Assembly (NCBI RefSeq): GCF_001936595.1
Contig: NZ_MLBG01000015.1
Span: forward strand, 1 to 60,323
DNA from: Desulfovibrio sp. DV
Lineage (GTDB): Bacteria; Desulfobacterota; Desulfovibrionia; Desulfovibrionales; Desulfovibrionaceae
DNA length: 60,323 nucleotides
Direction of reading: 5' to 3'
This document shows, piece by piece, positions 1 through 60,323 of the stretch (the stretch's first letter is position 1; the number at the start of each line of letters is the position of its first letter). Made by a program: the position numbers and the translations under genes. Below the pieces are notes generated by a model that worked only from the letters and a program-made list of their open reading frames with translations, did no database searches and was not told the DNA's origin.

Positions 1-34
1 CGGCCGCCGGAGGCATCTTCTGCCTCTTCCGCCT
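1..34 (-). repeat. GC-rich palindromic element, copy 1 (truncated by window edge)
   Basis: Ends with the signature GGCCGCCGGAGGC (GCCTCCGGCGGCC on the minus strand) followed by the pyrimidine tract typical of the family. Unlike most copies its gene-proximal side faces the 5' end of a plus-strand gene. The rest lies outside the window. Confidence 0.7.
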
Positions 35-96
35 TTTCTTCTCTCCCACTTTACGCCCCCTGGACAGGGGGGCGGGCCGGCGCTAAGGCTTGGCCC

Positions 97-864
97 ATGG
101 TCATCCGCGCCCTGATTGTCGACGACGAGAAACCGGCCCGCGACGAGCTGGCCTATCTGCTTGGCCAGCATCCCGACATTGAAGCGAGCGAGGCTGACGG
201 GGCTGACGCGGCCCTGGCCGCCATTGCCGTGTCCCGGCCCGATCTGGTGCTGCTCGATATCCGGATGCCCGGCCGCGACGGCTTCGACGTGCTTGGCGAG
301 GCGGCCGGCCTGCCCCATGTGCCCCTTTTCATCTTCGTCACCGCCTATGACCAGTATGCCATTGCCGCCTTTGAGCAAAACGCCGTGGATTACCTGTTAA
401 AGCCCGTATCGGCCAAACGGCTGGACATCAGTCTGGCCCGGGTCCGCCGCCGGCTGGCCGAGGGCCGAAGCGGCCTGACCGACGCCCTGGGCTCGCTGTT
501 GGCCGGCCTTGGCCGGGGCGGACAGCTCGCCCGCGTCGCTGTGGAGCGCCAGGGCCGCATCGCCCTGCTTCCGGCCGGCGAGGTGGTGCTCATCGAGGCC
601 GACGACCGCGACGTGGGGGCGCTGACCGACCATGGCCGCTATCCCTGCCATGGGTTGCCAACGCTCACCCGGGCCGAGGAGCGCCTCGCCGGCCAGCCCT
701 TTTTCCGGGCCAACCGGGCCGTCTTGGTCAACCTGGAGCGCATCGCCGAACTCTCGCCCTGGGTTGGCGGCAAATACCTGCTCGTCATGAACGATCCGGC
801 CCGCACCGAGGTGACGGTCAGCCGCAACCGGGTGCGCGAATTCAAGGAACGCCTCGGGCTGTAG
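97..864 (+). CDS. LytTR-family response regulator
   Basis: A 255-residue DNA-binding response regulator of the LytR/AlgR class. Residues 1-120 form a receiver domain with acidic residues D9-D10, phospho-acceptor D54 in LLDIRMPG and the conserved lysine in YLLKPV. Residues about 140-250 are a LytTR DNA-binding domain (FFRANRAVLVNL motif). The ATG is preceded by a weak AAGG. The stop codon TAG lies in the ribosome binding site of the next gene, a LytS-type kinase, 8 bases downstream, so the two form an operon and almost certainly a cognate pair. A CstA-family carrier gene follows. In enterobacteria the equivalent BtsR/YpdB regulators activate pyruvate transporter genes; here that target is inferred from gene order only. 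Confidence 0.93.
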   Translation: MVIRALIVDDEKPARDELAYLLGQHPDIEASEADGADAALAAIAVSRPDLVLLDIRMPGRDGFDVLGEAAGLPHVPLFIFVTAYDQYAIAAFEQNAVDYLLKPVSAKRLDISLARVRRRLAEGRSGLTDALGSLLAGLGRGGQLARVAVERQGRIALLPAGEVVLIEADDRDVGALTDHGRYPCHGLPTLTRAEERLAGQPFFRANRAVLVNLERIAELSPWVGGKYLLVMNDPARTEVTVSRNRVREFKERLGL

Positions 865-872
865 GAGGCCGC

Positions 873-2711
873 GTGAATCTGGACATCCTCGTTCCCGAGG
901 TGCCGGGACTTTTCATCAACCTGTCCCAGCGGTTCGGCCTGCTTTTGGCCGGCGGCTTCGCCATCATGACCATGGCCCCGTTTGAGCGCATGGGCCTGGG
1001 GCAAAAGCGCCCGGCCTGGACCACTGCCGCCGTCACCGTGCTTTTTGGCGTCTTCGGCATCCTTGGCACCTACACCGGCAACTCGGTCTTTCACTCCTAC
1101 GCCAACCTGCGGGCCATGGGCGTGATTACCGCCGGGCTGTTCGGCGGGCCGGTGGTCGGCATCGGGGCCGGGCTCATTGCCGGCGGCCACCGTTATCTCA
1201 TCGACATTGCAGGATTTAGCGCCCTGCCCTGCGCCCTGGCCACGTTCCTCGAAGGGACCGTGGCCGGACTCATTGCCCGGCGCTTTCCGGGCCAGTCCCT
1301 GGACTGGGGCGTGGCCATGGCCCTGGGGCTTGTCGGCGAGTCCTTCCATATGGGGCTGGTGCTGGCCCTGGCCCGGCCTTTTGACGAGGCCATTGCCCTG
1401 GTCCAGGTCATCGGCGCGCCCATGATCGTCATTAACGCCATGGGCGCGGCCATCTTCGTGCGGGCGCTTCGCCTGCAGCGCAATCTGCGCGAACACCAGG
1501 ACTCGACCGAGGCCCGGCGCATCCTGTCCATTGCCAGCCAGACCGTGCCCCATCTGCGAAGCGGCCTGACCCCGCAGTCGGCCCGGGCCACCGCCGCCAT
1601 CATCCTGGTCGAAACCGGGGTGGCTGCCGTGGCCATCACCGGCGAGAGCACCATCCTGGCCCATGTCGGGGCCGGGCAGGACCATCATCTGGCCGGCGCG
1701 CCCTGGCGCACCCGGGCCACCCGGCGTTCCTTTGAAAGCGGCACGGCCCTTTTTTTGCGCGACCGGGCCAGCATCGGCTGCGCCAAGGCCGATTGCCCGC
1801 TGCGCGAGGCCATCATTGTGCCGCTGCGCAAAGGGACGACCATCTGCGGCTGCCTCAAACTCTACGGCACCAAGGACCGGCCGCTGGACCAGCCGCTTTT
1901 CGAACTGGCCAAGGGGCTGGCTGACCTTTTTTCCACCCAGCTCGAACTGGAAGACATCGGCATCAAAAACCAGCTCCTAGCCCACGCCGAGATCCGCCGT
2001 CTGCAAGCCCAGATCAACCCGCATTTCCTGTTCAATTCACTCAATACCATTGCCTCGTTTTGCCGCACCGCACCGGGCCAGGCCAGGGAGCTGCTGCTCG
2101 ATCTGGCCCGCTACATGCGCCGCAACCTGGACAGTTCCCGGGGGCTGGTCCGCTTGTCCGAGGAAATGGAGCAGATCCACTCCTATCTGGCCATCGAACA
2201 GGCCCGGTTTGGCGAGCGCATCAAAAGCGCCATCGACGTGGAGCCGGGCTGCGCCGACTGGCTGATCCCGCCGCTGCTCATCCAGCCACTGGTGGAAAAC
2301 AGCGTGCGCCATGGCTTGCAGGCCCGGCCCGAGGGCGGGCAGGTGCGCGTTACGGCCCGCTTTGCCGGCGGCCATCTGGAAGTGGTGGTGGAAGACGACG
2401 GCCTGGGCATGGCCCCGGAGACCATCGGGCTCATCCTGTCGCCGACGGCCCCGGAATCCCTTGGCGAAGGCGTTGGCGCGCGCAATTCCAACCAGCGGCT
2501 GGTGCAGCTTTTCGGCCAGGACTATGCCATGCGCATCGAAAGCGCTCCGGGCCAGGGCGCGCGCATCGCCTTTCGCGTGCCTCCGGCCGCCCCGCCCCGG
2601 CCCGGCCAGGACGCCGACGCCCGGAAGTCCCAGGAGTCCCGGGAGTCCCCAGATTCCCGTGACGCCCACGCGGCCGGGGAGTCCCGGGAGCCGGTGTCGG
2701 CCAGACCGTAA
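873..2711 (+). CDS. LytS-type sensor histidine kinase (5TMR-LYT)
   Basis: A 612-residue membrane sensor kinase starting at GTG, with a TAGGAGG ribosome binding site. The N-terminal ~180 residues hold several hydrophobic helices of the 5TM LytS/YhcK type with the N-x-R-A-x-G-V signature. A GAF-like segment with cysteines (about 215-360) follows, then the kinase core with H384 in NPHFLFNSLN and an ATPase domain with ENSVRHGL (N box) and VEDDGLGM (G1 box). The last ~45 residues are a hydrophilic low-complexity tail built from repeated SRES-like units. It pairs with the upstream LytTR regulator. The downstream cstA-like gene suggests it senses pyruvate or a related carbon source, as BtsS does; this is inference. 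Confidence 0.93.
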   Translation: MNLDILVPEVPGLFINLSQRFGLLLAGGFAIMTMAPFERMGLGQKRPAWTTAAVTVLFGVFGILGTYTGNSVFHSYANLRAMGVITAGLFGGPVVGIGAGLIAGGHRYLIDIAGFSALPCALATFLEGTVAGLIARRFPGQSLDWGVAMALGLVGESFHMGLVLALARPFDEAIALVQVIGAPMIVINAMGAAIFVRALRLQRNLREHQDSTEARRILSIASQTVPHLRSGLTPQSARATAAIILVETGVAAVAITGESTILAHVGAGQDHHLAGAPWRTRATRRSFESGTALFLRDRASIGCAKADCPLREAIIVPLRKGTTICGCLKLYGTKDRPLDQPLFELAKGLADLFSTQLELEDIGIKNQLLAHAEIRRLQAQINPHFLFNSLNTIASFCRTAPGQARELLLDLARYMRRNLDSSRGLVRLSEEMEQIHSYLAIEQARFGERIKSAIDVEPGCADWLIPPLLIQPLVENSVRHGLQARPEGGQVRVTARFAGGHLEVVVEDDGLGMAPETIGLILSPTAPESLGEGVGARNSNQRLVQLFGQDYAMRIESAPGQGARIAFRVPPAAPPRPGQDADARKSQESRESPDSRDAHAAGESREPVSARP

Positions 2712-2746
2712 AATCGCCGCTTCACCCCCGGGATTATCCCTTTCAC

Positions 2747-2770
2747 GCCGGCCGTCTTGTTGCGGCCGGC
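2747..2770 (+). promoter_or_regulatory. 8-bp GC hairpin between lytS-like gene and cstA
   Basis: GCCGGCCG and CGGCCGGC pair around an 8-base loop, 36 bases after the kinase stop and 76 bases before the cstA start. There is no T run, so it is more likely an mRNA processing or attenuating structure than a terminator. Function not shown. Confidence 0.3.
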
Positions 2771-2846
2771 CATCCCGTGCCAGAGCAGAACCAACATCGA
2801 CAACAGGCGTCCCGGACGGCCGGGGCCCCAAACACGGGAGGCTGGC

Positions 2847-4658
2847 ATGAACGCCCTGACCCTGGTCTTCGCCGCCCTGTGCATTTTCGCCATCGGCTAC
2901 CGGTTTTACGGACTGTTCTTCACCAAAAAGGTGCTGGGCGTCAGTGAAACGCGCCTGACCCCGGCGGTGAAGATGGCGGACGGGCACGACTATGTGAAGA
3001 CGGACAAGTATGTCCTTTTCGGCCACCACTTCGCAGCCATCGCCGCGGCCGGCCCCCTGCTCGGACCGGTGCTGGCCGCCCAGTTCGGCTATATGCCGGG
3101 GGCGCTGTGGATTCTCGTCGGCTGCGTCATGGCCGGCTGCGTCCACGACACCGTGGTCCTGTTCGCCTCGGTGCGCCACAAGGGCCGCTCCCTGGCCTAC
3201 ATCGCCACCCAGGAGATCGACAAGCACACCGGCAACGTGGCCGGCTTTGCCGTGCTGTTCATTCTCGTCCTGACCCTGGCCGGCCTGTCCATTGCCGTGG
3301 TCAACGCCATGCATGACAGCGCCTGGGGCACGTTTACCGTCTTTGCCACCATCCCCATCGCGCTCATTATGGGCGTCTATCTCCACAAGTGGCGCGACGG
3401 CGACGTCTTGGGCGCTTCGCTCATCGGCGTGGGCCTTCTGGCGGTCGCCATCCTGATCGGACCGCACGTGGCCGCCAGCCCCACCTGGGGACCGCTTTTC
3501 ACCATGCCGCGCCCGGCCATCGCCCTCACCCTCCCGATCTACGGCTTCGTGGCCTCGGTGCTGCCGGTGTGGCTGCTGTTGTGTCCGCGCGACTATCTCT
3601 CGACCTATTTGAAGATCGGCACCATCGCCATGCTGGCCATCGGCATCTTCTGGGTCCATCCCGACCTGCAGATGCCGGCGCTGACCAAGTTCGCCCACGG
3701 CGGCGGCCCCATCATCCCCGGCGCGGTCTTCCCGTTCCTGTTCATCACCATCGCCTGCGGCGCGCTCTCGGGCTTCCACGCCATCATCGGCACGGGCACC
3801 ACGCCCAAGATGCTCGACAATGAACGCAATCTGCTCTTTGTCGGCTTCGGGGCCATGCTCATGGAAGGCTTCGTGGCCATCATGGCCCTTATTGCCGCCT
3901 GCGTGCTGATGCCGGCCGACTACTTCGCCATCAATACCAAGCCCGAGGTGTTCGCCACCCTCGGCATGGCCACCGTCGATCTGGCCAATCTGTCCGCCGC
4001 CGTCGGCGAAAACATCACCGGCCGTCCGGGCGGGGCCGTGTCCCTGGCCGTCGGCATGGCCCACATCTTCTCCTCGATTCCCGTCATGAGCCATCTGATG
4101 GACTACTGGTACCACTTCGCCATCATGTTCGAGGCCGTCTTCATCCTGACGGCCGTGGACACGGGCACCCGGGTGGGCCGGTTCTTCCTCCAGGAGATGA
4201 TCGGCCAGGTGATCCCCAAGTTCCAGGAAAAGCACTGGATGCCCGGCATCCTCTCCACCTCGGCCATCTTCACCTTCATGTGGGGCTATCTGGTCTATAC
4301 CGGCGACATCTCGACCATCTGGCCGCTCTTTGGCATGTCCAACCAGTTGCTGGCCGCCGTGGGCCTCCTCATCGGCACCACCATGATCATCCGCATGGGC
4401 AAGGCCCGCTATGCCTGGATGACGGCCGTGCCGGGACTGGCCATGGTCGTCATCACCGTGTGGGCCGGCTATCTGCAGATCGTCAACAACTACCTGCCCA
4501 AGGGGCTCTACCTGCTGGCCACCCTGGCCGTCGTCGTCCTGGTGCTCATCGCCATCGTCATCGTGGGCACGCTGCGCCGCTGGATGAGCCTTTTGCGCAT
4601 CAAGGCCACGGTTCCCGACACCTACGGCGAACCGGTGCTGGAGGTGGTGCCGGAATAA
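2847..4658 (+). CDS. cstA: CstA-family peptide/pyruvate carrier
   Basis: A 603-residue polytopic inner-membrane protein of the CstA family (carbon starvation protein A; E. coli CstA and BtsT import pyruvate and possibly peptides). Conserved family stretches are visible near the N-terminus (YRFYGLFFTKKVLG, GHHFAAIAAAGP, then VRHKGRSLAYIA) and late (IWPLFGMSNQLLAAVGL). It is about 100 residues shorter than the E. coli paralogues, as in many short CstA proteins. The ATG at 2847 is chosen over an in-frame ATG 90 bases upstream because GGGAGG precedes it and the hydrophobic N-terminus begins there. A clear terminator follows. The LytTR/LytS pair just upstream points to control by pyruvate or another substrate; the substrate itself is not established. 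Confidence 0.9.
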   Translation: MNALTLVFAALCIFAIGYRFYGLFFTKKVLGVSETRLTPAVKMADGHDYVKTDKYVLFGHHFAAIAAAGPLLGPVLAAQFGYMPGALWILVGCVMAGCVHDTVVLFASVRHKGRSLAYIATQEIDKHTGNVAGFAVLFILVLTLAGLSIAVVNAMHDSAWGTFTVFATIPIALIMGVYLHKWRDGDVLGASLIGVGLLAVAILIGPHVAASPTWGPLFTMPRPAIALTLPIYGFVASVLPVWLLLCPRDYLSTYLKIGTIAMLAIGIFWVHPDLQMPALTKFAHGGGPIIPGAVFPFLFITIACGALSGFHAIIGTGTTPKMLDNERNLLFVGFGAMLMEGFVAIMALIAACVLMPADYFAINTKPEVFATLGMATVDLANLSAAVGENITGRPGGAVSLAVGMAHIFSSIPVMSHLMDYWYHFAIMFEAVFILTAVDTGTRVGRFFLQEMIGQVIPKFQEKHWMPGILSTSAIFTFMWGYLVYTGDISTIWPLFGMSNQLLAAVGLLIGTTMIIRMGKARYAWMTAVPGLAMVVITVWAGYLQIVNNYLPKGLYLLATLAVVVLVLIAIVIVGTLRRWMSLLRIKATVPDTYGEPVLEVVPE

Positions 4659-4680
4659 CAGCCGGCTGGCTCCGAACGCA

Positions 4681-4717
4681 AAACGGCCGGGACATGGCAG
4701 TGTCCCGGCCGTTTTTG
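4681..4717 (+). terminator. Rho-independent terminator after cstA
   Basis: A 14-base arm AAACGGCCGGGACA pairs with TGTCCCGGCCGTTT around a 6-base loop and runs into T residues. The A residues on the left also make it usable for the convergent kinase gene. Confidence 0.85.
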
Positions 4718-4740
4718 CTGTGCCGTCCCGACCTCCCGGT

Positions 4741-6849
4741 TCAGTCCGGCGCTGCGGTCTTAAGGAGGGTCCGCAGATGGTCCAGGAGATGGACCTTGCG
4801 GATGGGCTTGGTCAGGAAGCCGGTGCAGCCGGCCCGCTTCCCCTTGGCCTCGAATTCGTACAGGGCATGGGCGGTCAGCAAGACGACGGGCGTCGGGGAA
4901 AGCTGCCGTTTGCCCTCCAGGTTGCGAATCGACCGGGTCGCCTCGATCCCGTCCATGACCGGCATCTCCACATCCATGAGGATGACGTCAAAGGGGGTGG
5001 CGGCCTCGCTGACGGCAGCCACCGCCTCCCAGCCGTTCCTGGCCCAGACAATCTCATAGGGTTCGCTTTCCAGAAAGAGCCGGATGAGTTCGTGGTTGGC
5101 CTCGGAATCCTCAGCCAGAAGCAGCCGCCAGGTCTTGTCGGATCGTGCTGTGGCCATTGCCGTCTCCTGGCGCGCCCCCTTGTCCCCGTTTTCTGGCGGT
5201 GGCACGCTTTGGCCGCCGGCCGCTTGTACCGGCAGGGTGAAGGAGAAACATGAACCTGCCCCCGGGACACTCTTCACCCGGATCGCCCCCCCCATAAGCT
5301 CGACCAGCCGCTGGCTGATGGACAATCCAAGGCCGGTGCCGGCATGGCGCGAGTGGACCGAACTGTCGGCCTGGGTAAACGGGGTGAAAATCCGCTCCAA
5401 CGCCTCCGGGGCAATGCCCGCCCCGGTATCGCGCACACAAAATCGCACCCACTCCCGGCCGGCAGCATCAACCCGCAGCTGGGCCGCAACGGTTATTTGT
5501 CCGACGGAGGTAAACTTGACCGCGTTCCACACCAGATTGACCAACACCTGGCGGACCCGGTCCGGGTCATTTTGCAGCACCGCCGGCAGATCGGGAGCCA
5601 GCTCCACGCCAAGGTCCAGCCCCTTGCTGGCGGCCGGTATGCCCATGAGTCCGCAGACGTCCCGGATAAGGGCCGCCGGACTAAACGCCTGCTTGCAAAG
5701 CGTCAGACGGTTGGCCTCGATCTGGGAAAAATCCAGGATGTCGCCAAGCAGCGAGGACAACATCCGCCCCGAACTTTGGATGGCATCGAGATAGCGCCGC
5801 TGCACCGGGGAAATCGGCGTTTCGGCCAGCATCTCGGCCATACCGAGGATGATGTTCATGGGCGTGCGGATTTCATGGCTCATGCTGGCCACGAACTCGC
5901 TCTTGGCCCGGCTGGCGGCCATGGCGGCGTCCCGGGCCTCGGCCAGGGCCACTTCGGCCTCCTTGCGTCCGGTGATGTCCGTCGTGGCCCCGGCCAAAAG
6001 CAACACCCGGCCAGCCGGATCGCGCACCGTCGCCCCCCGGCCGTGCACCCAGCAGTAGGTTCCATCCTGGCGGCGCAGCCGATATTCCATGGAAAATGAG
6101 GGGATATTCCCCCGAAGGCAGTCGATGATGGTCCCGAGCACCGTTTGGCGCTCGGTCGGATGCAGCAGATCGTTGCATTCCTCGGCCGTGGCTGTAAAGT
6201 CGTCGCCATACCCCAACTGGGCCTTCCACTGCCGCGACAGGTACACCTCTCCGGCTTCCGGATCCCAGCTCCAGGCCCCATCCCCGGAAAACGGCAGGGA
6301 CTGGGCGAAATAGGCCTCGCTCTCCTGCAAACCGCTGCCCATCAGCCCGTGGATGGCCGGACTGTTGAACACGCAGCAGGCCAGACGCTCGCCTTCACAG
6401 GCCACCATGATCACCGCCACCCGGCAGGTGATGCGGCTGGCGTCAGCCCGTAGCACCGTCACCGGCAGGGAATGGCAGGGCCGCCCTTCCATGGCCGCAC
6501 GCACACACTCCCGAAACTGAGCCGCGCAGAAATCCTGCTCCTTGGCCGGATGCAACGCCGTGTGCCGGCGGCCGACAAGCATCTCGCGCGGATATCCGGT
6601 AAGACTGCAGGCAGCCAGACTGGCGTTTCGGATACGGCCATCGGCCGGATCGATAAAAAAAATTGCATCGCTGACGCAATCCAGCAAAAAATGCAGACCA
6701 ACCCTGGTCACGGCGACAGCGTCTTTGGCTGCAATCTGATCGGCTAACCTGGACTGCAGCACCGCTATATACGCCAATGCGCCATCCATGGTCTCCGGGA
6801 CGGCGTCTTGCACCGCATCACCCCTATCGTTGCTATGGATATAATTCAT
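4741..6849 (-). CDS. PAS-PAS hybrid sensor histidine kinase with C-terminal receiver
   Basis: A 702-residue soluble hybrid kinase. Two PAS domains (about 45-165 and 185-300, the second ending in the PAC motif [13 protein letters not shown]) precede a HisKA domain with H325 in [11 protein letters not shown], an ATPase domain ([14 protein letters not shown]) and a receiver domain with phospho-acceptor D626 in [11 protein letters not shown]. No transmembrane segment is visible, so the signal is probably cytoplasmic. The start is uncertain: ATG 6849 has no good ribosome binding site, whereas an in-frame ATG at 6789 follows CGGAG. The gene is divergent from the hydrogenase-maturation genes across a 460-base AT-richer gap. 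No output partner is encoded beside it. Confidence 0.9.
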
Positions 6850-6904
6850 ATGTTGAAATATCGGAATCGTTCGTTGTGAAACTCTCGAACTACAACAACT
6901 ATCA

Positions 6905-6920
6905 TTTCTTAATTATGAAA
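6905..6920. promoter_or_regulatory. candidate operator, TTTC-N-TAATTA-N-GAAA
   Basis: A near-perfect inverted repeat with AT-rich centre, 56 bases before the kinase ATG at 6849. The factor that would bind is unknown; it does not match a consensus I recognise. Confidence 0.3.
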
Positions 6921-7080
6921 ACAATACATCCCCTACTTGTCTGGCCGTGGTTCCCCAACATCGCACCCCGCCACCTTTGCACCCGCCAAACCAGCCCCGC
7001 CCGGCACTGTGGCCCCTGCCAGGCCCGGCTTGTCGGACACCCACTCTCTTTTGCAATGATTTCAATGAGAAACAAAAATA

Positions 7081-7101
7081 TTACGAAAAATATTTTCGTG
7101 A
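7081..7101. promoter_or_regulatory. candidate operator upstream of hydrogenase maturation genes
   Basis: TTACGAAAA and TTTTCGTGA form a 9-bp inverted repeat with one mismatch around ATA. It lies about 210 bases before the TM1266-type gene. Size and symmetry suit a dimeric regulator such as one of the CRP/FNR or Rex kind, but the bases do not fit those consensuses well. Confidence 0.35.
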
Positions 7102-7311
7102 CACTTGCCAAGCGCCACAAACCCGCGCATAGTCAGGGCGCTGCCACGGTGGGACCGGACCGGTCCTGACGTGAAGGCGCACAATCATACGCAATCTGCT
7201 GGCAAGGGGCCGTCCCTGCGCCGAGGATGACGCCATGCCAAAGCCGCATCACCACGTCTTGTTTTCCCGCCGGGAAACCAAGGCGTTTTTTATTGTCCAA
7301 GGAAAACACCC

Positions 7312-7587
7312 ATGAACAGACGCCTCGGCGTGGTCGGCATCGTCATCGACGATCCCAGACACGTCTCCGAAAAAGTCAACGCCATCATCAGCGAACACGG
7401 CCACATCGTGCTCGGCCGCATGGGCATCCCCCGGCCCGAATACCAGGTGGGCGTGGTGTCGCTCATTATCGAAGGCACAACCGATGAGATCGGTTCACTT
7501 ACCGGCAGACTCGGGAATATCCCCGGCGTGACCGTCAAGTCCGCCCTGACCAGCAAGACCCTTCGCAAGGAGGACGACCATGATTGA
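7312..7587 (+). CDS. TM1266-family iron-only hydrogenase system regulator
   Basis: A 91-residue ACT-like small protein of the TM1266 family, which is found almost only beside [FeFe]-hydrogenase maturation genes and is called a putative regulator. The N-terminus RLGVVGIVIDD and the middle HIVLGRMGIP with VVSLIIEGTTDEIGSL are typical of the family. AAGGA precedes the ATG. Its stop overlaps the start of hydG, so the two are translationally coupled. The family shares the fold of the NikR C-terminal domain and may bind a small ligand, but no biochemical role is established. Confidence 0.88.
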   Translation: MNRRLGVVGIVIDDPRHVSEKVNAIISEHGHIVLGRMGIPRPEYQVGVVSLIIEGTTDEIGSLTGRLGNIPGVTVKSALTSKTLRKEDDHD

Positions 7588-9016
7588 CGAATCCCAGCGC
7601 ACAACCGATGCGTTCATCGACGACAACCGCATCCACGCCGCCCTGGCCGCCGCCAAAACCGCTGCCGCCGACCCCCAGGCCGTCACCGGCATCATCAACA
7701 AGGCCCTGGACTACAAAGGCCTGTCCGCCGAAGAAGTGGCCGTGCTGCTCGAAGTCAACGACCCGCAACTCCTTGAGGCCATGTTCACCGCCGCCAAAAA
7801 GGTCAAGGAAGCCATCTACGGCAAACGCATCGTCCTTTTTGCGCCGCTCTACATCTCCAGCCACTGCATCAACAACTGCGTCTACTGCGGCTTTAAGCGC
7901 AGCAACAAGGAACAACTGCGCAAACGCCTGACCACCGACGAAATCAAGCGCGAAGTGGAAATCCTCGAATCGCTCGGCCACAAACGCCTGGCCGTGGAAG
8001 CCGGCGAAGATCCGCTCAACTGCCCCATCGACTACGTCACCGACGCCATCAAGGCCATCTACAGCATCAAGGACGGCAACGGCTCCATCCGCCGCGTCAA
8101 TATCAATATCGCCGCCACCACCATCGAAGACTACAAAAAGCTCAAAGACGCCGAAATCGGCACCTACATCCTGTTCCAGGAAACCTACAACCGGCCCCAA
8201 TATGCCGCCCTGCACCCCTCCGGCCCCAAACACGACTACAACTGGCACACCACCGCCATGGACCGGGCCATGACAGCCGGCATCGACGACGTCGGCATCG
8301 GCGTCCTCTACGGCCTCTACGACTGGAAATACGAAACCGTGGCCATGTTCCTGCACGCCGAACACCTGGAAAAAACCTTCGGCGTCGGACCCCACACCAT
8401 CTCCGTCCCCCGGATGCGCCCGGCCGGGGCCGTCAACCTCGAAACCTTCCCCTACCTCGTCCCGGACGAGGCCTTCAAAAAAATCATCGCCATCATCCGG
8501 CTGGCCGTGCCCTACACCGGCATGATCCTCTCCACCCGCGAAGACTCGGATTTCCGCGACGAACTCATCGACTGCGGCATCTCCCAGATCAGCGCCGGGT
8601 CCTGCACCGGTGTTGGCGGCTACCAGAAAGTCCACGAGGAACACGAAGGAACCAGCAACACCAACAACGGCCAACAATTCGAACCCAGCGACCAACGCTC
8701 GCCCAACGAAATCATCCGCATGCTGTGTGAGCGCGGGTTCATCCCCAGCTACTGCACCGCCTGCTACCGCCAGGGACGCACCGGCGACCGCTTCATGAGC
8801 CTGGCCAAAGACGGCACCATCCAAAACGTCTGCCTGCCAAATGCCCTGCTGACCTTCAAAGAATACCTGATCGACTACGCCGACCCTGAAACCAAAGCCC
8901 TGGGCGAGAGGCGCATCCAGGAAGCACTGGACACCATCCCCAAGGACGGTATCCGCGACCTGACCATCGAACGCTTGCATGACATCGAAGCCGGCCGCCG
9001 CGATATGTTCTTTTAG
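7580..9016 (+). CDS. hydG: [FeFe]-hydrogenase H-cluster maturase HydG
   Basis: A 478-residue radical SAM tyrosine lyase that makes the CO and CN ligands of the H-cluster from tyrosine. The CX3CX2C motif is C96, C100 and C103 (HCINNCVYC). The C-terminal CX2CX22C motif that holds the second FeS cluster is C392, C395 and C418. Length and the catalytic segments are normal, so the enzyme should work. It overlaps the regulator gene by 8 bases and has AAGGAGG. HydE, HydF and the hydrogenase itself are not in this window, so the maturation set is split. Codons here are richer in A at third positions than those of neighbouring genes, a mild difference also seen in the regulator. Confidence 0.96.
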   Translation: MIDESQRTTDAFIDDNRIHAALAAAKTAAADPQAVTGIINKALDYKGLSAEEVAVLLEVNDPQLLEAMFTAAKKVKEAIYGKRIVLFAPLYISSHCINNCVYCGFKRSNKEQLRKRLTTDEIKREVEILESLGHKRLAVEAGEDPLNCPIDYVTDAIKAIYSIKDGNGSIRRVNINIAATTIEDYKKLKDAEIGTYILFQETYNRPQYAALHPSGPKHDYNWHTTAMDRAMTAGIDDVGIGVLYGLYDWKYETVAMFLHAEHLEKTFGVGPHTISVPRMRPAGAVNLETFPYLVPDEAFKKIIAIIRLAVPYTGMILSTREDSDFRDELIDCGISQISAGSCTGVGGYQKVHEEHEGTSNTNNGQQFEPSDQRSPNEIIRMLCERGFIPSYCTACYRQGRTGDRFMSLAKDGTIQNVCLPNALLTFKEYLIDYADPETKALGERRIQEALDTIPKDGIRDLTIERLHDIEAGRRDMFF

Positions 9017-9019
9017 ATT

Positions 9020-9122
9020 GGGGCGCTGCCCCAAACCCCGCCAGGACGCTGTCCTGGACCTGCCAGGGCGTTGCCCTGGACCCACCGGGGGGGATCATCC
9101 CCCCGGACCCCCTGGATGGGGG
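9020..9122 (+). repeat. palindromic element copy 2 (class III, five hairpins)
   Basis: Begins four bases after the hydG stop. Five consecutive hairpins: 9020-9032, 9041-9057, 9063-9079, 9085-9106 and 9108-9122, the fourth with a one-base arm-length difference. It differs from copy 4 (behind comEC, 4.7 kb away) at only two positions over 103 bases. It probably ends or protects the hydG mRNA. Confidence 0.9.
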
Positions 9123-9268
9123 CGCATGGGGTGGCCTGGATAAGGGGCTGCTAGTGGGGCTGGGAGAACAGGAAGACTGGGGGGAGCGGAAGCTCTTGGC
9201 GGCTATGCCGCATGGTTCGCCTGGAAGGAAGAGCCCAGTTTGACGGCTCAAACGATACCTCAAAAAAT

Positions 9269-9284
9269 GCGGCCCCGGGGCCGC
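9269..9284. repeat. 16-base perfect palindrome between constant flanks
   Basis: GCGGCCCCGGGGCCGC, preceded by AAATG and followed by TGGCGAGTT. The same flanks at the other junction (around 14089-14142) hold a 23-bp stem instead. Confidence 0.8.
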
Positions 9285-9292
9285 TGGCGAGT

Positions 9293-9366
9293 TGGGGGTT
9301 GGAATTTGGGTCGATGGGGCAGCCGCCAAAGCCCGGCTGCCCCATCGACCCAAATTCCAACCCCCA
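9293..9366. repeat. 33-bp perfect hairpin
   Basis: Arms 9293-9325 and 9334-9366 are perfectly complementary around the 8-base loop CCAAAGCC. This is far longer than a normal terminator and has no T run. It lies between head-to-head elements 2 and 3. Confidence 0.95.
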
Positions 9367-9427
9367 TCTTCTCACGCCGACGCTGCCGCCGACGCCATAA
9401 CTCCCAATCCGCTTACCCTCTCCCGCT

Positions 9428-9481
9428 CCCCCCAACGAGGGGTCCGGGGGGATCATCCCCCCGGCCGCCGGAGGCATCTTC
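9428..9481 (-). repeat. palindromic element copy 3
   Basis: On the minus strand: purine tract, GCCTCCGGCGGCC, the GGGGGGATGATCCCCCC palindrome, then a CCCCTCGTTGGGG hairpin. It lies 3' of the minus-strand gene ending at 9524 and faces copy 2. Confidence 0.9.
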
Positions 9482-9523
9482 GTTTCCGCTTTCCCGAGTC
9501 CTTCCTCCGCCTCTCCCCAACTG

Positions 9524-9943
9524 TTACTTAAGCGACCCTATCTTGCCGAATTTATTGGATTCAGCCCGATAAAAGACGTTTTCAATGACTTTGTCGTTGC
9601 CGACGTCTTTGTAGTCGATGCGCACGGGGGAGCCGTCTTCTTTGACCTTGCGGAAAAAGTCGCCAATATTTTTAAATTTATCGGACCGCAAGCCGGGATC
9701 GACAACAAAAAAGCCCTGGCTGGTGACGATGGTGAGGACATTTTTGGTTTCCTGGACTTCTTCGACCAGGGCGGTGGTTTTTTTGTATTTTACCGCCAGG
9801 CTGTCTTCGGTGATAAAATCCATGACGTAGTAGGCGGCGACGATAAAAAGCAGAAAGGAAACGAGCAGGAGCACTTTCCCTTTATTCACGGCGAAATCGC
9901 CGATAATTTGCCGCACGCGTTCAAGCTTGGTCGTGTCAATCAT
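9524..9943 (-). CDS. small membrane-anchored protein of unknown function
   Basis: A 139-residue protein I do not recognise. Residues about 22-42 (VLLLVSFLLFIVAAYYVM) form one membrane helix after a charged N-terminus. The remaining ~95 residues are soluble, probably periplasmic, rich in K, V and D, with alternating beta-like stretches. GAGG precedes the ATG. It is the last gene of a minus-strand run with the DJ-1-like protein and the Cys-rich lipoprotein, but 177 bases and a terminator separate it from them. Its coding sequence is lower in GC than its neighbours. Confidence 0.75.
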   Translation of the reverse strand: MIDTTKLERVRQIIGDFAVNKGKVLLLVSFLLFIVAAYYVMDFITEDSLAVKYKKTTALVEEVQETKNVLTIVTSQGFFVVDPGLRSDKFKNIGDFFRKVKEDGSPVRIDYKDVGNDKVIENVFYRAESNKFGKIGSLK

Positions 9944-10030
9944 AGCGCCTCATTGCGCCGGCGGGCTGGTCGGGCCACCGCCGGGCCGGTCATCGCCAAG
10001 GGCTATACCATCGTTGGGCCGGGGAAAAAA

Positions 10031-10077
10031 GGGGGGTCTGCCCGGGGGGATCCGGCAAATCCGCATCCCCCCGGGCA
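10031..10077 (-). terminator. terminator after the DJ-1/PfpI gene
   Basis: On the minus strand a 13-bp stem (10065-10077 with 10039-10051) with a small inner hairpin is followed by CCCCCC and TTTTTT (10025-10036). This fits intrinsic termination for the gene ending at 10121. Confidence 0.65.
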
Positions 10078-10120
10078 TTGTGCGCCAAAGACGGCGCGGG
10101 CCGCCACGGAAAAGTCGTTA

Positions 10121-10687
10121 TCAGGCTTCGATCTTGGTGCCGAGCAGCTCCAAAAACTGGCGTATCCACTGCGGGTGGGCGGGCCAGGCCGGGGCGGTGA
10201 CGATATTGCCGCTGGTGACGGCATTGGTGAAGGTGTCGTTGGGACCGACGTAGGTCGCGCCGGCGCGTTCGATCTCGGGCTGCACCGCAGGGTAGGCCAT
10301 GCACTGGCAGCCGGCGATGACGTCAGCGGCGACGAGCACCTGCTGGCCGTGGCAGACGGCGGCGATGGGTTTTTTGGCCACACCGAAATGTTTGACGATT
10401 TCGATGACGCGGGGATTTAAGCGGATATATTCCGGGGCGCGTCCGCCGGGAACGACCAGGGCGTCGAAGGCCGCCGGGTCAATGGCGTCGAAGTCGGCGT
10501 TGAGCCCGAAATTGTGGCCGGGTTTTTCGCTGTAGGTCTGGTCACCTTCGAAGTCATGAATCGCGGTGCGCACGGTATCGCCGGCTTTTTTGCCCGGGCA
10601 CACGGTGGAGACGTCGTGGCCGACCATGACCAGCATCTGGAAAGGCACCATCACTTCATAGTCTTCAACGTAATCACCAACGAGCAT
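10121..10687 (-). CDS. DJ-1/PfpI-family protein (possible frameshift at start)
   Basis: A class I glutamine amidotransferase-like protein of the DJ-1/PfpI family (deglycase, protease or chaperone members are known). The nucleophile is C112 in [18 protein letters not shown] is also typical. Counted from ATG 10687 it has 188 residues and starts inside the first beta strand ([12 protein letters not shown]). A much better start, ATG 10707 with AAGGAG at the right distance, is one base out of frame. It would read MAVKK and then need one more A in the A6 run at 10693-10698 to continue as ILMLVGD, exactly the family's usual N-terminus. The break is either a sequencing error, slippage or a true mutation. 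Confidence 0.85.
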
Positions 10688-10761
10688 GAGAATTTTTTGA
10701 CCGCCATGGGGTACTCCTTGGCTATGCTGTTGTCGTCGTCCCGGGACGACGCAGGGAACAG

Positions 10762-11103
10762 TTATTTCGCACAGTTGCAGCGGTAGAACTTGCGATTGCA
10801 GAAATCGCGGCAGGTATCCCTGGCCGCAGCGATCTTCGCCTTGCACTGGCTGGCCGCGCCGGCTTCCAGGGACGCTGCCCGGTCCTTGCACGCGGCGTAG
10901 CACCCTTCCATATTGTCATAATAGTCGGTGACAACAGCCTGGTACACCTCGCAGACCTTGGCGGCGCAGGCGGCGTCGGCCCCGTACGCATTGCTGCGGC
11001 AGTCGGCCTCAAATTCCTGGGGAACCATGATGGGTTTGGACTGGCCGCAGCCCGTAAGGCCGATACAACCGAGAATGCAAATCAAAATAATGTGACGGAC
11101 CAT
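10762..11103 (-). CDS. cysteine-rich lipoprotein, unknown function
   Basis: A 113-residue exported lipoprotein. The signal peptide [19 protein letters not shown] ends in the lipobox LTGC, so mature residue 1 is a lipidated cysteine. The mature part has about eleven further cysteines, several in CX3C, CX4C and CXC spacing (EGCYAAC, DTCRDFC, YRCNC), suggesting disulfides or metal binding in the periplasm. AGGAG precedes the ATG. It lies upstream of the DJ-1/PfpI gene on the same strand (55-base gap), so co-expression is likely. I do not recognise the family. Confidence 0.78.
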
Positions 11104-11269
11104 GCCTGCTCCTATGCGCACCACTGCGCGGGTATCGGGATTCGTTAGCAGCATTACCCCCAAGCGGAAGCGGTGACAAGCAGGCAGGCAAGGTCACGCG
11201 GCCCTTGCCTCAATGGGCCAACATTCCTACAACTCCGCCCAGGTTTTGTGACGGAAAACGGACAGTTCT

Positions 11270-13723
11270 GTGCAAACACCAGTACCGCGGCCCGCGCCCG
11301 GGGGAGTGCCGCCCCTGCTCCCCTGGCAACCCTGCCTGCTGGCTTATGCCGCCGGCATTTTGGCCGTGGCTTTTTTCCTGCCGGCACTGTGCGCCTTGCT
11401 CCTGCTGCTTTTGTTTCCGCGCCCCATGGCCGGCAGCCCGCGACCGGCCGCCTTCCTCCTGGCCTTTGCCCTGGGCTTGGGAGCCGGGTTCCTGGCCATG
11501 CCAACGCCCCTGGAGGCCACGCCGGACTGTCTGGCCAAGACGCCCGTGACGGCCACGGGCCGCGTGGCCGAGGTCGATCCCCGGCCGGGCAACCGGCAGG
11601 CCGTTTTGCTCGATGGCGTGCGTCTCACCGGCGGCGAGTGCCGGGATGTCCCCCTGCCCGGCCGGCTGGCCGTCACCATCGACCATCCGGCCTTCGATCC
11701 CGTGCCCGGCGATGTCCTGGCCGTCACCGGCCGGCTGCGCCCGACCAGCGGCTTCGCCAATCCCGGCACCACCGATTTCGCCTTCCTGCGCCGCCTGGAC
11801 GGCGTCTTTTTCCGCACCTTTGCCCGAGGCGACCGCGAGCAGGTCAAACGGCTGTCCCAGGGACACCATGTCCTGGCCTCCTGGCGGCAGGCCCTGCGCG
11901 CCCGGGTCGCCGCCGCCCTGGCCCCGGCCCCGACCCCTGACGCGCCCCGACCCGACACCGCCGCCAATGCCGGACGGGCCATGGTGCCGGCGCTCCTTTT
12001 CGACGACAAATCCGGCTTCACCGAGGACGACCTCGACCTGGTGCGCCGGGCGTCATTGGCCCACACCCTGGCCCTGTCCGGCATGAATGTGGGCTATGTG
12101 GTCGCCCTGGCCACGGCCCTGGTCCTTTGCCTCGGCAAAATCACTCCGAGCGTCTACCTGCACCTTCCCCGGCCGCGCCTGATCGTGCTCGTGGCCGCAC
12201 CCCTGGTGGCAGCCTATTGCTGGATCGGCGGGGCCTCGCCGTCGCTTATGCGGGCCGGCCTCATGTTCGCCGCCTTTGGCCTCATGCTGCTCCTTCGCCG
12301 CGACAAGGCCCTGTTCGACGGCCTGTTTTTGGCCCTGGCCGTCTTTTTGATCGTCTCGCCCCTGGCCGTTTTCAGCGCCAGCCTGCAACTCTCGGCCCTG
12401 GCCGTGGCCGGCATCGCCCTGTTCTGGCCGCCCTTCACCCGCTTCACCCGGCGCATCCCCGGCCAGGGACTCCCCCGCACCGCGCTCGTCTGGACGCTTG
12501 GCGTCCTTTGGACCAGCATCAGCGCCGAAGCAGCCGTCCTGCCGCTGCTCGCCCGGCTCTTTGGCGACTGGCCGTTCAACCCCTGGATCAATCTCCTGTG
12601 GCTGCCGGTCCTCGGCGGCCTGGTCATGCCGCTGGTCCTTGGCGGCGCGGCCCTGGTCGCCGTACCCGGACTGGAACAGGCCGCCGCCCTGCTCCTTCAC
12701 GCCGGGGCCGACTGCTGCGCCTGGCTCATGCGCACCCTGGCCGCCATAGACGCCCAGGGGCTGCTCGTCTCCAACGCCGTCCTGCGCCCCACCTGGCCGG
12801 AACTGCTCGGCTGCTACGGCCTGCTCGCCATCCTGGCCCTGGCCGCCTCCGGCCGCGCCCTGCCCCGCGCCGCCCTGGCCGCAAGCCTCCTCCTGCTCCT
12901 GACGCCAACCACCCTGCGCCTGATCGAAGACAGCCGGCCAGACGTCAGCCTCACCGTCTTCGACGTGGGCCAGGGCCAGTCCGTGGCCGTCACCATCCCC
13001 GGCGGCCGCCGCCTGCTCATCGACGCCGGCGGCCTGTTCGGCAGCTTCGACGTGGGCCGGGCCGTGGTCGGCGCAAGCCTCACCCACGGACGCCCGCCAC
13101 ACATCCATATGGCCTTCGCCAGCCACCCCCACAGCGACCACGTCAAAGGCTTCGTCTCCCTGCTCACCCGCTTCACCGTCGACGCCTGGTACGACAACGG
13201 CGGCACCCCCGAAGGCGAACTGGCCACCCCCATCGCCGCCGCCCTGGCCAAACACGCCATCCCCCAACAGGCCCTGGCCGCAGGCGACACCCTCGACCTC
13301 GACATCGACCATGGCCTTCGCCTCGAAGTCCTCCATCCCGGCCCGGACGACGACCGCAACACCAATAATGGCTCCCTCATCCTGCGCCTGACCCAAAACG
13401 GCCACGGACTGGCGATCTTCCCAGGCGACGCCGAAACCCGCATCCTCCGAAAACTCGCCGCCTCCGGCCGCAATATCCAGGCCGATATCCTCGTCGTTCC
13501 GCACCACGGTTCGTCATCGAGCTTCGCCAAACGCTTCTACACCGCCGTCGCCCCCAAAATCGCCATCGCCAGCGCCGGCGACTCCGGCCCCTACCCGTCC
13601 GGCAAAGTCTTCGACGCCCTGGCCCGCCTCGGCTGCACCACCTACGCCACCAACCGCAACGGCGCTGTCACCGTGCGGGTTGACGGCGAAGGGAACATCG
13701 GCAGGGTGGAGACGCAGCGATGA
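11270..13723 (+). CDS. comEC: ComEC/Rec2-family DNA uptake channel
   Basis: An 817-residue inner-membrane protein with the full ComEC layout. An N-terminal DUF4131-like region (about 1-190) is followed by a Competence multi-helix region containing AHTLALSGMNVGYV (about 215-540), and a C-terminal metallo-beta-lactamase domain (from about 555) with DVGQGQS and the metal motif SHPHSDH. ComEC carries single-stranded DNA across the inner membrane during transformation, and the C-terminal domain is thought to degrade the other strand. The start is GTG with only a poor ribosome binding site. No other competence gene is nearby, so natural transformation is possible but not shown. Confidence 0.93.
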   Translation: MQTPVPRPAPGGVPPLLPWQPCLLAYAAGILAVAFFLPALCALLLLLLFPRPMAGSPRPAAFLLAFALGLGAGFLAMPTPLEATPDCLAKTPVTATGRVAEVDPRPGNRQAVLLDGVRLTGGECRDVPLPGRLAVTIDHPAFDPVPGDVLAVTGRLRPTSGFANPGTTDFAFLRRLDGVFFRTFARGDREQVKRLSQGHHVLASWRQALRARVAAALAPAPTPDAPRPDTAANAGRAMVPALLFDDKSGFTEDDLDLVRRASLAHTLALSGMNVGYVVALATALVLCLGKITPSVYLHLPRPRLIVLVAAPLVAAYCWIGGASPSLMRAGLMFAAFGLMLLLRRDKALFDGLFLALAVFLIVSPLAVFSASLQLSALAVAGIALFWPPFTRFTRRIPGQGLPRTALVWTLGVLWTSISAEAAVLPLLARLFGDWPFNPWINLLWLPVLGGLVMPLVLGGAALVAVPGLEQAAALLLHAGADCCAWLMRTLAAIDAQGLLVSNAVLRPTWPELLGCYGLLAILALAASGRALPRAALAASLLLLLTPTTLRLIEDSRPDVSLTVFDVGQGQSVAVTIPGGRRLLIDAGGLFGSFDVGRAVVGASLTHGRPPHIHMAFASHPHSDHVKGFVSLLTRFTVDAWYDNGGTPEGELATPIAAALAKHAIPQQALAAGDTLDLDIDHGLRLEVLHPGPDDDRNTNNGSLILRLTQNGHGLAIFPGDAETRILRKLAASGRNIQADILVVPHHGSSSSFAKRFYTAVAPKIAIASAGDSGPYPSGKVFDALARLGCTTYATNRNGAVTVRVDGEGNIGRVETQR

Positions 13724-13741
13724 GGACGGGAATGAAGAGCC

Positions 13742-13844
13742 GGGGCGCTGCCCCGGACCCCGCCAGGACGCTGTCCTGGACCTGCCAGGGCGTTGCCCTG
13801 GACCCACCGGGGGGGATCATCCCCCCGGACCCCCTGGATGGGGG
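13742..13844 (+). repeat. palindromic element copy 4 (class III, five hairpins)
   Basis: Nearly identical to copy 2 (two differences in 103 bases). Hairpins at 13742-13754, 13763-13779, 13785-13801, 13807-13828 and 13830-13844. It starts 18 bases after the comEC stop. Confidence 0.92.
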
Positions 13845-13930
13845 CATGGTACGGCCGGGGTGAGGGACCGATGCGAACGCGAAGTGTGGGAGGACTGTTG
13901 GCGCGGGAGCGCTTGGCGGCTGTGCCGCAT

Positions 13931-14004
13931 GGTTTGTCGCAATTGGGGCCGCCGACACTCCCCGCGAAGCGCGGGGAGCACGGCGGCCCCAATTGCGACA
14001 AACC
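13931..14004. repeat. 74-nt nested palindrome, precise insertion relative to the hydG junction
   Basis: Outer arms 13931-13953 and 13982-14004 (23 bp, perfect) enclose a 9-bp inner stem (13958-13966 with 13970-13978, loop AAG). The flanks CCGCAT and GGTTCGCC are contiguous as CCGCATGGTTCGCC at 9208-9221, so these 74 bases are exactly the extra DNA. Confidence 0.92.
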
Positions 14005-14088
14005 GGTTCGCCCGGAAAGGCAGGAAGGCAAGGACGGTGGCAGCTGCTTTGGCTTCACCCTGTCTGGTTGCTCTTTCGCCAACGAAAT

Positions 14089-14142
14089 GCGGCCTTTGGC
14101 CTTTTGCGCAAGGCTTTGATTGCGCAAAAGGCCAAAGGCCGC
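14089..14142. repeat. 23-bp perfect hairpin
   Basis: Arms 14089-14111 and 14120-14142 around the 8-base loop GGCTTTGA. Its flanks AAAT and TGGCGAGTT match those of the 16-base palindrome at 9269-9284, so this hairpin occupies the same slot. Confidence 0.92.
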
Positions 14143-14150
14143 TGGCGAGT

Positions 14151-14223
14151 TCGGGTCTGGATTTCGGGTGTTGGGTCTGGCGCGGCTTCCGCGTCGGACC
14201 CAACACCCGAAATCCAGACCCGA
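14151..14223. repeat. 27-bp perfect hairpin extended by about 8 further pairs
   Basis: Arms 14151-14177 and 14197-14223 are perfect. The 19-base middle also pairs, with two or more G-T wobbles, down to a 3-base loop. It occupies the same slot as the 33-bp hairpin at 9293-9366 (both follow GGCGAGTT) but the arms are different in sequence. Confidence 0.92.
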
Positions 14224-14283
14224 TTCTCTTCGCTCCGCCTTCGGCTCCCGCCGCAGACGACGGCCCCAACCCGCTTACCCAAT

Positions 14284-14345
14284 ACCCCCCCAATCGAGGG
14301 GTCCGGGGGGATCATCCCCCCGGCCGCCGGAGGCATCTTCTGCCT
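14284..14345 (-). repeat. palindromic element copy 5
   Basis: Minus strand: purine tract, GCCTCCGGCGGCC, GGGGGGATGATCCCCCC palindrome and a CCCCTCGATTGGGG hairpin. It is 3' of trpS and faces copy 4. The last ~45 bases match copy 3 closely. Confidence 0.9.
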
Positions 14346-14398
14346 TCGCGCTTCCTCACTTCACTCCATTGCACTCCGCTCCACTCACCCCACTTCAC

Positions 14399-15406
14399 TT
14401 AAAAAACAAAATTCAGCTTCTTCTTCAGCGCATCCAGATTGCGGCTTGCCCGGGCGCGGGCCACGGTATTGCCGGCTTCCAGGAGATCCCAGACGAGGTT
14501 GGGGTCTTTATCGAAGGCTTTGCGGCGGTCGCGGATGGGTTCGAGGAAGGCGTTCATGGATTCGACGAGCAATTTTTTGCAGTCGCCGCAGCCCCAGGTG
14601 GCGTGGGTGCAGCCGTCGATGATTTCGGGCAACCGGGCGGCGTCGGTGAGCAGTTCGTGGTAGGGGAAGAGGTTGCATTCCTTGGGATCGCCGGGGTCGG
14701 TCAGCCGGGCGCGTTTTTCGCAGGTGAGCATGCTCATGACTTTTTTCTTCATGGCATTGGGCTCTTCGGACAGGCCGATGGCGTTGCCGTAGCTTTTGCT
14801 CATTTTGCGGCCGTCGAGACCGGGCAGTTTCGAGTCCGGGGTGAGCAGGGCCTGCGGTTCGACGAAAAAGTTGCCGTAGAGATTATTGGCCCGACGGGCG
14901 ATTTCCCGGGTCAACTCCAGGTGGGGCAGCTGGTCGAGGCCGACGGGCACGAAGGCCGGCTTGTACAGGAGGATATCCGAGGCCATGAGCACGGGATAGC
15001 CGAGGAAACCGTAGGTATTGAGTTCTTTGGCGGCCAATTCCTGAAGCTGGTCTTTGTAGGTGGGGCAGCGTTCCAGCCAGGGCACGGGGGTGGTCATGGA
15101 CAGGAGCAGATGCAGCTCGGCGTGTTCCTTGACCTGGGACTGCTGGAAAATCACGCATTTTTGCGGATCGAGTCCGCCGGCCACCCAGTCTTTGACCAGA
15201 TCGGGCACAAAACCTTTGATGCGTTTGGGATCGGCGTATTCGGTGGTCAGGGCGTGCCAGTCGGCCACGAAGAAGTAGCATTCGTGGCTGTCTTGCAGGT
15301 TGATCCAGTTTTTGAGCACACCGAAGTAGTGGCCGAGGTGCAGGGCTCCGGTGGGGCGCATACCGGAGACGATCCGTTTGTTTTCCTTGGGGGTATTTTC
15401 GCTCAT
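14399..15406 (-). CDS. trpS: tryptophanyl-tRNA synthetase
   Basis: A 335-residue class I aminoacyl-tRNA synthetase that charges tRNA-Trp. The HIGH-type motif is LHLGHYFG near residue 20 and the KMSKS motif is intact (GRKMSKSYGN). The length is normal for bacterial TrpS. It follows the M50 protease gene by 55 bases on the same strand and is probably cotranscribed from the promoter at 16384-16412. No T-box or Trp-codon leader is visible. Element copy 5 lies just behind it. Confidence 0.96.
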   Translation of the reverse strand: MSENTPKENKRIVSGMRPTGALHLGHYFGVLKNWINLQDSHECYFFVADWHALTTEYADPKRIKGFVPDLVKDWVAGGLDPQKCVIFQQSQVKEHAELHLLLSMTTPVPWLERCPTYKDQLQELAAKELNTYGFLGYPVLMASDILLYKPAFVPVGLDQLPHLELTREIARRANNLYGNFFVEPQALLTPDSKLPGLDGRKMSKSYGNAIGLSEEPNAMKKKVMSMLTCEKRARLTDPGDPKECNLFPYHELLTDAARLPEIIDGCTHATWGCGDCKKLLVESMNAFLEPIRDRRKAFDKDPNLVWDLLEAGNTVARARASRNLDALKKKLNFVF

Positions 15407-15461
15407 AATCGATATTCCATTGGGTCGTCGGGGGTATGAAAAAGCGGCGCGGGGCCGCGAC

Positions 15462-16124
15462 CTACAGCAACAGATGGGTGAAATAGCTGACGACCGGCAG
15501 GATGAGCCGGCCGAGGATGCCGGTTACGGCCAGGAGCAGCAGCACAAAAAAGCCCCAGCGGCCAAGCTCCATGTAGCGGTCGGCGAGCTGCGGCGGCAGG
15601 AAGGCGGCCAGCACGTTGCTGCCGTCCAGGGGCGGTATGGGGAGCAGGTTGAAAAAGGCCAGGGCCAGATTGACCTGAACGCCGGCGGCGCAGATGTAAA
15701 GGAGCGGCTCCAGGATGCTGTAGGCGGTCGTACCGGGCATGACGCCCATGGCGGCGTATTCCACGAGGCGGATGACCAGGGAGAAGCCGACGGCCAAAAG
15801 GACGTTCATGGCTGGTCCGGCCAGGGCCACGAGCATCATGCCCCGGGCCGGGTCGCGGAAGTAGCGCGGGTTGACGGGCACGGGTTTGGCCCAGCCGATC
15901 ATGCGGGTGAGCAGGAAGGCCAGGGCACCGAAGGCGTCGAGGTGTTTGATGGGATTAAAGGTCAGTCGGCCGGCCATTTTGGGGGTGGGATCGCCCAGCC
16001 AGTTGGCCACGTAGCCGTGGGCCACCTCATGGAAGGTGACGCCCATGAGCACGGGCACAAGCAGCAGTGCGATCTCCTGAATAGCGCGCGAGATATCTGG
16101 AAACATGGAGATGGCGGCTAGCAC
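15462..16124 (-). CDS. site-2 protease family membrane metalloprotease (M50)
   Basis: A 220-residue polytopic zinc protease of the short M50 group. The HExxH motif is FHEVAHGYV near residue 32 and the second metal ligand is in PPLDGSNVLAA. Several hydrophobic helices span the rest. Substrates of these short enzymes are unknown; relatives cut membrane proteins such as anti-sigma factors. The start is GTG 16124 or, equally possible, ATG 16106 (MFPDIS); neither has a strong ribosome binding site. It lies directly upstream of trpS. Two short leader reading frames precede it. Confidence 0.9.
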   Translation of the reverse strand: MLAAISMFPDISRAIQEIALLLVPVLMGVTFHEVAHGYVANWLGDPTPKMAGRLTFNPIKHLDAFGALAFLLTRMIGWAKPVPVNPRYFRDPARGMMLVALAGPAMNVLLAVGFSLVIRLVEYAAMGVMPGTTAYSILEPLLYICAAGVQVNLALAFFNLLPIPPLDGSNVLAAFLPPQLADRYMELGRWGFFVLLLLAVTGILGRLILPVVSYFTHLLL

Positions 16125-16146
16125 GAACGCCCGGCCGGGGCAAGGG

Positions 16147-16236
16147 CTAAGCCTCGCTGCGCCGATGGCCCGGGCTGTGGGGCTGTCGGGAGTCCGGCCG
16201 GCCGACGGGTGTCGGCGCGGCCGGCCCCGGCTGCAT
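16147..16236 (-). CDS. possible 29-residue leader peptide 2
   Basis: Starts at an ATG that overlaps the TGA of the upstream short frame (TGATG) and ends 23 bases before the protease start. The peptide is rich in Pro, Arg and Gly. No homology is claimed; it may simply be open by chance in GC-rich DNA. Confidence 0.25.
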   Translation of the reverse strand: MQPGPAAPTPVGRPDSRQPHSPGHRRSEA

Positions 16237-16295
16237 CAGGCGGCTGCCGGCGATGCCGGGCAGCGGACCGTGGACTGCCTGTTCATACGATCCAT
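16236..16295 (-). CDS. possible 19-residue leader peptide 1
   Basis: MDRMNRQSTVRC begins this short frame. It has an unusually strong ribosome binding site (GGGAGGGGGAG, then CCA before the ATG) and lies within the transcript expected from the promoter at 16384-16412. Its stop overlaps the next short frame, so translation could pass down to the protease gene. Confidence 0.4.
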   Translation of the reverse strand: MDRMNRQSTVRCPASPAAA

Positions 16296-16383
16296 TGGCT
16301 CCCCCTCCCTGGCAAAGGGGCAAAACGTGTTTCCCGGCCGAATGTCGCGTTCCCAGAAAATTGTCTGCTTTTTACAAATTTAA

Positions 16384-16412
16384 ATAATAAATCTAATCTG
16401 TTGTTTGTTCAA
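16384..16412 (-). promoter_or_regulatory. sigma70-type promoter for the M50-trpS unit
   Basis: On the minus strand TTGAAC (16407-16412), a 17-base spacer and TATTAT (16384-16389) make a near-consensus promoter. Transcription would begin near 16377 and give a leader of about 250 bases. Confidence 0.65.
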
Positions 16413-16441
16413 TCCGCATGACGGAAAGGCCTTACGAGATA

Positions 16442-16819
16442 CTAGGACGCGGCGGCCGTGGCCTTGGCCATGGCCTGGGCCACTTTGGACTTGAGTTCGC
16501 CGAGATCCACGGATTTGACCACGTAGTAGTCGGCGGCGATGGACTTGAGATCGTGTTGGAAACTGTCGTAGGCGGTGCTGAGGATGACCGGGATGGCCTG
16601 ATCCTTGCCGCGAATCTCCTGGAGCAGGTCCAGACCCGAGCGGTTGCCGCCGAGCTTGATGTCCAGGACCACCACATCGGGCGATACCTTTTCCAGAAGC
16701 GGCAGGATGTCGTCCTCGCCGTCCGACACAACCACCTGGTAGCCTTCGCCTTCCAGTTCCTCTTGATAGAGCATCCGGATATGCTTTTCGTCATCGACGA
16801 CCAAGATCTTCCCGCTCAT
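16442..16819 (-). CDS. single-domain CheY-like response regulator
   Basis: A 125-residue stand-alone receiver domain. Acidic residues in VVDDE, phospho-acceptor aspartate in VVVLDIKLGG and the late lysine in VVKSVD are present, although the usual KP is KS. There is no output domain, so it probably acts by protein contact or in a phosphorelay. AAGGAG precedes ATG 16819. It is monocistronic and divergent from the sulfur-carrier gene. No kinase is adjacent. Confidence 0.9.
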   Translation of the reverse strand: MSGKILVVDDEKHIRMLYQEELEGEGYQVVVSDGEDDILPLLEKVSPDVVVLDIKLGGNRSGLDLLQEIRGKDQAIPVILSTAYDSFQHDLKSIAADYYVVKSVDLGELKSKVAQAMAKATAAAS

Positions 16820-16876
16820 AGATAAACTCCTTGCAATGCGACACAAATCGACAGGATAGCTGCCGAACAATTCAAC

Positions 16877-16905
16877 CTTATGCGCAAAACCCTGTGCAGG
16901 GTCAA
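16877..16905 (-). promoter_or_regulatory. candidate promoter for the CheY-like gene
   Basis: Minus strand TTGACC (16900-16905), 17-base spacer, CATAAG (16877-16882), about 58 bases before the start codon. Confidence 0.4.
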
Positions 16906-16964
16906 CCGTTTTCATACCTGGGCTGGCTTGATTCCCAAAGCCGGCCGCGCTACACAGCCGGCCT

Positions 16965-17162
16965 ATGATAACCGTGACCATCGATGGCAAAAAACCACCG
17001 CTGACCTACCCCAAACTCAAGACCGTGCTCCAATTGCTCCACAATCTTAACCTTCGCGTCAATGATGCCCTGATCATCCGCGACGGCGAGTTGCTCACCC
17101 CGGACCGCCACCTGTGGCCCGGCGACGAGATCACCGTGCGCCGGGTCGTCTCCCGAGGCTGA
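16965..17162 (+). CDS. ubiquitin-like sulfur carrier (ThiS/MoaD/TtuB type)
   Basis: A 65-residue beta-grasp protein resembling ThiS, MoaD and TtuB: MITVTIDGK opening, LQLLHNLNLRVNDALIIRDG in the middle and PGDEITVRRVVS near the end. Such proteins carry sulfur as a C-terminal thiocarboxylate on a Gly-Gly tail. Here the protein ends VVSRG, with one glycine only, so the tail is Arg-Gly. The next gene on the strand encodes a TtuA-type tRNA thiolase, the natural acceptor of such a carrier, and no E1-like activating enzyme is nearby. No clear ribosome binding site precedes the ATG; a GCCGGC repeat pair just upstream could fold over it. Confidence 0.85.
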   Translation: MITVTIDGKKPPLTYPKLKTVLQLLHNLNLRVNDALIIRDGELLTPDRHLWPGDEITVRRVVSRG

Positions 17163-17180
17163 CGGTGGCCGGGGCCGTGT

Positions 17181-17262
17181 GAGAGAAGAGGGAAGAGAGC
17201 CTCCGGCGGCAAGGACTGAGTCCCTTTGGAATCCCCTCCAGGGGGAGTTTGATTGGACCGGG
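17181..17262 (+). repeat. palindromic element copy 6 (class II, partly decayed)
   Basis: Purine tract GAGAGAAGAGGGAAGAGA, GCCTCCGGCGGC, then a damaged first hairpin (AAGGACTGAGTCCCTTT, lacking three bases present in copy 15) and a CCCCTCCAGGGG hairpin. It lies behind the sulfur-carrier gene and before the thiolase gene. Confidence 0.85.
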
Positions 17263-17323
17263 GGCACCGGCCAGGCCGGGCGCTTGATGCATCCGATATT
17301 CCAAGAAAGGACAAACTGACCGT

Positions 17324-18244
17324 ATGAAGTGCAAGCGCTGCGGCGAACTGGCGGCGGTGAAGCTGCCAAGCCACCATGCCGGGTTTTGCCCGACGTGTTT
17401 CGAGGTTTTTTTTAAGCGGCAGGTGGAGACGGCCATCCGCCGCCACGCCATGATCAAGCCCGGCGAGAAGGTGCTGGTGGCCGTGTCCGGCGGCAAGGAT
17501 TCGCTGGCCCTTATGCGGGTGCTCTCCGACCTCGGCCACGACGTGGACGGGCTGCATGTGCATCTGGGCATCCCGGATTCCTCCGATCCGGTGTGCGAGC
17601 GCACCGAATCGTATTGCCGGGAAAACGGCTTCCGGCTGCATGTCCTGCGCACGGCCGAGGTCGGGCTGGCCATTCCCGAGGTCAAGGATTCGGTCCACCG
17701 GCCCATCTGCGCCGTGTGCGGCAAGATCAAACGCCACTATTTCAATCGATTCGCCTATGAAAACGGCTATACCGCCCTGGCCACCGGGCACAACCTCGAC
17801 GACGAGGTGGCCCGGCTTTTCGCCAACACCCTGCGCTGGGACGCCAAGTATCTGGGCACCCAGGGCCCGACCCTGCCGGGCGAGGGCCGCTTTGTGCGCA
17901 AGATCAAGCCGCTGTACCGCGTGACCGAATTCGAGACCGCGGCCTACTGCTTCCTAAAGGCCATCAACCACTGGAAGGCGGCCTGCCCCTACAGCGGCGG
18001 GGCCAGCTTCACCGGCCACAAAAAGCTCTTTGCCGACCTTGAGGATCGCAGTCCGGGCCAGAAGACGGCCTTTTACGAAGCCTTCCTGGCCCAGGGCCGG
18101 CCCCAGTTCGCGGGCGCGTCCCGGGGCGAGGGGCAGGATACGCTCTATGCCTGCACCCAATGCGGGTTCCCGTCGTCCGGGGAAGTGTGCGGCGTATGCC
18201 GGGTGCGGGAGCTGGTGGCGAAAAGAAAGGGTGAAGTGCTATAG
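17324..18244 (+). CDS. ttuA: TtuA/TtcA-type tRNA thiolation enzyme
   Basis: A 306-residue PP-loop ATPase that adenylates a tRNA base and adds sulfur. An N-terminal zinc finger (C3, C6, C22, C25) is followed by the PP-loop SGGKDS at 55-60, the cluster cysteines C129, C132 and C221, and a C-terminal zinc finger (C277, C280, C289, C292). This double-finger layout and cysteine spacing fit the TtuA group, which makes 2-thio-ribothymidine at position 54 with a [4Fe-4S] cluster, better than TtcA. The upstream beta-grasp carrier is the expected sulfur donor. The exact modified base here is inferred. AAGGA lies upstream of the ATG. Confidence 0.9.
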   Translation: MKCKRCGELAAVKLPSHHAGFCPTCFEVFFKRQVETAIRRHAMIKPGEKVLVAVSGGKDSLALMRVLSDLGHDVDGLHVHLGIPDSSDPVCERTESYCRENGFRLHVLRTAEVGLAIPEVKDSVHRPICAVCGKIKRHYFNRFAYENGYTALATGHNLDDEVARLFANTLRWDAKYLGTQGPTLPGEGRFVRKIKPLYRVTEFETAAYCFLKAINHWKAACPYSGGASFTGHKKLFADLEDRSPGQKTAFYEAFLAQGRPQFAGASRGEGQDTLYACTQCGFPSSGEVCGVCRVRELVAKRKGEVL

Positions 18245-18262
18245 GGTTATTTGGTTGTGGCA

Positions 18263-18322
18263 GGGAAGAGAAAGAGAGCCTCCGGCGGCCGGGGGGATAA
18301 TCCCCCCCGGACCCCCTTGATA
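18263..18322 (+). repeat. palindromic element copy 7
   Basis: Starts 18 bases behind the thiolase stop with a purine tract, then GCCTCCGGCGGCC, GGGGGGATAATCCCCCC and a short CCCCC..GG stem. It faces copy 8 about 100 bases away. Confidence 0.88.
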
Positions 18323-18418
18323 GGAAAAGTATTTCAAGTGGTTCTGGATGATGGACGGCAAACTGGCCGGCTACCGACCGGATTGCCAACCAGCCCCGAG
18401 AAAGCCCTTAAACCACTT

Positions 18419-18471
18419 CTCCCAGTGAGGGGTCCGGGGGATCATCCACCCGGCCGCCGGAGGCTCTTCCC
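18419..18471 (-). repeat. palindromic element copy 8
   Basis: Minus strand GCCTCCGGCGGCC, an imperfect GGTGGATGATCCCCC palindrome and a CCCCTCACTGGG stem. It is 3' of the aminotransferase gene and head to head with copy 7. Confidence 0.85.
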
Positions 18472-18485
18472 CAGCTCCAGCTCTG

Positions 18486-19619
18486 CTAGCGGACGAGCAC
18501 CTCGCCCAGATCCTTCAGATACGCTTCGAGCATGGCCGGGGTGATGTCGCCCATGTGGCCGATGCGGAAAATCGGACGCTGCCCGGCGGCTTCGAGATCT
18601 TCGTTGAGCTTGGCGTAGCCGGGATCGAACAGATAGCCCCGGGGACGCAGGGCTTCCTTGATGGCCCGCAAATCCGCCGCAGCCATACCCGGAGCCGCAG
18701 CCACGGCCGTGACCGTTGGTGAACGGAAGCCCTCGGCGGCAAAAAGCGCATAGCCGGGCAGGGTCTTGACAAAGGCCACCGTCATCTCCCGCATGGCCTC
18801 GTGTCGGGCAAAACGTGCGGCCAGCCCTTCTTCTTCCACGATATAACGCAGTTGCAGATACATCTGGTTGCCCAGTGCGCCGTTTGGCGTGGACTGGGTC
18901 TGGAATTTCTCGGCCCGGCCCAGGTGGCTCAGGATGTCCGTGGCATGGCCCCGGCAGGTGACATGCCGGGCTTTCTCAATGGCGGCCGGACTCACAAACC
19001 CAATGCCGAAGCCGGCGTGCAACCCCAGGGCCTTCTGGGTGGCGGTAGCGTAAAAATCACAGCCGGAGGCGGCTATGGGGCACGGCGCGCCGCCAAAAAT
19101 GCTCACCCCGTCGACCAGGGCCAGGGCGCCGTGGGCCTTGATGATTTTGCACAGGGCCGGCACATCGTTGGCAAGGCCGGTTGATGTCTCGTTGTGGGTG
19201 ATGGCCACAACCGCCGGTTTGTGCTCGGCCATGGCCGCCTCAAGCACGGCCGGATCGACCGGCCGGCCCGGCTCAAAAGCCAGATGCACGGTCTTTTTGC
19301 CGTTGGCCACCGACATCTTGTGCCACAGGTCGCCAAAGGCCCCGACCGTGGCGTGGAGCACGGTCTCATCCTCGGCCACCAGCGACCGGATGGACGCTTC
19401 CATGGCTGTCGAGCCCGAGCCCAGAAACAGGATGGTGCGGTAATCGGCAGGCAGATCGGCAATGACGCCGAGATTATGGAAAATGGATTCGAAGCGCTTG
19501 GCGTTCTCGGCGTCGCGGTGGCCGTATTCGGGCCAGGCCCCGGCGGCGCGCACCTCGGGCCGGATATAGGTCGGGCCGGTGATGAAAAGCGTGATCTCCG
19601 GAAACGGCGCGTTGGCCAT
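18486..19619 (-). CDS. class V PLP-dependent aminotransferase
   Basis: A 377-residue pyridoxal-phosphate enzyme of the alanine-glyoxylate / serine-pyruvate aminotransferase group. ITGPTYIRPEV is the family's N-terminal signature, GSGSTAMEASI binds cofactor phosphate, VDGVSIFGG carries the cofactor aspartate and ATQKALG holds the Schiff-base lysine. AGGGAG sits 7 bases before ATG 19619. An open frame continues ~300 bases upstream but passes through repeat copy 9 and is not credible as protein. Likely substrates are serine, alanine or phosphoserine with glyoxylate or pyruvate; I cannot choose. Confidence 0.9.
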   Translation of the reverse strand: MANAPFPEITLFITGPTYIRPEVRAAGAWPEYGHRDAENAKRFESIFHNLGVIADLPADYRTILFLGSGSTAMEASIRSLVAEDETVLHATVGAFGDLWHKMSVANGKKTVHLAFEPGRPVDPAVLEAAMAEHKPAVVAITHNETSTGLANDVPALCKIIKAHGALALVDGVSIFGGAPCPIAASGCDFYATATQKALGLHAGFGIGFVSPAAIEKARHVTCRGHATDILSHLGRAEKFQTQSTPNGALGNQMYLQLRYIVEEEGLAARFARHEAMREMTVAFVKTLPGYALFAAEGFRSPTVTAVAAAPGMAAADLRAIKEALRPRGYLFDPGYAKLNEDLEAAGQRPIFRIGHMGDITPAMLEAYLKDLGEVLVR

Positions 19620-19954
19620 ATGACTGCTCCCTGTTGCGGTAAGCGGGGAATCATACGGAAAAAGAGCAGGGGCTGCAATGCGCCAGAAATGGAGGAGAAT
19701 GAAGAGAAGATGCCTCCGGCGGCCGGGGGGATGATCCCCCCGGACCCCTGCAAAGGGAGAAGTTTGCAAAGGGGGTTTTGGCGCGGGCTGGCCATGCGTT
19801 CGGCTGTGGTCCTGGACAGGCGAAGGGAAGGCGCGACGCGAACCGGTGCGGCTGCGGCGACCGGGTGAATCTCGCCCCCGGGCCAGGGGCGAGCGGTTGG
19901 GCATGGATGCTGCAATATGGGGGGCGGCCGGCAAAATCGGCCAGGGAGACGACT
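19620..19954. other. intergenic stretch with repeat copy 9
   Basis: Between the aminotransferase start and the small lipoprotein. Apart from element copy 9 I see no gene or clear promoter; the rest is GC-rich unique sequence. Confidence 0.5.
19701..19793 (+). repeat. palindromic element copy 9
   Basis: Plus-strand orientation: GAAGAG purine tract, GCCTCCGGCGGCC, GGGGGGATGATCCCCCC and a CCCCTGCAAAGGG hairpin, then a tail shared with copy 12. It does not follow a plus-strand gene, an exception in the family; it may mark a lost gene end. Confidence 0.85.
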
Positions 19955-20131
19955 ATGCTTCGATTTGCCGTAGTGCTGCTCGCGCTGCTCACCGCAGCCT
20001 GCGCCCCGGTTGGCAACGGGGAACTGGCCCGGCTTTACAACCGTGACAGCGACGACTGTCTGACCCAGATTCAGGGACGGCAGGATTTTCGCAGTTTCCG
20101 GCAGAAAACGCCGTCGTTTATGCTGCCGTAA
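19955..20131 (+). CDS. 58-residue lipoprotein
   Basis: A tiny exported lipoprotein: MLRFAVVLLALLTAAC is a signal peptide with lipobox TAAC, leaving about 42 mature residues with one further cysteine (DDCLTQ). AGGGAG lies upstream of the ATG. The mature part has no recognisable fold. Size and export signal recall entericidin-like or uncharacterised envelope peptides, but there is no real similarity to claim. Confidence 0.65.
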   Translation: MLRFAVVLLALLTAACAPVGNGELARLYNRDSDDCLTQIQGRQDFRSFRQKTPSFMLP

Positions 20132-20298
20132 CAGGGCAGGGACGCTCCCCCGCCTGCTGCCGGGGGGCGTTTGCCTGGGGGATGCGGCCGTCAACCGGGC
20201 CGCGTCCGAACTGTCTGCGTGACGCAAAAAGGGGGGTGCGCCGGCCGTGGCGCGCTGGTCTGGCCAGCGGCCCTGGGCCCAAAAGCGCAGGACGGAAT

Positions 20299-20553
20299 CT
20301 ACGGATGCCCGGCAGCGTCCGGGGACTTGGCCGGCGCTTCGGTTTCCCCATCGGCTGCGCCTTCGACAGCGCCTTCGGCAGCATTTTCAGCGTCGGCGGC
20401 CTGGGGATAGATGATCTGTCCGGTGGCCTCGTCGTAAACCGGGCCTTCTTCCACATCGCCGCGCTGGTTCTTGCGCACGAGCTTTTCTTCTTTTTTCTTT
20501 TTCTTTGCCAATTCCTTGGACCGCTTTGCAAAAGTATAAGCGTTTTTGGCCAC
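20299..20553 (-). CDS. small Lys-rich then acidic protein, unknown function
   Basis: An 84-residue protein with a GTG start and GGAGG at good distance. Residues 1-35 are highly basic (KRSKELAKKKKKEEKLVRKNQRG), then VEEGPVYDEATGQIIYP, then an Ala-, Glu- and Asp-rich tail. The basic start suggests RNA or nucleic-acid contact; the family is unknown to me. It is isolated and faces away from serB. Confidence 0.65.
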   Translation of the reverse strand: MAKNAYTFAKRSKELAKKKKKEEKLVRKNQRGDVEEGPVYDEATGQIIYPQAADAENAAEGAVEGAADGETEAPAKSPDAAGHP

Positions 20554-20912
20554 TTGTCCTCCAGATGAGCTGTTTAAGCCTCCAGACCGGCTGAAGCCGG
20601 CCCGGGCGCGGGGAATCGGTGAGAGAAACGGAGAGGGGCGTTTACTAGCGTCTCGTCGTCAAAGATACCCGAAATCACCGGCCGGGGAAAGGGAAATCGT
20701 CGGCGACACATGGCTGACACGGCACTGGCGGCAACAGGCCATGATCACAGAAAAAACCGCTGTGCTTCCGATTGAGGGCCGCCTCGCCCGGTCCTGGCAG
20801 CCCGGTCGCCAGGGGCAAGTCCTCGGCCGAAGCCGGCCAGGACGCGCGCGTTGCACCCCATTGCAAGCGCCTCCATCTTGCCCCCGGGCCGGCCCGGCGC
20901 TATAGCCTCCCC
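20554..20912. other. 359-base gap before serB
   Basis: No supported gene, repeat copy or clear promoter seen. The sequence is ordinary GC-rich DNA. Confidence 0.4.
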
Positions 20913-22133
20913 ATGCAGCAGCCTGAAATCATCCTCATCCGCGTGTCCGGCGACGACAAGCCCGGCCTCACCGCCGCCATCACTGCCGAGCTGGCCAAGT
21001 TCAAGGCCGATATCCTGGACATCGGCCAGTCCGTCATCCACGACAGCCTGACACTCGGCATCCTCGTGCGCGTGCCCACCACGGCCGAGGCCACGCCGTT
21101 TTTAAAGGACCTGCTCTTTAGCGCCCACAAGCTCGGGGTCAATCTCTCGTTTACGCCGGTTGACGCCAATAATTACGAGAACTGGGTGGACGCCCAGGGC
21201 AAGCAGCGGCGCATCGTCACCCTGCTCGCCCGCAGCCTCAATGCCGAACATATCGCCGCCGTCACCGGCGTCATTGCCCAAAACGGGCTCAATATCGACA
21301 TCATCACCCGCCTGTCCGGCCGCACCTCGCTGGACGGCAGCAATGCCCCGCGCATGGCCTGCGTGGAATTTTCCGTACGCGGCACGCCGGCCGACCTGAC
21401 CACGCTTAAAAGCGAATTCCTGGCCATCTCAGCCGACATGGGCGTGGACATCGCCATCCAGGAAGACAACGCCTTTCGCCGCAACCGGCGGCTGGTCGCC
21501 TTTGACATGGACTCGACCCTCATCGCCGCCGAAGTCATCGACGAACTGGCCAAGGCGGCCGGCGTTGGCGGACAGGTTGCGGCCATCACCGAATCGGCCA
21601 TGCGCGGCGAAATCGATTTCAAGGAAAGCCTGCGCCGCCGGCTGCGCCTGTTAAAGGGCCTGCCCGCCGCCACCCTGGCCGAGGTGGCCGAGCGCATTCC
21701 CTTAAACGACGGAGCCGAACGGCTGATCGCCAACCTCAAGCGCTTCGGCTACAAAATAGCCATTATTTCCGGCGGGTTCACCTACTTCGGCAACCGCCTC
21801 AAGGAGCGCCTGGGCATAGACTACGTCTTTGCCAACGAGCTGGAAATCGTTGACGGCGCGCTGACCGGCGGGGTGGTGGGCGAAATCGTGGACGCGGCCA
21901 AAAAGGCCGAAGTGCTGCGCATGATTGCCGAAAAGGAAGGGCTGTCGCTGGAACAGGTCATCGCCGTTGGCGACGGGGCCAACGATCTGCCCATGCTCGG
22001 CATCGCCGGCCTGGGCATCGCCTACCATGCCAAGCCGGTGGTCAAAAAAGGAGCCGGCCATTCCATCTCCACCCTGGGCCTGGACAGCATCCTCTATCTG
22101 GTCGGCGTGCGCGATCGCGACACGCTTTCGTAA
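20913..22133 (+). CDS. serB: phosphoserine phosphatase with two ACT domains
   Basis: A 406-residue enzyme catalysing the last step of serine synthesis (phosphoserine to serine). Residues 1-180 form two ACT-type regulatory modules (ISVSGDDKPGLT-like start, then LLARSLNAEHIAAVTGV), probably for serine feedback. Residues 190-406 are a HAD phosphatase with nucleophile D198 and general acid D200 in FDMDSTLI, the ISGGFTYF motif and the Mg-binding GDGANDLPML. ATG 20913 (MQQPEIILIRV) is chosen because the ACT fold begins there; upstream in-frame sequence looks non-coding. Possible link with the upstream class V aminotransferase in serine metabolism is only contextual. Confidence 0.95.
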   Translation: MQQPEIILIRVSGDDKPGLTAAITAELAKFKADILDIGQSVIHDSLTLGILVRVPTTAEATPFLKDLLFSAHKLGVNLSFTPVDANNYENWVDAQGKQRRIVTLLARSLNAEHIAAVTGVIAQNGLNIDIITRLSGRTSLDGSNAPRMACVEFSVRGTPADLTTLKSEFLAISADMGVDIAIQEDNAFRRNRRLVAFDMDSTLIAAEVIDELAKAAGVGGQVAAITESAMRGEIDFKESLRRRLRLLKGLPAATLAEVAERIPLNDGAERLIANLKRFGYKIAIISGGFTYFGNRLKERLGIDYVFANELEIVDGALTGGVVGEIVDAAKKAEVLRMIAEKEGLSLEQVIAVGDGANDLPMLGIAGLGIAYHAKPVVKKGAGHSISTLGLDSILYLVGVRDRDTLS

Positions 22134-22180
22134 CCGCTGCGACGCGCGGGTCCGCGCCCATCGGTATGGTTGACAGGGTT

Positions 22181-22196
22181 TGTGCGAATTGTCACA
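22181..22196. promoter_or_regulatory. CRP/FNR-type palindrome upstream of phoU
   Basis: TGTGCGAATTGTCACA matches the enterobacterial CRP consensus TGTGA-N6-TCACA at 9 of 10 positions. It is 100 bases before phoU. A TTGACA lies just before it (22170-22175). An adenylate cyclase is encoded at 53.2-55.4 kb, but a Desulfovibrio regulator with this preference is not shown. Confidence 0.4.
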
Positions 22197-22295
22197 CATT
22201 CGGCTTCTGGTTGTAACCGAAAACCGTTCGTGACAAGGGTTACCGACAATGACGCCGCCGGGCGACAACCCCCGCGCCAAACCAGGAGCCATGTT

Positions 22296-22970
22296 TTGGA
22301 AAGCCCGCTCGATCAAGCCCTCCACAAACTCAAGGTGGATGTGCTGCACATGATGCATCTGGCCCAGGACGCCGTGAAAAAGGCTGTCGCCAGCCTGCTC
22401 GAACACGACCCGGCCATGGCCCGCGACGTCATCGACGCGGACCGGGAAATCAACGACTTCGAATGCCGCGTCGATTCGGAAAGCCTCAAAATCCTGGCCC
22501 TGCACCATCCCGTGGCCAAGGATCTGCGCTTTATCGTCGGGTCCATGCGGATGCTGGTCAATATCGAACGTCTGGGCGACGAGGCCGTCAACATTGCCGA
22601 GCGGGTGTTGGTGCTGACCACGGAAACGCGCCTGCCCATCCACGACAATCTGCGCCAACTGGCTGATCTGGCCCTGGAGCTTTTGGCCGCGTCCATCAGT
22701 TGCTACATGGACCTCGACGACGCCGGGGCGCTCAGGGTCATCGAGCAAAACGCCGCCGCGCTTGAACTCAACGTGCGCATCTTCCGGGAAGTGACCACGG
22801 AAATGATCCGGGAATCCCGGCCGGTGGAACGGGCCGTGCAGCAGTCCTTCGTGGCCCACAGCTTAAAGCGCGTCTGCGACCAGTGCGCCAACATCGCCGA
22901 ATCGACGATCTTCATTCGCCGGGCCGTGGACTACAAGCACAAGTGCTCCCCGCTGCCCGGACCGGCCTGA
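22296..22970 (+). CDS. phoU: phosphate-uptake regulator PhoU
   Basis: A 224-residue cytoplasmic all-helical protein made of two three-helix PhoU repeats (first ~20-110 with VIDADREINDFE, second ~115-215). PhoU links the Pst transporter to the PhoR kinase and limits phosphate-regulon expression. The start is TTG 22296, seven bases after AGGAG, reading LESPLDQALHKLK. An ATG at 22291 is five bases earlier but in a different frame and leads to a short dead-end. No pst or pho kinase gene is adjacent. Confidence 0.9.
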   Translation: MESPLDQALHKLKVDVLHMMHLAQDAVKKAVASLLEHDPAMARDVIDADREINDFECRVDSESLKILALHHPVAKDLRFIVGSMRMLVNIERLGDEAVNIAERVLVLTTETRLPIHDNLRQLADLALELLAASISCYMDLDDAGALRVIEQNAAALELNVRIFREVTTEMIRESRPVERAVQQSFVAHSLKRVCDQCANIAESTIFIRRAVDYKHKCSPLPGPA

Positions 22971-22994
22971 GCCGCCGCCGGTCCGCCTCGACAA

Positions 22995-23029
22995 AAGAAC
23001 CCGGCGCAGCCTGCTGCCGCCGGGTTCTT
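22995..23029. terminator. bidirectional terminator between phoU and the ferredoxin-like gene
   Basis: AAGAACCCGGCG pairs with CGCCGGGTTCTT around an 11-base loop, with A-rich left and T/A-rich right flanks. It suits both convergent genes. Confidence 0.75.
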
Positions 23030-23052
23030 CAAAATGCTGCTGCCTCTGCCGG

Positions 23053-23964
23053 TCAGCCGGCCGCCTCTCCCTGACCTGCCAGTTCCCCTGTCTGCTCTCC
23101 AGCCGGCCGTTTGCGGGGCCGTTTGGGGATGCCGTGTTCGCAGGGCGTCCCGGTCTGGCACAGGCCGCAGCTGTTGACCGGGATGCCCGGGAGCAGCTCC
23201 CGGGCGACGTAGGGGGCGGTGACGTTTCGGATGTAGTTAAAGCACAGTTCTTTGTCGTGGCCGGCCTCGCTTATGGCTCCGGCCGGGCAGCGCTTGATGC
23301 AGGACCGGCAGGCGACGCCGGCTGCCCGCAGGCACCATTCGTCGTGCCGGGTGTATGGCCGGGGTGTTGGCGGCAGGACCATTTCGGCCACCACCGAGCC
23401 CACCCGCATGGCCTTGCCGGCCGGGGTGATGAGCCCGTCGGACAGGCCAAAAGTCCCCAGGCCGCAGGCATGGGCGGCGTGGCGCTCGGACCAGCAGGAG
23501 GCAAATCCGTAGCGCGCCGAGGTGGCCCGGTTCCACTGGGGCAAAAGGACCGGGGCCGCGGCCGCGATGCCCTGGCCGGCCAGGGTTTCGACCACGAAGC
23601 GGCGCAGATTTTCGTTTATCATTTCACCGTAGTGGCGAACCTGGGACCAGGCGAGGCTCGGCAGCTCCCGGCAGCGGCGATGGGCTTCCAGGGTCCGGGC
23701 CGTCTGGGGCAGCACCCAGGCGATGACGGTCACCGCCTCGGGACGCATCTCCCGGCCGGGAAAGGCCAGTTGCAGGGCCTGGGCCGGGGTCCAGTAGAAG
23801 TCCGGGCCGATATCGTCGCGAAGCCAGGCGAAAAGCGGATCAGCCCCGGAGGCGCAGCCCACAAGCGGGCTGTCAAAGGCCGGTTCGGCCAGCCCCGGAG
23901 CCAGGGCGTTGTTGGCCGGATCGGCCATCCAGGCCACGATGTCACGCGAAATACTGCTCTCCAT
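23053..23964 (-). CDS. QueG-like 4Fe-4S protein
   Basis: A 303-residue soluble iron-sulfur protein related to epoxyqueuosine reductase C-terminal parts. A central segment (HACGLGTFGLSDGLIT) and two cysteine clusters, CRSCIKRC and CGLCQTGTPC, resemble the double 4Fe-4S unit of QueG, but the order and N-terminus differ, so it is not a standard tRNA enzyme. GGAGGAG precedes ATG 23964. The last ~25 residues are charged and Arg-, Gly- and Glu-rich. Desulfovibrio genomes carry several such 'epoxyqueuosine reductase-like' proteins; an electron-transfer role is likely, the substrate unknown. Confidence 0.8.
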   Translation of the reverse strand: MESSISRDIVAWMADPANNALAPGLAEPAFDSPLVGCASGADPLFAWLRDDIGPDFYWTPAQALQLAFPGREMRPEAVTVIAWVLPQTARTLEAHRRCRELPSLAWSQVRHYGEMINENLRRFVVETLAGQGIAAAAPVLLPQWNRATSARYGFASCWSERHAAHACGLGTFGLSDGLITPAGKAMRVGSVVAEMVLPPTPRPYTRHDEWCLRAAGVACRSCIKRCPAGAISEAGHDKELCFNYIRNVTAPYVARELLPGIPVNSCGLCQTGTPCEHGIPKRPRKRPAGEQTGELAGQGEAAG

Positions 23965-24043
23965 GCCGCACTCCTCCCCGGCTCTTTCTGGCGGGATTAC
24001 ACCGCGGCCCGGGGCAGGTGCCGCCCGTGTCCCAATGCGCACG

Positions 24044-24120
24044 CCCGGTCAAATCACCCTCCCCCCGGGTGGGATTCCAAAGGGGTCACCCCTTTGGCCG
24101 CCGGAGGCTCTCTTTTTCCC
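24044..24120 (-). repeat. palindromic element copy 10 (class II)
   Basis: Minus strand: purine tract, GCCTCCGGCGGCC, first hairpin AAAGGGGTGACCCCTTT, second CCCACCCGGGG. It is directly 3' of the 1048-residue gene. Confidence 0.9.
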
Positions 24121-24125
24121 TCTCC

Positions 24126-27100
24126 CTACACCCCGCCCAGGCGGACGTCCCGGCCAAGCAGGCTGTTTTGCAGGGTCAGCGGTTCGGCCGGGGGATGGCG
24201 CAGGGCCAGTTCCTGGAGATCGTCCAGGTAGCGCCGGGCGTGGCTTAAATAAAACGACAGGGCCGGGGCGAATTTGCGCCCGACCAGTCCTTCGATAAAT
24301 AGCCGGCTGATCTCGCGCTCGCGCAACAGCACGTACTGCGACAGGAGGAACATCCGCCGTTCCTCCGAGGACATGGACCGCATGGCCCGGGCCAGGACCG
24401 TGCGCGCCCGGGGCTGGTACATCCAGAAATAGAGGAAATCCAAGGCGTTTACGATGACGATCTTGTCCAGGTCGCCTTTCTGGGAGCCGATGGAGGTGAT
24501 GAACTCCTTGGGCGTTTCCAGCAGCTTGGCCACATCGTCGCTGGGAAAGAGCAGTTCCAGCAGGGAATAGGTGTCATAGAGCTGCTTGAATTTTTCCCGG
24601 TAGTCGCGAAGGCGCATCCGCACGTATTTGGCCCGGTCGGCCAGCCCTTCGATGACGGCGGCCACGCAGTCCGAAGCGAACTTGGACACGATGGCGGCAA
24701 AGGGTTCAAGGGCCAGTTCGGGATCGATGATGCCGCCGTGGGCCAGCAGCCAGGCCAGCCCCTGGTTCAGGCCAAAGGCCAGAGGGATGGACACGACCGA
24801 GCGGAAAAGGTTGCCGACGGCTGCAGATTTGGGCAGCCCGCGCAGCAGGTTGTGGCTGGCCAGATAGAGGCCGTTGGCCACGGCCATGCAGGCGAAAAGG
24901 AGCAAGGGATTGCTTGACGTGGTGACGCCCAGGCCCTGGCCCAGCAAAAGCGTGCGCACCACGATGTCGAGCAGCGGCACGGAAAAGCCGGTAAAGAGCA
25001 GCGAGTCGGCCAGTCGGTCGAAGCTGACGTAGTCCTTCCAGGTTAAAAGCGGGCTGCGCCGCAGGCCGCCGCAGCCGAGCACGGCCTGGATGACGTTACG
25101 AACGCCGGTGATGCCAAACCAGATAAACGGCCCCAGCCAGGCCAGCACCCACCAGGAATTGATGCTGGCAAAGGACGCGGCGGCCACGGAAAAGCCCAGG
25201 CCGATCTTGAGCGCATTTTTGAGTGTGCCGCTCAGATAGCGCCAGGACAGGCGAAGCGGCCGGCGAAGCGCCTCGGCCCGGGCCAGGAAACGCTGGCTGG
25301 CCTTTTGCTGGATGCCGCCCAGGGTGTGGATATTGGCCGTGCCCGGCGTGGCCTTGAAAAACCGCTGGGCCACCCAGTCCAGGACATAGCGGTACCCGGC
25401 CAGCCGCAGTCCGGGCAGGCCGCGCAGGAAGCGGAAAAACCGGGCGGAGAGTTCGCTGGAAAATTCATCGGGCAGGGTGCTCACCCGGGGCGTGACCGTC
25501 ACGCCGACGGGGATGGCCCGGCGCAGGCTTTGCCCGGGATGCCTCTCGCGTCGGGCCAGCCGTTTCCTGGTCCGGGCCGGCAGGCTGTCGGCCACCACCA
25601 GCCCCATGCCGTGGCAGCGGGTGGACTGGCCGGTGGAGTCCGTGCCGATGCGGGCAGACAGCGGCCGCTGGCGGTAGGCGCCGGCAATGGCGGCGACGTC
25701 CTGGCGAAGGGCCCGAAGGGCGGCAGCCACCTCCCCTGCCCCCTCGGCTTCGGCCGTATCGGCCGTGCGGGTGAGCAGGCGTTTTAAGGCCACCACGTTG
25801 CCGGCATTGACGATGGACAAAAGGCCCAGGGTCTCGCCGCCGTCGCCGCCGCCGGTCTCAAAAACCCGCAGGTTAAACGCGTCGCAGTCGGTGATCTCCC
25901 CCCGGCAGGCAAAAAGGACCAGCAGAACGTCGGGCAGGGCCATCTCGGCGGTGCAAAGGGCCAGCTTGTTGTGGAAATGCAGGGCGCTTATGCGTTCGGT
26001 CAGTTCGGCCGGGCTGATGGTCAGGCGGGGGGGCAGGGTTTCACCCGGCAGGGCGGCCTCAGGCGGGGCGATTTCCGGGTTGGCGGCCGGGGACAGGTAA
26101 TCGTCGAGAATGGCCTCGACATCCAGGCTGTCGCGCTCGGCCAGATAGGGGCAGGCTCCCTGGGGGTCGGCCTGATCCATGGTTTCGCCGGCCCGGGCGT
26201 CGAGCAAGGGGCGCAGGGCGTCGTGGATAAACCGGGCCAGATGCAGCAGGCTGGCCTGGCCGGAACCGACAAAGGCCAAAAATTCTTCGGGATCAAGGGG
26301 TTCCAGGGGCAACTCATAGCGCTCCCGGATGGTGTGGCGGTGGCGGTCGTTAAAGGCTGTGAGCAGGGACAGGATGTAATGCTGCTGGCGCAGCGACAGC
26401 TCAAAGCCTTCGCGCATGAATTCGCGCATCCCGGGCTTTTTGAGAAAGGCGCTGAAATCCTCCGGCCGGGCAAAGCCGCGCGGCGTCCAGACGATCTTGA
26501 CATGCCCGCCCTGGTGGCTGGCCAGGCATTCGATGCCGATATCCACGCCCATGTCCATGATGGCGGCGGCTTCGAGGAGCTCGGCCGCCGTCTCCGGACG
26601 CACAAAATGGTAGTGGATGACGGTGAGCCGGCGGATGCCCTTGATCCAGGCGTCCATGATGAGATGGGTGGGCGATTTGCGGCCCTTGGTATTGGCATCG
26701 TGGACGTGGTCGTCGAAGGCGATCTGGTTCCATTCCTCGGGCATTTCCAGCAGATGGTATTCGGCCAGGAGCTTTCGCACCACCCGGGGGCGGCCTGAGA
26801 CGGCGCTTCTGAAGTCATGGGCCAGTTCCAGCTGGCGGCGGGGAGTGTCCCGGGAGCGCACCAGTTCTTTCATGATCTGGAGCAGCACCCGGGCCGTATT
26901 TTTCTCAAGCCCTGATTCGGCGGCGGCCATGACCTCGTCGCGAAGCGAGCGAAGGGCTGTGAGCCGGTCGCCGGCCATGCCGGCCTCCAGCGACCCGAGC
27001 AGGTGGATGACGGCATAGGCGATGCGCAGCCCCTTGGGCGCGGCCATCTCCTTGATGCCATGGGGATGGAGGTAGGGGGCGAGCAGGCGCTTCAGGCTCG

Positions 27101-27272
27101 ATGAGCTGCGTCTGGCCAGAACATCGTTGACGATGCGCAGCAACTCGTAGTCGCCGGCGTCGAAGCACAGGCGCGAGGCAGCAGTGCGGGCCACACCGTC
27201 GAGGGCGTGGGCGCTGACATTGGTTTCGGGCAACGGCGGGATGCCCGATTCGGGCTGGGATGTGGCTGTCAT
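24126..27272 (-). CDS. large membrane protein with a PHP-like metal site
   Basis: A 1048-residue protein whose overall family I do not recognise. Residues 187-260 look like a PHP phosphoesterase core: DDHVHD (H189, H191), IHYH (H220, H222) and GIECLASHQGGHVKI (E248, H253, H257), in the right order and spacing for PHP motifs I-III. A mostly helical region follows, then hydrophobic helices at about 685-740, 752-780, 786-808 and 820-845, and a soluble C-terminal tail. So a probable cytoplasmic hydrolase is joined to a membrane domain. AAGG precedes the ATG. It stands alone and is divergent from a small gene; repeat copy 10 follows it. The PHP assignment is inference from motifs. Confidence 0.75.
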   Translation of the reverse strand: MTATSQPESGIPPLPETNVSAHALDGVARTAASRLCFDAGDYELLRIVNDVLARRSSSSLKRLLAPYLHPHGIKEMAAPKGLRIAYAVIHLLGSLEAGMAGDRLTALRSLRDEVMAAAESGLEKNTARVLLQIMKELVRSRDTPRRQLELAHDFRSAVSGRPRVVRKLLAEYHLLEMPEEWNQIAFDDHVHDANTKGRKSPTHLIMDAWIKGIRRLTVIHYHFVRPETAAELLEAAAIMDMGVDIGIECLASHQGGHVKIVWTPRGFARPEDFSAFLKKPGMREFMREGFELSLRQQHYILSLLTAFNDRHRHTIRERYELPLEPLDPEEFLAFVGSGQASLLHLARFIHDALRPLLDARAGETMDQADPQGACPYLAERDSLDVEAILDDYLSPAANPEIAPPEAALPGETLPPRLTISPAELTERISALHFHNKLALCTAEMALPDVLLVLFACRGEITDCDAFNLRVFETGGGDGGETLGLLSIVNAGNVVALKRLLTRTADTAEAEGAGEVAAALRALRQDVAAIAGAYRQRPLSARIGTDSTGQSTRCHGMGLVVADSLPARTRKRLARRERHPGQSLRRAIPVGVTVTPRVSTLPDEFSSELSARFFRFLRGLPGLRLAGYRYVLDWVAQRFFKATPGTANIHTLGGIQQKASQRFLARAEALRRPLRLSWRYLSGTLKNALKIGLGFSVAAASFASINSWWVLAWLGPFIWFGITGVRNVIQAVLGCGGLRRSPLLTWKDYVSFDRLADSLLFTGFSVPLLDIVVRTLLLGQGLGVTTSSNPLLLFACMAVANGLYLASHNLLRGLPKSAAVGNLFRSVVSIPLAFGLNQGLAWLLAHGGIIDPELALEPFAAIVSKFASDCVAAVIEGLADRAKYVRMRLRDYREKFKQLYDTYSLLELLFPSDDVAKLLETPKEFITSIGSQKGDLDKIVIVNALDFLYFWMYQPRARTVLARAMRSMSSEERRMFLLSQYVLLREREISRLFIEGLVGRKFAPALSFYLSHARRYLDDLQELALRHPPAEPLTLQNSLLGRDVRLGGV

Positions 27273-27292
27273 AACCTTGTCTTATTTTTCAC

Positions 27293-27298
27293 ATTATA
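27293..27298 (-). promoter_or_regulatory. candidate -10 box for the 1048-residue gene
   Basis: A perfect TATAAT on the minus strand 21 bases before the ATG. The nearest -35-like TTGACG is 21 bases further up, longer than ideal. The leader would be only about 14 bases. Confidence 0.35.
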
Positions 27299-27455
27299 CC
27301 TACAGATTCCGCCCAATGTCGTCAAGAACTTCCCCGGCCGAAGGCCGGCGTCACACAGGCTGCAGCAGACAGCCGAAAGATTTGCCATGGCAGCGCTTGT
27401 TGGTCATACTCATTGGGGGACGGGTCTTTCACCGTCCGCCACCGAGGGAGGAACG

Positions 27456-28947
<1,492 letters not shown>

Positions 28948-28970
28948 GGCGGCAGGGGAAAAGAGAAAGG

Positions 28971-29050
28971 CAGGGGAGAAGAGGCCTCCGGCGGCCAAAG
29001 GGCAGTGCCCTTTGGAATCCCACCCGGGGGCGTTTGCTCGGACCGGGCGC
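28971..29050 (+). repeat. palindromic element copy 11 (class II)
   Basis: Behind the flavin enzyme: purine tract, GCCTCCGGCGGCC, hairpin AAAGGGCAGTGCCCTTT, second hairpin CCCACCCGGGGG, then GTTTGCTCGGACCGG. Confidence 0.9.
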
Positions 29051-29181
29051 GGTGCCGGGGCGAGGCGCGAAAAATGACGGGAAGAGGCTGGTGGCCTCAC
29101 GCCCGCCCCGCCGCCGGTCGCCCGGCGAGGCCCGGCGACGGGGAGTCCTGCGTGCCGGCCCGGCACATCATTCCTTACAAC

Positions 29182-29673
29182 CTAGGCCGAAGTTGAACCG
29201 ACGCCGGAAAGGGCATCGGAAATAACGCTGTCCACCTGCTCCATGGGGTTGGTGCCGCTTTGCTTGAAATACTGCGCCGCCGCCTGTCCCTGGGCACCGG
29301 CAGCGCCGGTCGGCGGTTCGGGCGGGGTCAGGGAATCCATGGAGCCGGAAGAGGCTGCGGAAGAGAACTTCGAGGCCATTTCCGACAGCATCTTGGCCGA
29401 TTTGGAATCGGTGCTGTTGCCGGCTGCTTCGGTCAGTTTGTCGGAAATCTGCTGGGCCACCTGCTTGAACTTCTCAGGGTCCGACGTGGCCAATTCCTTG
29501 AGTTCCTGCATGGACTGCCCACCCTTGGACAGATCGGTGGCGTCGGCGCTCTGGCTGGTCGAAACGGCCAGAGAGCCGGTTGCGGCCGTGGCCGTGGAGC
29601 TGGTGGTCGAGGTCAGGCTGGAAAGCGTCGATGCATTCGTGCCGTAGGACAGGCTGATAAGATCCGATGACAT
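29182..29673 (-). CDS. Ser/Thr/Ala-rich low-complexity protein
   Basis: A 163-residue protein of biased composition. Residues 1-50 are almost all Ser, Thr, Ala and Gly; 55-85 form a charged helix (LKELATSDPEKFKQVAQQISDKL); the end repeats Gly, Ala and Gln with DSVISDALSGV. It has no signal peptide and no cysteine. Such composition recalls secreted or surface proteins of type III/flagellar kind, but no family is claimed. AAGGAG precedes the ATG and a good promoter lies upstream. It is monocistronic. Confidence 0.78.
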   Translation of the reverse strand: MSSDLISLSYGTNASTLSSLTSTTSSTATAATGSLAVSTSQSADATDLSKGGQSMQELKELATSDPEKFKQVAQQISDKLTEAAGNSTDSKSAKMLSEMASKFSSAASSGSMDSLTPPEPPTGAAGAQGQAAAQYFKQSGTNPMEQVDSVISDALSGVGSTSA

Positions 29674-29747
29674 GGCTGCACTCCTTATTCGTGGTTGCCG
29701 TCTGCCAGCTTATCGGCCGCCTCGAAAAGAAGTTTACATAGAAATAA

Positions 29748-29776
29748 ATATTATTCGACTGTAACCTTTTCATCAA
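29748..29776 (-). promoter_or_regulatory. sigma70-type promoter for the Ser/Thr/Ala-rich gene
   Basis: Minus strand TTGATG (29771-29776), 17-base spacer, TAATAT (29748-29753), giving a leader of about 67 bases. Confidence 0.6.
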
Positions 29777-30030
29777 TATCACGTCATCACAAGAAAACGC
29801 CTCTTACACCAAAGATACGCCCAGGTTTGAAGCTACAATCGCTTCATTGCATCAAAAAGAGGCCATGGAATCACCGCACTAAAAAATCATTTTTTCCACT
29901 CAAGAGTCTTAAAACGACGAACACCTTCAGCTCTGCATGCCAATACCCCTGCCAGCCTTCGCCATGCCAGAAAAAATTGGAAATTTTTCAGACTTCTCCC
30001 GCACCCAGCCCGCCTGCAACACTCGCAACA

Positions 30031-30073
30031 AAAACGCCGCCGGCCCGGGCTGGCGCACCCCGGGCCGGCGGCG
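30031..30073 (-). terminator. terminator after the PBP1A gene
   Basis: A 15-bp perfect GC stem (30035-30049 with 30059-30073), loop of 9, followed on the minus strand by TTTT. Confidence 0.85.
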
Positions 30074-30108
30074 TCGTTGACGGCCGCGGCACACTCCCGA
30101 CAACGCAC

Positions 30109-32484
30109 CTAGAACATCTGCTTGAGCAGATCCTCGCCCTTGCCGAGCGGCGCATTGGGATCGTTTAAAAACGCCTTCTCCTGCTCCTCGTCCATGATGG
30201 CCATGGAGCCCTTCTCCGTGCCTTCCTTAAAGGCCATGGGCACGCCGTCCACTGTGCCCATGAAGATGCCGGGCGGCCGCGAGAAATCCTCCACCGGATA
30301 ATCTTCCTCGACCGCCTTGCGGTAGGACAGCCAGATGGGCAGGGTGGCCCGGCCGCCGGTTTCGCCCTTGCCCATGGACTTGGGCTGGTCAAAGCCGATG
30401 TAGCAGCCGGTGAGCAGATAGGGCGTGAAGCCCATGAACCAGGCATCCTGGAAATCGTTGGTGGTGCCGGTCTTGCCGGCAATGGGCCGGCCAAGGACCT
30501 TGACGGCGGTAGCCGTGCCGGCCCGCACCACTTCCTTGAGCAGGCAATCCATGACGTAGGCGGTCTGGGGCGTCAAAACCTGCTTGACCTCGGGCTTGTT
30601 GGACCAGACTTCCTCGCCCCAGGGGCTTTTGACGTCGAGCACGAACCGGGGGTTTATGGTGGAGCCGTCGCGGGCAAAGGCCGAGTAGGCCCGGACCATG
30701 TCCAGCAGATTGACCGCCACCGCCCCGAGGCTGACCGGCAAAAACGGCCCGAAATCACCGCGAAGGCCCAGTTCGTGGGCCCGGTCCACGATCTTTTTCA
30801 TGCCCACCTGCTGGGCCACGCGCACGGTGACGAGGTTTTTGGACTTGGCCAGGGCGGAACGGATGGTCATGGGCCCGCCGTAGTCGCCCTCGTAGTTGCC
30901 CGGGGTCCAGGCCACGTGGGACCAGGGATCGACGTAGGTGAAAGGACCGTCCATGACCACCGTGGCCGGGGTCATGCCGTTGTCCATGGCCACGGAATAG
31001 ACGATGGGCTTAAACGACGATCCGGGCTGGCGAAAGGACTGGGTGGCCCGGTTGAACTGGCTTTTCTCGAAGGAGAAGCCGCCGACGCAGGCCAGCACCT
31101 CGCCGGTGCGCGGGTCCATGGACACGATGGCCCCTTCGATGCGCGGTTCAAGCTGCATGGCCAGCCGCCACATGGGCCGTCCGGGCTTGGCCGGCACGGC
31201 CGGGGCAGGCGTCTCGGCCGGTTTGCCTTTTTTGGCGGCCGGGGCCGCGGCCGGGGCGGCAACCGGCTTTTCCGCGCCGGGCTTGTCCGGCACGGCGGTC
31301 ACCGAGGCCCAGACCAGATCGCCCACTTCCACCTTGCCCTTGGCCCAGCTCATGTCTTCGGCCGGGATCAGGCCGTACTTGTCGCCAAAACGGATCACCG
31401 CACCCGACGGCCCCACTTCCTGGACCAGGGCCTTGACCCAGCGTCCGGGAGTCAGAAGCGATTCCGGCACGTTGGAGCGCTCGTAAAAGTCCTCGTACTT
31501 GTCCTTTTCCAGTTTCTCCAGGGTTGGCTTGAAGCCGCGCCGCTTCTCCGAAGCGACCAGCCCCTCGCGAAGGGCCCGCTCGGCCGCTTCCTGGTGTTTG
31601 AGGTCGACGGCGGTATGGACATGCAGGCCGCCGTTATAGACCTGATCCTCGCCAAAGCGGTCGATCAGTTCCCGGCGCACCTCTTCCAAATAAAACGGGG
31701 CCACTTCCCAGGACGGATCCGGCATGCTCTTAAAGACCAGCGGTTCGGCCACGGCCGCGTCGTGCTGGGCCTGGGTGATCCAGTTCTGGGCCAACATGCG
31801 GCCAAGGACGTATTTCTGGCGGCTCTTGGCCGACTCGAAATCGCGAAACGGGCTGTAGCGGCTGGGGGCCTGGGGCAGGCCGGCCAGCAGAGCGGCCTGG
31901 GCAATGGTCAGGTCGCCCACGTGGACGCCAAAATAGGTCCGGGCCGCCGCTTCCACGCCATAGGCCCGGGAACCGAGGTAGATCTGGTTCAAATAGATGG
32001 TGAGGATCTCGTCCTTGGTCAGATACTTTTCCAGGCGGTAGGCTAAAATGGCTTCCTTGATTTTCCGGGTGTAGCTCTTTTCCGAAGACAGCAGCAGGCG
32101 CTTGATGATCTGCTGGGTGATGGTGGAACCGCCCTGCTTGCGGCTGCCCTGCTGGAGGTTTTTGATCATGGCCCGGACAATGGCCGAGAAATCCACGCCT
32201 TCGTGCTGGTAGAAGGTGGAGTCCTCGGCGGCCAGAAAGGCCTTGGGCAGAAAATCGGGCATTTCCGAGAGCGTCACCAGGAAACGCTTTTCGGAATAGA
32301 GGTAGCCGAGCACCTTGTTGCCCCGGGTGTAGATGGTGGTGACCAGGGGCGGGCGGTAGTCGGTGATCTTGCGAAAGCTCGGCAGATCGCTTGAGGCCCA
32401 GTAATAAAGGCCGATGCCGCCGGCCAGACCGGAAACGAGGCCGACAAAAACCAGGATCGCCAGAAGAATGAGAAGCTTTTTCAC
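30109..32484 (-). CDS. mrcA: penicillin-binding protein 1A
   Basis: A 791-residue bifunctional peptidoglycan synthase: one N-terminal membrane helix (KKLLILLAILVFVGLVSGL), a GT51 glycosyltransferase domain with catalytic glutamate in EDSTFYQHEGVD and GSTITQQ, an OB-like insert rich in Ala/Pro/Lys, and a transpeptidase domain with S489-x-x-K492 (SSFK), SKN and KTGTT. All catalytic motifs are present. The start is GTG 32484 in GTGA, overlapping the stop of the CxxC protein by four bases, so translation is coupled. The codons upstream in the same frame are not part of the protein. A strong terminator follows. Confidence 0.93.
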   Translation of the reverse strand: MKKLLILLAILVFVGLVSGLAGGIGLYYWASSDLPSFRKITDYRPPLVTTIYTRGNKVLGYLYSEKRFLVTLSEMPDFLPKAFLAAEDSTFYQHEGVDFSAIVRAMIKNLQQGSRKQGGSTITQQIIKRLLLSSEKSYTRKIKEAILAYRLEKYLTKDEILTIYLNQIYLGSRAYGVEAAARTYFGVHVGDLTIAQAALLAGLPQAPSRYSPFRDFESAKSRQKYVLGRMLAQNWITQAQHDAAVAEPLVFKSMPDPSWEVAPFYLEEVRRELIDRFGEDQVYNGGLHVHTAVDLKHQEAAERALREGLVASEKRRGFKPTLEKLEKDKYEDFYERSNVPESLLTPGRWVKALVQEVGPSGAVIRFGDKYGLIPAEDMSWAKGKVEVGDLVWASVTAVPDKPGAEKPVAAPAAAPAAKKGKPAETPAPAVPAKPGRPMWRLAMQLEPRIEGAIVSMDPRTGEVLACVGGFSFEKSQFNRATQSFRQPGSSFKPIVYSVAMDNGMTPATVVMDGPFTYVDPWSHVAWTPGNYEGDYGGPMTIRSALAKSKNLVTVRVAQQVGMKKIVDRAHELGLRGDFGPFLPVSLGAVAVNLLDMVRAYSAFARDGSTINPRFVLDVKSPWGEEVWSNKPEVKQVLTPQTAYVMDCLLKEVVRAGTATAVKVLGRPIAGKTGTTNDFQDAWFMGFTPYLLTGCYIGFDQPKSMGKGETGGRATLPIWLSYRKAVEEDYPVEDFSRPPGIFMGTVDGVPMAFKEGTEKGSMAIMDEEQEKAFLNDPNAPLGKGEDLLKQMF

Positions 32485-33083
32485 GGGCGGAATCTCGCAG
32501 GAGAGGGAGTGACGAAGGGCATGCCTTCCTTGGGGGGAAGCCCCCAGGCCAGACGCAACCGGCCATGCAGGTCGCGGACGTCGGCCTCGGTGCAGCCAAG
32601 CAGGGCCAGCATCCGGACCACGGTCCGTCCCTGGCGGTGGACCAGGCAACCCGGGGCGGCAAAGGCCGAAAGAGCCTTGCCGGTCAGCCAGAACGGAAAG
32701 AGCCGGCAATAATACGGACGCACCGGCCTTGGCAAGCTGCATCCGCCGGCGCGCAAAAACACACAGTTGCCGGACCCGTCCACAGCCAGGCGCAGATGCT
32801 GTCCGGTCTCGGGGAAAAGCCGGATCAGACGGTCCCGGTCACTCGGGAACAGCCGGACCAGATTGGCCACAAAGGCCCCGGAATTGCCCTCCGGGACAAA
32901 GGCCCCAAGGGTGAGGCCCACCTGTTCGACAATGCGGGTGCGCTCCATCTCCGAGACGGGAAAGCACAGCTCTTCCTGGCCCGGCGAGAGCGTGCAGCAG
33001 GTGGGACCGGCGGCGGCGCAACGGCCACACACGTCCTCTCCGGGCGGCGGCGCCTCCGGCAACAGCATCCGATCAACATTCAC
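32481..33083 (-). CDS. YkgJ-type CxxCxxCC zinc/iron-binding family protein
   Basis: A 200-residue soluble protein of the YkgJ/Fli-B-like metal-chelating family. An N-terminal CGRCAAAGPTCC cluster, a later CVFLRAGGC with SLPRPVRPYYCRLFPFW, and a last LLGCTEADV carry the conserved cysteines. Members bind iron or zinc; their tasks are mostly unknown. The start is GTG 33083 with GGGAGG at good spacing, although ATG 33068 in the same frame is possible. It is coupled to PBP1A by a four-base overlap, so a link with cell-wall synthesis is possible but unproven. Confidence 0.83.
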   Translation of the reverse strand: MNVDRMLLPEAPPPGEDVCGRCAAAGPTCCTLSPGQEELCFPVSEMERTRIVEQVGLTLGAFVPEGNSGAFVANLVRLFPSDRDRLIRLFPETGQHLRLAVDGSGNCVFLRAGGCSLPRPVRPYYCRLFPFWLTGKALSAFAAPGCLVHRQGRTVVRMLALLGCTEADVRDLHGRLRLAWGLPPKEGMPFVTPSPARFRP

Positions 33084-33266
33084 GGCGACCTCCCGGGCCG
33101 CCGCACGGCCCGGGGCACATACCCCGGCCGCATCCGGCATCCCGGGGCACCATAATCCCGGCAACGGCAGCCGTAAAGGCCCGCGCCAGGCAGGCCCGCC
33201 CGGCAATGCCCGGCTGCGCCGCCGCCAGTCCGGAGACCGGCGGCGGCGCAACGGCCGGCCAGGCGG

Positions 33267-33521
33267 CTAGCGGCCGAGTTTTTCCCGGCCGTAGGCAGTC
33301 ACGGCCAGGCGGCCGTTGTTGTCTTCGAGCAGCCCGAGATTGACAAGATCGCGCACCATGGGCTGCACCTGGGAGAAATGCCGCACCAGGGCCCGGCTGA
33401 TGTCCTCCTCGGTGGCTGGGGGTTCACAGACCCGCAGGATGTCCTTGGCGGCCTGGGTGAGCGATCCGTCGGGCTTGACCTGGGGGGTGGCTTCGGCGGC
33501 ATCGTACATGTCGGAAGTCAT
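33267..33521 (-). CDS. small possible winged-helix protein
   Basis: An 84-residue protein: a polar N-terminus, then a pattern of helix-turn-helix-wing (LTQAAKDILRVC, TEEDISRALVRHF, VQPMVRDLVNLGLLEDNNGRLAVTAYG). This resembles small winged-helix transcription factors, but a family is not certain. Its ATG overlaps the stop of the peroxiredoxin gene as ATGA, so it is made with that enzyme and may regulate or sense redox stress through its single cysteine (CEPP). This is inference. Confidence 0.7.
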   Translation of the reverse strand: MTSDMYDAAEATPQVKPDGSLTQAAKDILRVCEPPATEEDISRALVRHFSQVQPMVRDLVNLGLLEDNNGRLAVTAYGREKLGR

Positions 33522-34168
33522 GACAACTCTCTTTTGCAAAAATACCAATCCGGGCAGCTCGGACCGGCGGCCTTGGCCCGTTCTTCGGCCATGGCCTGGG
33601 TTCGCGGCGGCGGGGCCAGGACGCCCTCGCCGGGTTTCCAACCGGCAGGCGTGGCCACGCCATGGGCGTCTGTAGCCTGAAGCGCCGCGACAAGGCGCAT
33701 GATTTCTTCGACGTTGCGTCCCGTGGTCATGGGATAGGCCATAAACGCCCGGATAAACTGACGGTCGTCGATGACATAGACCACGCGGGCCGGTTCGGTT
33801 GGCGACTCGGCCGGCATGGTCATGCCGTAGCGCCGGGCCATCTCGCCGGTGGTGTCGGCAATGAGGGGAAAATCGATGGAAACGCCGAATTTCTCCTCAA
33901 GGGACCGCACCCAGGCGATATGCGAGAAGATGGAATCGACCGAAAGGCCGAGCAACTCGCAGCCGGTGGCGCGCAAAGCCTGGCGCACGCCGGCAAAGGC
34001 AATCAGTTCCGAGGCGCATACCGGCGTGAAATCCGCCGGATGGGAGAACAGCACCAGCCAGCTTCCCCGAAAGTCTTCCAGACGCAGGATGCCGTGGGTT
34101 GTTTCGGCCTCGAAATCCGGGGCCGGGTCGCCGATGCGCGGGACGCAAACGGAAGCGTGTTCGGTCAT
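33518..34168 (-). CDS. peroxiredoxin (Prx6/archaeal-type with CX5C tail)
   Basis: A 216-residue thiol peroxidase that reduces hydrogen peroxide or organic peroxides. Peroxidatic C51 lies in HPADFTPVCASE, the conserved PxxxTxxC context. The C-terminus has C205 and C211 (CPDWYFC), the CX5C pair of archaeal-type 1-/3-Cys Prx enzymes, where one cysteine resolves the sulfenate. AAGGAG precedes ATG 34168. The next gene overlaps by four bases. For an anaerobic host this is a defence against oxygen exposure. Confidence 0.93.
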   Translation of the reverse strand: MTEHASVCVPRIGDPAPDFEAETTHGILRLEDFRGSWLVLFSHPADFTPVCASELIAFAGVRQALRATGCELLGLSVDSIFSHIAWVRSLEEKFGVSIDFPLIADTTGEMARRYGMTMPAESPTEPARVVYVIDDRQFIRAFMAYPMTTGRNVEEIMRLVAALQATDAHGVATPAGWKPGEGVLAPPPRTQAMAEERAKAAGPSCPDWYFCKRELS

Positions 34169-34305
34169 GCAGGCTCCTTGTCGGCCATGGCACACTGCCA
34201 TGGCCCGGCTCTCACAACCCTTTTATTAACGCTTCGCCGCGGCGCGTCAAGCGCGCCGCCCCGGACAAACAGCCGCGTAACCCCCATAAACCAGTCCCAA
34301 AGCGG

Positions 34306-36957
34306 TCAGGAGAGGGAACACAGGTCCTCGGCCAGCCGGTGCATGAGGGCGGCCTTGATCTCATCGGCCTGTTCCGGGTCCTCGATGCGCCGCCCGTCCA
34401 GGCCGCGCACGTAAAATACGTCGCGCACCCGTCCGGCCGGGGTCATGACCTTGGCCAGATGCGTCTCCAGATGCAGTTCCGTAAGCGTCCGGGCGATGTC
34501 GTACAAAAGGCCCACCCGGTCGTCGCAGGATACGTCAATGACGGTAAACAGATCTGACGCCTTGTTGTCGAGCCTGACCGTGGGCGGCGATTTCGGCCCG
34601 GCCGGGGTCCTGGCCGCGGCAAAGGAGGAGCGTTTGCGGGCCAGCCGGTAGGCTAAAAAGAGCTTGCCCGACAGGGCGTAGCGCACGGCCCGGGCCACCC
34701 GGGCAAAGACCTCGTCGCTGTAGATGACGTCCGGGGGGTTGCCGGTGCGAAGCGACAGGATGGTCACGCCGTCTTCCCAGACAAAGACGTCGGCTTCGTG
34801 GATGGACAGGTCGTGCAGGGCCAACACGCCGGTGACGGTGGGGAAAAGCGCCCGCACCCGCCGGGCCGCAACGGTCACGGCAAAGCCGTCGCCGCCGGGC
34901 AGGGCCGTCTGGGTCAGGGCGGCCACGTCGCGGCCGCCCCGGTCGCCGGGTTTCATGCGCCGGTCCTCGGCCTCGGCAGCCTCCAGTTCGGCCAGAAGGT
35001 CCAGGTGCCCGAGGATCGACTCCACGGACTGGCTGACCAGATAGCGCGGCGGCATGGCCAGGAGCATTTCCTCCAGGGCCTCGGCCGTAAAACGGTCCCG
35101 GGCCACTTCGCGCAGCCGGTCGCGGGTGGCCAGCATGATCCGGGCATCGCCGGCGTCAAACAACCGCCCCTGTTCGATGGCGGCGCGCACCTTGGCGTAG
35201 AGGTCGTAGACCAGCGATTCCTTCCAGCCCGTCCAGGCTTGCGGACCGGTGGCCAGCCCGTCGCAGCGGGCAATGAGCACGAGCAGGTCGAGCATCTCGA
35301 CCGTGGCCACCCGGCCGGCCACCCGGGCCAGGATGTCGCGGTCGGCCAGATCCCGGCCGGTTGCGGTCTCGGGCAGGATGAGGTGTTCGCGCACCAGGGC
35401 GGCGATGACGTGGCGGGCCTCGGGCGGGGCCGAGAGCCGGGTCAGCATGTCCTCGGCCAATTGCGCCCCCTTCTCGGCATGGCCCCCGCCCAGGCCCTTG
35501 CCCACGTCGTGCAGAAGAAGCCCCCAGAAGGCCAGCTCCGGACGCGGCAACCCGGCCAGCATGTCCTTGGCCCGGGACGGGCCGCCGGCCCGGATCTCGG
35601 CCAAGAGGCGCACGGCCTCCAGGCTGTGCCGGCCGACCGGATGGACGTGGTAGACGTCGTAGGCCACGATGTCCGAAACCCGGGCAAATTCCGGCAGGAC
35701 CGCCGCCAACATGCCCGAGGCCAGCATGGCGTCCATGGCCACCCCGGCCACATCAACAGCCATGATCTCGCCCAGACGGTCGTAGATCATGCGCCCGGTG
35801 CGCGGCGACACCCCGGCCAGCCGGCCCAGTTCCGGGGCCATGGCCCGCAGGCGGCGAAGGGTGGCGTGGGAGGGGGCGCGATTTGTTTGGGCGCAGGCGG
35901 CAAAGAGGTCAAAGACCAGCTCCATGGCCGCCGTGTCCGTCACCTGCCGGGCAAAGCGCAGGCCTTCGGGCCCGTCCTCGATGCCGGCCGAGACGGTGGT
36001 GGCCGGGGCAGCCAGATCAACGGCCCCCACCCCACCGGCCAGAAGCGGCCACACCGACAGGCGAAGGGCCTTGATGTCGGCCATGCGGCGCAGCAGTCGG
36101 GACAGGAAGCGCTCCACGGCCTTGCGGTCGCCCCGGGGGCCAAAGCCCATGGCCTCGGCCACCCGTTCCTGAAATTCAAAATAGAGCTTGTCGTTTTTGC
36201 GGGCGCAAAACCGGTGCAGATGCATCCGGGCGGTCAGCACGAACCGGACGTCCTCTTCCAGGGCCGCCAGATCCTCGGCCACCAGCCGGGCATCGGCCTC
36301 GCTCCGGGGATCGAGCCGGGTGAGCCAGCGGACCTGATGCCAGTCGCGAAGCCCGCCCAGGCCGTTTTTGAGATTGGGTTCGAGCATCCCGCCGGCATCG
36401 CCGTAGCTGCGGCCGCGCTCCTCGTTGCCCCGGGCCAGCCAGTTGGCAAAGGCGGCGGCGTGGGCCGGGTAGACCTCGGCCTGAAGACGGGCTTCCAGAC
36501 GCGCGACCACGCCGGCCTCGCCGGCCAGAAAGCGCAGATCAATGAGCGAAGCCAGGACTTTGGGATCGCAGGCCGCCAGTTCGCAGCAAGCCTCGACGGT
36601 GCGCACGCCGTGGCCAAGCTCCACGCCGAGGTCCCAGAGCGGGAAAAAGAGAAATCGGGCCAACTCGGCCGCGCTTTCCGGGGTGTCGCCGTCAAAAAGG
36701 ACCAGGACGTCGATATCCGAGGCCGGACACAATTCCCGCCGGCCGTAGCCGCCGACAGCGGCCAGGGCAAAGGCGGCCGGCCCGTCCCGGCCGACCTGGT
36801 ATTCGGCCAGGCGTTCCCGGAAATAGCGGTCATAGACATCGGCCAGGGCGGCCACATAGGCCACATCCACCTGACCGGCGGCCAGGGCGTCGTCGCAAAG
36901 GCTTTTGCCCTCGACGAGCATGGCCGCACTGGGCGGCCTGTCGGCAGCAGACGGCAT
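34306..36957 (-). CDS. glnD: PII uridylyltransferase / uridylyl-removing enzyme
   Basis: An 883-residue bifunctional enzyme that uridylylates PII when glutamine is low and removes the group when it is high. The nucleotidyltransferase motif GGYGRRELCPASDID is at about 69-83. The HD hydrolase domain follows (VHPVGRHSLEAV with LLHDVGKGLGGGHAEKG), and two ACT domains close the protein (VTGVLALHDLSIHEADV; VIDVSCDDRVGLLYDIA). GGGAG precedes ATG. PII and amtB lie just upstream on the same strand, forming the complete ammonium-sensing module, though a terminator separates glnD from PII. Confidence 0.95.
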   Translation of the reverse strand: MPSAADRPPSAAMLVEGKSLCDDALAAGQVDVAYVAALADVYDRYFRERLAEYQVGRDGPAAFALAAVGGYGRRELCPASDIDVLVLFDGDTPESAAELARFLFFPLWDLGVELGHGVRTVEACCELAACDPKVLASLIDLRFLAGEAGVVARLEARLQAEVYPAHAAAFANWLARGNEERGRSYGDAGGMLEPNLKNGLGGLRDWHQVRWLTRLDPRSEADARLVAEDLAALEEDVRFVLTARMHLHRFCARKNDKLYFEFQERVAEAMGFGPRGDRKAVERFLSRLLRRMADIKALRLSVWPLLAGGVGAVDLAAPATTVSAGIEDGPEGLRFARQVTDTAAMELVFDLFAACAQTNRAPSHATLRRLRAMAPELGRLAGVSPRTGRMIYDRLGEIMAVDVAGVAMDAMLASGMLAAVLPEFARVSDIVAYDVYHVHPVGRHSLEAVRLLAEIRAGGPSRAKDMLAGLPRPELAFWGLLLHDVGKGLGGGHAEKGAQLAEDMLTRLSAPPEARHVIAALVREHLILPETATGRDLADRDILARVAGRVATVEMLDLLVLIARCDGLATGPQAWTGWKESLVYDLYAKVRAAIEQGRLFDAGDARIMLATRDRLREVARDRFTAEALEEMLLAMPPRYLVSQSVESILGHLDLLAELEAAEAEDRRMKPGDRGGRDVAALTQTALPGGDGFAVTVAARRVRALFPTVTGVLALHDLSIHEADVFVWEDGVTILSLRTGNPPDVIYSDEVFARVARAVRYALSGKLFLAYRLARKRSSFAAARTPAGPKSPPTVRLDNKASDLFTVIDVSCDDRVGLLYDIARTLTELHLETHLAKVMTPAGRVRDVFYVRGLDGRRIEDPEQADEIKAALMHRLAEDLCSLS

Positions 36958-36977
36958 GGGCTCTCCCGCGTAATGAA

Positions 36978-37012
36978 ACGACCGGGAAGGAGGTTTTCCC
37001 CTTCCCGGTCGT
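36978..37012 (-). terminator. terminator-like hairpin between PII and glnD
   Basis: A 13-bp perfect stem (36978-36990 with 37000-37012). Only TTT follows, so read-through into glnD is likely. Confidence 0.6.
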
Positions 37013-37052
37013 GGTTGGCTATGGGTCCGCGCGGGGGTACCGCGCCGGGCGC

Positions 37053-38628
<1,576 letters not shown>

Positions 38629-38893
38629 GGTTTCCCCCTCTGATGACGTTTTTGTCGAACTTGCCGCTGCCGTCGCCACATCCGTCCCATCCCGCCAAAA
38701 GCCTCCGCAGCCCTCTCCAAGGCCCGGCGACCGGGGTCGGTCGGTGTGACAGTTTCGTGATTAGCCCAAGGTTGACATTTTTGCAACACTAAAAAACCAC
38801 CCCGGCACCATTGGCCGCAAACCCCGCGCAGACTGGCGTATTCCCGGAAAACCGACTATCCTTGATACCGCAACCAACCCCGGGAGGCCTGCT

Positions 38894-40411
38894 GTGTCCG
38901 ACAAAATCGCCAAAATCCTGGTGGTCGAGGATGACGAAAACGTGCGCCACCCGGTGTGCACCTGGCTCGACCTCTCCGGGTATGCCGTGACCGAGGCGGT
39001 CGATGGTTTGCGCGCCCTGGCCGCCATCGCCGCCGAACGCCCCGACGCCGTGCTGCTCGATCTGCGCCTGCCCGGCCTTGACGGCTTTGGCGTCCTGGAA
39101 AGCCTGTCCCATATAAGCGATGCCCCGCCGGTCATCGTCATCTCCGGCCAGGACGGCATCGAAGGCGTCATCCGGGCCTTTCGCCTGGGCGCGGCCGACT
39201 ATCTGCAAAAACCCATCCTCAGTTTCGATCTGCTGGCCCACGCCCTGGGCGCAGTCCTGGAACGCCAGAAACTGTCACGGGCCGTGCGCCAGGCCGAAAA
39301 CCGCTATTTCAATCTGGTGCAGAACCTGCCGCTTCTGGTCTTTGTCCTTGACGGCCAACTGGAACTGGCCTTTGTCAACAAATTCTGCCGGCCGCTGCTC
39401 GGGTTCACCCGGGCCGAAGCCCTGGCCACCCCCGGCTTCTTCATCGGCCGCGTCCATCCCGAGGACCGCGACCGGGTGGAAGCCTGCCTGCGGCGCAGCC
39501 TCTCTCCCCAGGAACGCACCCGGACCGAGGAATGCCGCCTGCTGCACAAAAACGGCGCGACCATCCACATCCTGCTTCGGGCCATCCCCTCCTCCCGGGA
39601 CAGCACCCCGGAATCCGACCTCACCATCGAAGGCATCGTGGTTGACATCACCGACCGGGTGGAGCTGGAACGCTTCGTGGTCCAGGAAGAAAAGCTCAAG
39701 ACTCTCGGAGCCATATCAGCCGAAGTGGCCCACGAGATCCGAAATCCGCTCTTTTCCATCGCCGGGTTCGCCCACCGCCTGCAGGCCCGGATGCCGGACA
39801 ACCGCGAGGCCGGCATCATCCTGTCGGAAGCCCGGCGGCTGGAAGACATTCTCGACAAGATCAGCAATTATCTCCATCCGGTGGACCTGCGCCCCAGACT
39901 GTGCTCCCTGGGGGCCATCGTGACCGCGGCCCTGGATTTCCTGGCCCCGGAATTTTCCGCCCGGGGCCTTGCCGCCAACACCGAGCTGTCCCCGGGCCTG
40001 CCGGACCTGCGCCTGGACCCCGATCTGCTCACCCAGGTGATGACCAGCCTCGTGCGCTTTGCCGCCAGCCGGATGACCCTTGGCGGCACGATCCGGCTGG
40101 CCACCTCGCGCCATTCCCGCTACGCCCACTGCGATGTGGCCTTTCACCCAAGCCGCAACATCATCGACCCGGAGGTGCTGTTTTTGCCCTTCGAGGAAGG
40201 CGACGAACGCATGGGGCTGCCGCTGGCCTACCGCATCGTCAAGAACATGGGCGGCTCCCTGACCTTTTCCCAGCCCGGCAACGAGGCCGCCTTCACCCTG
40301 CAACTGCCCATCGACCCCCTGGCCGACACCCCGGACGACAACGACAGAAGCGACGACGAACTCGAGGACACGGCCGAGTCTGTCTGGCGTCCCGGGAACG
40401 GCCGGACATGA
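38894..40411 (+). CDS. REC-PAS-HisKA sensor protein with decayed ATPase domain
   Basis: A 505-residue soluble protein. The receiver domain (1-125) has D56 in LLDLRLPG. A PAS domain (about 130-260) ends in IVVDITDRVELE. The H box is normal (H280 in EVAHEIRNPL). The ATPase part is clearly degenerate: the N box reads QVMTSLVRFAAS (381-392) without its asparagine and the DxGxG box is missing (DVAFHPSRNII at 414-424), although ERMGLPLAYRIVKNMGG is still recognisable. It therefore probably cannot bind ATP itself and may serve as a phosphate relay or scaffold. GTG start with GGGAGG. Its stop overlaps the FkbM gene (ATGA). Confidence 0.85.
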   Translation: MSDKIAKILVVEDDENVRHPVCTWLDLSGYAVTEAVDGLRALAAIAAERPDAVLLDLRLPGLDGFGVLESLSHISDAPPVIVISGQDGIEGVIRAFRLGAADYLQKPILSFDLLAHALGAVLERQKLSRAVRQAENRYFNLVQNLPLLVFVLDGQLELAFVNKFCRPLLGFTRAEALATPGFFIGRVHPEDRDRVEACLRRSLSPQERTRTEECRLLHKNGATIHILLRAIPSSRDSTPESDLTIEGIVVDITDRVELERFVVQEEKLKTLGAISAEVAHEIRNPLFSIAGFAHRLQARMPDNREAGIILSEARRLEDILDKISNYLHPVDLRPRLCSLGAIVTAALDFLAPEFSARGLAANTELSPGLPDLRLDPDLLTQVMTSLVRFAASRMTLGGTIRLATSRHSRYAHCDVAFHPSRNIIDPEVLFLPFEEGDERMGLPLAYRIVKNMGGSLTFSQPGNEAAFTLQLPIDPLADTPDDNDRSDDELEDTAESVWRPGNGRT

Positions 40412-41052
40412 GCGGTGAATCCTGGCTTCCCCGGCTGCTCGGCTGCCGCCTGCCGCCGGATCCCGTCATCGTCGACGGCGGGGCCAACAAGGGCCATGTG
40501 GCCGCCCGGCTGTTGGCCGCCCTGCCCCGCGCCCGGCTCCACGCCTTTGAACCCCAGCCGCGCCTGGCCCGAAAACTCGCCAAGCGCTTTGCCGGCGATC
40601 CCAGGGTGGCCGTCCACCCCGTGGCCCTGGGCGCATCCCCGGCCACCCTGCCGCTCACCGTCCTGTCCCGGCCCACCCTGTCCTCACTGTTTGCACCAAC
40701 CGGCATCCAGGACAAGTACGCCGGCCAGGATCTGAGCGTCACCGCAATCGTGGACGTGCCGGTCGTGCGCCTGGACGCGGTCCTTGGCCGGGCCGACGTC
40801 ATCAAACTGGATTTGCAGGGCTACGAGCTGCCGGCCCTTTCCGGAGCCACGGCGCTTTTGCCCGAGGTATCGGTGGTGGTGGCCGAGACGGCGCTCTATC
40901 CGCTCTACCAGGGGCAGGCGCTTTTGCCGGAGCTGGCGGCCTATCTGGAAGGATTCGGGCTGGCGCTTGACGGGTTGTACGATTTCTACCGCGACGCCTC
41001 CGGCCGCATCGCCTCAGGTGACGCCGTTTTCGTGCGGCATACGCCGCAGTGA
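40408..41052 (+). CDS. FkbM-family methyltransferase
   Basis: A 214-residue SAM-dependent O-methyltransferase of the FkbM type. The SAM-binding glycine motif is VIVDGGANKGHVA, and DVIKLDLQGYELPALSGA is the family's late signature. Such enzymes often methylate sugars of surface polysaccharides. The four-base overlap with the preceding sensor gene implies they are made together. Across the convergent junction are glycosyltransferase genes, which fits a surface-glycan role, but the acceptor is unknown. Confidence 0.9.
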   Translation: MSGESWLPRLLGCRLPPDPVIVDGGANKGHVAARLLAALPRARLHAFEPQPRLARKLAKRFAGDPRVAVHPVALGASPATLPLTVLSRPTLSSLFAPTGIQDKYAGQDLSVTAIVDVPVVRLDAVLGRADVIKLDLQGYELPALSGATALLPEVSVVVAETALYPLYQGQALLPELAAYLEGFGLALDGLYDFYRDASGRIASGDAVFVRHTPQ

Positions 41053-41060
41053 TGAGGGGG

Positions 41061-41160
41061 GAGAGGGAAAGAAGAAGGGGGAATGCCTCCGGCGGCCGGG
41101 GGATGATCCCCCCGGACCCCTGCAAAGGGAAAAATTTTCAAGGGTCTTGGCGCTGGCTGC
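41061..41160 (+). repeat. palindromic element copy 12
   Basis: Follows the methyltransferase: polypurine tract, GCCTCCGGCGGCC, GGGGGATGATCCCCCC palindrome, CCCCTGCAAAGGG hairpin and a tail shared with copies 9 and 17. It faces copy 13. Confidence 0.9.
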
Positions 41161-41218
41161 CCAAACGGCCCCTACTCGTCTTGCCTTCCCCAACTTCCGC
41201 CCGTCGTCGTGGCAGTGT

Positions 41219-41314
41219 ATCCGGTCAAATCAGACTGACCCCAGGCGGGTTTCCAAAGGGCACTGCCCTTTGGCCGCCGGAGGCTCTCTTCCCTCTTCTC
41301 TCACTCCCTCGGCC
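41219..41314 (-). repeat. palindromic element copy 13 (class II), read into the glycosyltransferase
   Basis: Minus strand: GAGAGAAGAGGGAAGAGA tract, GCCTCCGGCGGCC, AAAGGGCAGTGCCCTTT hairpin, CCCGCCTGGGG hairpin and GTCTGATTTGACCGG. The glycosyltransferase frame stays open through it and stops on the TGA at 41230-41232. Confidence 0.9.
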
Positions 41315-42465
41315 GCAAGGCTCTCCAGAAACCGCGCCGTGGCCGGCGCGCCGTCCAGGTCGATGGCCCCTGGCGGCGGGGGCGGCCCGGCCAGGGCGGC
41401 GACCATACGCCCGGCCAGGACCGGCGGGGCCAGATCGGCCGGATCGAGCACGCCCAAAAGCCCCAGGCCGGCCAGGCGCTCGGCCCGAAGGCGCTGTTCC
41501 CGGTTCTGGTCAAACGGGGCCACCAGCCCCCGGCAGCCGGCGGCAAGCAGCCCCATCACCGTGTTGTAGCCGGCCAGACTGACCGACAGGTCGGCCGCCC
41601 GCAGCACATCGGCAAACCCGTCCGTGAACCGGGCCACCCGGGCGTCGGGGAGTTGCCCGGCCGCAGCAACCAGGGCCGCATAGGCTGCTTCGTCGCAAAA
41701 GGGGCCGGAATATACGCGAAGCGCCGCCCGGGAAAGTCGGGCATCCTCCCGGCAGCCGGCCAGGACCGCAGCCAACACCTGGCTCCCCACCTTGCCGCCG
41801 CCGGCCGAAGCAACAATCAGGGTCTTTCCATCAGCCACGCCAAGCTCCCGTCGCACCGCCGGCCGCGGCCGGACAACGGCCGGGGCCGGCGCGACGTAGC
41901 CGGTGTGGACCACGGGCACCGGGATTTCGGCGGCCCGGGCAAAGGTGGCGGACAGCGGGAAGAGTGTGGGATCGGCATGGACGCACACGGCATCGAAAAA
42001 CCGGCCCAGCCGGTCGAGCACCCGGGCCTCGTAGGCCGGCTGGTCCTTTTTTTCGACCAGAATATCGCGCACGCCGCAGACACAGCGGCAGCGCCCGAAC
42101 CGGCCCTCCCGGACGGCGGCCAGGGCGGGCAACAGCTCGAATTCGAAGGCCTTGCGGCCGAAGGGATAGAGTTCGACGAAAAAAACGTCCGGGGCAAAAG
42201 CGGCCAGGGCGGCCAAAAGCCGGGTGCAGCGGTCGGCCTTGGCCGCCTCAAGGGCCGGCCCGGCCAGGGTCAGGGCCTGAAAATCGGCGTCCATGGCCAG
42301 GGGGGGCAGGCGCACGAGCCTGACGCCGTCCGGCAGGGCGGCCGGGGTGTCCGGACCGCCAAGGATGAGCAGACATTCGTGGCCGGCCAGGGCAGCCACG
42401 ATTTCCAGGGTGCGAAACAGGTGGCCCATGCCCAGCACATGCTGGCAGTAGACGGCGACCTTCAC
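41230..42465 (-). CDS. MurG-like glycosyltransferase with a repeat-encoded tail
   Basis: A 411-residue GT-B glycosyltransferase. The start MKVAVYCQHVLGMGHLFRTLEIV and the C-terminal SLAGYNTVMGLLAAGCRGLVAPF with FDQNREQRLRAE resemble the GT28/MurG donor site. The start is GTG 42465 in GTGA, overlapping the histidine-phosphatase stop. The C-terminal 25 or so residues, beginning near AEGVREEGREPPAAKGQ, are read from repeat copy 13, so the normal end must be near AEG. The sugar and acceptor are unknown. With the phosphatase upstream and methyltransferase convergent, a cell-surface sugar is likely. Confidence 0.83.
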   Translation of the reverse strand: MKVAVYCQHVLGMGHLFRTLEIVAALAGHECLLILGGPDTPAALPDGVRLVRLPPLAMDADFQALTLAGPALEAAKADRCTRLLAALAAFAPDVFFVELYPFGRKAFEFELLPALAAVREGRFGRCRCVCGVRDILVEKKDQPAYEARVLDRLGRFFDAVCVHADPTLFPLSATFARAAEIPVPVVHTGYVAPAPAVVRPRPAVRRELGVADGKTLIVASAGGGKVGSQVLAAVLAGCREDARLSRAALRVYSGPFCDEAAYAALVAAAGQLPDARVARFTDGFADVLRAADLSVSLAGYNTVMGLLAAGCRGLVAPFDQNREQRLRAERLAGLGLLGVLDPADLAPPVLAGRMVAALAGPPPPPGAIDLDGAPATARFLESLAAEGVREEGREPPAAKGQCPLETRLGSV

Positions 42466-43064
42466 GACGCGGGCAGTTCCAGGTCGAGCAGGCCCAGGGA
42501 CAACACGCCGCCTTGGCAGACCACCTGCTGGATGCACCCGAGGTCAAAGGCCGGCGGTTCGTCCGGCATATAGGCCCGGCCAAGGAGATGGTAGAGCACG
42601 GCCTTGATGACGCCCTGGTGGGTGACGACCAGCACGTTTTTGCCGCCATTGGCCCGGGCGGCGTCAAGGAGCGCATGTTCGGCCCGGGACCGCACATCGG
42701 CCCGGGATTCGCCGCCCGGAGGCTGGAAATGCCAGCCGGCGGCCTCGGCCTCGGCGATGTCGGCCGGCGGGATGTCGCGCCAGTATTTGCCGGTCCACTC
42801 GCCGTAGTGTTGTTCGCGAAGCCGGCGATCAAGCGTCACGGGCAGACGCAGGACGCGGTTTAGGATACCGGCCGTGGACTTGGCCCGGCCCAGATCGCTG
42901 GCCAGGATGCGGGCCAGGGACAGCCCAACGAGCCGGGAAGCCAGGGCTTCGCACGCTGCGATCCCGGCCGGGGCCAGTTCGCTGTCCCATTGCCCCTGGA
43001 TGCGCTTTTCGAGGTTCCACAACGTCGGGGCGTGGCGCATAAGATGAAAAACACAGCGCGACAT
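42462..43064 (-). CDS. histidine phosphatase family protein
   Basis: A 200-residue member of the phosphoglycerate-mutase-like superfamily. The catalytic RHG-type motif is LMRHAPTLWN at about 8-17, a second arginine follows in SDLGRAKSTA, the acid in REQHYGEW, and the late histidine in VVTHQGVIKAVL. Relatives include alpha-ribazole and sugar-phosphate phosphatases (CobC, GpmB); the substrate is not predictable. It overlaps the MurG-like gene by four bases, and 23 bases separate it from the large hybrid kinase upstream, so a three-gene unit is probable. Confidence 0.9.
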   Translation of the reverse strand: MSRCVFHLMRHAPTLWNLEKRIQGQWDSELAPAGIAACEALASRLVGLSLARILASDLGRAKSTAGILNRVLRLPVTLDRRLREQHYGEWTGKYWRDIPPADIAEAEAAGWHFQPPGGESRADVRSRAEHALLDAARANGGKNVLVVTHQGVIKAVLYHLLGRAYMPDEPPAFDLGCIQQVVCQGGVLSLGLLDLELPAS

Positions 43065-43087
43065 GGCCTGTCATCCTTGTAGCAGGG

Positions 43088-46000
43088 TCACTTGTCCGGT
43101 CGGACGCCCCGGTTTTCCGGGTCCAGCCGGCAGAGAAATTCGTCCATACCCGTGGCCACGGCCTGGCAGGCGTCGGTCAGGGCCGGGGCCAGGGCCGTGA
43201 CCCGGGCCACATCGCCCGAGGCTGCGGCCTGTTCGGCCTCGGCCGCCAGATCCCGCATGGTTCCGGCCCCGAACATGGCCGCATTGCCCTTGAGCGTATG
43301 GGCCACGCGCTCGCAGGCCACCAGATCGCCCGCCTGCATGGCCCTGCCCAGGGCAGAGAGTTGCTCCGGCACCGAGGCAACGAACTCCCGGCCAACCCGT
43401 GACAGGAGTCCGGCCTTGCCCCGGTACTGGGCAGCCAGGGCATCGGTGTCGATGATCCCGCCCAGACGGGCCAGATCGCAGGGATTGCCCCCGACCGGGG
43501 CCCGGCCGCGCCGGGCCAGGACCTTGGCCACGACCGCAAAAAAGATCTCCACGTCGATGGGCTTTATGATGTAGTCGTCAAAACCCGCTGCCAGGAACCG
43601 CTCCCGCTCCTGATCCATGGCATAGGCCGAAAGTCCCACGACCGGCAGGCCCGGGTCAATGTCCATGTGGCCGGCCCGGATGGCCCGGGTGGCGGCCAGC
43701 CCGTCCATGACCGGCATCTGGATGTCCATGAGCACCACATCCACGGCGTGGGCGGCCAGATAATCCAGGGCCACCCGGCCGTTTTCCGCCAAGACCACTT
43801 CATGGCCCCGGCTTTCCAGCAGATCCGAGGCGAAAATGCGGTTGACCCGGTTGTCCTCGACCAGAAGGATGCGCAGGCTCGGCGGCATCTCGCGCCGGAT
43901 GGCGGCAAACGGATCATAGCCAACCCGGCCGCCCGCCGCCGGCAACACCTCAAAGGGACATTCCAGCCAAAAAACACTGCCCTTGCCCAGGGCGCTGTCC
44001 ACGAACACGCCGCCGCCGAGAAGCCCGGCCAACCGGCGGCAGATGGCCAGCCCCAGGCCCGTGCCGGCCTGGCGCTTGGTCAGGCCGCCGTCGACCTGGG
44101 TGAAGCTGTCGAAAATACTGGCCAGCTGGTCGCCCGGGATGCCAACACCGGTGTCCACCACGGCAAAGCGCAGGCCCACCCGCTGCTCGAACCCGCCCGG
44201 CGCCGGACTGCGCTCCAGGACGCTGGCCCGAAGGACCACGCTGCCCTGCTCGGTGTATTTGACGGCATTGTTGACCAGATTGCGCAGGATCTGGCGCAGG
44301 CGCAGCCCGTCGCCGCGCACGGTGGCGGGCAAATCCGGGCCGAGCTCCAGGCCAAGGGTCAGGCCCTTGTCCCGGGCCAGCACTTCCTGCTCCTTTATCA
44401 CCGCATCCAGGCAGCGCGGCAGATCAAAGGATTCGGCCTTGATCTCCAGGCGTCCGGCCTCGATTTTCGAGTAGTCGAGGATGTCGTTTATAATCGAGAG
44501 CAGCGTGGACGCGGATTCCTCGACCACGGCCAGACGCTGGCGCTGGCTGGGTTCGAGGCGGTCGCGCAGCATGAGCTGGACATAGCCGAGCACGGCATTG
44601 AGCGGCGTTCTGATCTCGTGGCTCATGTTGGCCAAAAATGCGCCCTTGGCCTGGCTGGCTGCCTCGGCCCGCTCCAGGGCGGCGGCCAGTTCGGCTTCGA
44701 GTTTTTTTCCGGCCGTGACGTCGCGCACGATCTCGACCACGGCGGTCACGGCCCCGGAGGCGTCGAGCAACGGATAGCAGAACAGTTCCACCCAGCCGGC
44801 GGAATCCGTGGGATCTTCCTTGGGCACCACGTTGATGGCCAGCTTGCGGGTGGCCATGGCCCGCAGCGACGGACAATCCGGGCACGGAGCGGAAAGGCCG
44901 TGGTAGACCTCATGGCAGCGTTGCCCCACCAGCTCGCCCCGGCCCGGATACATGCCGCGAAGAGCCCGGTTGGCCGAAAGCACCACCATGTCCGGGGACA
45001 GCACGCACACCCCGTCCTGAATGCCGGCCAGCACGGCGTTTAGAAAGTTGTCCCGATCCCGCAGGGCGGCGGCCAGCTGCCCGGACTCGGTGGCCTGGGC
45101 AGCCAACCGGCGGCCGAGGACCTCGATTTCCGCAGTCCGAGCGGCAATGAGGGCCTCCAGTTCCCCGACGATCTTCCTGGCGGCCGTTTCGGTGCGCCGC
45201 TTTTTCGTGACGTCCACAACCACGCCCACAATGCCCCGGACAACCGATTCGCCGCCATCGTGTTCGCGGATGAGGGCCTTGTGGATATCGAATTCCCGCC
45301 GGCCGGCCGATCCCGGCAGGGCGGTTTCGATAACCTGGGGGGTCCCCATGGCCAGCAGGGCCGCATCACTTTGCCCGCACTCGGCGGCAAAGGCATACTG
45401 CTGCACCAGCCCGTCAAGCGAACCGCCGAGGAGCTGGCCGCGCGGAATGCCGAGAAGCTGCTCGAAGGCCCGGTTGCAGCCGGTATAGCGCCCGGAGGTG
45501 TCCTTGCAATAGACCGGCAGCGGCAGGGCTTCGAGCATGGCCCGGGAAATCGTGTGCTGCTGGCGCAGACGGGCCTGGGCCAGCTTGCGCGAGGTGATGT
45601 CCCGGCCGACAGCCTGATACTCGACCAACTCCCCCTCGGCGTCAAAGATGGCCCGATGGGTCCAGCGTTGCCAGCGCACCCGGCCGTCGGGGCGCAGCAC
45701 CCGGTATTCGAAACCGGTGGTGGGACGATGGGGGCAAAGGGAAGCAATGCGCCGGGTCACGATGGCCGCCTCGTCGTCATGGATGTCCGGCTGGAAATTT
45801 TCCTCGACGCAGGCCTCGGGCGTCTTGCCCCAATAGCGGGCAAAGGCGGCATTGACAAAGGTCAGCCGGCAGGCCGGGTCAAAACGGCAGATCAGCTCGG
45901 TCTGGTGTTCGACGATGGAGCGGTAGCCGGACTCGGCGGCCAGCACGGACTGGGGGGGCACGCCCACGGGAAAATCGGCACAGGCCCCTTCCAGCAATCG

Positions 46001-47128
46001 CGGCGTGCCCAGGCTGTCGCGCACGGTGCGCATGACGCAGTAGATGCGCCTGGAGCCACCGTCCCGGCCATCGGTCCGGGTCTCGAAGGCCACGGGCTCG
46101 GGCTGCGACAGGGCGCGCACCAGCAGGTTGTGGCGCTCGGGCACGTCCAGGCGCAGCGGGTGGGCGGCCTGCCGGGACTGGCGCAGGCAGTCGGCCACGT
46201 CGCGGTAGCCGAAAAGCCGGGCCAGGGAACTGTTGGCCGCCACCATCCGGCCATGGACGTCGAGACGAAAAAGGCCCTGGGAGGCGTTGTCGTAGAGGTC
46301 GCGGTAACGATCGGCCTGTTCGCGAAGGCGCAGGGCTTCGGCGTCGGCCAGGATGTGGGCCAGGGCAGCGGCCACGTCGGTCCAGGTGAGAAGGCCCAGC
46401 AGAAAGCCGGCCGGATCGGTGACGGCCAGCCGCCCGGCTCCGGCCCCGTCCATGCCGGCCAGCCCCTGGGCCAGGGGCAGCTGGGGCGAAATGACGGCCA
46501 CCGGGGCGCGCATGACGGCGTCCACCGGCACGTCCCGGATATCCGTGCCGCCGGCCAGCAAGCGCACGGCGTCGCGGGCCGTGAACATGCCGCGCGGCTT
46601 GTCGTCTTCGGTGACCACCACGCCGCCAACGCCCATGCGCACCATGCGGCCAAGGACGCAGGACAGCTTCTCGCCAACAGCCCCGGTGACCACGGCCCGG
46701 GCCATGGCGCTGGCCACGCTGCGATCCGCCAGTTCGTCCAGGGAACCGCACAGCCGGGCCACATGAAACGGGGCCAGCATGCCAAGGGCCCGGCCGGTGG
46801 CGTCCACCACGGCCAGACGCCGCGACGGCGCAGCCAGCAGATGGCGCAAGGCAGCAGGCAGAAAGTCGCTTTCCGGGGAGACCGCCACCGGGTCCATGAC
46901 GTCGCGCACGGCCAGATGCGCCGCCTGGACGGCATCCTGGCACAAGACCCGGGCCAGCCCGCGGGTGGTGACCACGCCAAGGGGACGGCCCCCGTCCAGG
47001 ACCAGGGCCTCGCCCACCCCGGCCCCGAGCAGGGTCCGGGCCGCCTGGGCGGCGGTGGTCCACAGTCCAAGCGTCAGAGGTGACGCCGGGGGCAAGTCAC
47101 GCAGTGGCGTTTCGTGCAACTTGGCCAT
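43088..47128 (-). CDS. giant CBS-PAS hybrid histidine kinase with REC and Hpt
   Basis: A 1346-residue soluble hybrid kinase. Residues 1-260 contain four CBS repeats ([70 protein letters not shown]), normally adenine-nucleotide sensors. About four PAS domains follow (270-790), the last with a cysteine-rich [15 protein letters not shown] insert. Then HisKA with H837, an ATPase ([14 protein letters not shown]), a receiver with D1135 ([11 protein letters not shown]) and an Hpt domain with H1277 (AHTLKGN). All relay residues are present. No output regulator is adjacent; the phosphate may reach a distant single-domain regulator. Confidence 0.93.
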
Positions 47129-47238
47129 GACGGCTCCATCGCCTTCCGGCTCGCCGCCACGTCCGCGAGTCAGAAATGCCTCGATTTTCTACATGGTTAC
47201 CGAGAGTTACAAAAAGCGAGGTTCTGCAAAAAATGGCA

Positions 47239-47290
47239 AAGGAGATGCCTCCGGCGGCCAAAGGGCACTGCCCTTTGGACACCCGCAATA
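47239..47290 (+). repeat. palindromic element copy 14 (class II, short)
   Basis: GCCTCCGGCGGCC and hairpin AAAGGGCACTGCCCTTT with a purine lead (AAAGGAGAT). The second hairpin is lost. It lies between two minus-strand genes in the orientation expected behind a plus-strand gene, an exception. Confidence 0.85.
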
Positions 47291-47404
47291 CGTTTGGAAT
47301 GTTGCGGATCCAGGCCAGGGTTGGTCTCCAAAAAAATTGCATCGTGCAAAAGCCTCAAGCCCCCTTTTTTACCACGAGACCGGCGGGTTGAGCCAGTGCC
47401 ATTT

Positions 47405-48520
47405 TCAGCCCTTCCCGGCCAGCCGCCGCAGCGCCCCGGCCACGGCCCCGTAGTTGCGGTCGCGGTCGTGCCGGTCACGGACATAGGCCCGGGCCGCCTC
47501 GCCCATGGCCAGACGCCGCTCCCGGTCCACAACCAATGCGGCCAAAGCCCGGCCATAGGCCGCGTCGTCGCCCGGAGGCGTCAGCAGGCCGGTGCGGCCG
47601 GCCGCCACCACCTCGGGCACGCCGCCCTCGGCCAGGGCCACCACCGGCAGCCCGGCGGCCTGGGCTTCGAGATAGACCATGCCGAGCGACTCGCCGATGC
47701 CCGGAAAGGCGAACACGTCCCCGGCGCTTAACACCGCCCCCAGCCGCTCGCGGGCAACGCAGCCCAGAAACAGGTGCCGTCCCGGCAACTCCCGGCCGGC
47801 CAGGGCGACAAGGGCGTCGCGCATCTCGCCGTCCCCGGCAATGACCAGGAAAAAGTCCAGCCCGGACCGGGCCAGCTCACCCAGCCGGGTGAAAAGATAC
47901 GTCAGGCTCCTGGTCTTCACGTCGTTTCGAAACATGGCTGCCGTGACAATGACCGGGCGTCCCGACACGCCCCACTCCCGGCGGCAGGCCCGCCGCGCCT
48001 CGCCGTCAAAGGCAAAGGCCTCGGGATCGATGCCGGGGCGCACGTAGGCGATTTTCTCCGGCGGCAACAGGCGCAGCAGGTTGTCCACATCCAGGCGGCG
48101 GTTGGAAAAAACCAGATCCGCCGCCACCAGCGAGCGGCGATTGAGTTCGTAGCCCAGGCGCGTTTTCAGGCAGCGGCGCTGTTTGGTGGAATAGACGCCC
48201 TGGAAGACCACGTAGGGAATGGCGAGTTCACGGGCCACATAGGGACCGATGACATCCGGGGATTTGTAGTAGGCGTGGTAGGTGACAAAGGCCTGCACCC
48301 TGGCCTTGGAAGCCGTTTCCAGGGCTTGGCGGCGGGCGGACAGCGCCTCCAGCCAGAGCCTGGGACGGGCTGAGAACCAGCGCGACCGGAAGCGGCTGGG
48401 CGTCGTCAGGTCCAGCCCCTGTCCGGCCAGGGCCGCGGCCAGTTCCCGGCCGATGGTCCGGTCCCCGGAGGGATCGGGATGGTCAAGCGGCTTAAACGGC
48501 GCGTAGAGGGCGACGTTCAC
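47405..48520 (-). CDS. glycosyltransferase family 4
   Basis: A 371-residue GT-B retaining glycosyltransferase. The C-terminal donor domain shows VTAAMFRNDVKTRSLTYL, AGDGEMRDAL, FLGCVARERLG and FAFPGIGESLGMVYLEAQAAGLPVVA with the typical EX7E region. The N-terminal acceptor half begins MNVALYAPFKPLDHPDPSG. The start is GTG 48520 within GTGA, overlapping the next upstream gene. Together the two GT4 genes probably build part of an LPS or exopolysaccharide. Confidence 0.92.
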   Translation of the reverse strand: MNVALYAPFKPLDHPDPSGDRTIGRELAAALAGQGLDLTTPSRFRSRWFSARPRLWLEALSARRQALETASKARVQAFVTYHAYYKSPDVIGPYVARELAIPYVVFQGVYSTKQRRCLKTRLGYELNRRSLVAADLVFSNRRLDVDNLLRLLPPEKIAYVRPGIDPEAFAFDGEARRACRREWGVSGRPVIVTAAMFRNDVKTRSLTYLFTRLGELARSGLDFFLVIAGDGEMRDALVALAGRELPGRHLFLGCVARERLGAVLSAGDVFAFPGIGESLGMVYLEAQAAGLPVVALAEGGVPEVVAAGRTGLLTPPGDDAAYGRALAALVVDRERRLAMGEAARAYVRDRHDRDRNYGAVAGALRRLAGKG

Positions 48521-49794
48521 AAGGCCAGTCCCGCGGCAAAGATGCCGGGCGGGGAGCCGGCCTGCTTGGCGAAGATGGCGGCCAGACGACGGGTGTTGGC
48601 CGCATTGTCGAACTCGGCGGCAACCACCGCCCGGGCCGCCCCGGTCAGCCGGTCGCGAAGGCCGGGGTCGGTGAGCAGCCGGACGAGGTTGGCGGCCAGG
48701 GCCTTGGCGTCACCCGGAGGACAGGTCAGGGCTGTTTCCCCGTCTCGGGCCAGTTCCGGCAGGGCCGAGACGTCGGTTGCCGCCACCGGCACGCCCATGG
48801 CCATGGCCTCCACCACCACGTTGGGCACGCCGTCGCGGTCGCCGTTTGGCAACACCCGGCAGCCGATGACAAAGGCATGGGCGGTCCGGTAAAGCTCCAG
48901 CACCTGCTCGTGGGGCAGCGCGCCGTGGAAGCGCACCCGGTCGGCCAGGCCCAGCCGGGCCGCCTGTCGGGCCAGAAAATCCCGGTCCTCGCCCGCGCCG
49001 ACCAGATCGTAGGTGAAATCAATACCCTGTCCGGCCAGCACGGCCAGGGCGTCGAGCACGGTATCCAGGCCCTTTTTGGCCGTCAGCCGGGCCACGGTGA
49101 GCAGCCGGTAGGGCGGGCCTTGGGCCGGCCGGGTCCCGTTGCCGTCAAAGAGCGACAGGTCGATGCCGTGGTAGACGCCAAACACCGGGGTGCCATTGGG
49201 CGAAAGCTTTTTGAGATAGGCGACGTTGGCCATGGTGCAGGTGACCACAAAGGCGGCCCGGCCGATCTTTTCGGCCAGCCGGGCCGGATTCTGGGTCCAG
49301 ACGTCCTTGGCGTGGCCGGTGAAGCTGACCGGCGCGCCGGACATCAGCCCGGCGTACATGGCCACTGAGGTCGGCGAATGGGCGAAGTGGGCGTGCAGGT
49401 GGGGCGACTCGCCCGGGGGCAGGGCCTCCCGGCACAACAGCCCGGCCTGGAGCAGATGCTTGACCGTGGCCGATTTGGGCGATTGGAAGAAATGGCGCAG
49501 CATGAGCCCGGCCGCCCGCAGCCAGCCCCGGGGCCGGGCCAGGGCGGTGCCGACGTTGGCGGCAAGGAGCCGGGGCAGGGCCGGCAGGATATATTCCGGC
49601 AGATAGACCACCTCGGCCCGGATGCGCCCGACCGAGGCATGGGAAAAGTCCTCCCGGGGCTTTCGCATGGACACGATGCGCACCGTGAAGCCAAGGCTCT
49701 CCAGCAGTAAAATCTCGTTGGAAATAAACGTCTCGGAGATCCTCGGATACCCCTTGAGCACCATGACCAGCACTGGCTTGCCTTTTCCCGCCAT
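48517..49794 (-). CDS. glycosyltransferase family 4 (colanic-acid type)
   Basis: A 425-residue GT-B enzyme. LKGYPRISETFISNEI at the N-terminus is the WcaL/AmsK-like signature, HLHAHFAHSPTSVAMY and FTGHAKDVW follow, and the donor domain has VARLTAKKGLDTVLDAL and PNVVVEAMAMGVPVAATDVSALPEL. It leads the two-gene GT unit, overlapping the next by four bases. The sequence ahead of it holds repeat copy 15, which belongs to the gene beyond. Confidence 0.92.
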   Translation of the reverse strand: MAGKGKPVLVMVLKGYPRISETFISNEILLLESLGFTVRIVSMRKPREDFSHASVGRIRAEVVYLPEYILPALPRLLAANVGTALARPRGWLRAAGLMLRHFFQSPKSATVKHLLQAGLLCREALPPGESPHLHAHFAHSPTSVAMYAGLMSGAPVSFTGHAKDVWTQNPARLAEKIGRAAFVVTCTMANVAYLKKLSPNGTPVFGVYHGIDLSLFDGNGTRPAQGPPYRLLTVARLTAKKGLDTVLDALAVLAGQGIDFTYDLVGAGEDRDFLARQAARLGLADRVRFHGALPHEQVLELYRTAHAFVIGCRVLPNGDRDGVPNVVVEAMAMGVPVAATDVSALPELARDGETALTCPPGDAKALAANLVRLLTDPGLRDRLTGAARAVVAAEFDNAANTRRLAAIFAKQAGSPPGIFAAGLAL

Positions 49795-49892
49795 CAGTCG
49801 CTATCCGTCCTCGTTACATCGTTCCCCGTTGCAGGAGCCTGTCCCCGTCTTCCCATGCTCAACTTCCACGCACCGGTCAGGCAACACCCACC

Positions 49893-49981
49893 GTCCAATC
49901 AGCCATCCCCCAGGCGGGGATTCCAAAGGGACTCAGTCCCTTTGGCCGCCGGAGGCCTCTTCCCTCTTCTCTCTTCTCTCC
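49893..49981 (-). repeat. palindromic element copy 15 (class II)
   Basis: Minus strand: purine tract GAGAGAAGAGAGAAGAGG, GCCTCCGGCGGCC, hairpin AAAGGGACTGAGTCCCTTT, second hairpin CCCCGCCTGGGGG, then GGCTGATTGG. It lies 3' of the flavoprotein gene ending at 50001. Confidence 0.9.
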
Positions 49982-50000
49982 TGCCCGCCACTCTCTCCCT

Positions 50001-51443
50001 CTATCCGCGATACCCGAACACCAGCCGCAATACCCGTCGCACCAGAGGCGAAAAAAGTTTCGTTTCCAGCGTCCGGCCGGCGGCCCGTTTGCCGGTTTCG
50101 CCCAGGGTCGGATAGGGCAGCACCGTGCCGGCCAGGGTGGACAGGCCGACCTTGCCGGCCCGGGCGGCCAGCCACTGGGCCAGCAGTTCCCCGGCCCCGC
50201 TCCCGACGATGCCGACGCCAAGGAGCCGGCCGCGTTTGCCGAGAACCAGCTTGACCAGCCCGGCGGTTTCGCCGGCCGCCCTGGCCCGGTCGTTGCCGGC
50301 AAAGGGCTCGGCAATGACCGTATGGGCGATGCCGGCCGCCCTGGCCCCGCTTTCGGTCAGCCCGGCAGCGGCCAGGGCCGGATCGGTAAAGGCGCAGCGC
50401 GGCATGAACGTATAATCAACCCGGCGCGGCAGCCGGAAGACCGCCCCGGCCACCACCACCCCGCCCTCGTAGCCGGCGGCGTGGGTGAACTGGTGGCCGC
50501 CTGTCACGTCCCCGGCCCCGAACACGTGGGGCACGGAGGTGCGCAGACGGTCATCGAGCACAAGCCCCTTTTCTGTATAGGCAATCCCGGCCGCGTCAAG
50601 GTCCAGTGCGTCGAGGTTGGGGGTGCGGCCCATGGCGACGAGGATGGCCTCGGCCGCAATTCCCCGGCGTTGGCCGCCGTGGATGACGGTCACCGTGCGC
50701 AGCCCGGCTGCATCCGGCCCGGCCACGGATTCCACAACCGAGTCCAGGCACACCTCCACGCCGTCGGCCGCAAGGCCGGCGGCCACGACCGCGGCCAGAT
50801 CGGCGTCCTCGCGCGACAGGAGTTGGGCGCTTCGCTGCACCACCGTCACCCGGCTGCCCAGCCGGGCAAAGGCCTGCCCCATCTCCGCAGCAATGGCCCC
50901 GCCGCCGAGGATGACCAGCGAGGCCGGCAGTTTTTCCAGGGAAAAGAGTTCCCGGTTGGTCAGATAGCCGCTGCTTGCCAGTCCCGGGATGTCCGGCACG
51001 GCCGCCCGGGAGCCGGTGGCGATGACGATGCGGTCGGCGGTGATGCGCCGTCCGTCGAGTTCCAGGGTGTGGTCATCGACAAACCGGGCTTGGCCGAAAT
51101 GGACCTCGGCCCCAAGCCGGCGGAAGCGGTCCGGCGAATCATGTTCCTGGATGCCGGCAATGACCCCTTGGATGCGCCGGCGCACCAGTGCGAAATCAAC
51201 CGGGCCGGGCTCGATGGCCGGCAACCCGTATTCGGCGGCCCGGCCGGCCAGATGGCGCACCCGGGCCGTTTCAATCAGCGTCTTGCTCGGCACGCAGCCA
51301 AAATGCAGGCAGTCGCCGCCAAGAGCCCGTTCGCTCTCGACCAGGAGCACCCGCACCCCGAGCCGGGCCGCACCGGCCACAACCGTGAGTCCGGCTGCGC
51401 CGCCGCCCATGACCAGCAGATCATATTCGCCCAGATGCCCCAT
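50001..51443 (-). CDS. FAD/NAD disulfide oxidoreductase, mercuric-reductase-like, lacking the C-terminal His-Glu dyad
   Basis: A 480-residue flavoprotein of the lipoamide dehydrogenase / mercuric reductase type. FAD binding is MGGGAAGLTVVAG, the redox pair CX4C is in GGDCLHFGCVPSKT, NAD binding is ILGGGAIAAEMGQAF and the last FAD motif is VFGAGDVTGG. The C-terminal segment reads VLPYPTLGETGK, where the catalytic HPT..E dyad of classical dihydrolipoamide dehydrogenase should be, so it is not a normal one. GGAGG precedes ATG 51443. It is divergent from a second such enzyme across 122 bases. Confidence 0.88.
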   Translation of the reverse strand: MGHLGEYDLLVMGGGAAGLTVVAGAARLGVRVLLVESERALGGDCLHFGCVPSKTLIETARVRHLAGRAAEYGLPAIEPGPVDFALVRRRIQGVIAGIQEHDSPDRFRRLGAEVHFGQARFVDDHTLELDGRRITADRIVIATGSRAAVPDIPGLASSGYLTNRELFSLEKLPASLVILGGGAIAAEMGQAFARLGSRVTVVQRSAQLLSREDADLAAVVAAGLAADGVEVCLDSVVESVAGPDAAGLRTVTVIHGGQRRGIAAEAILVAMGRTPNLDALDLDAAGIAYTEKGLVLDDRLRTSVPHVFGAGDVTGGHQFTHAAGYEGGVVVAGAVFRLPRRVDYTFMPRCAFTDPALAAAGLTESGARAAGIAHTVIAEPFAGNDRARAAGETAGLVKLVLGKRGRLLGVGIVGSGAGELLAQWLAARAGKVGLSTLAGTVLPYPTLGETGKRAAGRTLETKLFSPLVRRVLRLVFGYRG

Positions 51444-51505
51444 ACCTGCCTCCGTTTTTCCCAAATACCCGCCGCGCCCCTATGGCGGACGGCAAAATCA
51501 TGGTA

Positions 51506-51519
51506 ACGGAAAAAACCGT
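51506..51519. promoter_or_regulatory. ACGG-A6-CCGT inverted repeat in the flavoprotein divergent promoter
   Basis: A small inverted repeat in the only 122 bases between two divergent flavoprotein genes. A shared operator is possible; the evidence is weak. Confidence 0.2.
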
Positions 51520-51565
51520 AAAGCCAAACCGTCGGCACGCTGCCGGCCGACATCCGAGGTTTATT

Positions 51566-52903
51566 ATGACAAAACGCACCTACGATCTGGCCATCATCGG
51601 CGCTGGCCCGGCCTGCGGCCCGGCCGCCCGGCGTTGCCGCGAGGCCGGCTGGTCCGTGGCCATCATCGAATCCGGCCTCCTTGGCGGCGTGTGCCCGCAC
51701 ACCGGCTGCAATCCCAAAAAAGTGCTCATGGGGCCGGCCGAAGCCGTGACCATGGCCCGGCATCTGGCCGGCAAGGGCCTTTCCGGCGAACCCCGGCCCG
51801 ACTGGCCGGCCATGGCCGCCTTCACCCGGACCTTCACCGAACCCGTGGCCCCCTGGCTGGCCCGGCACTACCGCGAGGCCGGCATCGACGTGATCGAGGG
51901 CCGGGCCGCCTTCACCGGCCCAAACACCCTGGCGGCCGGCGACACGACCATCGTGGCCAAAAAAATCCTCATCGCCACCGGAGCCACCCACCAGCGTTTC
52001 GACTTCCCCGGAGCCGAACATCTGCAAACCAGCGACGATTTCCTGGCCCTGGAGACGCTTCCGGCCCGCATCGTCTTTGTCGGCGGCGGCTTTGTGGCCT
52101 TCGAACTGGCCCATCTGGCCCACGTCTGCGGCGCGCGCGCCACCATCGTAACCCATGGCGACACCGCCCTTCGCCGGTTTGATCGCGACGCCGCCTCCCG
52201 CCTCATCGAGGCCACCCGGGCCATGGGCATCGCCGTCCACGTCAACGCCCCGGTGGGGCGCATCGACAAGGAGCCCCATGGCCTGTGCCTGAGCGCCCCG
52301 GGCCTGGATATCGCCGCCGACATGGCCGTCAACGCCGCCGGCCGGCCAGCCCAGATCAAAAAACTCGGCCTGGATCTGGCCAATGTCGCCGCCGGCCCGG
52401 CCGGCATCCGCGTCAACGCCTTCCTGCAAAGCACCACCAACCCCGACGTCTATGCCGCCGGGGACTGCCTGGACGCCCCCTATGCCCTGACCCCCACGGC
52501 CGACCTGGAAAGCCGCACCGCCGCCGAAAACATGCTGGCCGGCAATACCACGCCCATCAACCGCACCGGCACGCCAAGCGTCCTTTTCACCCAGCCGCCC
52601 CTGGCCATGGCCGGACTGACCGAGGCCGACTGCCAGACCCAGAACATTCCCTACACCAAAAAGGAATACGACCTCGCCGAGGCCTTCCCCTGGCAACGCC
52701 TGGGCGAACACCCCGGTTATTCCAAAACCCTGGTCTCGCCCGACGACGACCGCATCCTCGGGGCGCATATCCTCGGCCACGCCGCCGACGAACTCATAAA
52801 CGTCGTGGCCCTGGCCATGCGTCAGGGGTTGCCGGCCAAGGCCCTTCGCGAAACCATCTGGGCCTATCCGACCTGCGGCTATTATCTGCGGTATATGTTT
52901 TAG
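51566..52903 (+). CDS. second FAD/NAD disulfide oxidoreductase, glutathione-reductase-like
   Basis: A 445-residue flavoprotein. FAD motif IIGAGPACGPAARR, redox CX4C in GGVCPHTGCNPKK, NAD motif VFVGGGFVAFELA and YAAGDCLDAPY. The end reads IWAYPTCGYYLRYMF, so the usual His-Pro-Thr and Glu of the dimer interface are missing here as well; Tyr replaces His. It is truncated or specialised relative to classical glutathione reductase. It shares an upstream region with the opposite enzyme of similar type. The start ATG 51566 has GAGG upstream; a more distant frame extension is not supported. Electron partner unknown. Confidence 0.88.
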   Translation: MTKRTYDLAIIGAGPACGPAARRCREAGWSVAIIESGLLGGVCPHTGCNPKKVLMGPAEAVTMARHLAGKGLSGEPRPDWPAMAAFTRTFTEPVAPWLARHYREAGIDVIEGRAAFTGPNTLAAGDTTIVAKKILIATGATHQRFDFPGAEHLQTSDDFLALETLPARIVFVGGGFVAFELAHLAHVCGARATIVTHGDTALRRFDRDAASRLIEATRAMGIAVHVNAPVGRIDKEPHGLCLSAPGLDIAADMAVNAAGRPAQIKKLGLDLANVAAGPAGIRVNAFLQSTTNPDVYAAGDCLDAPYALTPTADLESRTAAENMLAGNTTPINRTGTPSVLFTQPPLAMAGLTEADCQTQNIPYTKKEYDLAEAFPWQRLGEHPGYSKTLVSPDDDRILGAHILGHAADELINVVALAMRQGLPAKALRETIWAYPTCGYYLRYMF

Positions 52904-52968
52904 GGCAGCATCGGGGTGCTGCCCCGAGCCCTGCCGGGGGGATGATCCCCCGGCCCCCGCGACGGGGG
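52903..52968 (+). repeat. palindromic element copy 16 (class III, three hairpins)
   Basis: Three perfect or near-perfect hairpins start on the last base of the flavoprotein stop codon: 52903-52924, 52934-52953 and 52954-52968. Lacks the GCCTCC motif, like copies 2 and 4. Confidence 0.88.
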
Positions 52969-53032
52969 AGGCAATGCTTTAAAGCGCCGTGGCAATTGCC
53001 ACGAGCCTGCACCGGACGAGGGGGATGGAGCA

Positions 53033-53140
53033 ATGAGCGCCAATACCGTGATCTGGATCGCCGGCCTGATCCGTGCCGCCCTCTCCCTCTCTGCGCCCAC
53101 GCCGCCGCCTGACAAACCCAGACGCCCGGACGATTGCTGA
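53033..53140 (+). CDS. possible 35-residue peptide
   Basis: Begins MSANTVIWIAGLIRAALSL and ends in a Pro- and Arg-rich stretch. GGAG is four bases before the ATG, the first half is amphipathic or hydrophobic, and a terminator follows directly. It is too short for confident assignment but has a full expression unit apart from a visible promoter. Confidence 0.45.
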   Translation: MSANTVIWIAGLIRAALSLSAPTPPPDKPRRPDDC

Positions 53141-53164
53141 ACCCGGGACATCCTTTCGCTGTTT

Positions 53165-53194
53165 ACGCCCTCCGGGAAACCGGAGGGCGTTTTT
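53165..53194 (+). terminator. terminator after the 35-residue peptide
   Basis: ACGCCCTCCGG pairs perfectly with CCGGAGGGCGT around GAAA, then TTTT. Confidence 0.88.
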
Positions 53195-53221
53195 GCGCCC
53201 GAAAGGGGACAGAAGGAAAAA

Positions 53222-55423
53222 CTATTTCGAGGTCATGACGCACACGCCTGTCCACTTTTCCGGCGGCACGGCCAGGTAATCGCGGCACCGGGTGACGTAG
53301 GAGGCGGCGGCAGGGTCACTGTCGGCGATGTGGGTGAAGTGTTCCAGGGCGTTGGCGAACTCGCCCCGGGTGAAGGCCTCAAGCCCCTTGGCGTAGACGG
53401 CAAAGGTCTCGGCGCGCTCGGCCGCTTCTTCAGGCCACATTGGTTCGGAAACGACCACGGGTTCGCCCCGGCCGACCACGGCGACCCGGGCCAGGGTGCG
53501 GGCGGCGATGGTCTCGCCCATGGCCTCGCGGGTGGCCTGGGAGATCATGGTCCGGGTGCCGAACTGTTTGTTGATGCCTTCCAGGCGCGAGGCCAGATTC
53601 ACGGCGTCGCCGAGCATGGTGTAGTCAAAGCGGGAATTGGACCCCATGTTGCCGACCACGGCCGGGCCGGTATTGAGCCCCACGCGCATGATGACGTCGC
53701 GGTGGACGATGGGTTCGAAGACGGGGTGCATCCGGGCCAGTTGACGCTGGCAGCGCAGGGCGGCGCGCACGGCCCGGGTGGCGTGGTCGGGCTGGTCCAG
53801 GGGGGCGTTCCAGAAGGCGATGATGGCGTCGCCCTCGTATTTGTCCACGGTGCCGCCTTCTTCGAGGATGATGTCGGTCATGGCCGTCAGGTAGGTGTTG
53901 AGGAAGGCGGTCAGTTCCTGAGGCCCCAGGCCCTCGGAGATGCTGGTAAAGCCCTGGAGATCGGAAAAAAAGATGGTGAGCTCGCGCAATTCGCCGCCAA
54001 GGCTCATGCGCTCGGGGTGAGCGATGAGCTGTTCGATGACGTGCGGACTCAGGTATTGGCGGAAGGCGGATTTGATGAAGCGTTTCTGGCGGCCCTCGGT
54101 GGCGTAGCCGATGAGTACGGCCGTGGCCAGGGAGGCGGCCACGGCGGATTCCGGCAGGGCCAGCGGCTGCCACGAGCCCAGGGAATAGGCGGCCAGGGCG
54201 ATCAGGCCCGGCAGCGGCACGAGCAGGATGACGCAGGCCGCACCGGCCACGGCCCCGGTGGCCAGGGACACGGCCAGCCCGGAGACGAGGGACAGGGCGG
54301 CGGTCAGGAGCCAGTCGACCAGGGGCGGGGCATCGCGCAGGAAATCCCCGGAAAGGAGGCTTTCCAGGGTCTGGGCGTGGATCTCCACGCCCGAGGTGAC
54401 GCCGGCCACCGGGGAGGGGCGCAGATCGAGCAGGCCCGGAGCGGAAAAGCCGAAAAGGACGTAGCGGTCGCGAAACATTTCCGGATCAAGGGCCGGCGTG
54501 CCGCCGTCGCGCAGGGCCAGTTCGCTTTGGATGACGGCGGCGGCGGACACGGCCGGAAAGGCTTCGGAAGCGCGCCAGCGCGGGATGACCCGGCCCCAGG
54601 GGTCGAGCGGGATGACGGAACCGCCCAGACGCAGGGCGTCAGGGGACACGGCCAGGGAGACCTCCGGATGGCGCAGCACAAAGGCGGCCAGGGACAGGCT
54701 CGGCACCGGCCGGCCGTCGAAGACGCCGAAAAGCGACACCCGGCGGTAAATGCCATCGGGATCGGGCTCCTGGCTGACGTTGCCGAGAATTTTCGCTCCG
54801 GCAGCCACGTCCGGCACGGGAAAGGCGGCCCTGGGGTAGACCGGGGCCACCTCCGGGGGCAGGCCGGCCAGCCAGGCGTCAAGGCCGGCGACGGCCAGGG
54901 GATCGGCCGGCATGGCTGCCGGCCAGGACGTATCCTGGCCGGTTTCGCGGCCGAGAAAGACGGCCATGGCCAGCCGGTCCAGCCGCTTGCCGGCCTCGGC
55001 CAGGGCGGCGTCGTCAGCCACGCCGTAGGCCGAAGGTTCGGTGTAGAGCACGTCAAAGGCCACGGCGGCCGCCCCGCCCCGGCGGCAGAAATCCAGGATG
55101 AAGCCGTAGACTTCCCGGGGCCAGGGCCAGGACAGGCCGTTCTCCCTGGCTCCCCAGTCCAGGCTGGCCTGATCCAGGAGAATGAGGCGCACCGCGTCCG
55201 TGGCAGACGTTTTGGGGGCGAGCAGACGGGCCCGCCAGTCGAAGCTGCGGGCCTCGAGGGCGTCGGTGAGGCCGGAAAGCGAGAGCACCCAGGCGGCGGC
55301 CAGCCCGACCAGTCCGGCAATGAGGCCGTGGCGGATGCGTTTGGCAAACACCTCCTGGCCGGCGGCCGGGGGTGCGACGGGGGCGGCTGGCGGCCGGGCG
55401 GCCTTGGGCGTTGGCTGGCTCAT
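53222..55423 (-). CDS. CHASE2-domain adenylate cyclase
   Basis: A 733-residue class III cyclase. One N-terminal helix (HGLIAGLVGLAAAWVLSL) and a periplasmic CHASE2 sensor (about 70-370), then further helices (residues ~370-470), lead to the cytoplasmic cyclase domain. Metal aspartates are in FFSDLQGFTSIS and KYEGDAIIAFW; adenine-selecting Lys is in VDKYEG and Asp in MLGDAVNLASRLEG. A C-terminal ~90-residue tail follows. It should make cAMP in response to an unknown extracellular signal. The ATG 55423 is chosen because the Pro-rich cytoplasmic start follows it. A hairpin (55449-55472) separates it from the M48 gene. Confidence 0.9.
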   Translation of the reverse strand: MSQPTPKAARPPAAPVAPPAAGQEVFAKRIRHGLIAGLVGLAAAWVLSLSGLTDALEARSFDWRARLLAPKTSATDAVRLILLDQASLDWGARENGLSWPWPREVYGFILDFCRRGGAAAVAFDVLYTEPSAYGVADDAALAEAGKRLDRLAMAVFLGRETGQDTSWPAAMPADPLAVAGLDAWLAGLPPEVAPVYPRAAFPVPDVAAGAKILGNVSQEPDPDGIYRRVSLFGVFDGRPVPSLSLAAFVLRHPEVSLAVSPDALRLGGSVIPLDPWGRVIPRWRASEAFPAVSAAAVIQSELALRDGGTPALDPEMFRDRYVLFGFSAPGLLDLRPSPVAGVTSGVEIHAQTLESLLSGDFLRDAPPLVDWLLTAALSLVSGLAVSLATGAVAGAACVILLVPLPGLIALAAYSLGSWQPLALPESAVAASLATAVLIGYATEGRQKRFIKSAFRQYLSPHVIEQLIAHPERMSLGGELRELTIFFSDLQGFTSISEGLGPQELTAFLNTYLTAMTDIILEEGGTVDKYEGDAIIAFWNAPLDQPDHATRAVRAALRCQRQLARMHPVFEPIVHRDVIMRVGLNTGPAVVGNMGSNSRFDYTMLGDAVNLASRLEGINKQFGTRTMISQATREAMGETIAARTLARVAVVGRGEPVVVSEPMWPEEAAERAETFAVYAKGLEAFTRGEFANALEHFTHIADSDPAAASYVTRCRDYLAVPPEKWTGVCVMTSK

Positions 55424-55448
55424 GGGGTCTCGTATCCGGCGGGGTGTG

Positions 55449-55472
55449 GCCGGGGGCCCTTTGGCCCCCGGC
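55449..55472 (-). terminator. hairpin between M48 protease and cyclase genes
   Basis: GCCGGGGGCC and GGCCCCCGGC pair around CTTT. No T run, so it may slow or process rather than end transcription. Confidence 0.4.
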
Positions 55473-55495
55473 ACGGGAAGGGGAGCAACAGCCGG

Positions 55496-56413
55496 CTAGA
55501 TATCGCCCAGGGCGGCCTTGAAGCGGGCGGCCCGGACAGCCGGTTCGTTCACCTCGGCCACGCGGGCCAGGTTGGCCAGTTCGCTGATGCGGTCGCCAGG
55601 AGCGGGATGGGTCTTGGCAAAGTCCGCCCCGCCCGGAGACAGGCGTTTTTGCATTTCGGCCAACATGCCCGGCAGACCGGACGGGTTGTAGCCGGTGCGG
55701 GTCAGGATGGACACGGCGGCCTTGTCGGCCTGGTATTCCAGGGTGCGGGAGTAACCGTTGTTGACCATGGTGGTCATGATGTCGCCGATGGAATCGGCGA
55801 AAAGGCTGCTCAGCTGGGACAGTTGCCCGCCGCCGGCGTGCTTGACCGCCTCGCCGCCGATGATGCCCAGGGCTTGGGTGGTGCGGGCGCGTTTGATGGC
55901 CCGCAGCGCGTCCTTGTTCTGGACGTGGGCGATCTCGTGGGCCAGGACGGCGGCCAGGGCGTTTTCGCCGGAGCAGCAGCGCACCATGCCGCGGGTGATG
56001 AAAATGAGCCCGCCGGGCGCGGCAAAGGCATTGATCTCGGCCGAATCGAGGATGAGGAAGTGATACCCGCCATAGGTCTGGGGCATGTCCGAGAACATGG
56101 ACAGGGCCTGGCCCACCTCGTTGACGTAGGCGTTGGCCGCGGCGTTGTTGTAGGGCTGGTATTTGGCCAGAAGCGTCGCGCCGACGGCCCGGCCGATGTA
56201 GTATTCCTGCTGCGGGTTGAAGTCTTCGGCGGCATGGGCCACGGCCGAGGCCCCCTTGACGGCCGAGGCGGCATAGTCGCCGACGGGCACGCCGGCAACG
56301 CTGCCGCCAAAGGAACCAAGGGCCTGGGAAAGGGCCTCGGGGTTGCGGCAGCCGGCCAGGGCCAGGACAGCCAGGGCCAGGACGGCGCAGGCAATCAGGC
56401 TACGCGGTTTCAT
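55496..56413 (-). CDS. M48 metalloprotease lipoprotein
   Basis: A 305-residue exported zinc protease. MKPRSLIACAVLALAVLALAGC is a signal with lipobox LAGC. The HExxH site is LAHEIAHVQNKDAL and the third ligand lies in YQADKAAVSIL. It has no TPR domain, so it is closer to LoiP/YcaL than BepA. Such envelope proteases degrade misfolded outer-membrane proteins. It overlaps the SH3 protein gene by four bases (ATGA), and a GC hairpin lies between it and the cyclase. Confidence 0.92.
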   Translation of the reverse strand: MKPRSLIACAVLALAVLALAGCRNPEALSQALGSFGGSVAGVPVGDYAASAVKGASAVAHAAEDFNPQQEYYIGRAVGATLLAKYQPYNNAAANAYVNEVGQALSMFSDMPQTYGGYHFLILDSAEINAFAAPGGLIFITRGMVRCCSGENALAAVLAHEIAHVQNKDALRAIKRARTTQALGIIGGEAVKHAGGGQLSQLSSLFADSIGDIMTTMVNNGYSRTLEYQADKAAVSILTRTGYNPSGLPGMLAEMQKRLSPGGADFAKTHPAPGDRISELANLARVAEVNEPAVRAARFKAALGDI

Positions 56414-56892
56414 CGCGCCCCTCCCTGCGGTTTGACGTCGCCTTTGTTCAAAAAGGCGATCAGGGCGGCAGCGTCGTAGTGCACCCGCTCCATGGCGTCG
56501 ACAGCGGCGAAGTTGCCGCCGTGGCTGCGCTTGTAATCGGCCTCGACTTCAGCGGAAAAGCCCTTGCCGGCCAGGGCCATTTCCTTGCCCGACACGCTGC
56601 CGGGTGCGGCCGAGCCGCCGGACATGGCCAGTTTGTCCGTGGAAAGCGCGGTCTTGTGCATCCAGCCGGCCACGCCTCCGGGCAGCGTCACCTTGGACCA
56701 GTCACCCTGCTCTTCCAACACGTCCACGGACTGGCCGTAGCCGGCCTTGGCCACGATCTTGCCCAGAAACGACGGGGTCTCGCGGACCTGCCCGTCGCGC
56801 ACCGACACGCTCATGACCTTGGCGGCAATGGCCCAGGCCGTGCCCAGGCACAGAGCCAGGGCCAGGGCCAGTACCAGTTTTCGACTCCTCAT
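56410..56892 (-). CDS. exported SH3-domain protein
   Basis: A 160-residue exported protein. The N-terminal helix MRSRKLVLALALALCLGTAWAIA is a signal peptide. A bacterial SH3 domain follows (VRETPSFLGKIVAKAGYGQSVDVLEEQGDWSKV, ending VAGWMHKTALS). The last ~60 residues are polar. SH3 domains often bind cell-wall peptides. Its coupling to the M48 lipoprotein protease suggests a joint envelope role, perhaps targeting. Start ATG has AGGCAGG some bases away. Confidence 0.85.
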   Translation of the reverse strand: MRSRKLVLALALALCLGTAWAIAAKVMSVSVRDGQVRETPSFLGKIVAKAGYGQSVDVLEEQGDWSKVTLPGGVAGWMHKTALSTDKLAMSGGSAAPGSVSGKEMALAGKGFSAEVEADYKRSHGGNFAAVDAMERVHYDAAALIAFLNKGDVKPQGGAR

Positions 56893-56994
56893 GCCTGCCT
56901 CCTTGGCGGCGTCCGAAGACGCCGGTTTCCGGCCCCTCCCCAGGCGCAGGCAGGCGGAGCCGGCATAGTGCCGAATAATCGTTACAACGCCGAA

Positions 56995-57882
56995 TTACCG
57001 TTTCACCGTGACCTTGGCCAACTGCTCGAAATACCGGATGATGCTGCCGTGGTCGTCCTCGCCGCAGCCATCGGCCAGCATGGCCTGCATGACTTCCATG
57101 ACCGAGGCGGTAAACGGCAGAGGCACATGCAACTCGTGGGCCGTCTGCATGACGTTGGCCAGATCCTTGGCGTGGAGCTTGATGCGAAAGCCGGGATCGA
57201 ACTTGCGGTCCATGACCAGCGGAGCCTTGGCGTCGAGCACCGTGCTGCCGGCCAGCCCCCCCCGGATGGCCTGATAGACCAGCTCCGGCTCCACCCCGGC
57301 CTTGGCGGCCAGGACAAAGGCCTCGGACATGGCTGCGATATTAAGGGCCACCACGATCTGGTTGGCGAGCTTGGCCACATTGCCGGCCCCGACCTCGCCA
57401 ACCCGGGTGACGGCGGCGGACATGGCCGAAAGCACCGGGGAAACCGCCTCGAAATCGGCCGCATCGCCGCCGACCATGACGGTCAGCGTGCCGTCAATGG
57501 CCTTGGGTTCGCCGCCGCTGACCGGGGCGTCGAGAAACCGCACGCCCTTTTCGGCCAGGGCCGCCGCTATCTCCCGGCTGGCCAGGGGGGCGATGGAACT
57601 CATGTCCACGACGTAAAGGCCCGGTCGCGCGCCGTGGACAACGCCGGCCTCGCCCAGAAGGACCTCGCGGACCTGGGGTGAATCCGGAACCATGGTGATG
57701 ACCAGATCGCTGGCCTCGGCCACGGCGGCCGGCGACGGGGCGTAGGCGGCCCCATGGCTGGTGACGGCCTCGACATTGGCCTTGGTGCGGCTAAAGACGG
57801 TCAATTGGTAGCCGGCCGCAAGCAGATTGCGGCACATGGGCTTGCCCATGATGCCCAGGCCGATAAAGCCTATTTTTTTCAT
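56995..57882 (-). CDS. garR: beta-hydroxyacid dehydrogenase (tartronate semialdehyde reductase / 3-hydroxyisobutyrate dehydrogenase type)
   Basis: A 295-residue NAD(P) enzyme of the GarR/MmsB family. The nucleotide motif is GFIGLGIMGKPMCRNL, substrate motif FLDAPVSGGEPKAIDGTL and the catalytic lysine in GAGNVAKLANQIVVALN. Length is normal. The substrate could be tartronate semialdehyde (glyoxylate route), 3-hydroxyisobutyrate or succinic semialdehyde. The next gene downstream in coordinates, hydroxypyruvate isomerase on the same strand, favours tartronate semialdehyde. The glyoxylate carboligase that would complete the route is not in this window. Confidence 0.9.
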   Translation of the reverse strand: MKKIGFIGLGIMGKPMCRNLLAAGYQLTVFSRTKANVEAVTSHGAAYAPSPAAVAEASDLVITMVPDSPQVREVLLGEAGVVHGARPGLYVVDMSSIAPLASREIAAALAEKGVRFLDAPVSGGEPKAIDGTLTVMVGGDAADFEAVSPVLSAMSAAVTRVGEVGAGNVAKLANQIVVALNIAAMSEAFVLAAKAGVEPELVYQAIRGGLAGSTVLDAKAPLVMDRKFDPGFRIKLHAKDLANVMQTAHELHVPLPFTASVMEVMQAMLADGCGEDDHGSIIRYFEQLAKVTVKR

Positions 57883-57955
57883 TCTTTTTCCTCATCCGTT
57901 CAAAAAGAGGGCTTGGCAACATATCGCACGAGCACGCAAACCTCTCGTTTATACA

Positions 57956-58041
57956 CTTCTCCCTTTGCAGGGGTCCGGGGGGATCATCCCCCCGGCCGCC
58001 GGAGGCATTCCCCCTCTTCTCCTTTTCGCACTCCCTCGGCC
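57956..58041 (-). repeat. palindromic element copy 17, read into hyi
   Basis: Minus strand: purine tract, GCCTCCGGCGGCC, GGGGGGATGATCCCCCC palindrome and CCCCTGCAAAGGG hairpin. The hyi frame continues through the first part and stops on the TGA in the middle of the palindrome. Confidence 0.9.
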
Positions 58042-58856
58042 GGAAGCATCCCCCTGTCCGTTCGTTGCCACTGCTCGCCGCAGGCCATGGCCGCCATCCA
58101 GCCAAGCGAGGCTCTGGTGTCCGGGGTGGGCACGTATTCCAGGCCGACAAACCCGCCATAGCCCAGACGGTCGAGTTCGGCAAAGAGAAAGGGAAAATTG
58201 ATCTCGCCGGTGCCGGGCTGATGGCGGCCGGGATTGTCGGCGATCTGGATATGGCTGATGCGGGGCAGGTTGGCGGCAAGCGTCCCGGCCAGCTCCCCTT
58301 CCTGGCGCTGGGCGTGGTAGACGTCGTACTGCATGGCGGCGTTGGGCCGGCCGACCGCGTCCAGAAGGGCCATGACCTGGCTCGTGCGGCAAAGGACAAA
58401 ACCGGGGATGTCGAAGCGGTTTATGGCCTCGATGACCAGGGTGATGCCTTTGGCGGCCAGGAGGTCGGCGGCGTAGGCCACGTTTTCGGCCAGGACGTCC
58501 AGGGCCCGGGCTTCGGTCACCCCCGGGGCCAGCTTGCCGGCCAGACAGTTGAGCCGAGTGACCCCCAGGGCCTTGGCATACTCCACGGCCAGGGGCACCC
58601 CGTCCCGAAATTCGGCCACCCGGGCGGGATCGGCGGCAATGCCCCGGTCGCCGGCCGCCCAGTCGCCGCAGGGCAGATTGAATAGCACCTGGGTCAGGCC
58701 GCTCTCGGCCAGAAGCCGGCGCAGTTCCGCGGCCGGGTAGGCGTAGGGGAACAGGTATTCGACGAACCGGAAGCCGGCGGCCCGGGCTGCGGCAAAACGC
58801 TCCGGAAACGGGAGCTCGGTAAAAAGCATGGTCAGGTTGGCAGCAAACCGTGGCAT
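57984..58856 (-). CDS. hyi: hydroxypyruvate isomerase with repeat-encoded tail
   Basis: A 290-residue TIM-barrel isomerase (hydroxypyruvate to tartronate semialdehyde). MPRFAANLTMLFTELPFPER is the family start; VIEAINRFDIPGFVL has the metal-binding glutamate, and QYDVYHAQ, HIQIADNPGRHQPGTGEIN and LEYVPTPDT continue it. GGGAGG precedes ATG 58856. The last ~18 residues (AEGVRKGEEGECLRRPGG) come from repeat copy 17, so the stop is inside the repeat. The dehydrogenase gene just beyond would reduce its product, giving glycerate. Confidence 0.9.
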   Translation of the reverse strand: MPRFAANLTMLFTELPFPERFAAARAAGFRFVEYLFPYAYPAAELRRLLAESGLTQVLFNLPCGDWAAGDRGIAADPARVAEFRDGVPLAVEYAKALGVTRLNCLAGKLAPGVTEARALDVLAENVAYAADLLAAKGITLVIEAINRFDIPGFVLCRTSQVMALLDAVGRPNAAMQYDVYHAQRQEGELAGTLAANLPRISHIQIADNPGRHQPGTGEINFPFLFAELDRLGYGGFVGLEYVPTPDTRASLGWMAAMACGEQWQRTDRGMLPAEGVRKGEEGECLRRPGG

Positions 58857-58866
58857 GAAACCTCCC

Positions 58867-60323
58867 TCAGGATTTATCGGAATGGGCGTCCGGGGTTTGC
58901 GCCCTGGCCGCGGCGGCCGGGTCGAAACAGGGCGCGCCGGACAGAAAGCAGGCCACCATGGTCTCGATACTGTCCTCGCTGACCATGAGCATGTCGGTTT
59001 GCCGGGTAAATTGCAAAAGCCGCCCCATATGGCCGAGCTTTTCGGCAATGATCTCGGGTGAAAACTTCTGGAACCGGCCGGACACCCGGTCCGAGACGGC
59101 CTCAACGGTAAAGCCCAGTTCGGCCAGGATGCGGCCGATGGCCCTGGCCCGGCGCGAGCGTTTGACGTCGTCGGCAGCGCCGCCGGAAAAGGAAAAGGTG
59201 ATGTAGTTCTTGTTGACGGTCTGGCCGCAGTAGCAGTCGAGCACGCCGTAGTGGTAGCCCACCCGCGAACTGAAGTTCAAGTATTTGTCGGAAATGATGG
59301 CGTAGGATTTCTCGCCGAAGCGGTCAGCCCCGGCCCGGGGCTGGGCAACGAGCTGTTCGGACATGACCGAAAGAAAGCCGCCGAGGTTGACCGGCCGCAG
59401 GGCCTTGGCCTCCTCGGACAGGACCAGCCCGGTCAAAAGCGCGGCAAAGGGGCGCGAGGCGATGTCGGCCGGGCGCACCCGGTGGCGGCCGGCGGCCTGT
59501 TCCTTGATGCCGCCGCCGAGGTCGATGATGTGCAGGTCAAGGCCGGTGGTGGCGTCCAGGGCAAAGGTCCCGCCGTGCTGGCCAGAGACGAGGTCGCTGA
59601 CGGCAAACATGCAGCCGTAGGACCATTCGTGCAGAAGCCGCGTCACGTCGTGCAGGCTGGTGCAGTTTTCCGGGCGAAATTCCGGGGCCTTGGGATTTAA
59701 AAGGGTCAGCGGCACGATGCGCCGGGCCACCTCGGCCAGGATGGCGTGGACCTGGGTGCCGGCCATGAGCGCCGGGGTCTCGGCCGCGTCGGCCAGCAGG
59801 CTCTCCACCCGGCCCCGGTAGACGCGCCCGGCCCCGACGTCCACGGTGACGACTTCGCCCGGCAGTAACAGCCGCGTGGCCCCTTCCAGGCCAAGCAGGG
59901 TCGGCACGCCGAACTCCCGCGACAGCGAGGCCATATGCCCGGTGACGCTGCCATGGTCGGTGACGATGGCCGCCGCCCGCTTCATGACCACCATGAACTG
60001 GGGCGAGCTGTGGGGGGCGACCAGCACCGCACCCTCGGGAAACCCGTCCAGGGCCTCCTCGGTCAGGGCCAGATAGACCGGGCCGCAGGCCATGCCGCTG
60101 GCCGCAGCCTGTCCGCCCTGGGCCACGATCTCATAGCCGGGCACGGGCGGGGCGGCATTCTGGGCCACGTCGGCCAGGGCGGTCAGCGGCCGGGACTGGA
60201 GAATGATCAATTCGCCCGCATCGTCCAAGGCCCACTCCATGTCCTGGGGCCGGCCGAAATGGCGCTCCAGGGCCAGTCCCCAGCCGGCCAGGGTGCGGGC
60301 CTGCCCGGCGGTCAGGCAGGGGG
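58867..60323 (-). CDS. PEP-synthase-like protein, 3' part with non-canonical C-terminus
   Basis: The gene enters from beyond the window; 485 codons are visible. The first segment reads FGRPQDMEWALDDAGELIILQSRPLT, the end of an ATP-grasp PEP_N domain. The swivelling phosphohistidine domain follows with TDHGSVTGHMASLSREFGVP. After it, the remaining ~330 residues do not look like the PEP/pyruvate TIM barrel of PpsA; SFSGGAADDVKRSRRARAIG and YHYGVLDCYCG are present instead. So it may be a divergent PEP-utilising phosphotransferase. The stop is 10 bases before the hyi start, so the genes are coupled. Confidence 0.82.
   Translation of the reverse strand, partial: PCLTAGQARTLAGWGLALERHFGRPQDMEWALDDAGELIILQSRPLTALADVAQNAAPPVPGYEIVAQGGQAAASGMACGPVYLALTEEALDGFPEGAVLVAPHSSPQFMVVMKRAAAIVTDHGSVTGHMASLSREFGVPTLLGLEGATRLLLPGEVVTVDVGAGRVYRGRVESLLADAAETPALMAGTQVHAILAEVARRIVPLTLLNPKAPEFRPENCTSLHDVTRLLHEWSYGCMFAVSDLVSGQHGGTFALDATTGLDLHIIDLGGGIKEQAAGRHRVRPADIASRPFAALLTGLVLSEEAKALRPVNLGGFLSVMSEQLVAQPRAGADRFGEKSYAIISDKYLNFSSRVGYHYGVLDCYCGQTVNKNYITFSFSGGAADDVKRSRRARAIGRILAELGFTVEAVSDRVSGRFQKFSPEIIAEKLGHMGRLLQFTRQTDMLMVSEDSIETMVACFLSGAPCFDPAAAARAQTPDAHSDKS

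Follow-up and report, generated by a model that had tools for sequence, protein, structure and literature searches.

A family of hairpin-tagged elements follows the ends of genes in the 60,323-nucleotide stretch of DNA analysed here (the window) and in the genome it comes from, a Solidesulfovibrio relative. An element consists of an 11-nt head, GCCTCCGGCGG, then a GC-rich hairpin that varies from site to site but stays paired, and after that a body that diverges and can reach about 150 nt; most copies start between a few and about 100 nt past a stop codon, in sense orientation. I tentatively read these, at slightly under an even chance, as a dispersed family of 3'-UTR elements that would work as RNA, with a sequence head and a shape-specific hairpin forming a 3'-end barrier or a binding site. 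Action at mRNA ends is the best supported role because the copies lie in sense orientation just past stop codons and their arms are constrained. To this extent the original prediction of such action holds, but the terminating role that it also allowed is not supported, since canonical terminators are not depleted at these ends and the hairpin lacks a U-tract.

The source genome contains 326 copies of the 12-mer GCCTCCGGCGGC, against 4 for a control (the reversed pattern). Counts in relatives, suggested as a check in the original prediction, are 130-388 copies of the 12-mer per genome in all 14 genomes searched of the same genus, and 0-4 copies of a 13-mer in each of 17 genomes from the order's other families. 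Within one bacterial family, several genera carry the elements. About 8% of genes have a copy, by my own simple gene calls, and many orthologues in the compared relatives are without one. For 61 of 63 copies the best other copy has a median identity of 80.8% over a median of 119 nt. No Rfam family matched within the window at gathering score. Among the literature matches listed, those to GCCTCCGGCGGC and to CCGCCGGAGGC, taken from its reverse complement, concern other subjects by title.

All 17 places where copies had been reported in the window do hold one (Table 1). The shared core and purine tract had been ascribed to most of them: the exact 12-mer is present in 14 of the 17 (the copy at 1-34 being cut), but not in the hairpin arrays at 9017, 13742 and 52904. 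Likewise, 14 of the 17 lie just 3' of a gene in one fixed orientation, as described (nine headed copies at 17-64 nt, two, at 58006 and 41284, overlapping the 3' end of an ORF, and the three arrays); the exceptions are 1-34, 19712 and 47247.

Table 1. Elements and headless hairpin arrays in the window, with the state of the same site in relatives
Feature	Positions	Strand	Head, first base	Hairpin	Gene context	Same site in relatives
Cut element	1..40	-	3-14 (whole head), plus purine tract		truncated by contig end; no called gene 5' of element	
Hairpin array without head	9017..9130	+			directly 3' of gene 7580-9016	
Element	9395..9500	-	9475	GGGGGG-type	48 nt past stop of gene 9524-9943	same type in G133
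Hairpin array without head	13742..13850	+			3' of gene 11306-13723	
Element	14250..14360	-	14334	GGGGGGATGATCCCCCC	64 nt past tRNA-synt_1b gene 14399-15406	GGGGGGCTCAGCCCCCC in G025 and G143; GGGGGAATGATTCCCCCC in G080; none in L073 (S. alcoholivorans)
Element	17181..17290	+	17199	decayed AAAGGGAC-type	36 nt past ORF 16965-17162	GGGAGGGGG type in G133
Element	18263..18370	+	18278	GGGGGGATAATCCCCCC	33 nt past gene 17324-18244	
Element	18380..18490	-	18464	GGGTGGATGATCCCCC	21 nt past gene 18486-19619; convergent partner of 18263	
Element	19701..19810	+	19712	GGGGGG-type	exception: no same-strand gene called upstream	AAAGGGC type in G133
Element	24020..24133	-	24108	AAAGGGGTGACCCCTTT	17 nt past gene 24126-27272	other hairpins in G133, G025, G143; none in G080, G097
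Element	28971..29080	+	28984	AAAGGGCAGTGCCCTTT	36 nt past gene 27868-28947	other hairpins in G133, G080; none in G025, G097, G143
Element	41061..41170	+	41085	GGGGGATGATCCCCCC	32 nt past gene 40408-41052	
Element	41200..41310	-	41284	AAAGGGCAGTGCCCTTT	overlaps 3' end of ORF 41230-42465	same hairpin in G133
Element	47239..47345	+	47247	AAAGGGCACTGCCCTTT	exception: between two minus-strand genes	absent in G133
Element	49870..49985	-	49956	AAAGGGACTGAGTCCCTTT	44 nt past gene 50001-51443	GGGGGG-type in G133
Hairpin array without head	52904..52980	+			3' of gene 51566-52903	
Element	57920..58031	-	58006	GGGGGG-type	overlaps 3' end of ORF 57984-58856	

The bias to gene 3' ends on which the original prediction hinged is present well beyond the window. 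Genes in 842 kb of the source genome were called with a simple codon-usage method of my own. Of the 53 intergenic copies there, 46 lie downstream of a gene on the same strand, where 47.1% would be expected (P = 1.9e-9); this set began as 69 head hits, from which 11 without a hairpin and then 5 of the remaining 58 that fell inside ORFs were dropped. The copy at 17199 is missing from those 58 because its hairpin has decayed. For 45 intergenic copies the same-strand gene is within 108 nt. Convergent regions hold 27 copies, the partners facing each other, and divergent regions one; of the 25 in tandem regions, 19 are in sense. Counts from relatives were rougher, being head hits outside called ORFs with no hairpin filter and coarser gene calls: copies follow a same-strand gene in 46/60 cases in four relatives of the genus and in 30/46 in five other genera. 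The bias is thus weaker beyond the genus, one of those genera giving 1/6 and another 6/11.

That position and orientation would also suit transcription terminators of the adjoining genes, acting either as hairpins with a weak or absent U-tract or by assisting Rho. In some GGGGGG-type copies a second stem may form just ahead of TTTTGG or TTCTTGG, and the end of gene 30109-32484 has a canonical terminator in the source genome and G133 where the orthologous ends in G025, G143 and G080 carry an element. However, canonical terminators are not significantly rarer at gene ends that carry an element, whether convergent (5/26 vs 27/114) or tandem (5/20 vs 49/240; neither difference is significant, and the scanner has a background of 9 hits in 82 divergent control regions). 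At several sites, C5 46740 of the source genome among them, a canonical U-tract terminator lies downstream of an element, which places the element inside the transcript there if those terminators work. No U-tract directly follows hairpin 1 in the listed copies, and a second hairpin is at chance level overall. The elements thus resemble intrinsic terminators in placing a GC-rich hairpin just past a stop codon, but differ in lacking the U-tract after hairpin 1, in their conserved 5' head and in coexisting with canonical terminators. I consider a terminator function unlikely. The related idea that elements replace canonical terminators was rejected, there being no exclusivity between the two.

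The first hairpin varies as originally described. It follows 58 of 67 heads in the 842 kb, against a mean of 2.25 (maximum 5) when the 60 downstream bases were shuffled in 100 rounds, and 189 of 4000 random places; conversely, a search for perfect hairpins of nine known arm types that ignored the head gave 109, and 90 of these have the exact head. In listed copies the hairpin foot has GCCTCCGGCGG before it and mostly GGA or GA after it, and common tails past hairpin 1 are ACCCC, AATCCC and AAACCC. One hairpin type of the family is AGAGAGGGC. The second hairpin that had been proposed fared differently: across 152 elements the longest stretch of complementarity linking the tail to the sequence downstream was 4.82, against 4.80 permuted, a value reached by 74 of 200 permutations. 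Copies resemble one another over positions of about -30 to about +180 relative to the head, so the element is longer than first drawn. The purine tract was rejected as part of the core and is instead a trait of the genus: purines make up 85% of positions -25 to -1 in the 58 copies of the source genome and, over -15 to -1, 80-85% in four relatives but 41-61% in five other genera. Copies in the genus often (91/130) have ATG, GTG or TTG across the border of tract and head, after an SD-like purine tract. A small ORF there was also rejected, since the frame is not kept open (a stop within 25 codons in 51/130, compared with 90 and 59 in the other frames) and the bases preceding the head vary in other genera.

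Pairing is consistent with a fold in RNA, but a palindrome acting in DNA, as a cruciform or as a site for an architectural or recombination protein, tolerated mainly downstream of genes, would pair as well. Perfect DNA palindromes and the facing partners in convergent regions would suit such a role. Stem mismatches on the sense strand are G-U in 10 cases and A-C in 15, some of the rows being chance matches; as G-U is not preferred, selection on the sense RNA is not demonstrated. The predicted folding of 80-nt stretches from 10 window copies gains moderately over shuffles (z from +0.12 to -2.98). The orientation bias relative to genes, however, extends to tandem regions, which a symmetric palindrome does not need, although an asymmetric head could produce it. 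A role in DNA alone appears to me quite improbable.

The arms, which had been said to change together while pairing is kept, are indeed paired, but they change mainly by replacement. They form many paired types, and related species often show another type at the same gene end, so the covariation reflects mostly exchange of whole hairpins at a site rather than compensatory changes accumulated step by step. Among 13 distinct 9+3+9 hairpins, 98.3% of cells are paired (shuffle mean 80.3%, maximum 87.2%) and 26 cells have a double change (mean 7.8, maximum 15), an excess of the kind foreseen; yet the six pairs with a double change are reached by shuffles, and the eight further pair types fall below the shuffle mean of 9.2. 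Because these 13 had been picked by pairing, they support compensatory change weakly, and the case for pairing rests on the shuffled-downstream test.

Where the type has been retained, the arms are better kept than the body. At nine same-type sites compared between the source genome and G133 and G097, changes number 0/99 in the head, 6/150 in the arms and 279/1044 in the body (head P = 3e-13 and arms P = 6e-12 against the body, indels counted), and the head is intact at all nine. In the nearest pair, G025 and G143, the 13 sites give 4/248 for the arms and 84/1493 for the body (P = 0.005), but the head, at 6/143, is not better kept than the body (P = 0.57); at three of the 13 sites it has decayed in one genome while the hairpin is still present. 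These counts make no demand on the head of the other genome, and they omit sites with unplaceable flanks, the site 49956 (where the types differ and the score was 25% different), rows repeated in reverse and one row misaligned in one direction. A stricter earlier count, limited to sites whose counterpart in the other genome kept an almost intact head and similar arms, had given 5/441 for head plus arms against 140/1111 for the body; dropping the requirement for the head weakens the claim that the head is constrained. Selfish or neutral repeats, spread by recombination and homogenised through gene conversion instead of selection, would account for presence and absence among species, for type switching at one site and for the decayed heads. 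But within a single copy at a shared site of unchanged type, the arms have changed less than the diverging body. Gene conversion that extended far enough to replace the tail would also even out the body, and I consider this reading very unlikely.

A transposase is often the explanation given for REP-like repeats, and a REP or MITE family mobilised by a Y1 transposase (RAYT or IS200/IS605-like), with gene ends as a safe haven, would fit the hundreds of dispersed, similar copies and the short conserved sequence at the hairpin foot, a REP-like layout. A second head-like motif downstream (7/26 subfamily-A copies by eye, 3/63 by pattern) points the same way, as do Y1_Tnp (PF01797) matches in 8 of the 14 genus genomes, some of them in an open reading frame of roughly 150 aa. 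However, copy number is not tied to the transposase. No Y1_Tnp match was found in G080 (388 copies, 3 contigs), in G121 (130 copies, one contig) or in G109, G160, G167 and G174; genomes with at least 14 matches (G031, G039, G147 and G163) hold 0-20 element copies; and the source genome has one broken remnant. The listed copies show no GTAG or CGTC tag at the hairpin foot, and the few absence cases looked at included no clean empty site. RAYT mobilisation, raised in the original prediction, is therefore unsupported; I regard any Y1-driven origin, by RAYT or IS200, as very improbable. IS200/IS605-derived miniature elements are dispersed and carry same-strand hairpins, as here, but the present family has no transposase association where copies are most numerous. 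Spread by plasmids or phages was rejected: one copy's hairpin region had three weak plasmid matches (43-45 bits), and another single copy had none in phages.

Neisseria uptake sequences also join a fixed short word to terminator hairpins at gene ends in hundreds of copies; here the word stands outside the stem, and the stem itself is variable. According to Di Nocera et al. (2013, PMC3733652), REPs are intergenic, mostly between convergent or tandem genes and near the 3' end of the upstream gene, and the CGTC REPs have no known transposase. The present family is like them in its short palindromes, its copy number, which exceeds 100 per genome, and its intergenic position near gene 3' ends, and, as with the CGTC REPs, no transposase is known for it. 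It differs from both GTAG and CGTC REPs in lacking their tag, in having no Y1 gene in several copy-rich genomes, and in its head, its gene-biased orientation and its exchange of hairpins between sites. The main text of that paper contains neither 'Desulfo' nor 'deltaproteo'.

If the elements do act in 3' UTRs, the hairpin would be a barrier in the mRNA to 3'-to-5' exonucleases trimming back from ends that termination, Rho-dependent or intrinsic, leaves at points further downstream; a passage of PMC9927376 describes removal of 3' ends by such exonucleases after Rho termination. The head would be the part read by sequence, either bound by a protein or an RNA or serving as a fixed partner of the hairpin, and copies may spread and exchange whole hairpins by recombination or another copying mechanism, without RAYT. 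Paired and constrained arms, yet no Y1 match in the most copy-rich genome, separate a role at message ends from the mode of movement. The natural hairpin exchanges at the same gene ends are open to direct comparison. The family would also aid genetics in sulfate reducers; among the literature matches listed, none mentions Desulfovibrio together with Term-seq.

A more specific version, which I hold as something of a long shot, is a code at mRNA 3' ends specific to this bacterial family, in which a putative trans-acting factor would recognise the head through its sequence and the hairpin through its shape. The tail, too, varies with the hairpin: over 34 types, its match in fixed register to the parallel complement of the 5' arm is 0.693, vs 0.535 +/- 0.022 (0 of 5000 permutations reach it). 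Such a match would be expected if the tail folded back as a third strand, an intramolecular triple helix capping the 3' end. As a sliding test raised parallel and antiparallel matches alike, a triple helix is just possible; the antiparallel match is raised more clearly in the 14 collapsed classes.

All 17 places that the original prediction had listed as copies were found in the window, and the exact 12-mer GCCTCCGGCGGC is present at 14 of them. Within a copy the order is a purine tract (85% purine over the 25 nt before the head), the 11-letter head GCCTCCGGCGG, a hairpin in which the foot usually closes with CC..GG or CT..AG, next a C run headed by A, AA or AAT, and finally a body. Similarity between copies spans about -30 to about +180, the best other copy having a median identity of 80.8% over a median of 119 nt (61 of 63 copies). 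The family contains two large subfamilies, one with AAAGGG-type and the other with GGGGGG-type arms, each having a tail of its own. The other three of the 17 places are hairpin arrays that lack the head, with units of the form CC-arm-loop-arm-GG and a tail like the parallel complement of the arm.

Headless hairpin arrays in the window and their placement
Feature	Position	Placement
Headless hairpin array	9017-9130	directly after stop codon
Headless hairpin array	13742-13850	directly after stop codon
Headless hairpin array	52904-52980	directly after stop codon

The window comes from a 4.85-Mb draft genome, of which it is contig 15. Its tRNA-synt_1b protein shares 94% identity with the Solidesulfovibrio aerotolerans protein and 87% with the S. 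alcoholivorans one; the host is therefore a Solidesulfovibrio relative. This genome holds 326 copies of the 12-mer versus 4 of the reversed control pattern. At least one copy exists in 185 of the 199 genomes of the family, the count in many being close to the reversed control, while each of the 14 genomes of the genus contains 130-388; in several other genera the number ranges from tens to more than 300. In 17 genomes from other families of the order, the 13-mer occurs 0-4 times. An Rfam search of the window gave no match. Heads lie within 15 bases of the start of several draft contigs (the window's, at 1-14, and C5, C8, C18 and C22 of the same genome), from which the draft assembly seems to have been broken by repeats.

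The elements have a preferred position and orientation relative to genes. Genes were called by a simple codon-usage method over 842,078 bases of the genome, which contain 69 head hits, 58 followed by a hairpin. Five of these 58 copies fall in called ORFs (three on the same strand) and 53 are intergenic (27 convergent, 19 tandem sense, 6 tandem antisense, 1 divergent). A same-strand gene lies upstream of 46 of the 53, against 47.1% expected by random placement (P = 1.9e-9), with the stop codon 11-108 nt away in 45 cases and 468 nt in one; tandem regions alone give 19 of 25 in sense (P = 0.007). For other genomes, gene calls were rougher and the head hits were unfiltered for hairpins; there a same-strand gene precedes 46 of 60 copies in four relatives within the genus, and in five other genera the figure is 30 of 46 (singly 6/11, 7/9, 9/9, 7/11 and 1/6). 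The bias is thus real within the genus; beyond it, it is weaker or less well measured.

A hairpin follows 58 of the 67 heads with 60 bases downstream, versus a mean of 2.25 and a maximum of 5 in 100 rounds of shuffling those bases; among random places, 189 of 4000 satisfy the same criterion. In about 2.0 Mb plus orthologue loci, 155 hairpins carry a head and fall into 66 arm/loop types, a few of them attributable to chance; arms found in other genera look quite unlike these, for example TTAAACCC..GGGTTTAA. The loop is TGA in 80 of the genus's 114 three-base-loop hairpins despite differing arms; most of the few such hairpins seen outside the genus have another loop.

Changes at shared sites were counted without requiring anything of the other genome's head. 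Between this genome and its relatives G133 and G097, nine same-type sites differ at 0/99 head, 6/150 arm and 279/1044 body positions, indels included (against body, P = 3e-13 for head and 6e-12 for arms), the same-type label by itself capping arm changes at 30%. Between G025 and G143, the nearest pair (flank identity mostly 89-98%), arms are again better kept than body at 13 sites (4/248 versus 84/1493, P = 0.005), but the head is not (6/143, P = 0.57), the reason being 3 of the 13 sites, where the head has decayed in one genome but the hairpin persists. Nine known arm types give 109 perfect hairpins across six genomes, and 90 of these have the exact head; the others are heads that lost one or two bases, units of arrays, a single shifted copy and some copies in reverse. 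Arm constraint is therefore supported in both comparisons, and head constraint in part, by one comparison and the hairpin-anchored count.

The same gene end in related species often bears a wholly different hairpin type. At the end of gene 50001-51443 the type is AAAGGGAC in this genome but GGGGGG in G133, and four genomes show three types at the end of gene 24126-27272, where two others have none. Same-type and switched sites both occur against G133 and G097; G025 and G143 show no switch at 13 sites placed by both flanks (1 of 10 in a cruder count). Most covariation between sites is therefore whole-hairpin exchange, so that of the original claim of arms changing together, the maintained pairing stands but step-by-step change does not.

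A second hairpin, also proposed originally, can be drawn in individual copies; over 152 elements, however, tails are no more complementary to their own downstream sequence (4.82) than to that of other copies (4.80), and the proposal is not confirmed. The tail is associated with the arm, in a geometry that differs by test. With the register fixed, the tail agrees with the 5' arm's parallel complement (0.693 versus 0.535 +/- 0.022, 34 types, 0/5000 permutations; 0.67 versus 0.515 in 21 collapsed classes, 0/5000), the antiparallel match not being raised (0.564 versus 0.539, 600/5000). When sliding is allowed, both matches rise (4.38 versus 3.75 parallel, 4.12 versus 3.70 antiparallel, 40 types), the antiparallel more clearly in 14 collapsed classes (1 versus 81 of 3000). 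These permutations treat types as independent although they are interrelated.

The elements most likely function in RNA. Each would act as a 3'-UTR element beyond the stop codon, its hairpin blocking 3'-to-5' exonucleases, and the head may be read by sequence by a putative reader. Position, orientation, pairing and arm constraint are demonstrated, head constraint partly so; the exonuclease barrier and the reader are inferred. Counting against an RNA function, stem mismatches show no G-U preference (10 G-U, 15 A-C) and folding z-scores are modest (+0.12 to -2.98).

A simple terminator role agrees with one orthologous gene end, where two genomes show a terminator and three an element. It is not supported, since canonical terminators are not depleted at ends with an element compared with those without (5/26 versus 27/114 convergent ends, 5/20 versus 49/240 tandem ends; 9/82 divergent control regions scan positive) and several elements sit between stop codon and terminator. 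Mobilization by a RAYT enzyme, for which the Y1_Tnp domain is matched in 74 of the 199 family genomes, 8 of the genus's 14 and, as a single broken remnant, the host's, is likewise not supported: G080 (388 copies, the most in the genus) and G121 (130 copies, one contig) have no match, and four genomes with at least 14 matches (a count of 21 may stand for 21 or more) hold only 0-20 copies.

At two places in this genome (C11 48427 and C12 33333) two heads lie 38 nt apart with a purine tract between, where one element appears to have been copied inside or beside another, and one copy in another genus (L268 17737, genome G227) forms a long, almost perfect palindrome in which both strands carry the head. 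The border of tract and head reads ATG, GTG or TTG in 91 of 130 genus copies, preceded by the Shine-Dalgarno-like purine tract; ATG copies would read Met-Pro-Pro-Ala-Ala, and the frame is not kept open in the genus elements. At window positions 41284 and 58006, called ORFs extend into the element, which would then encode their last residues.
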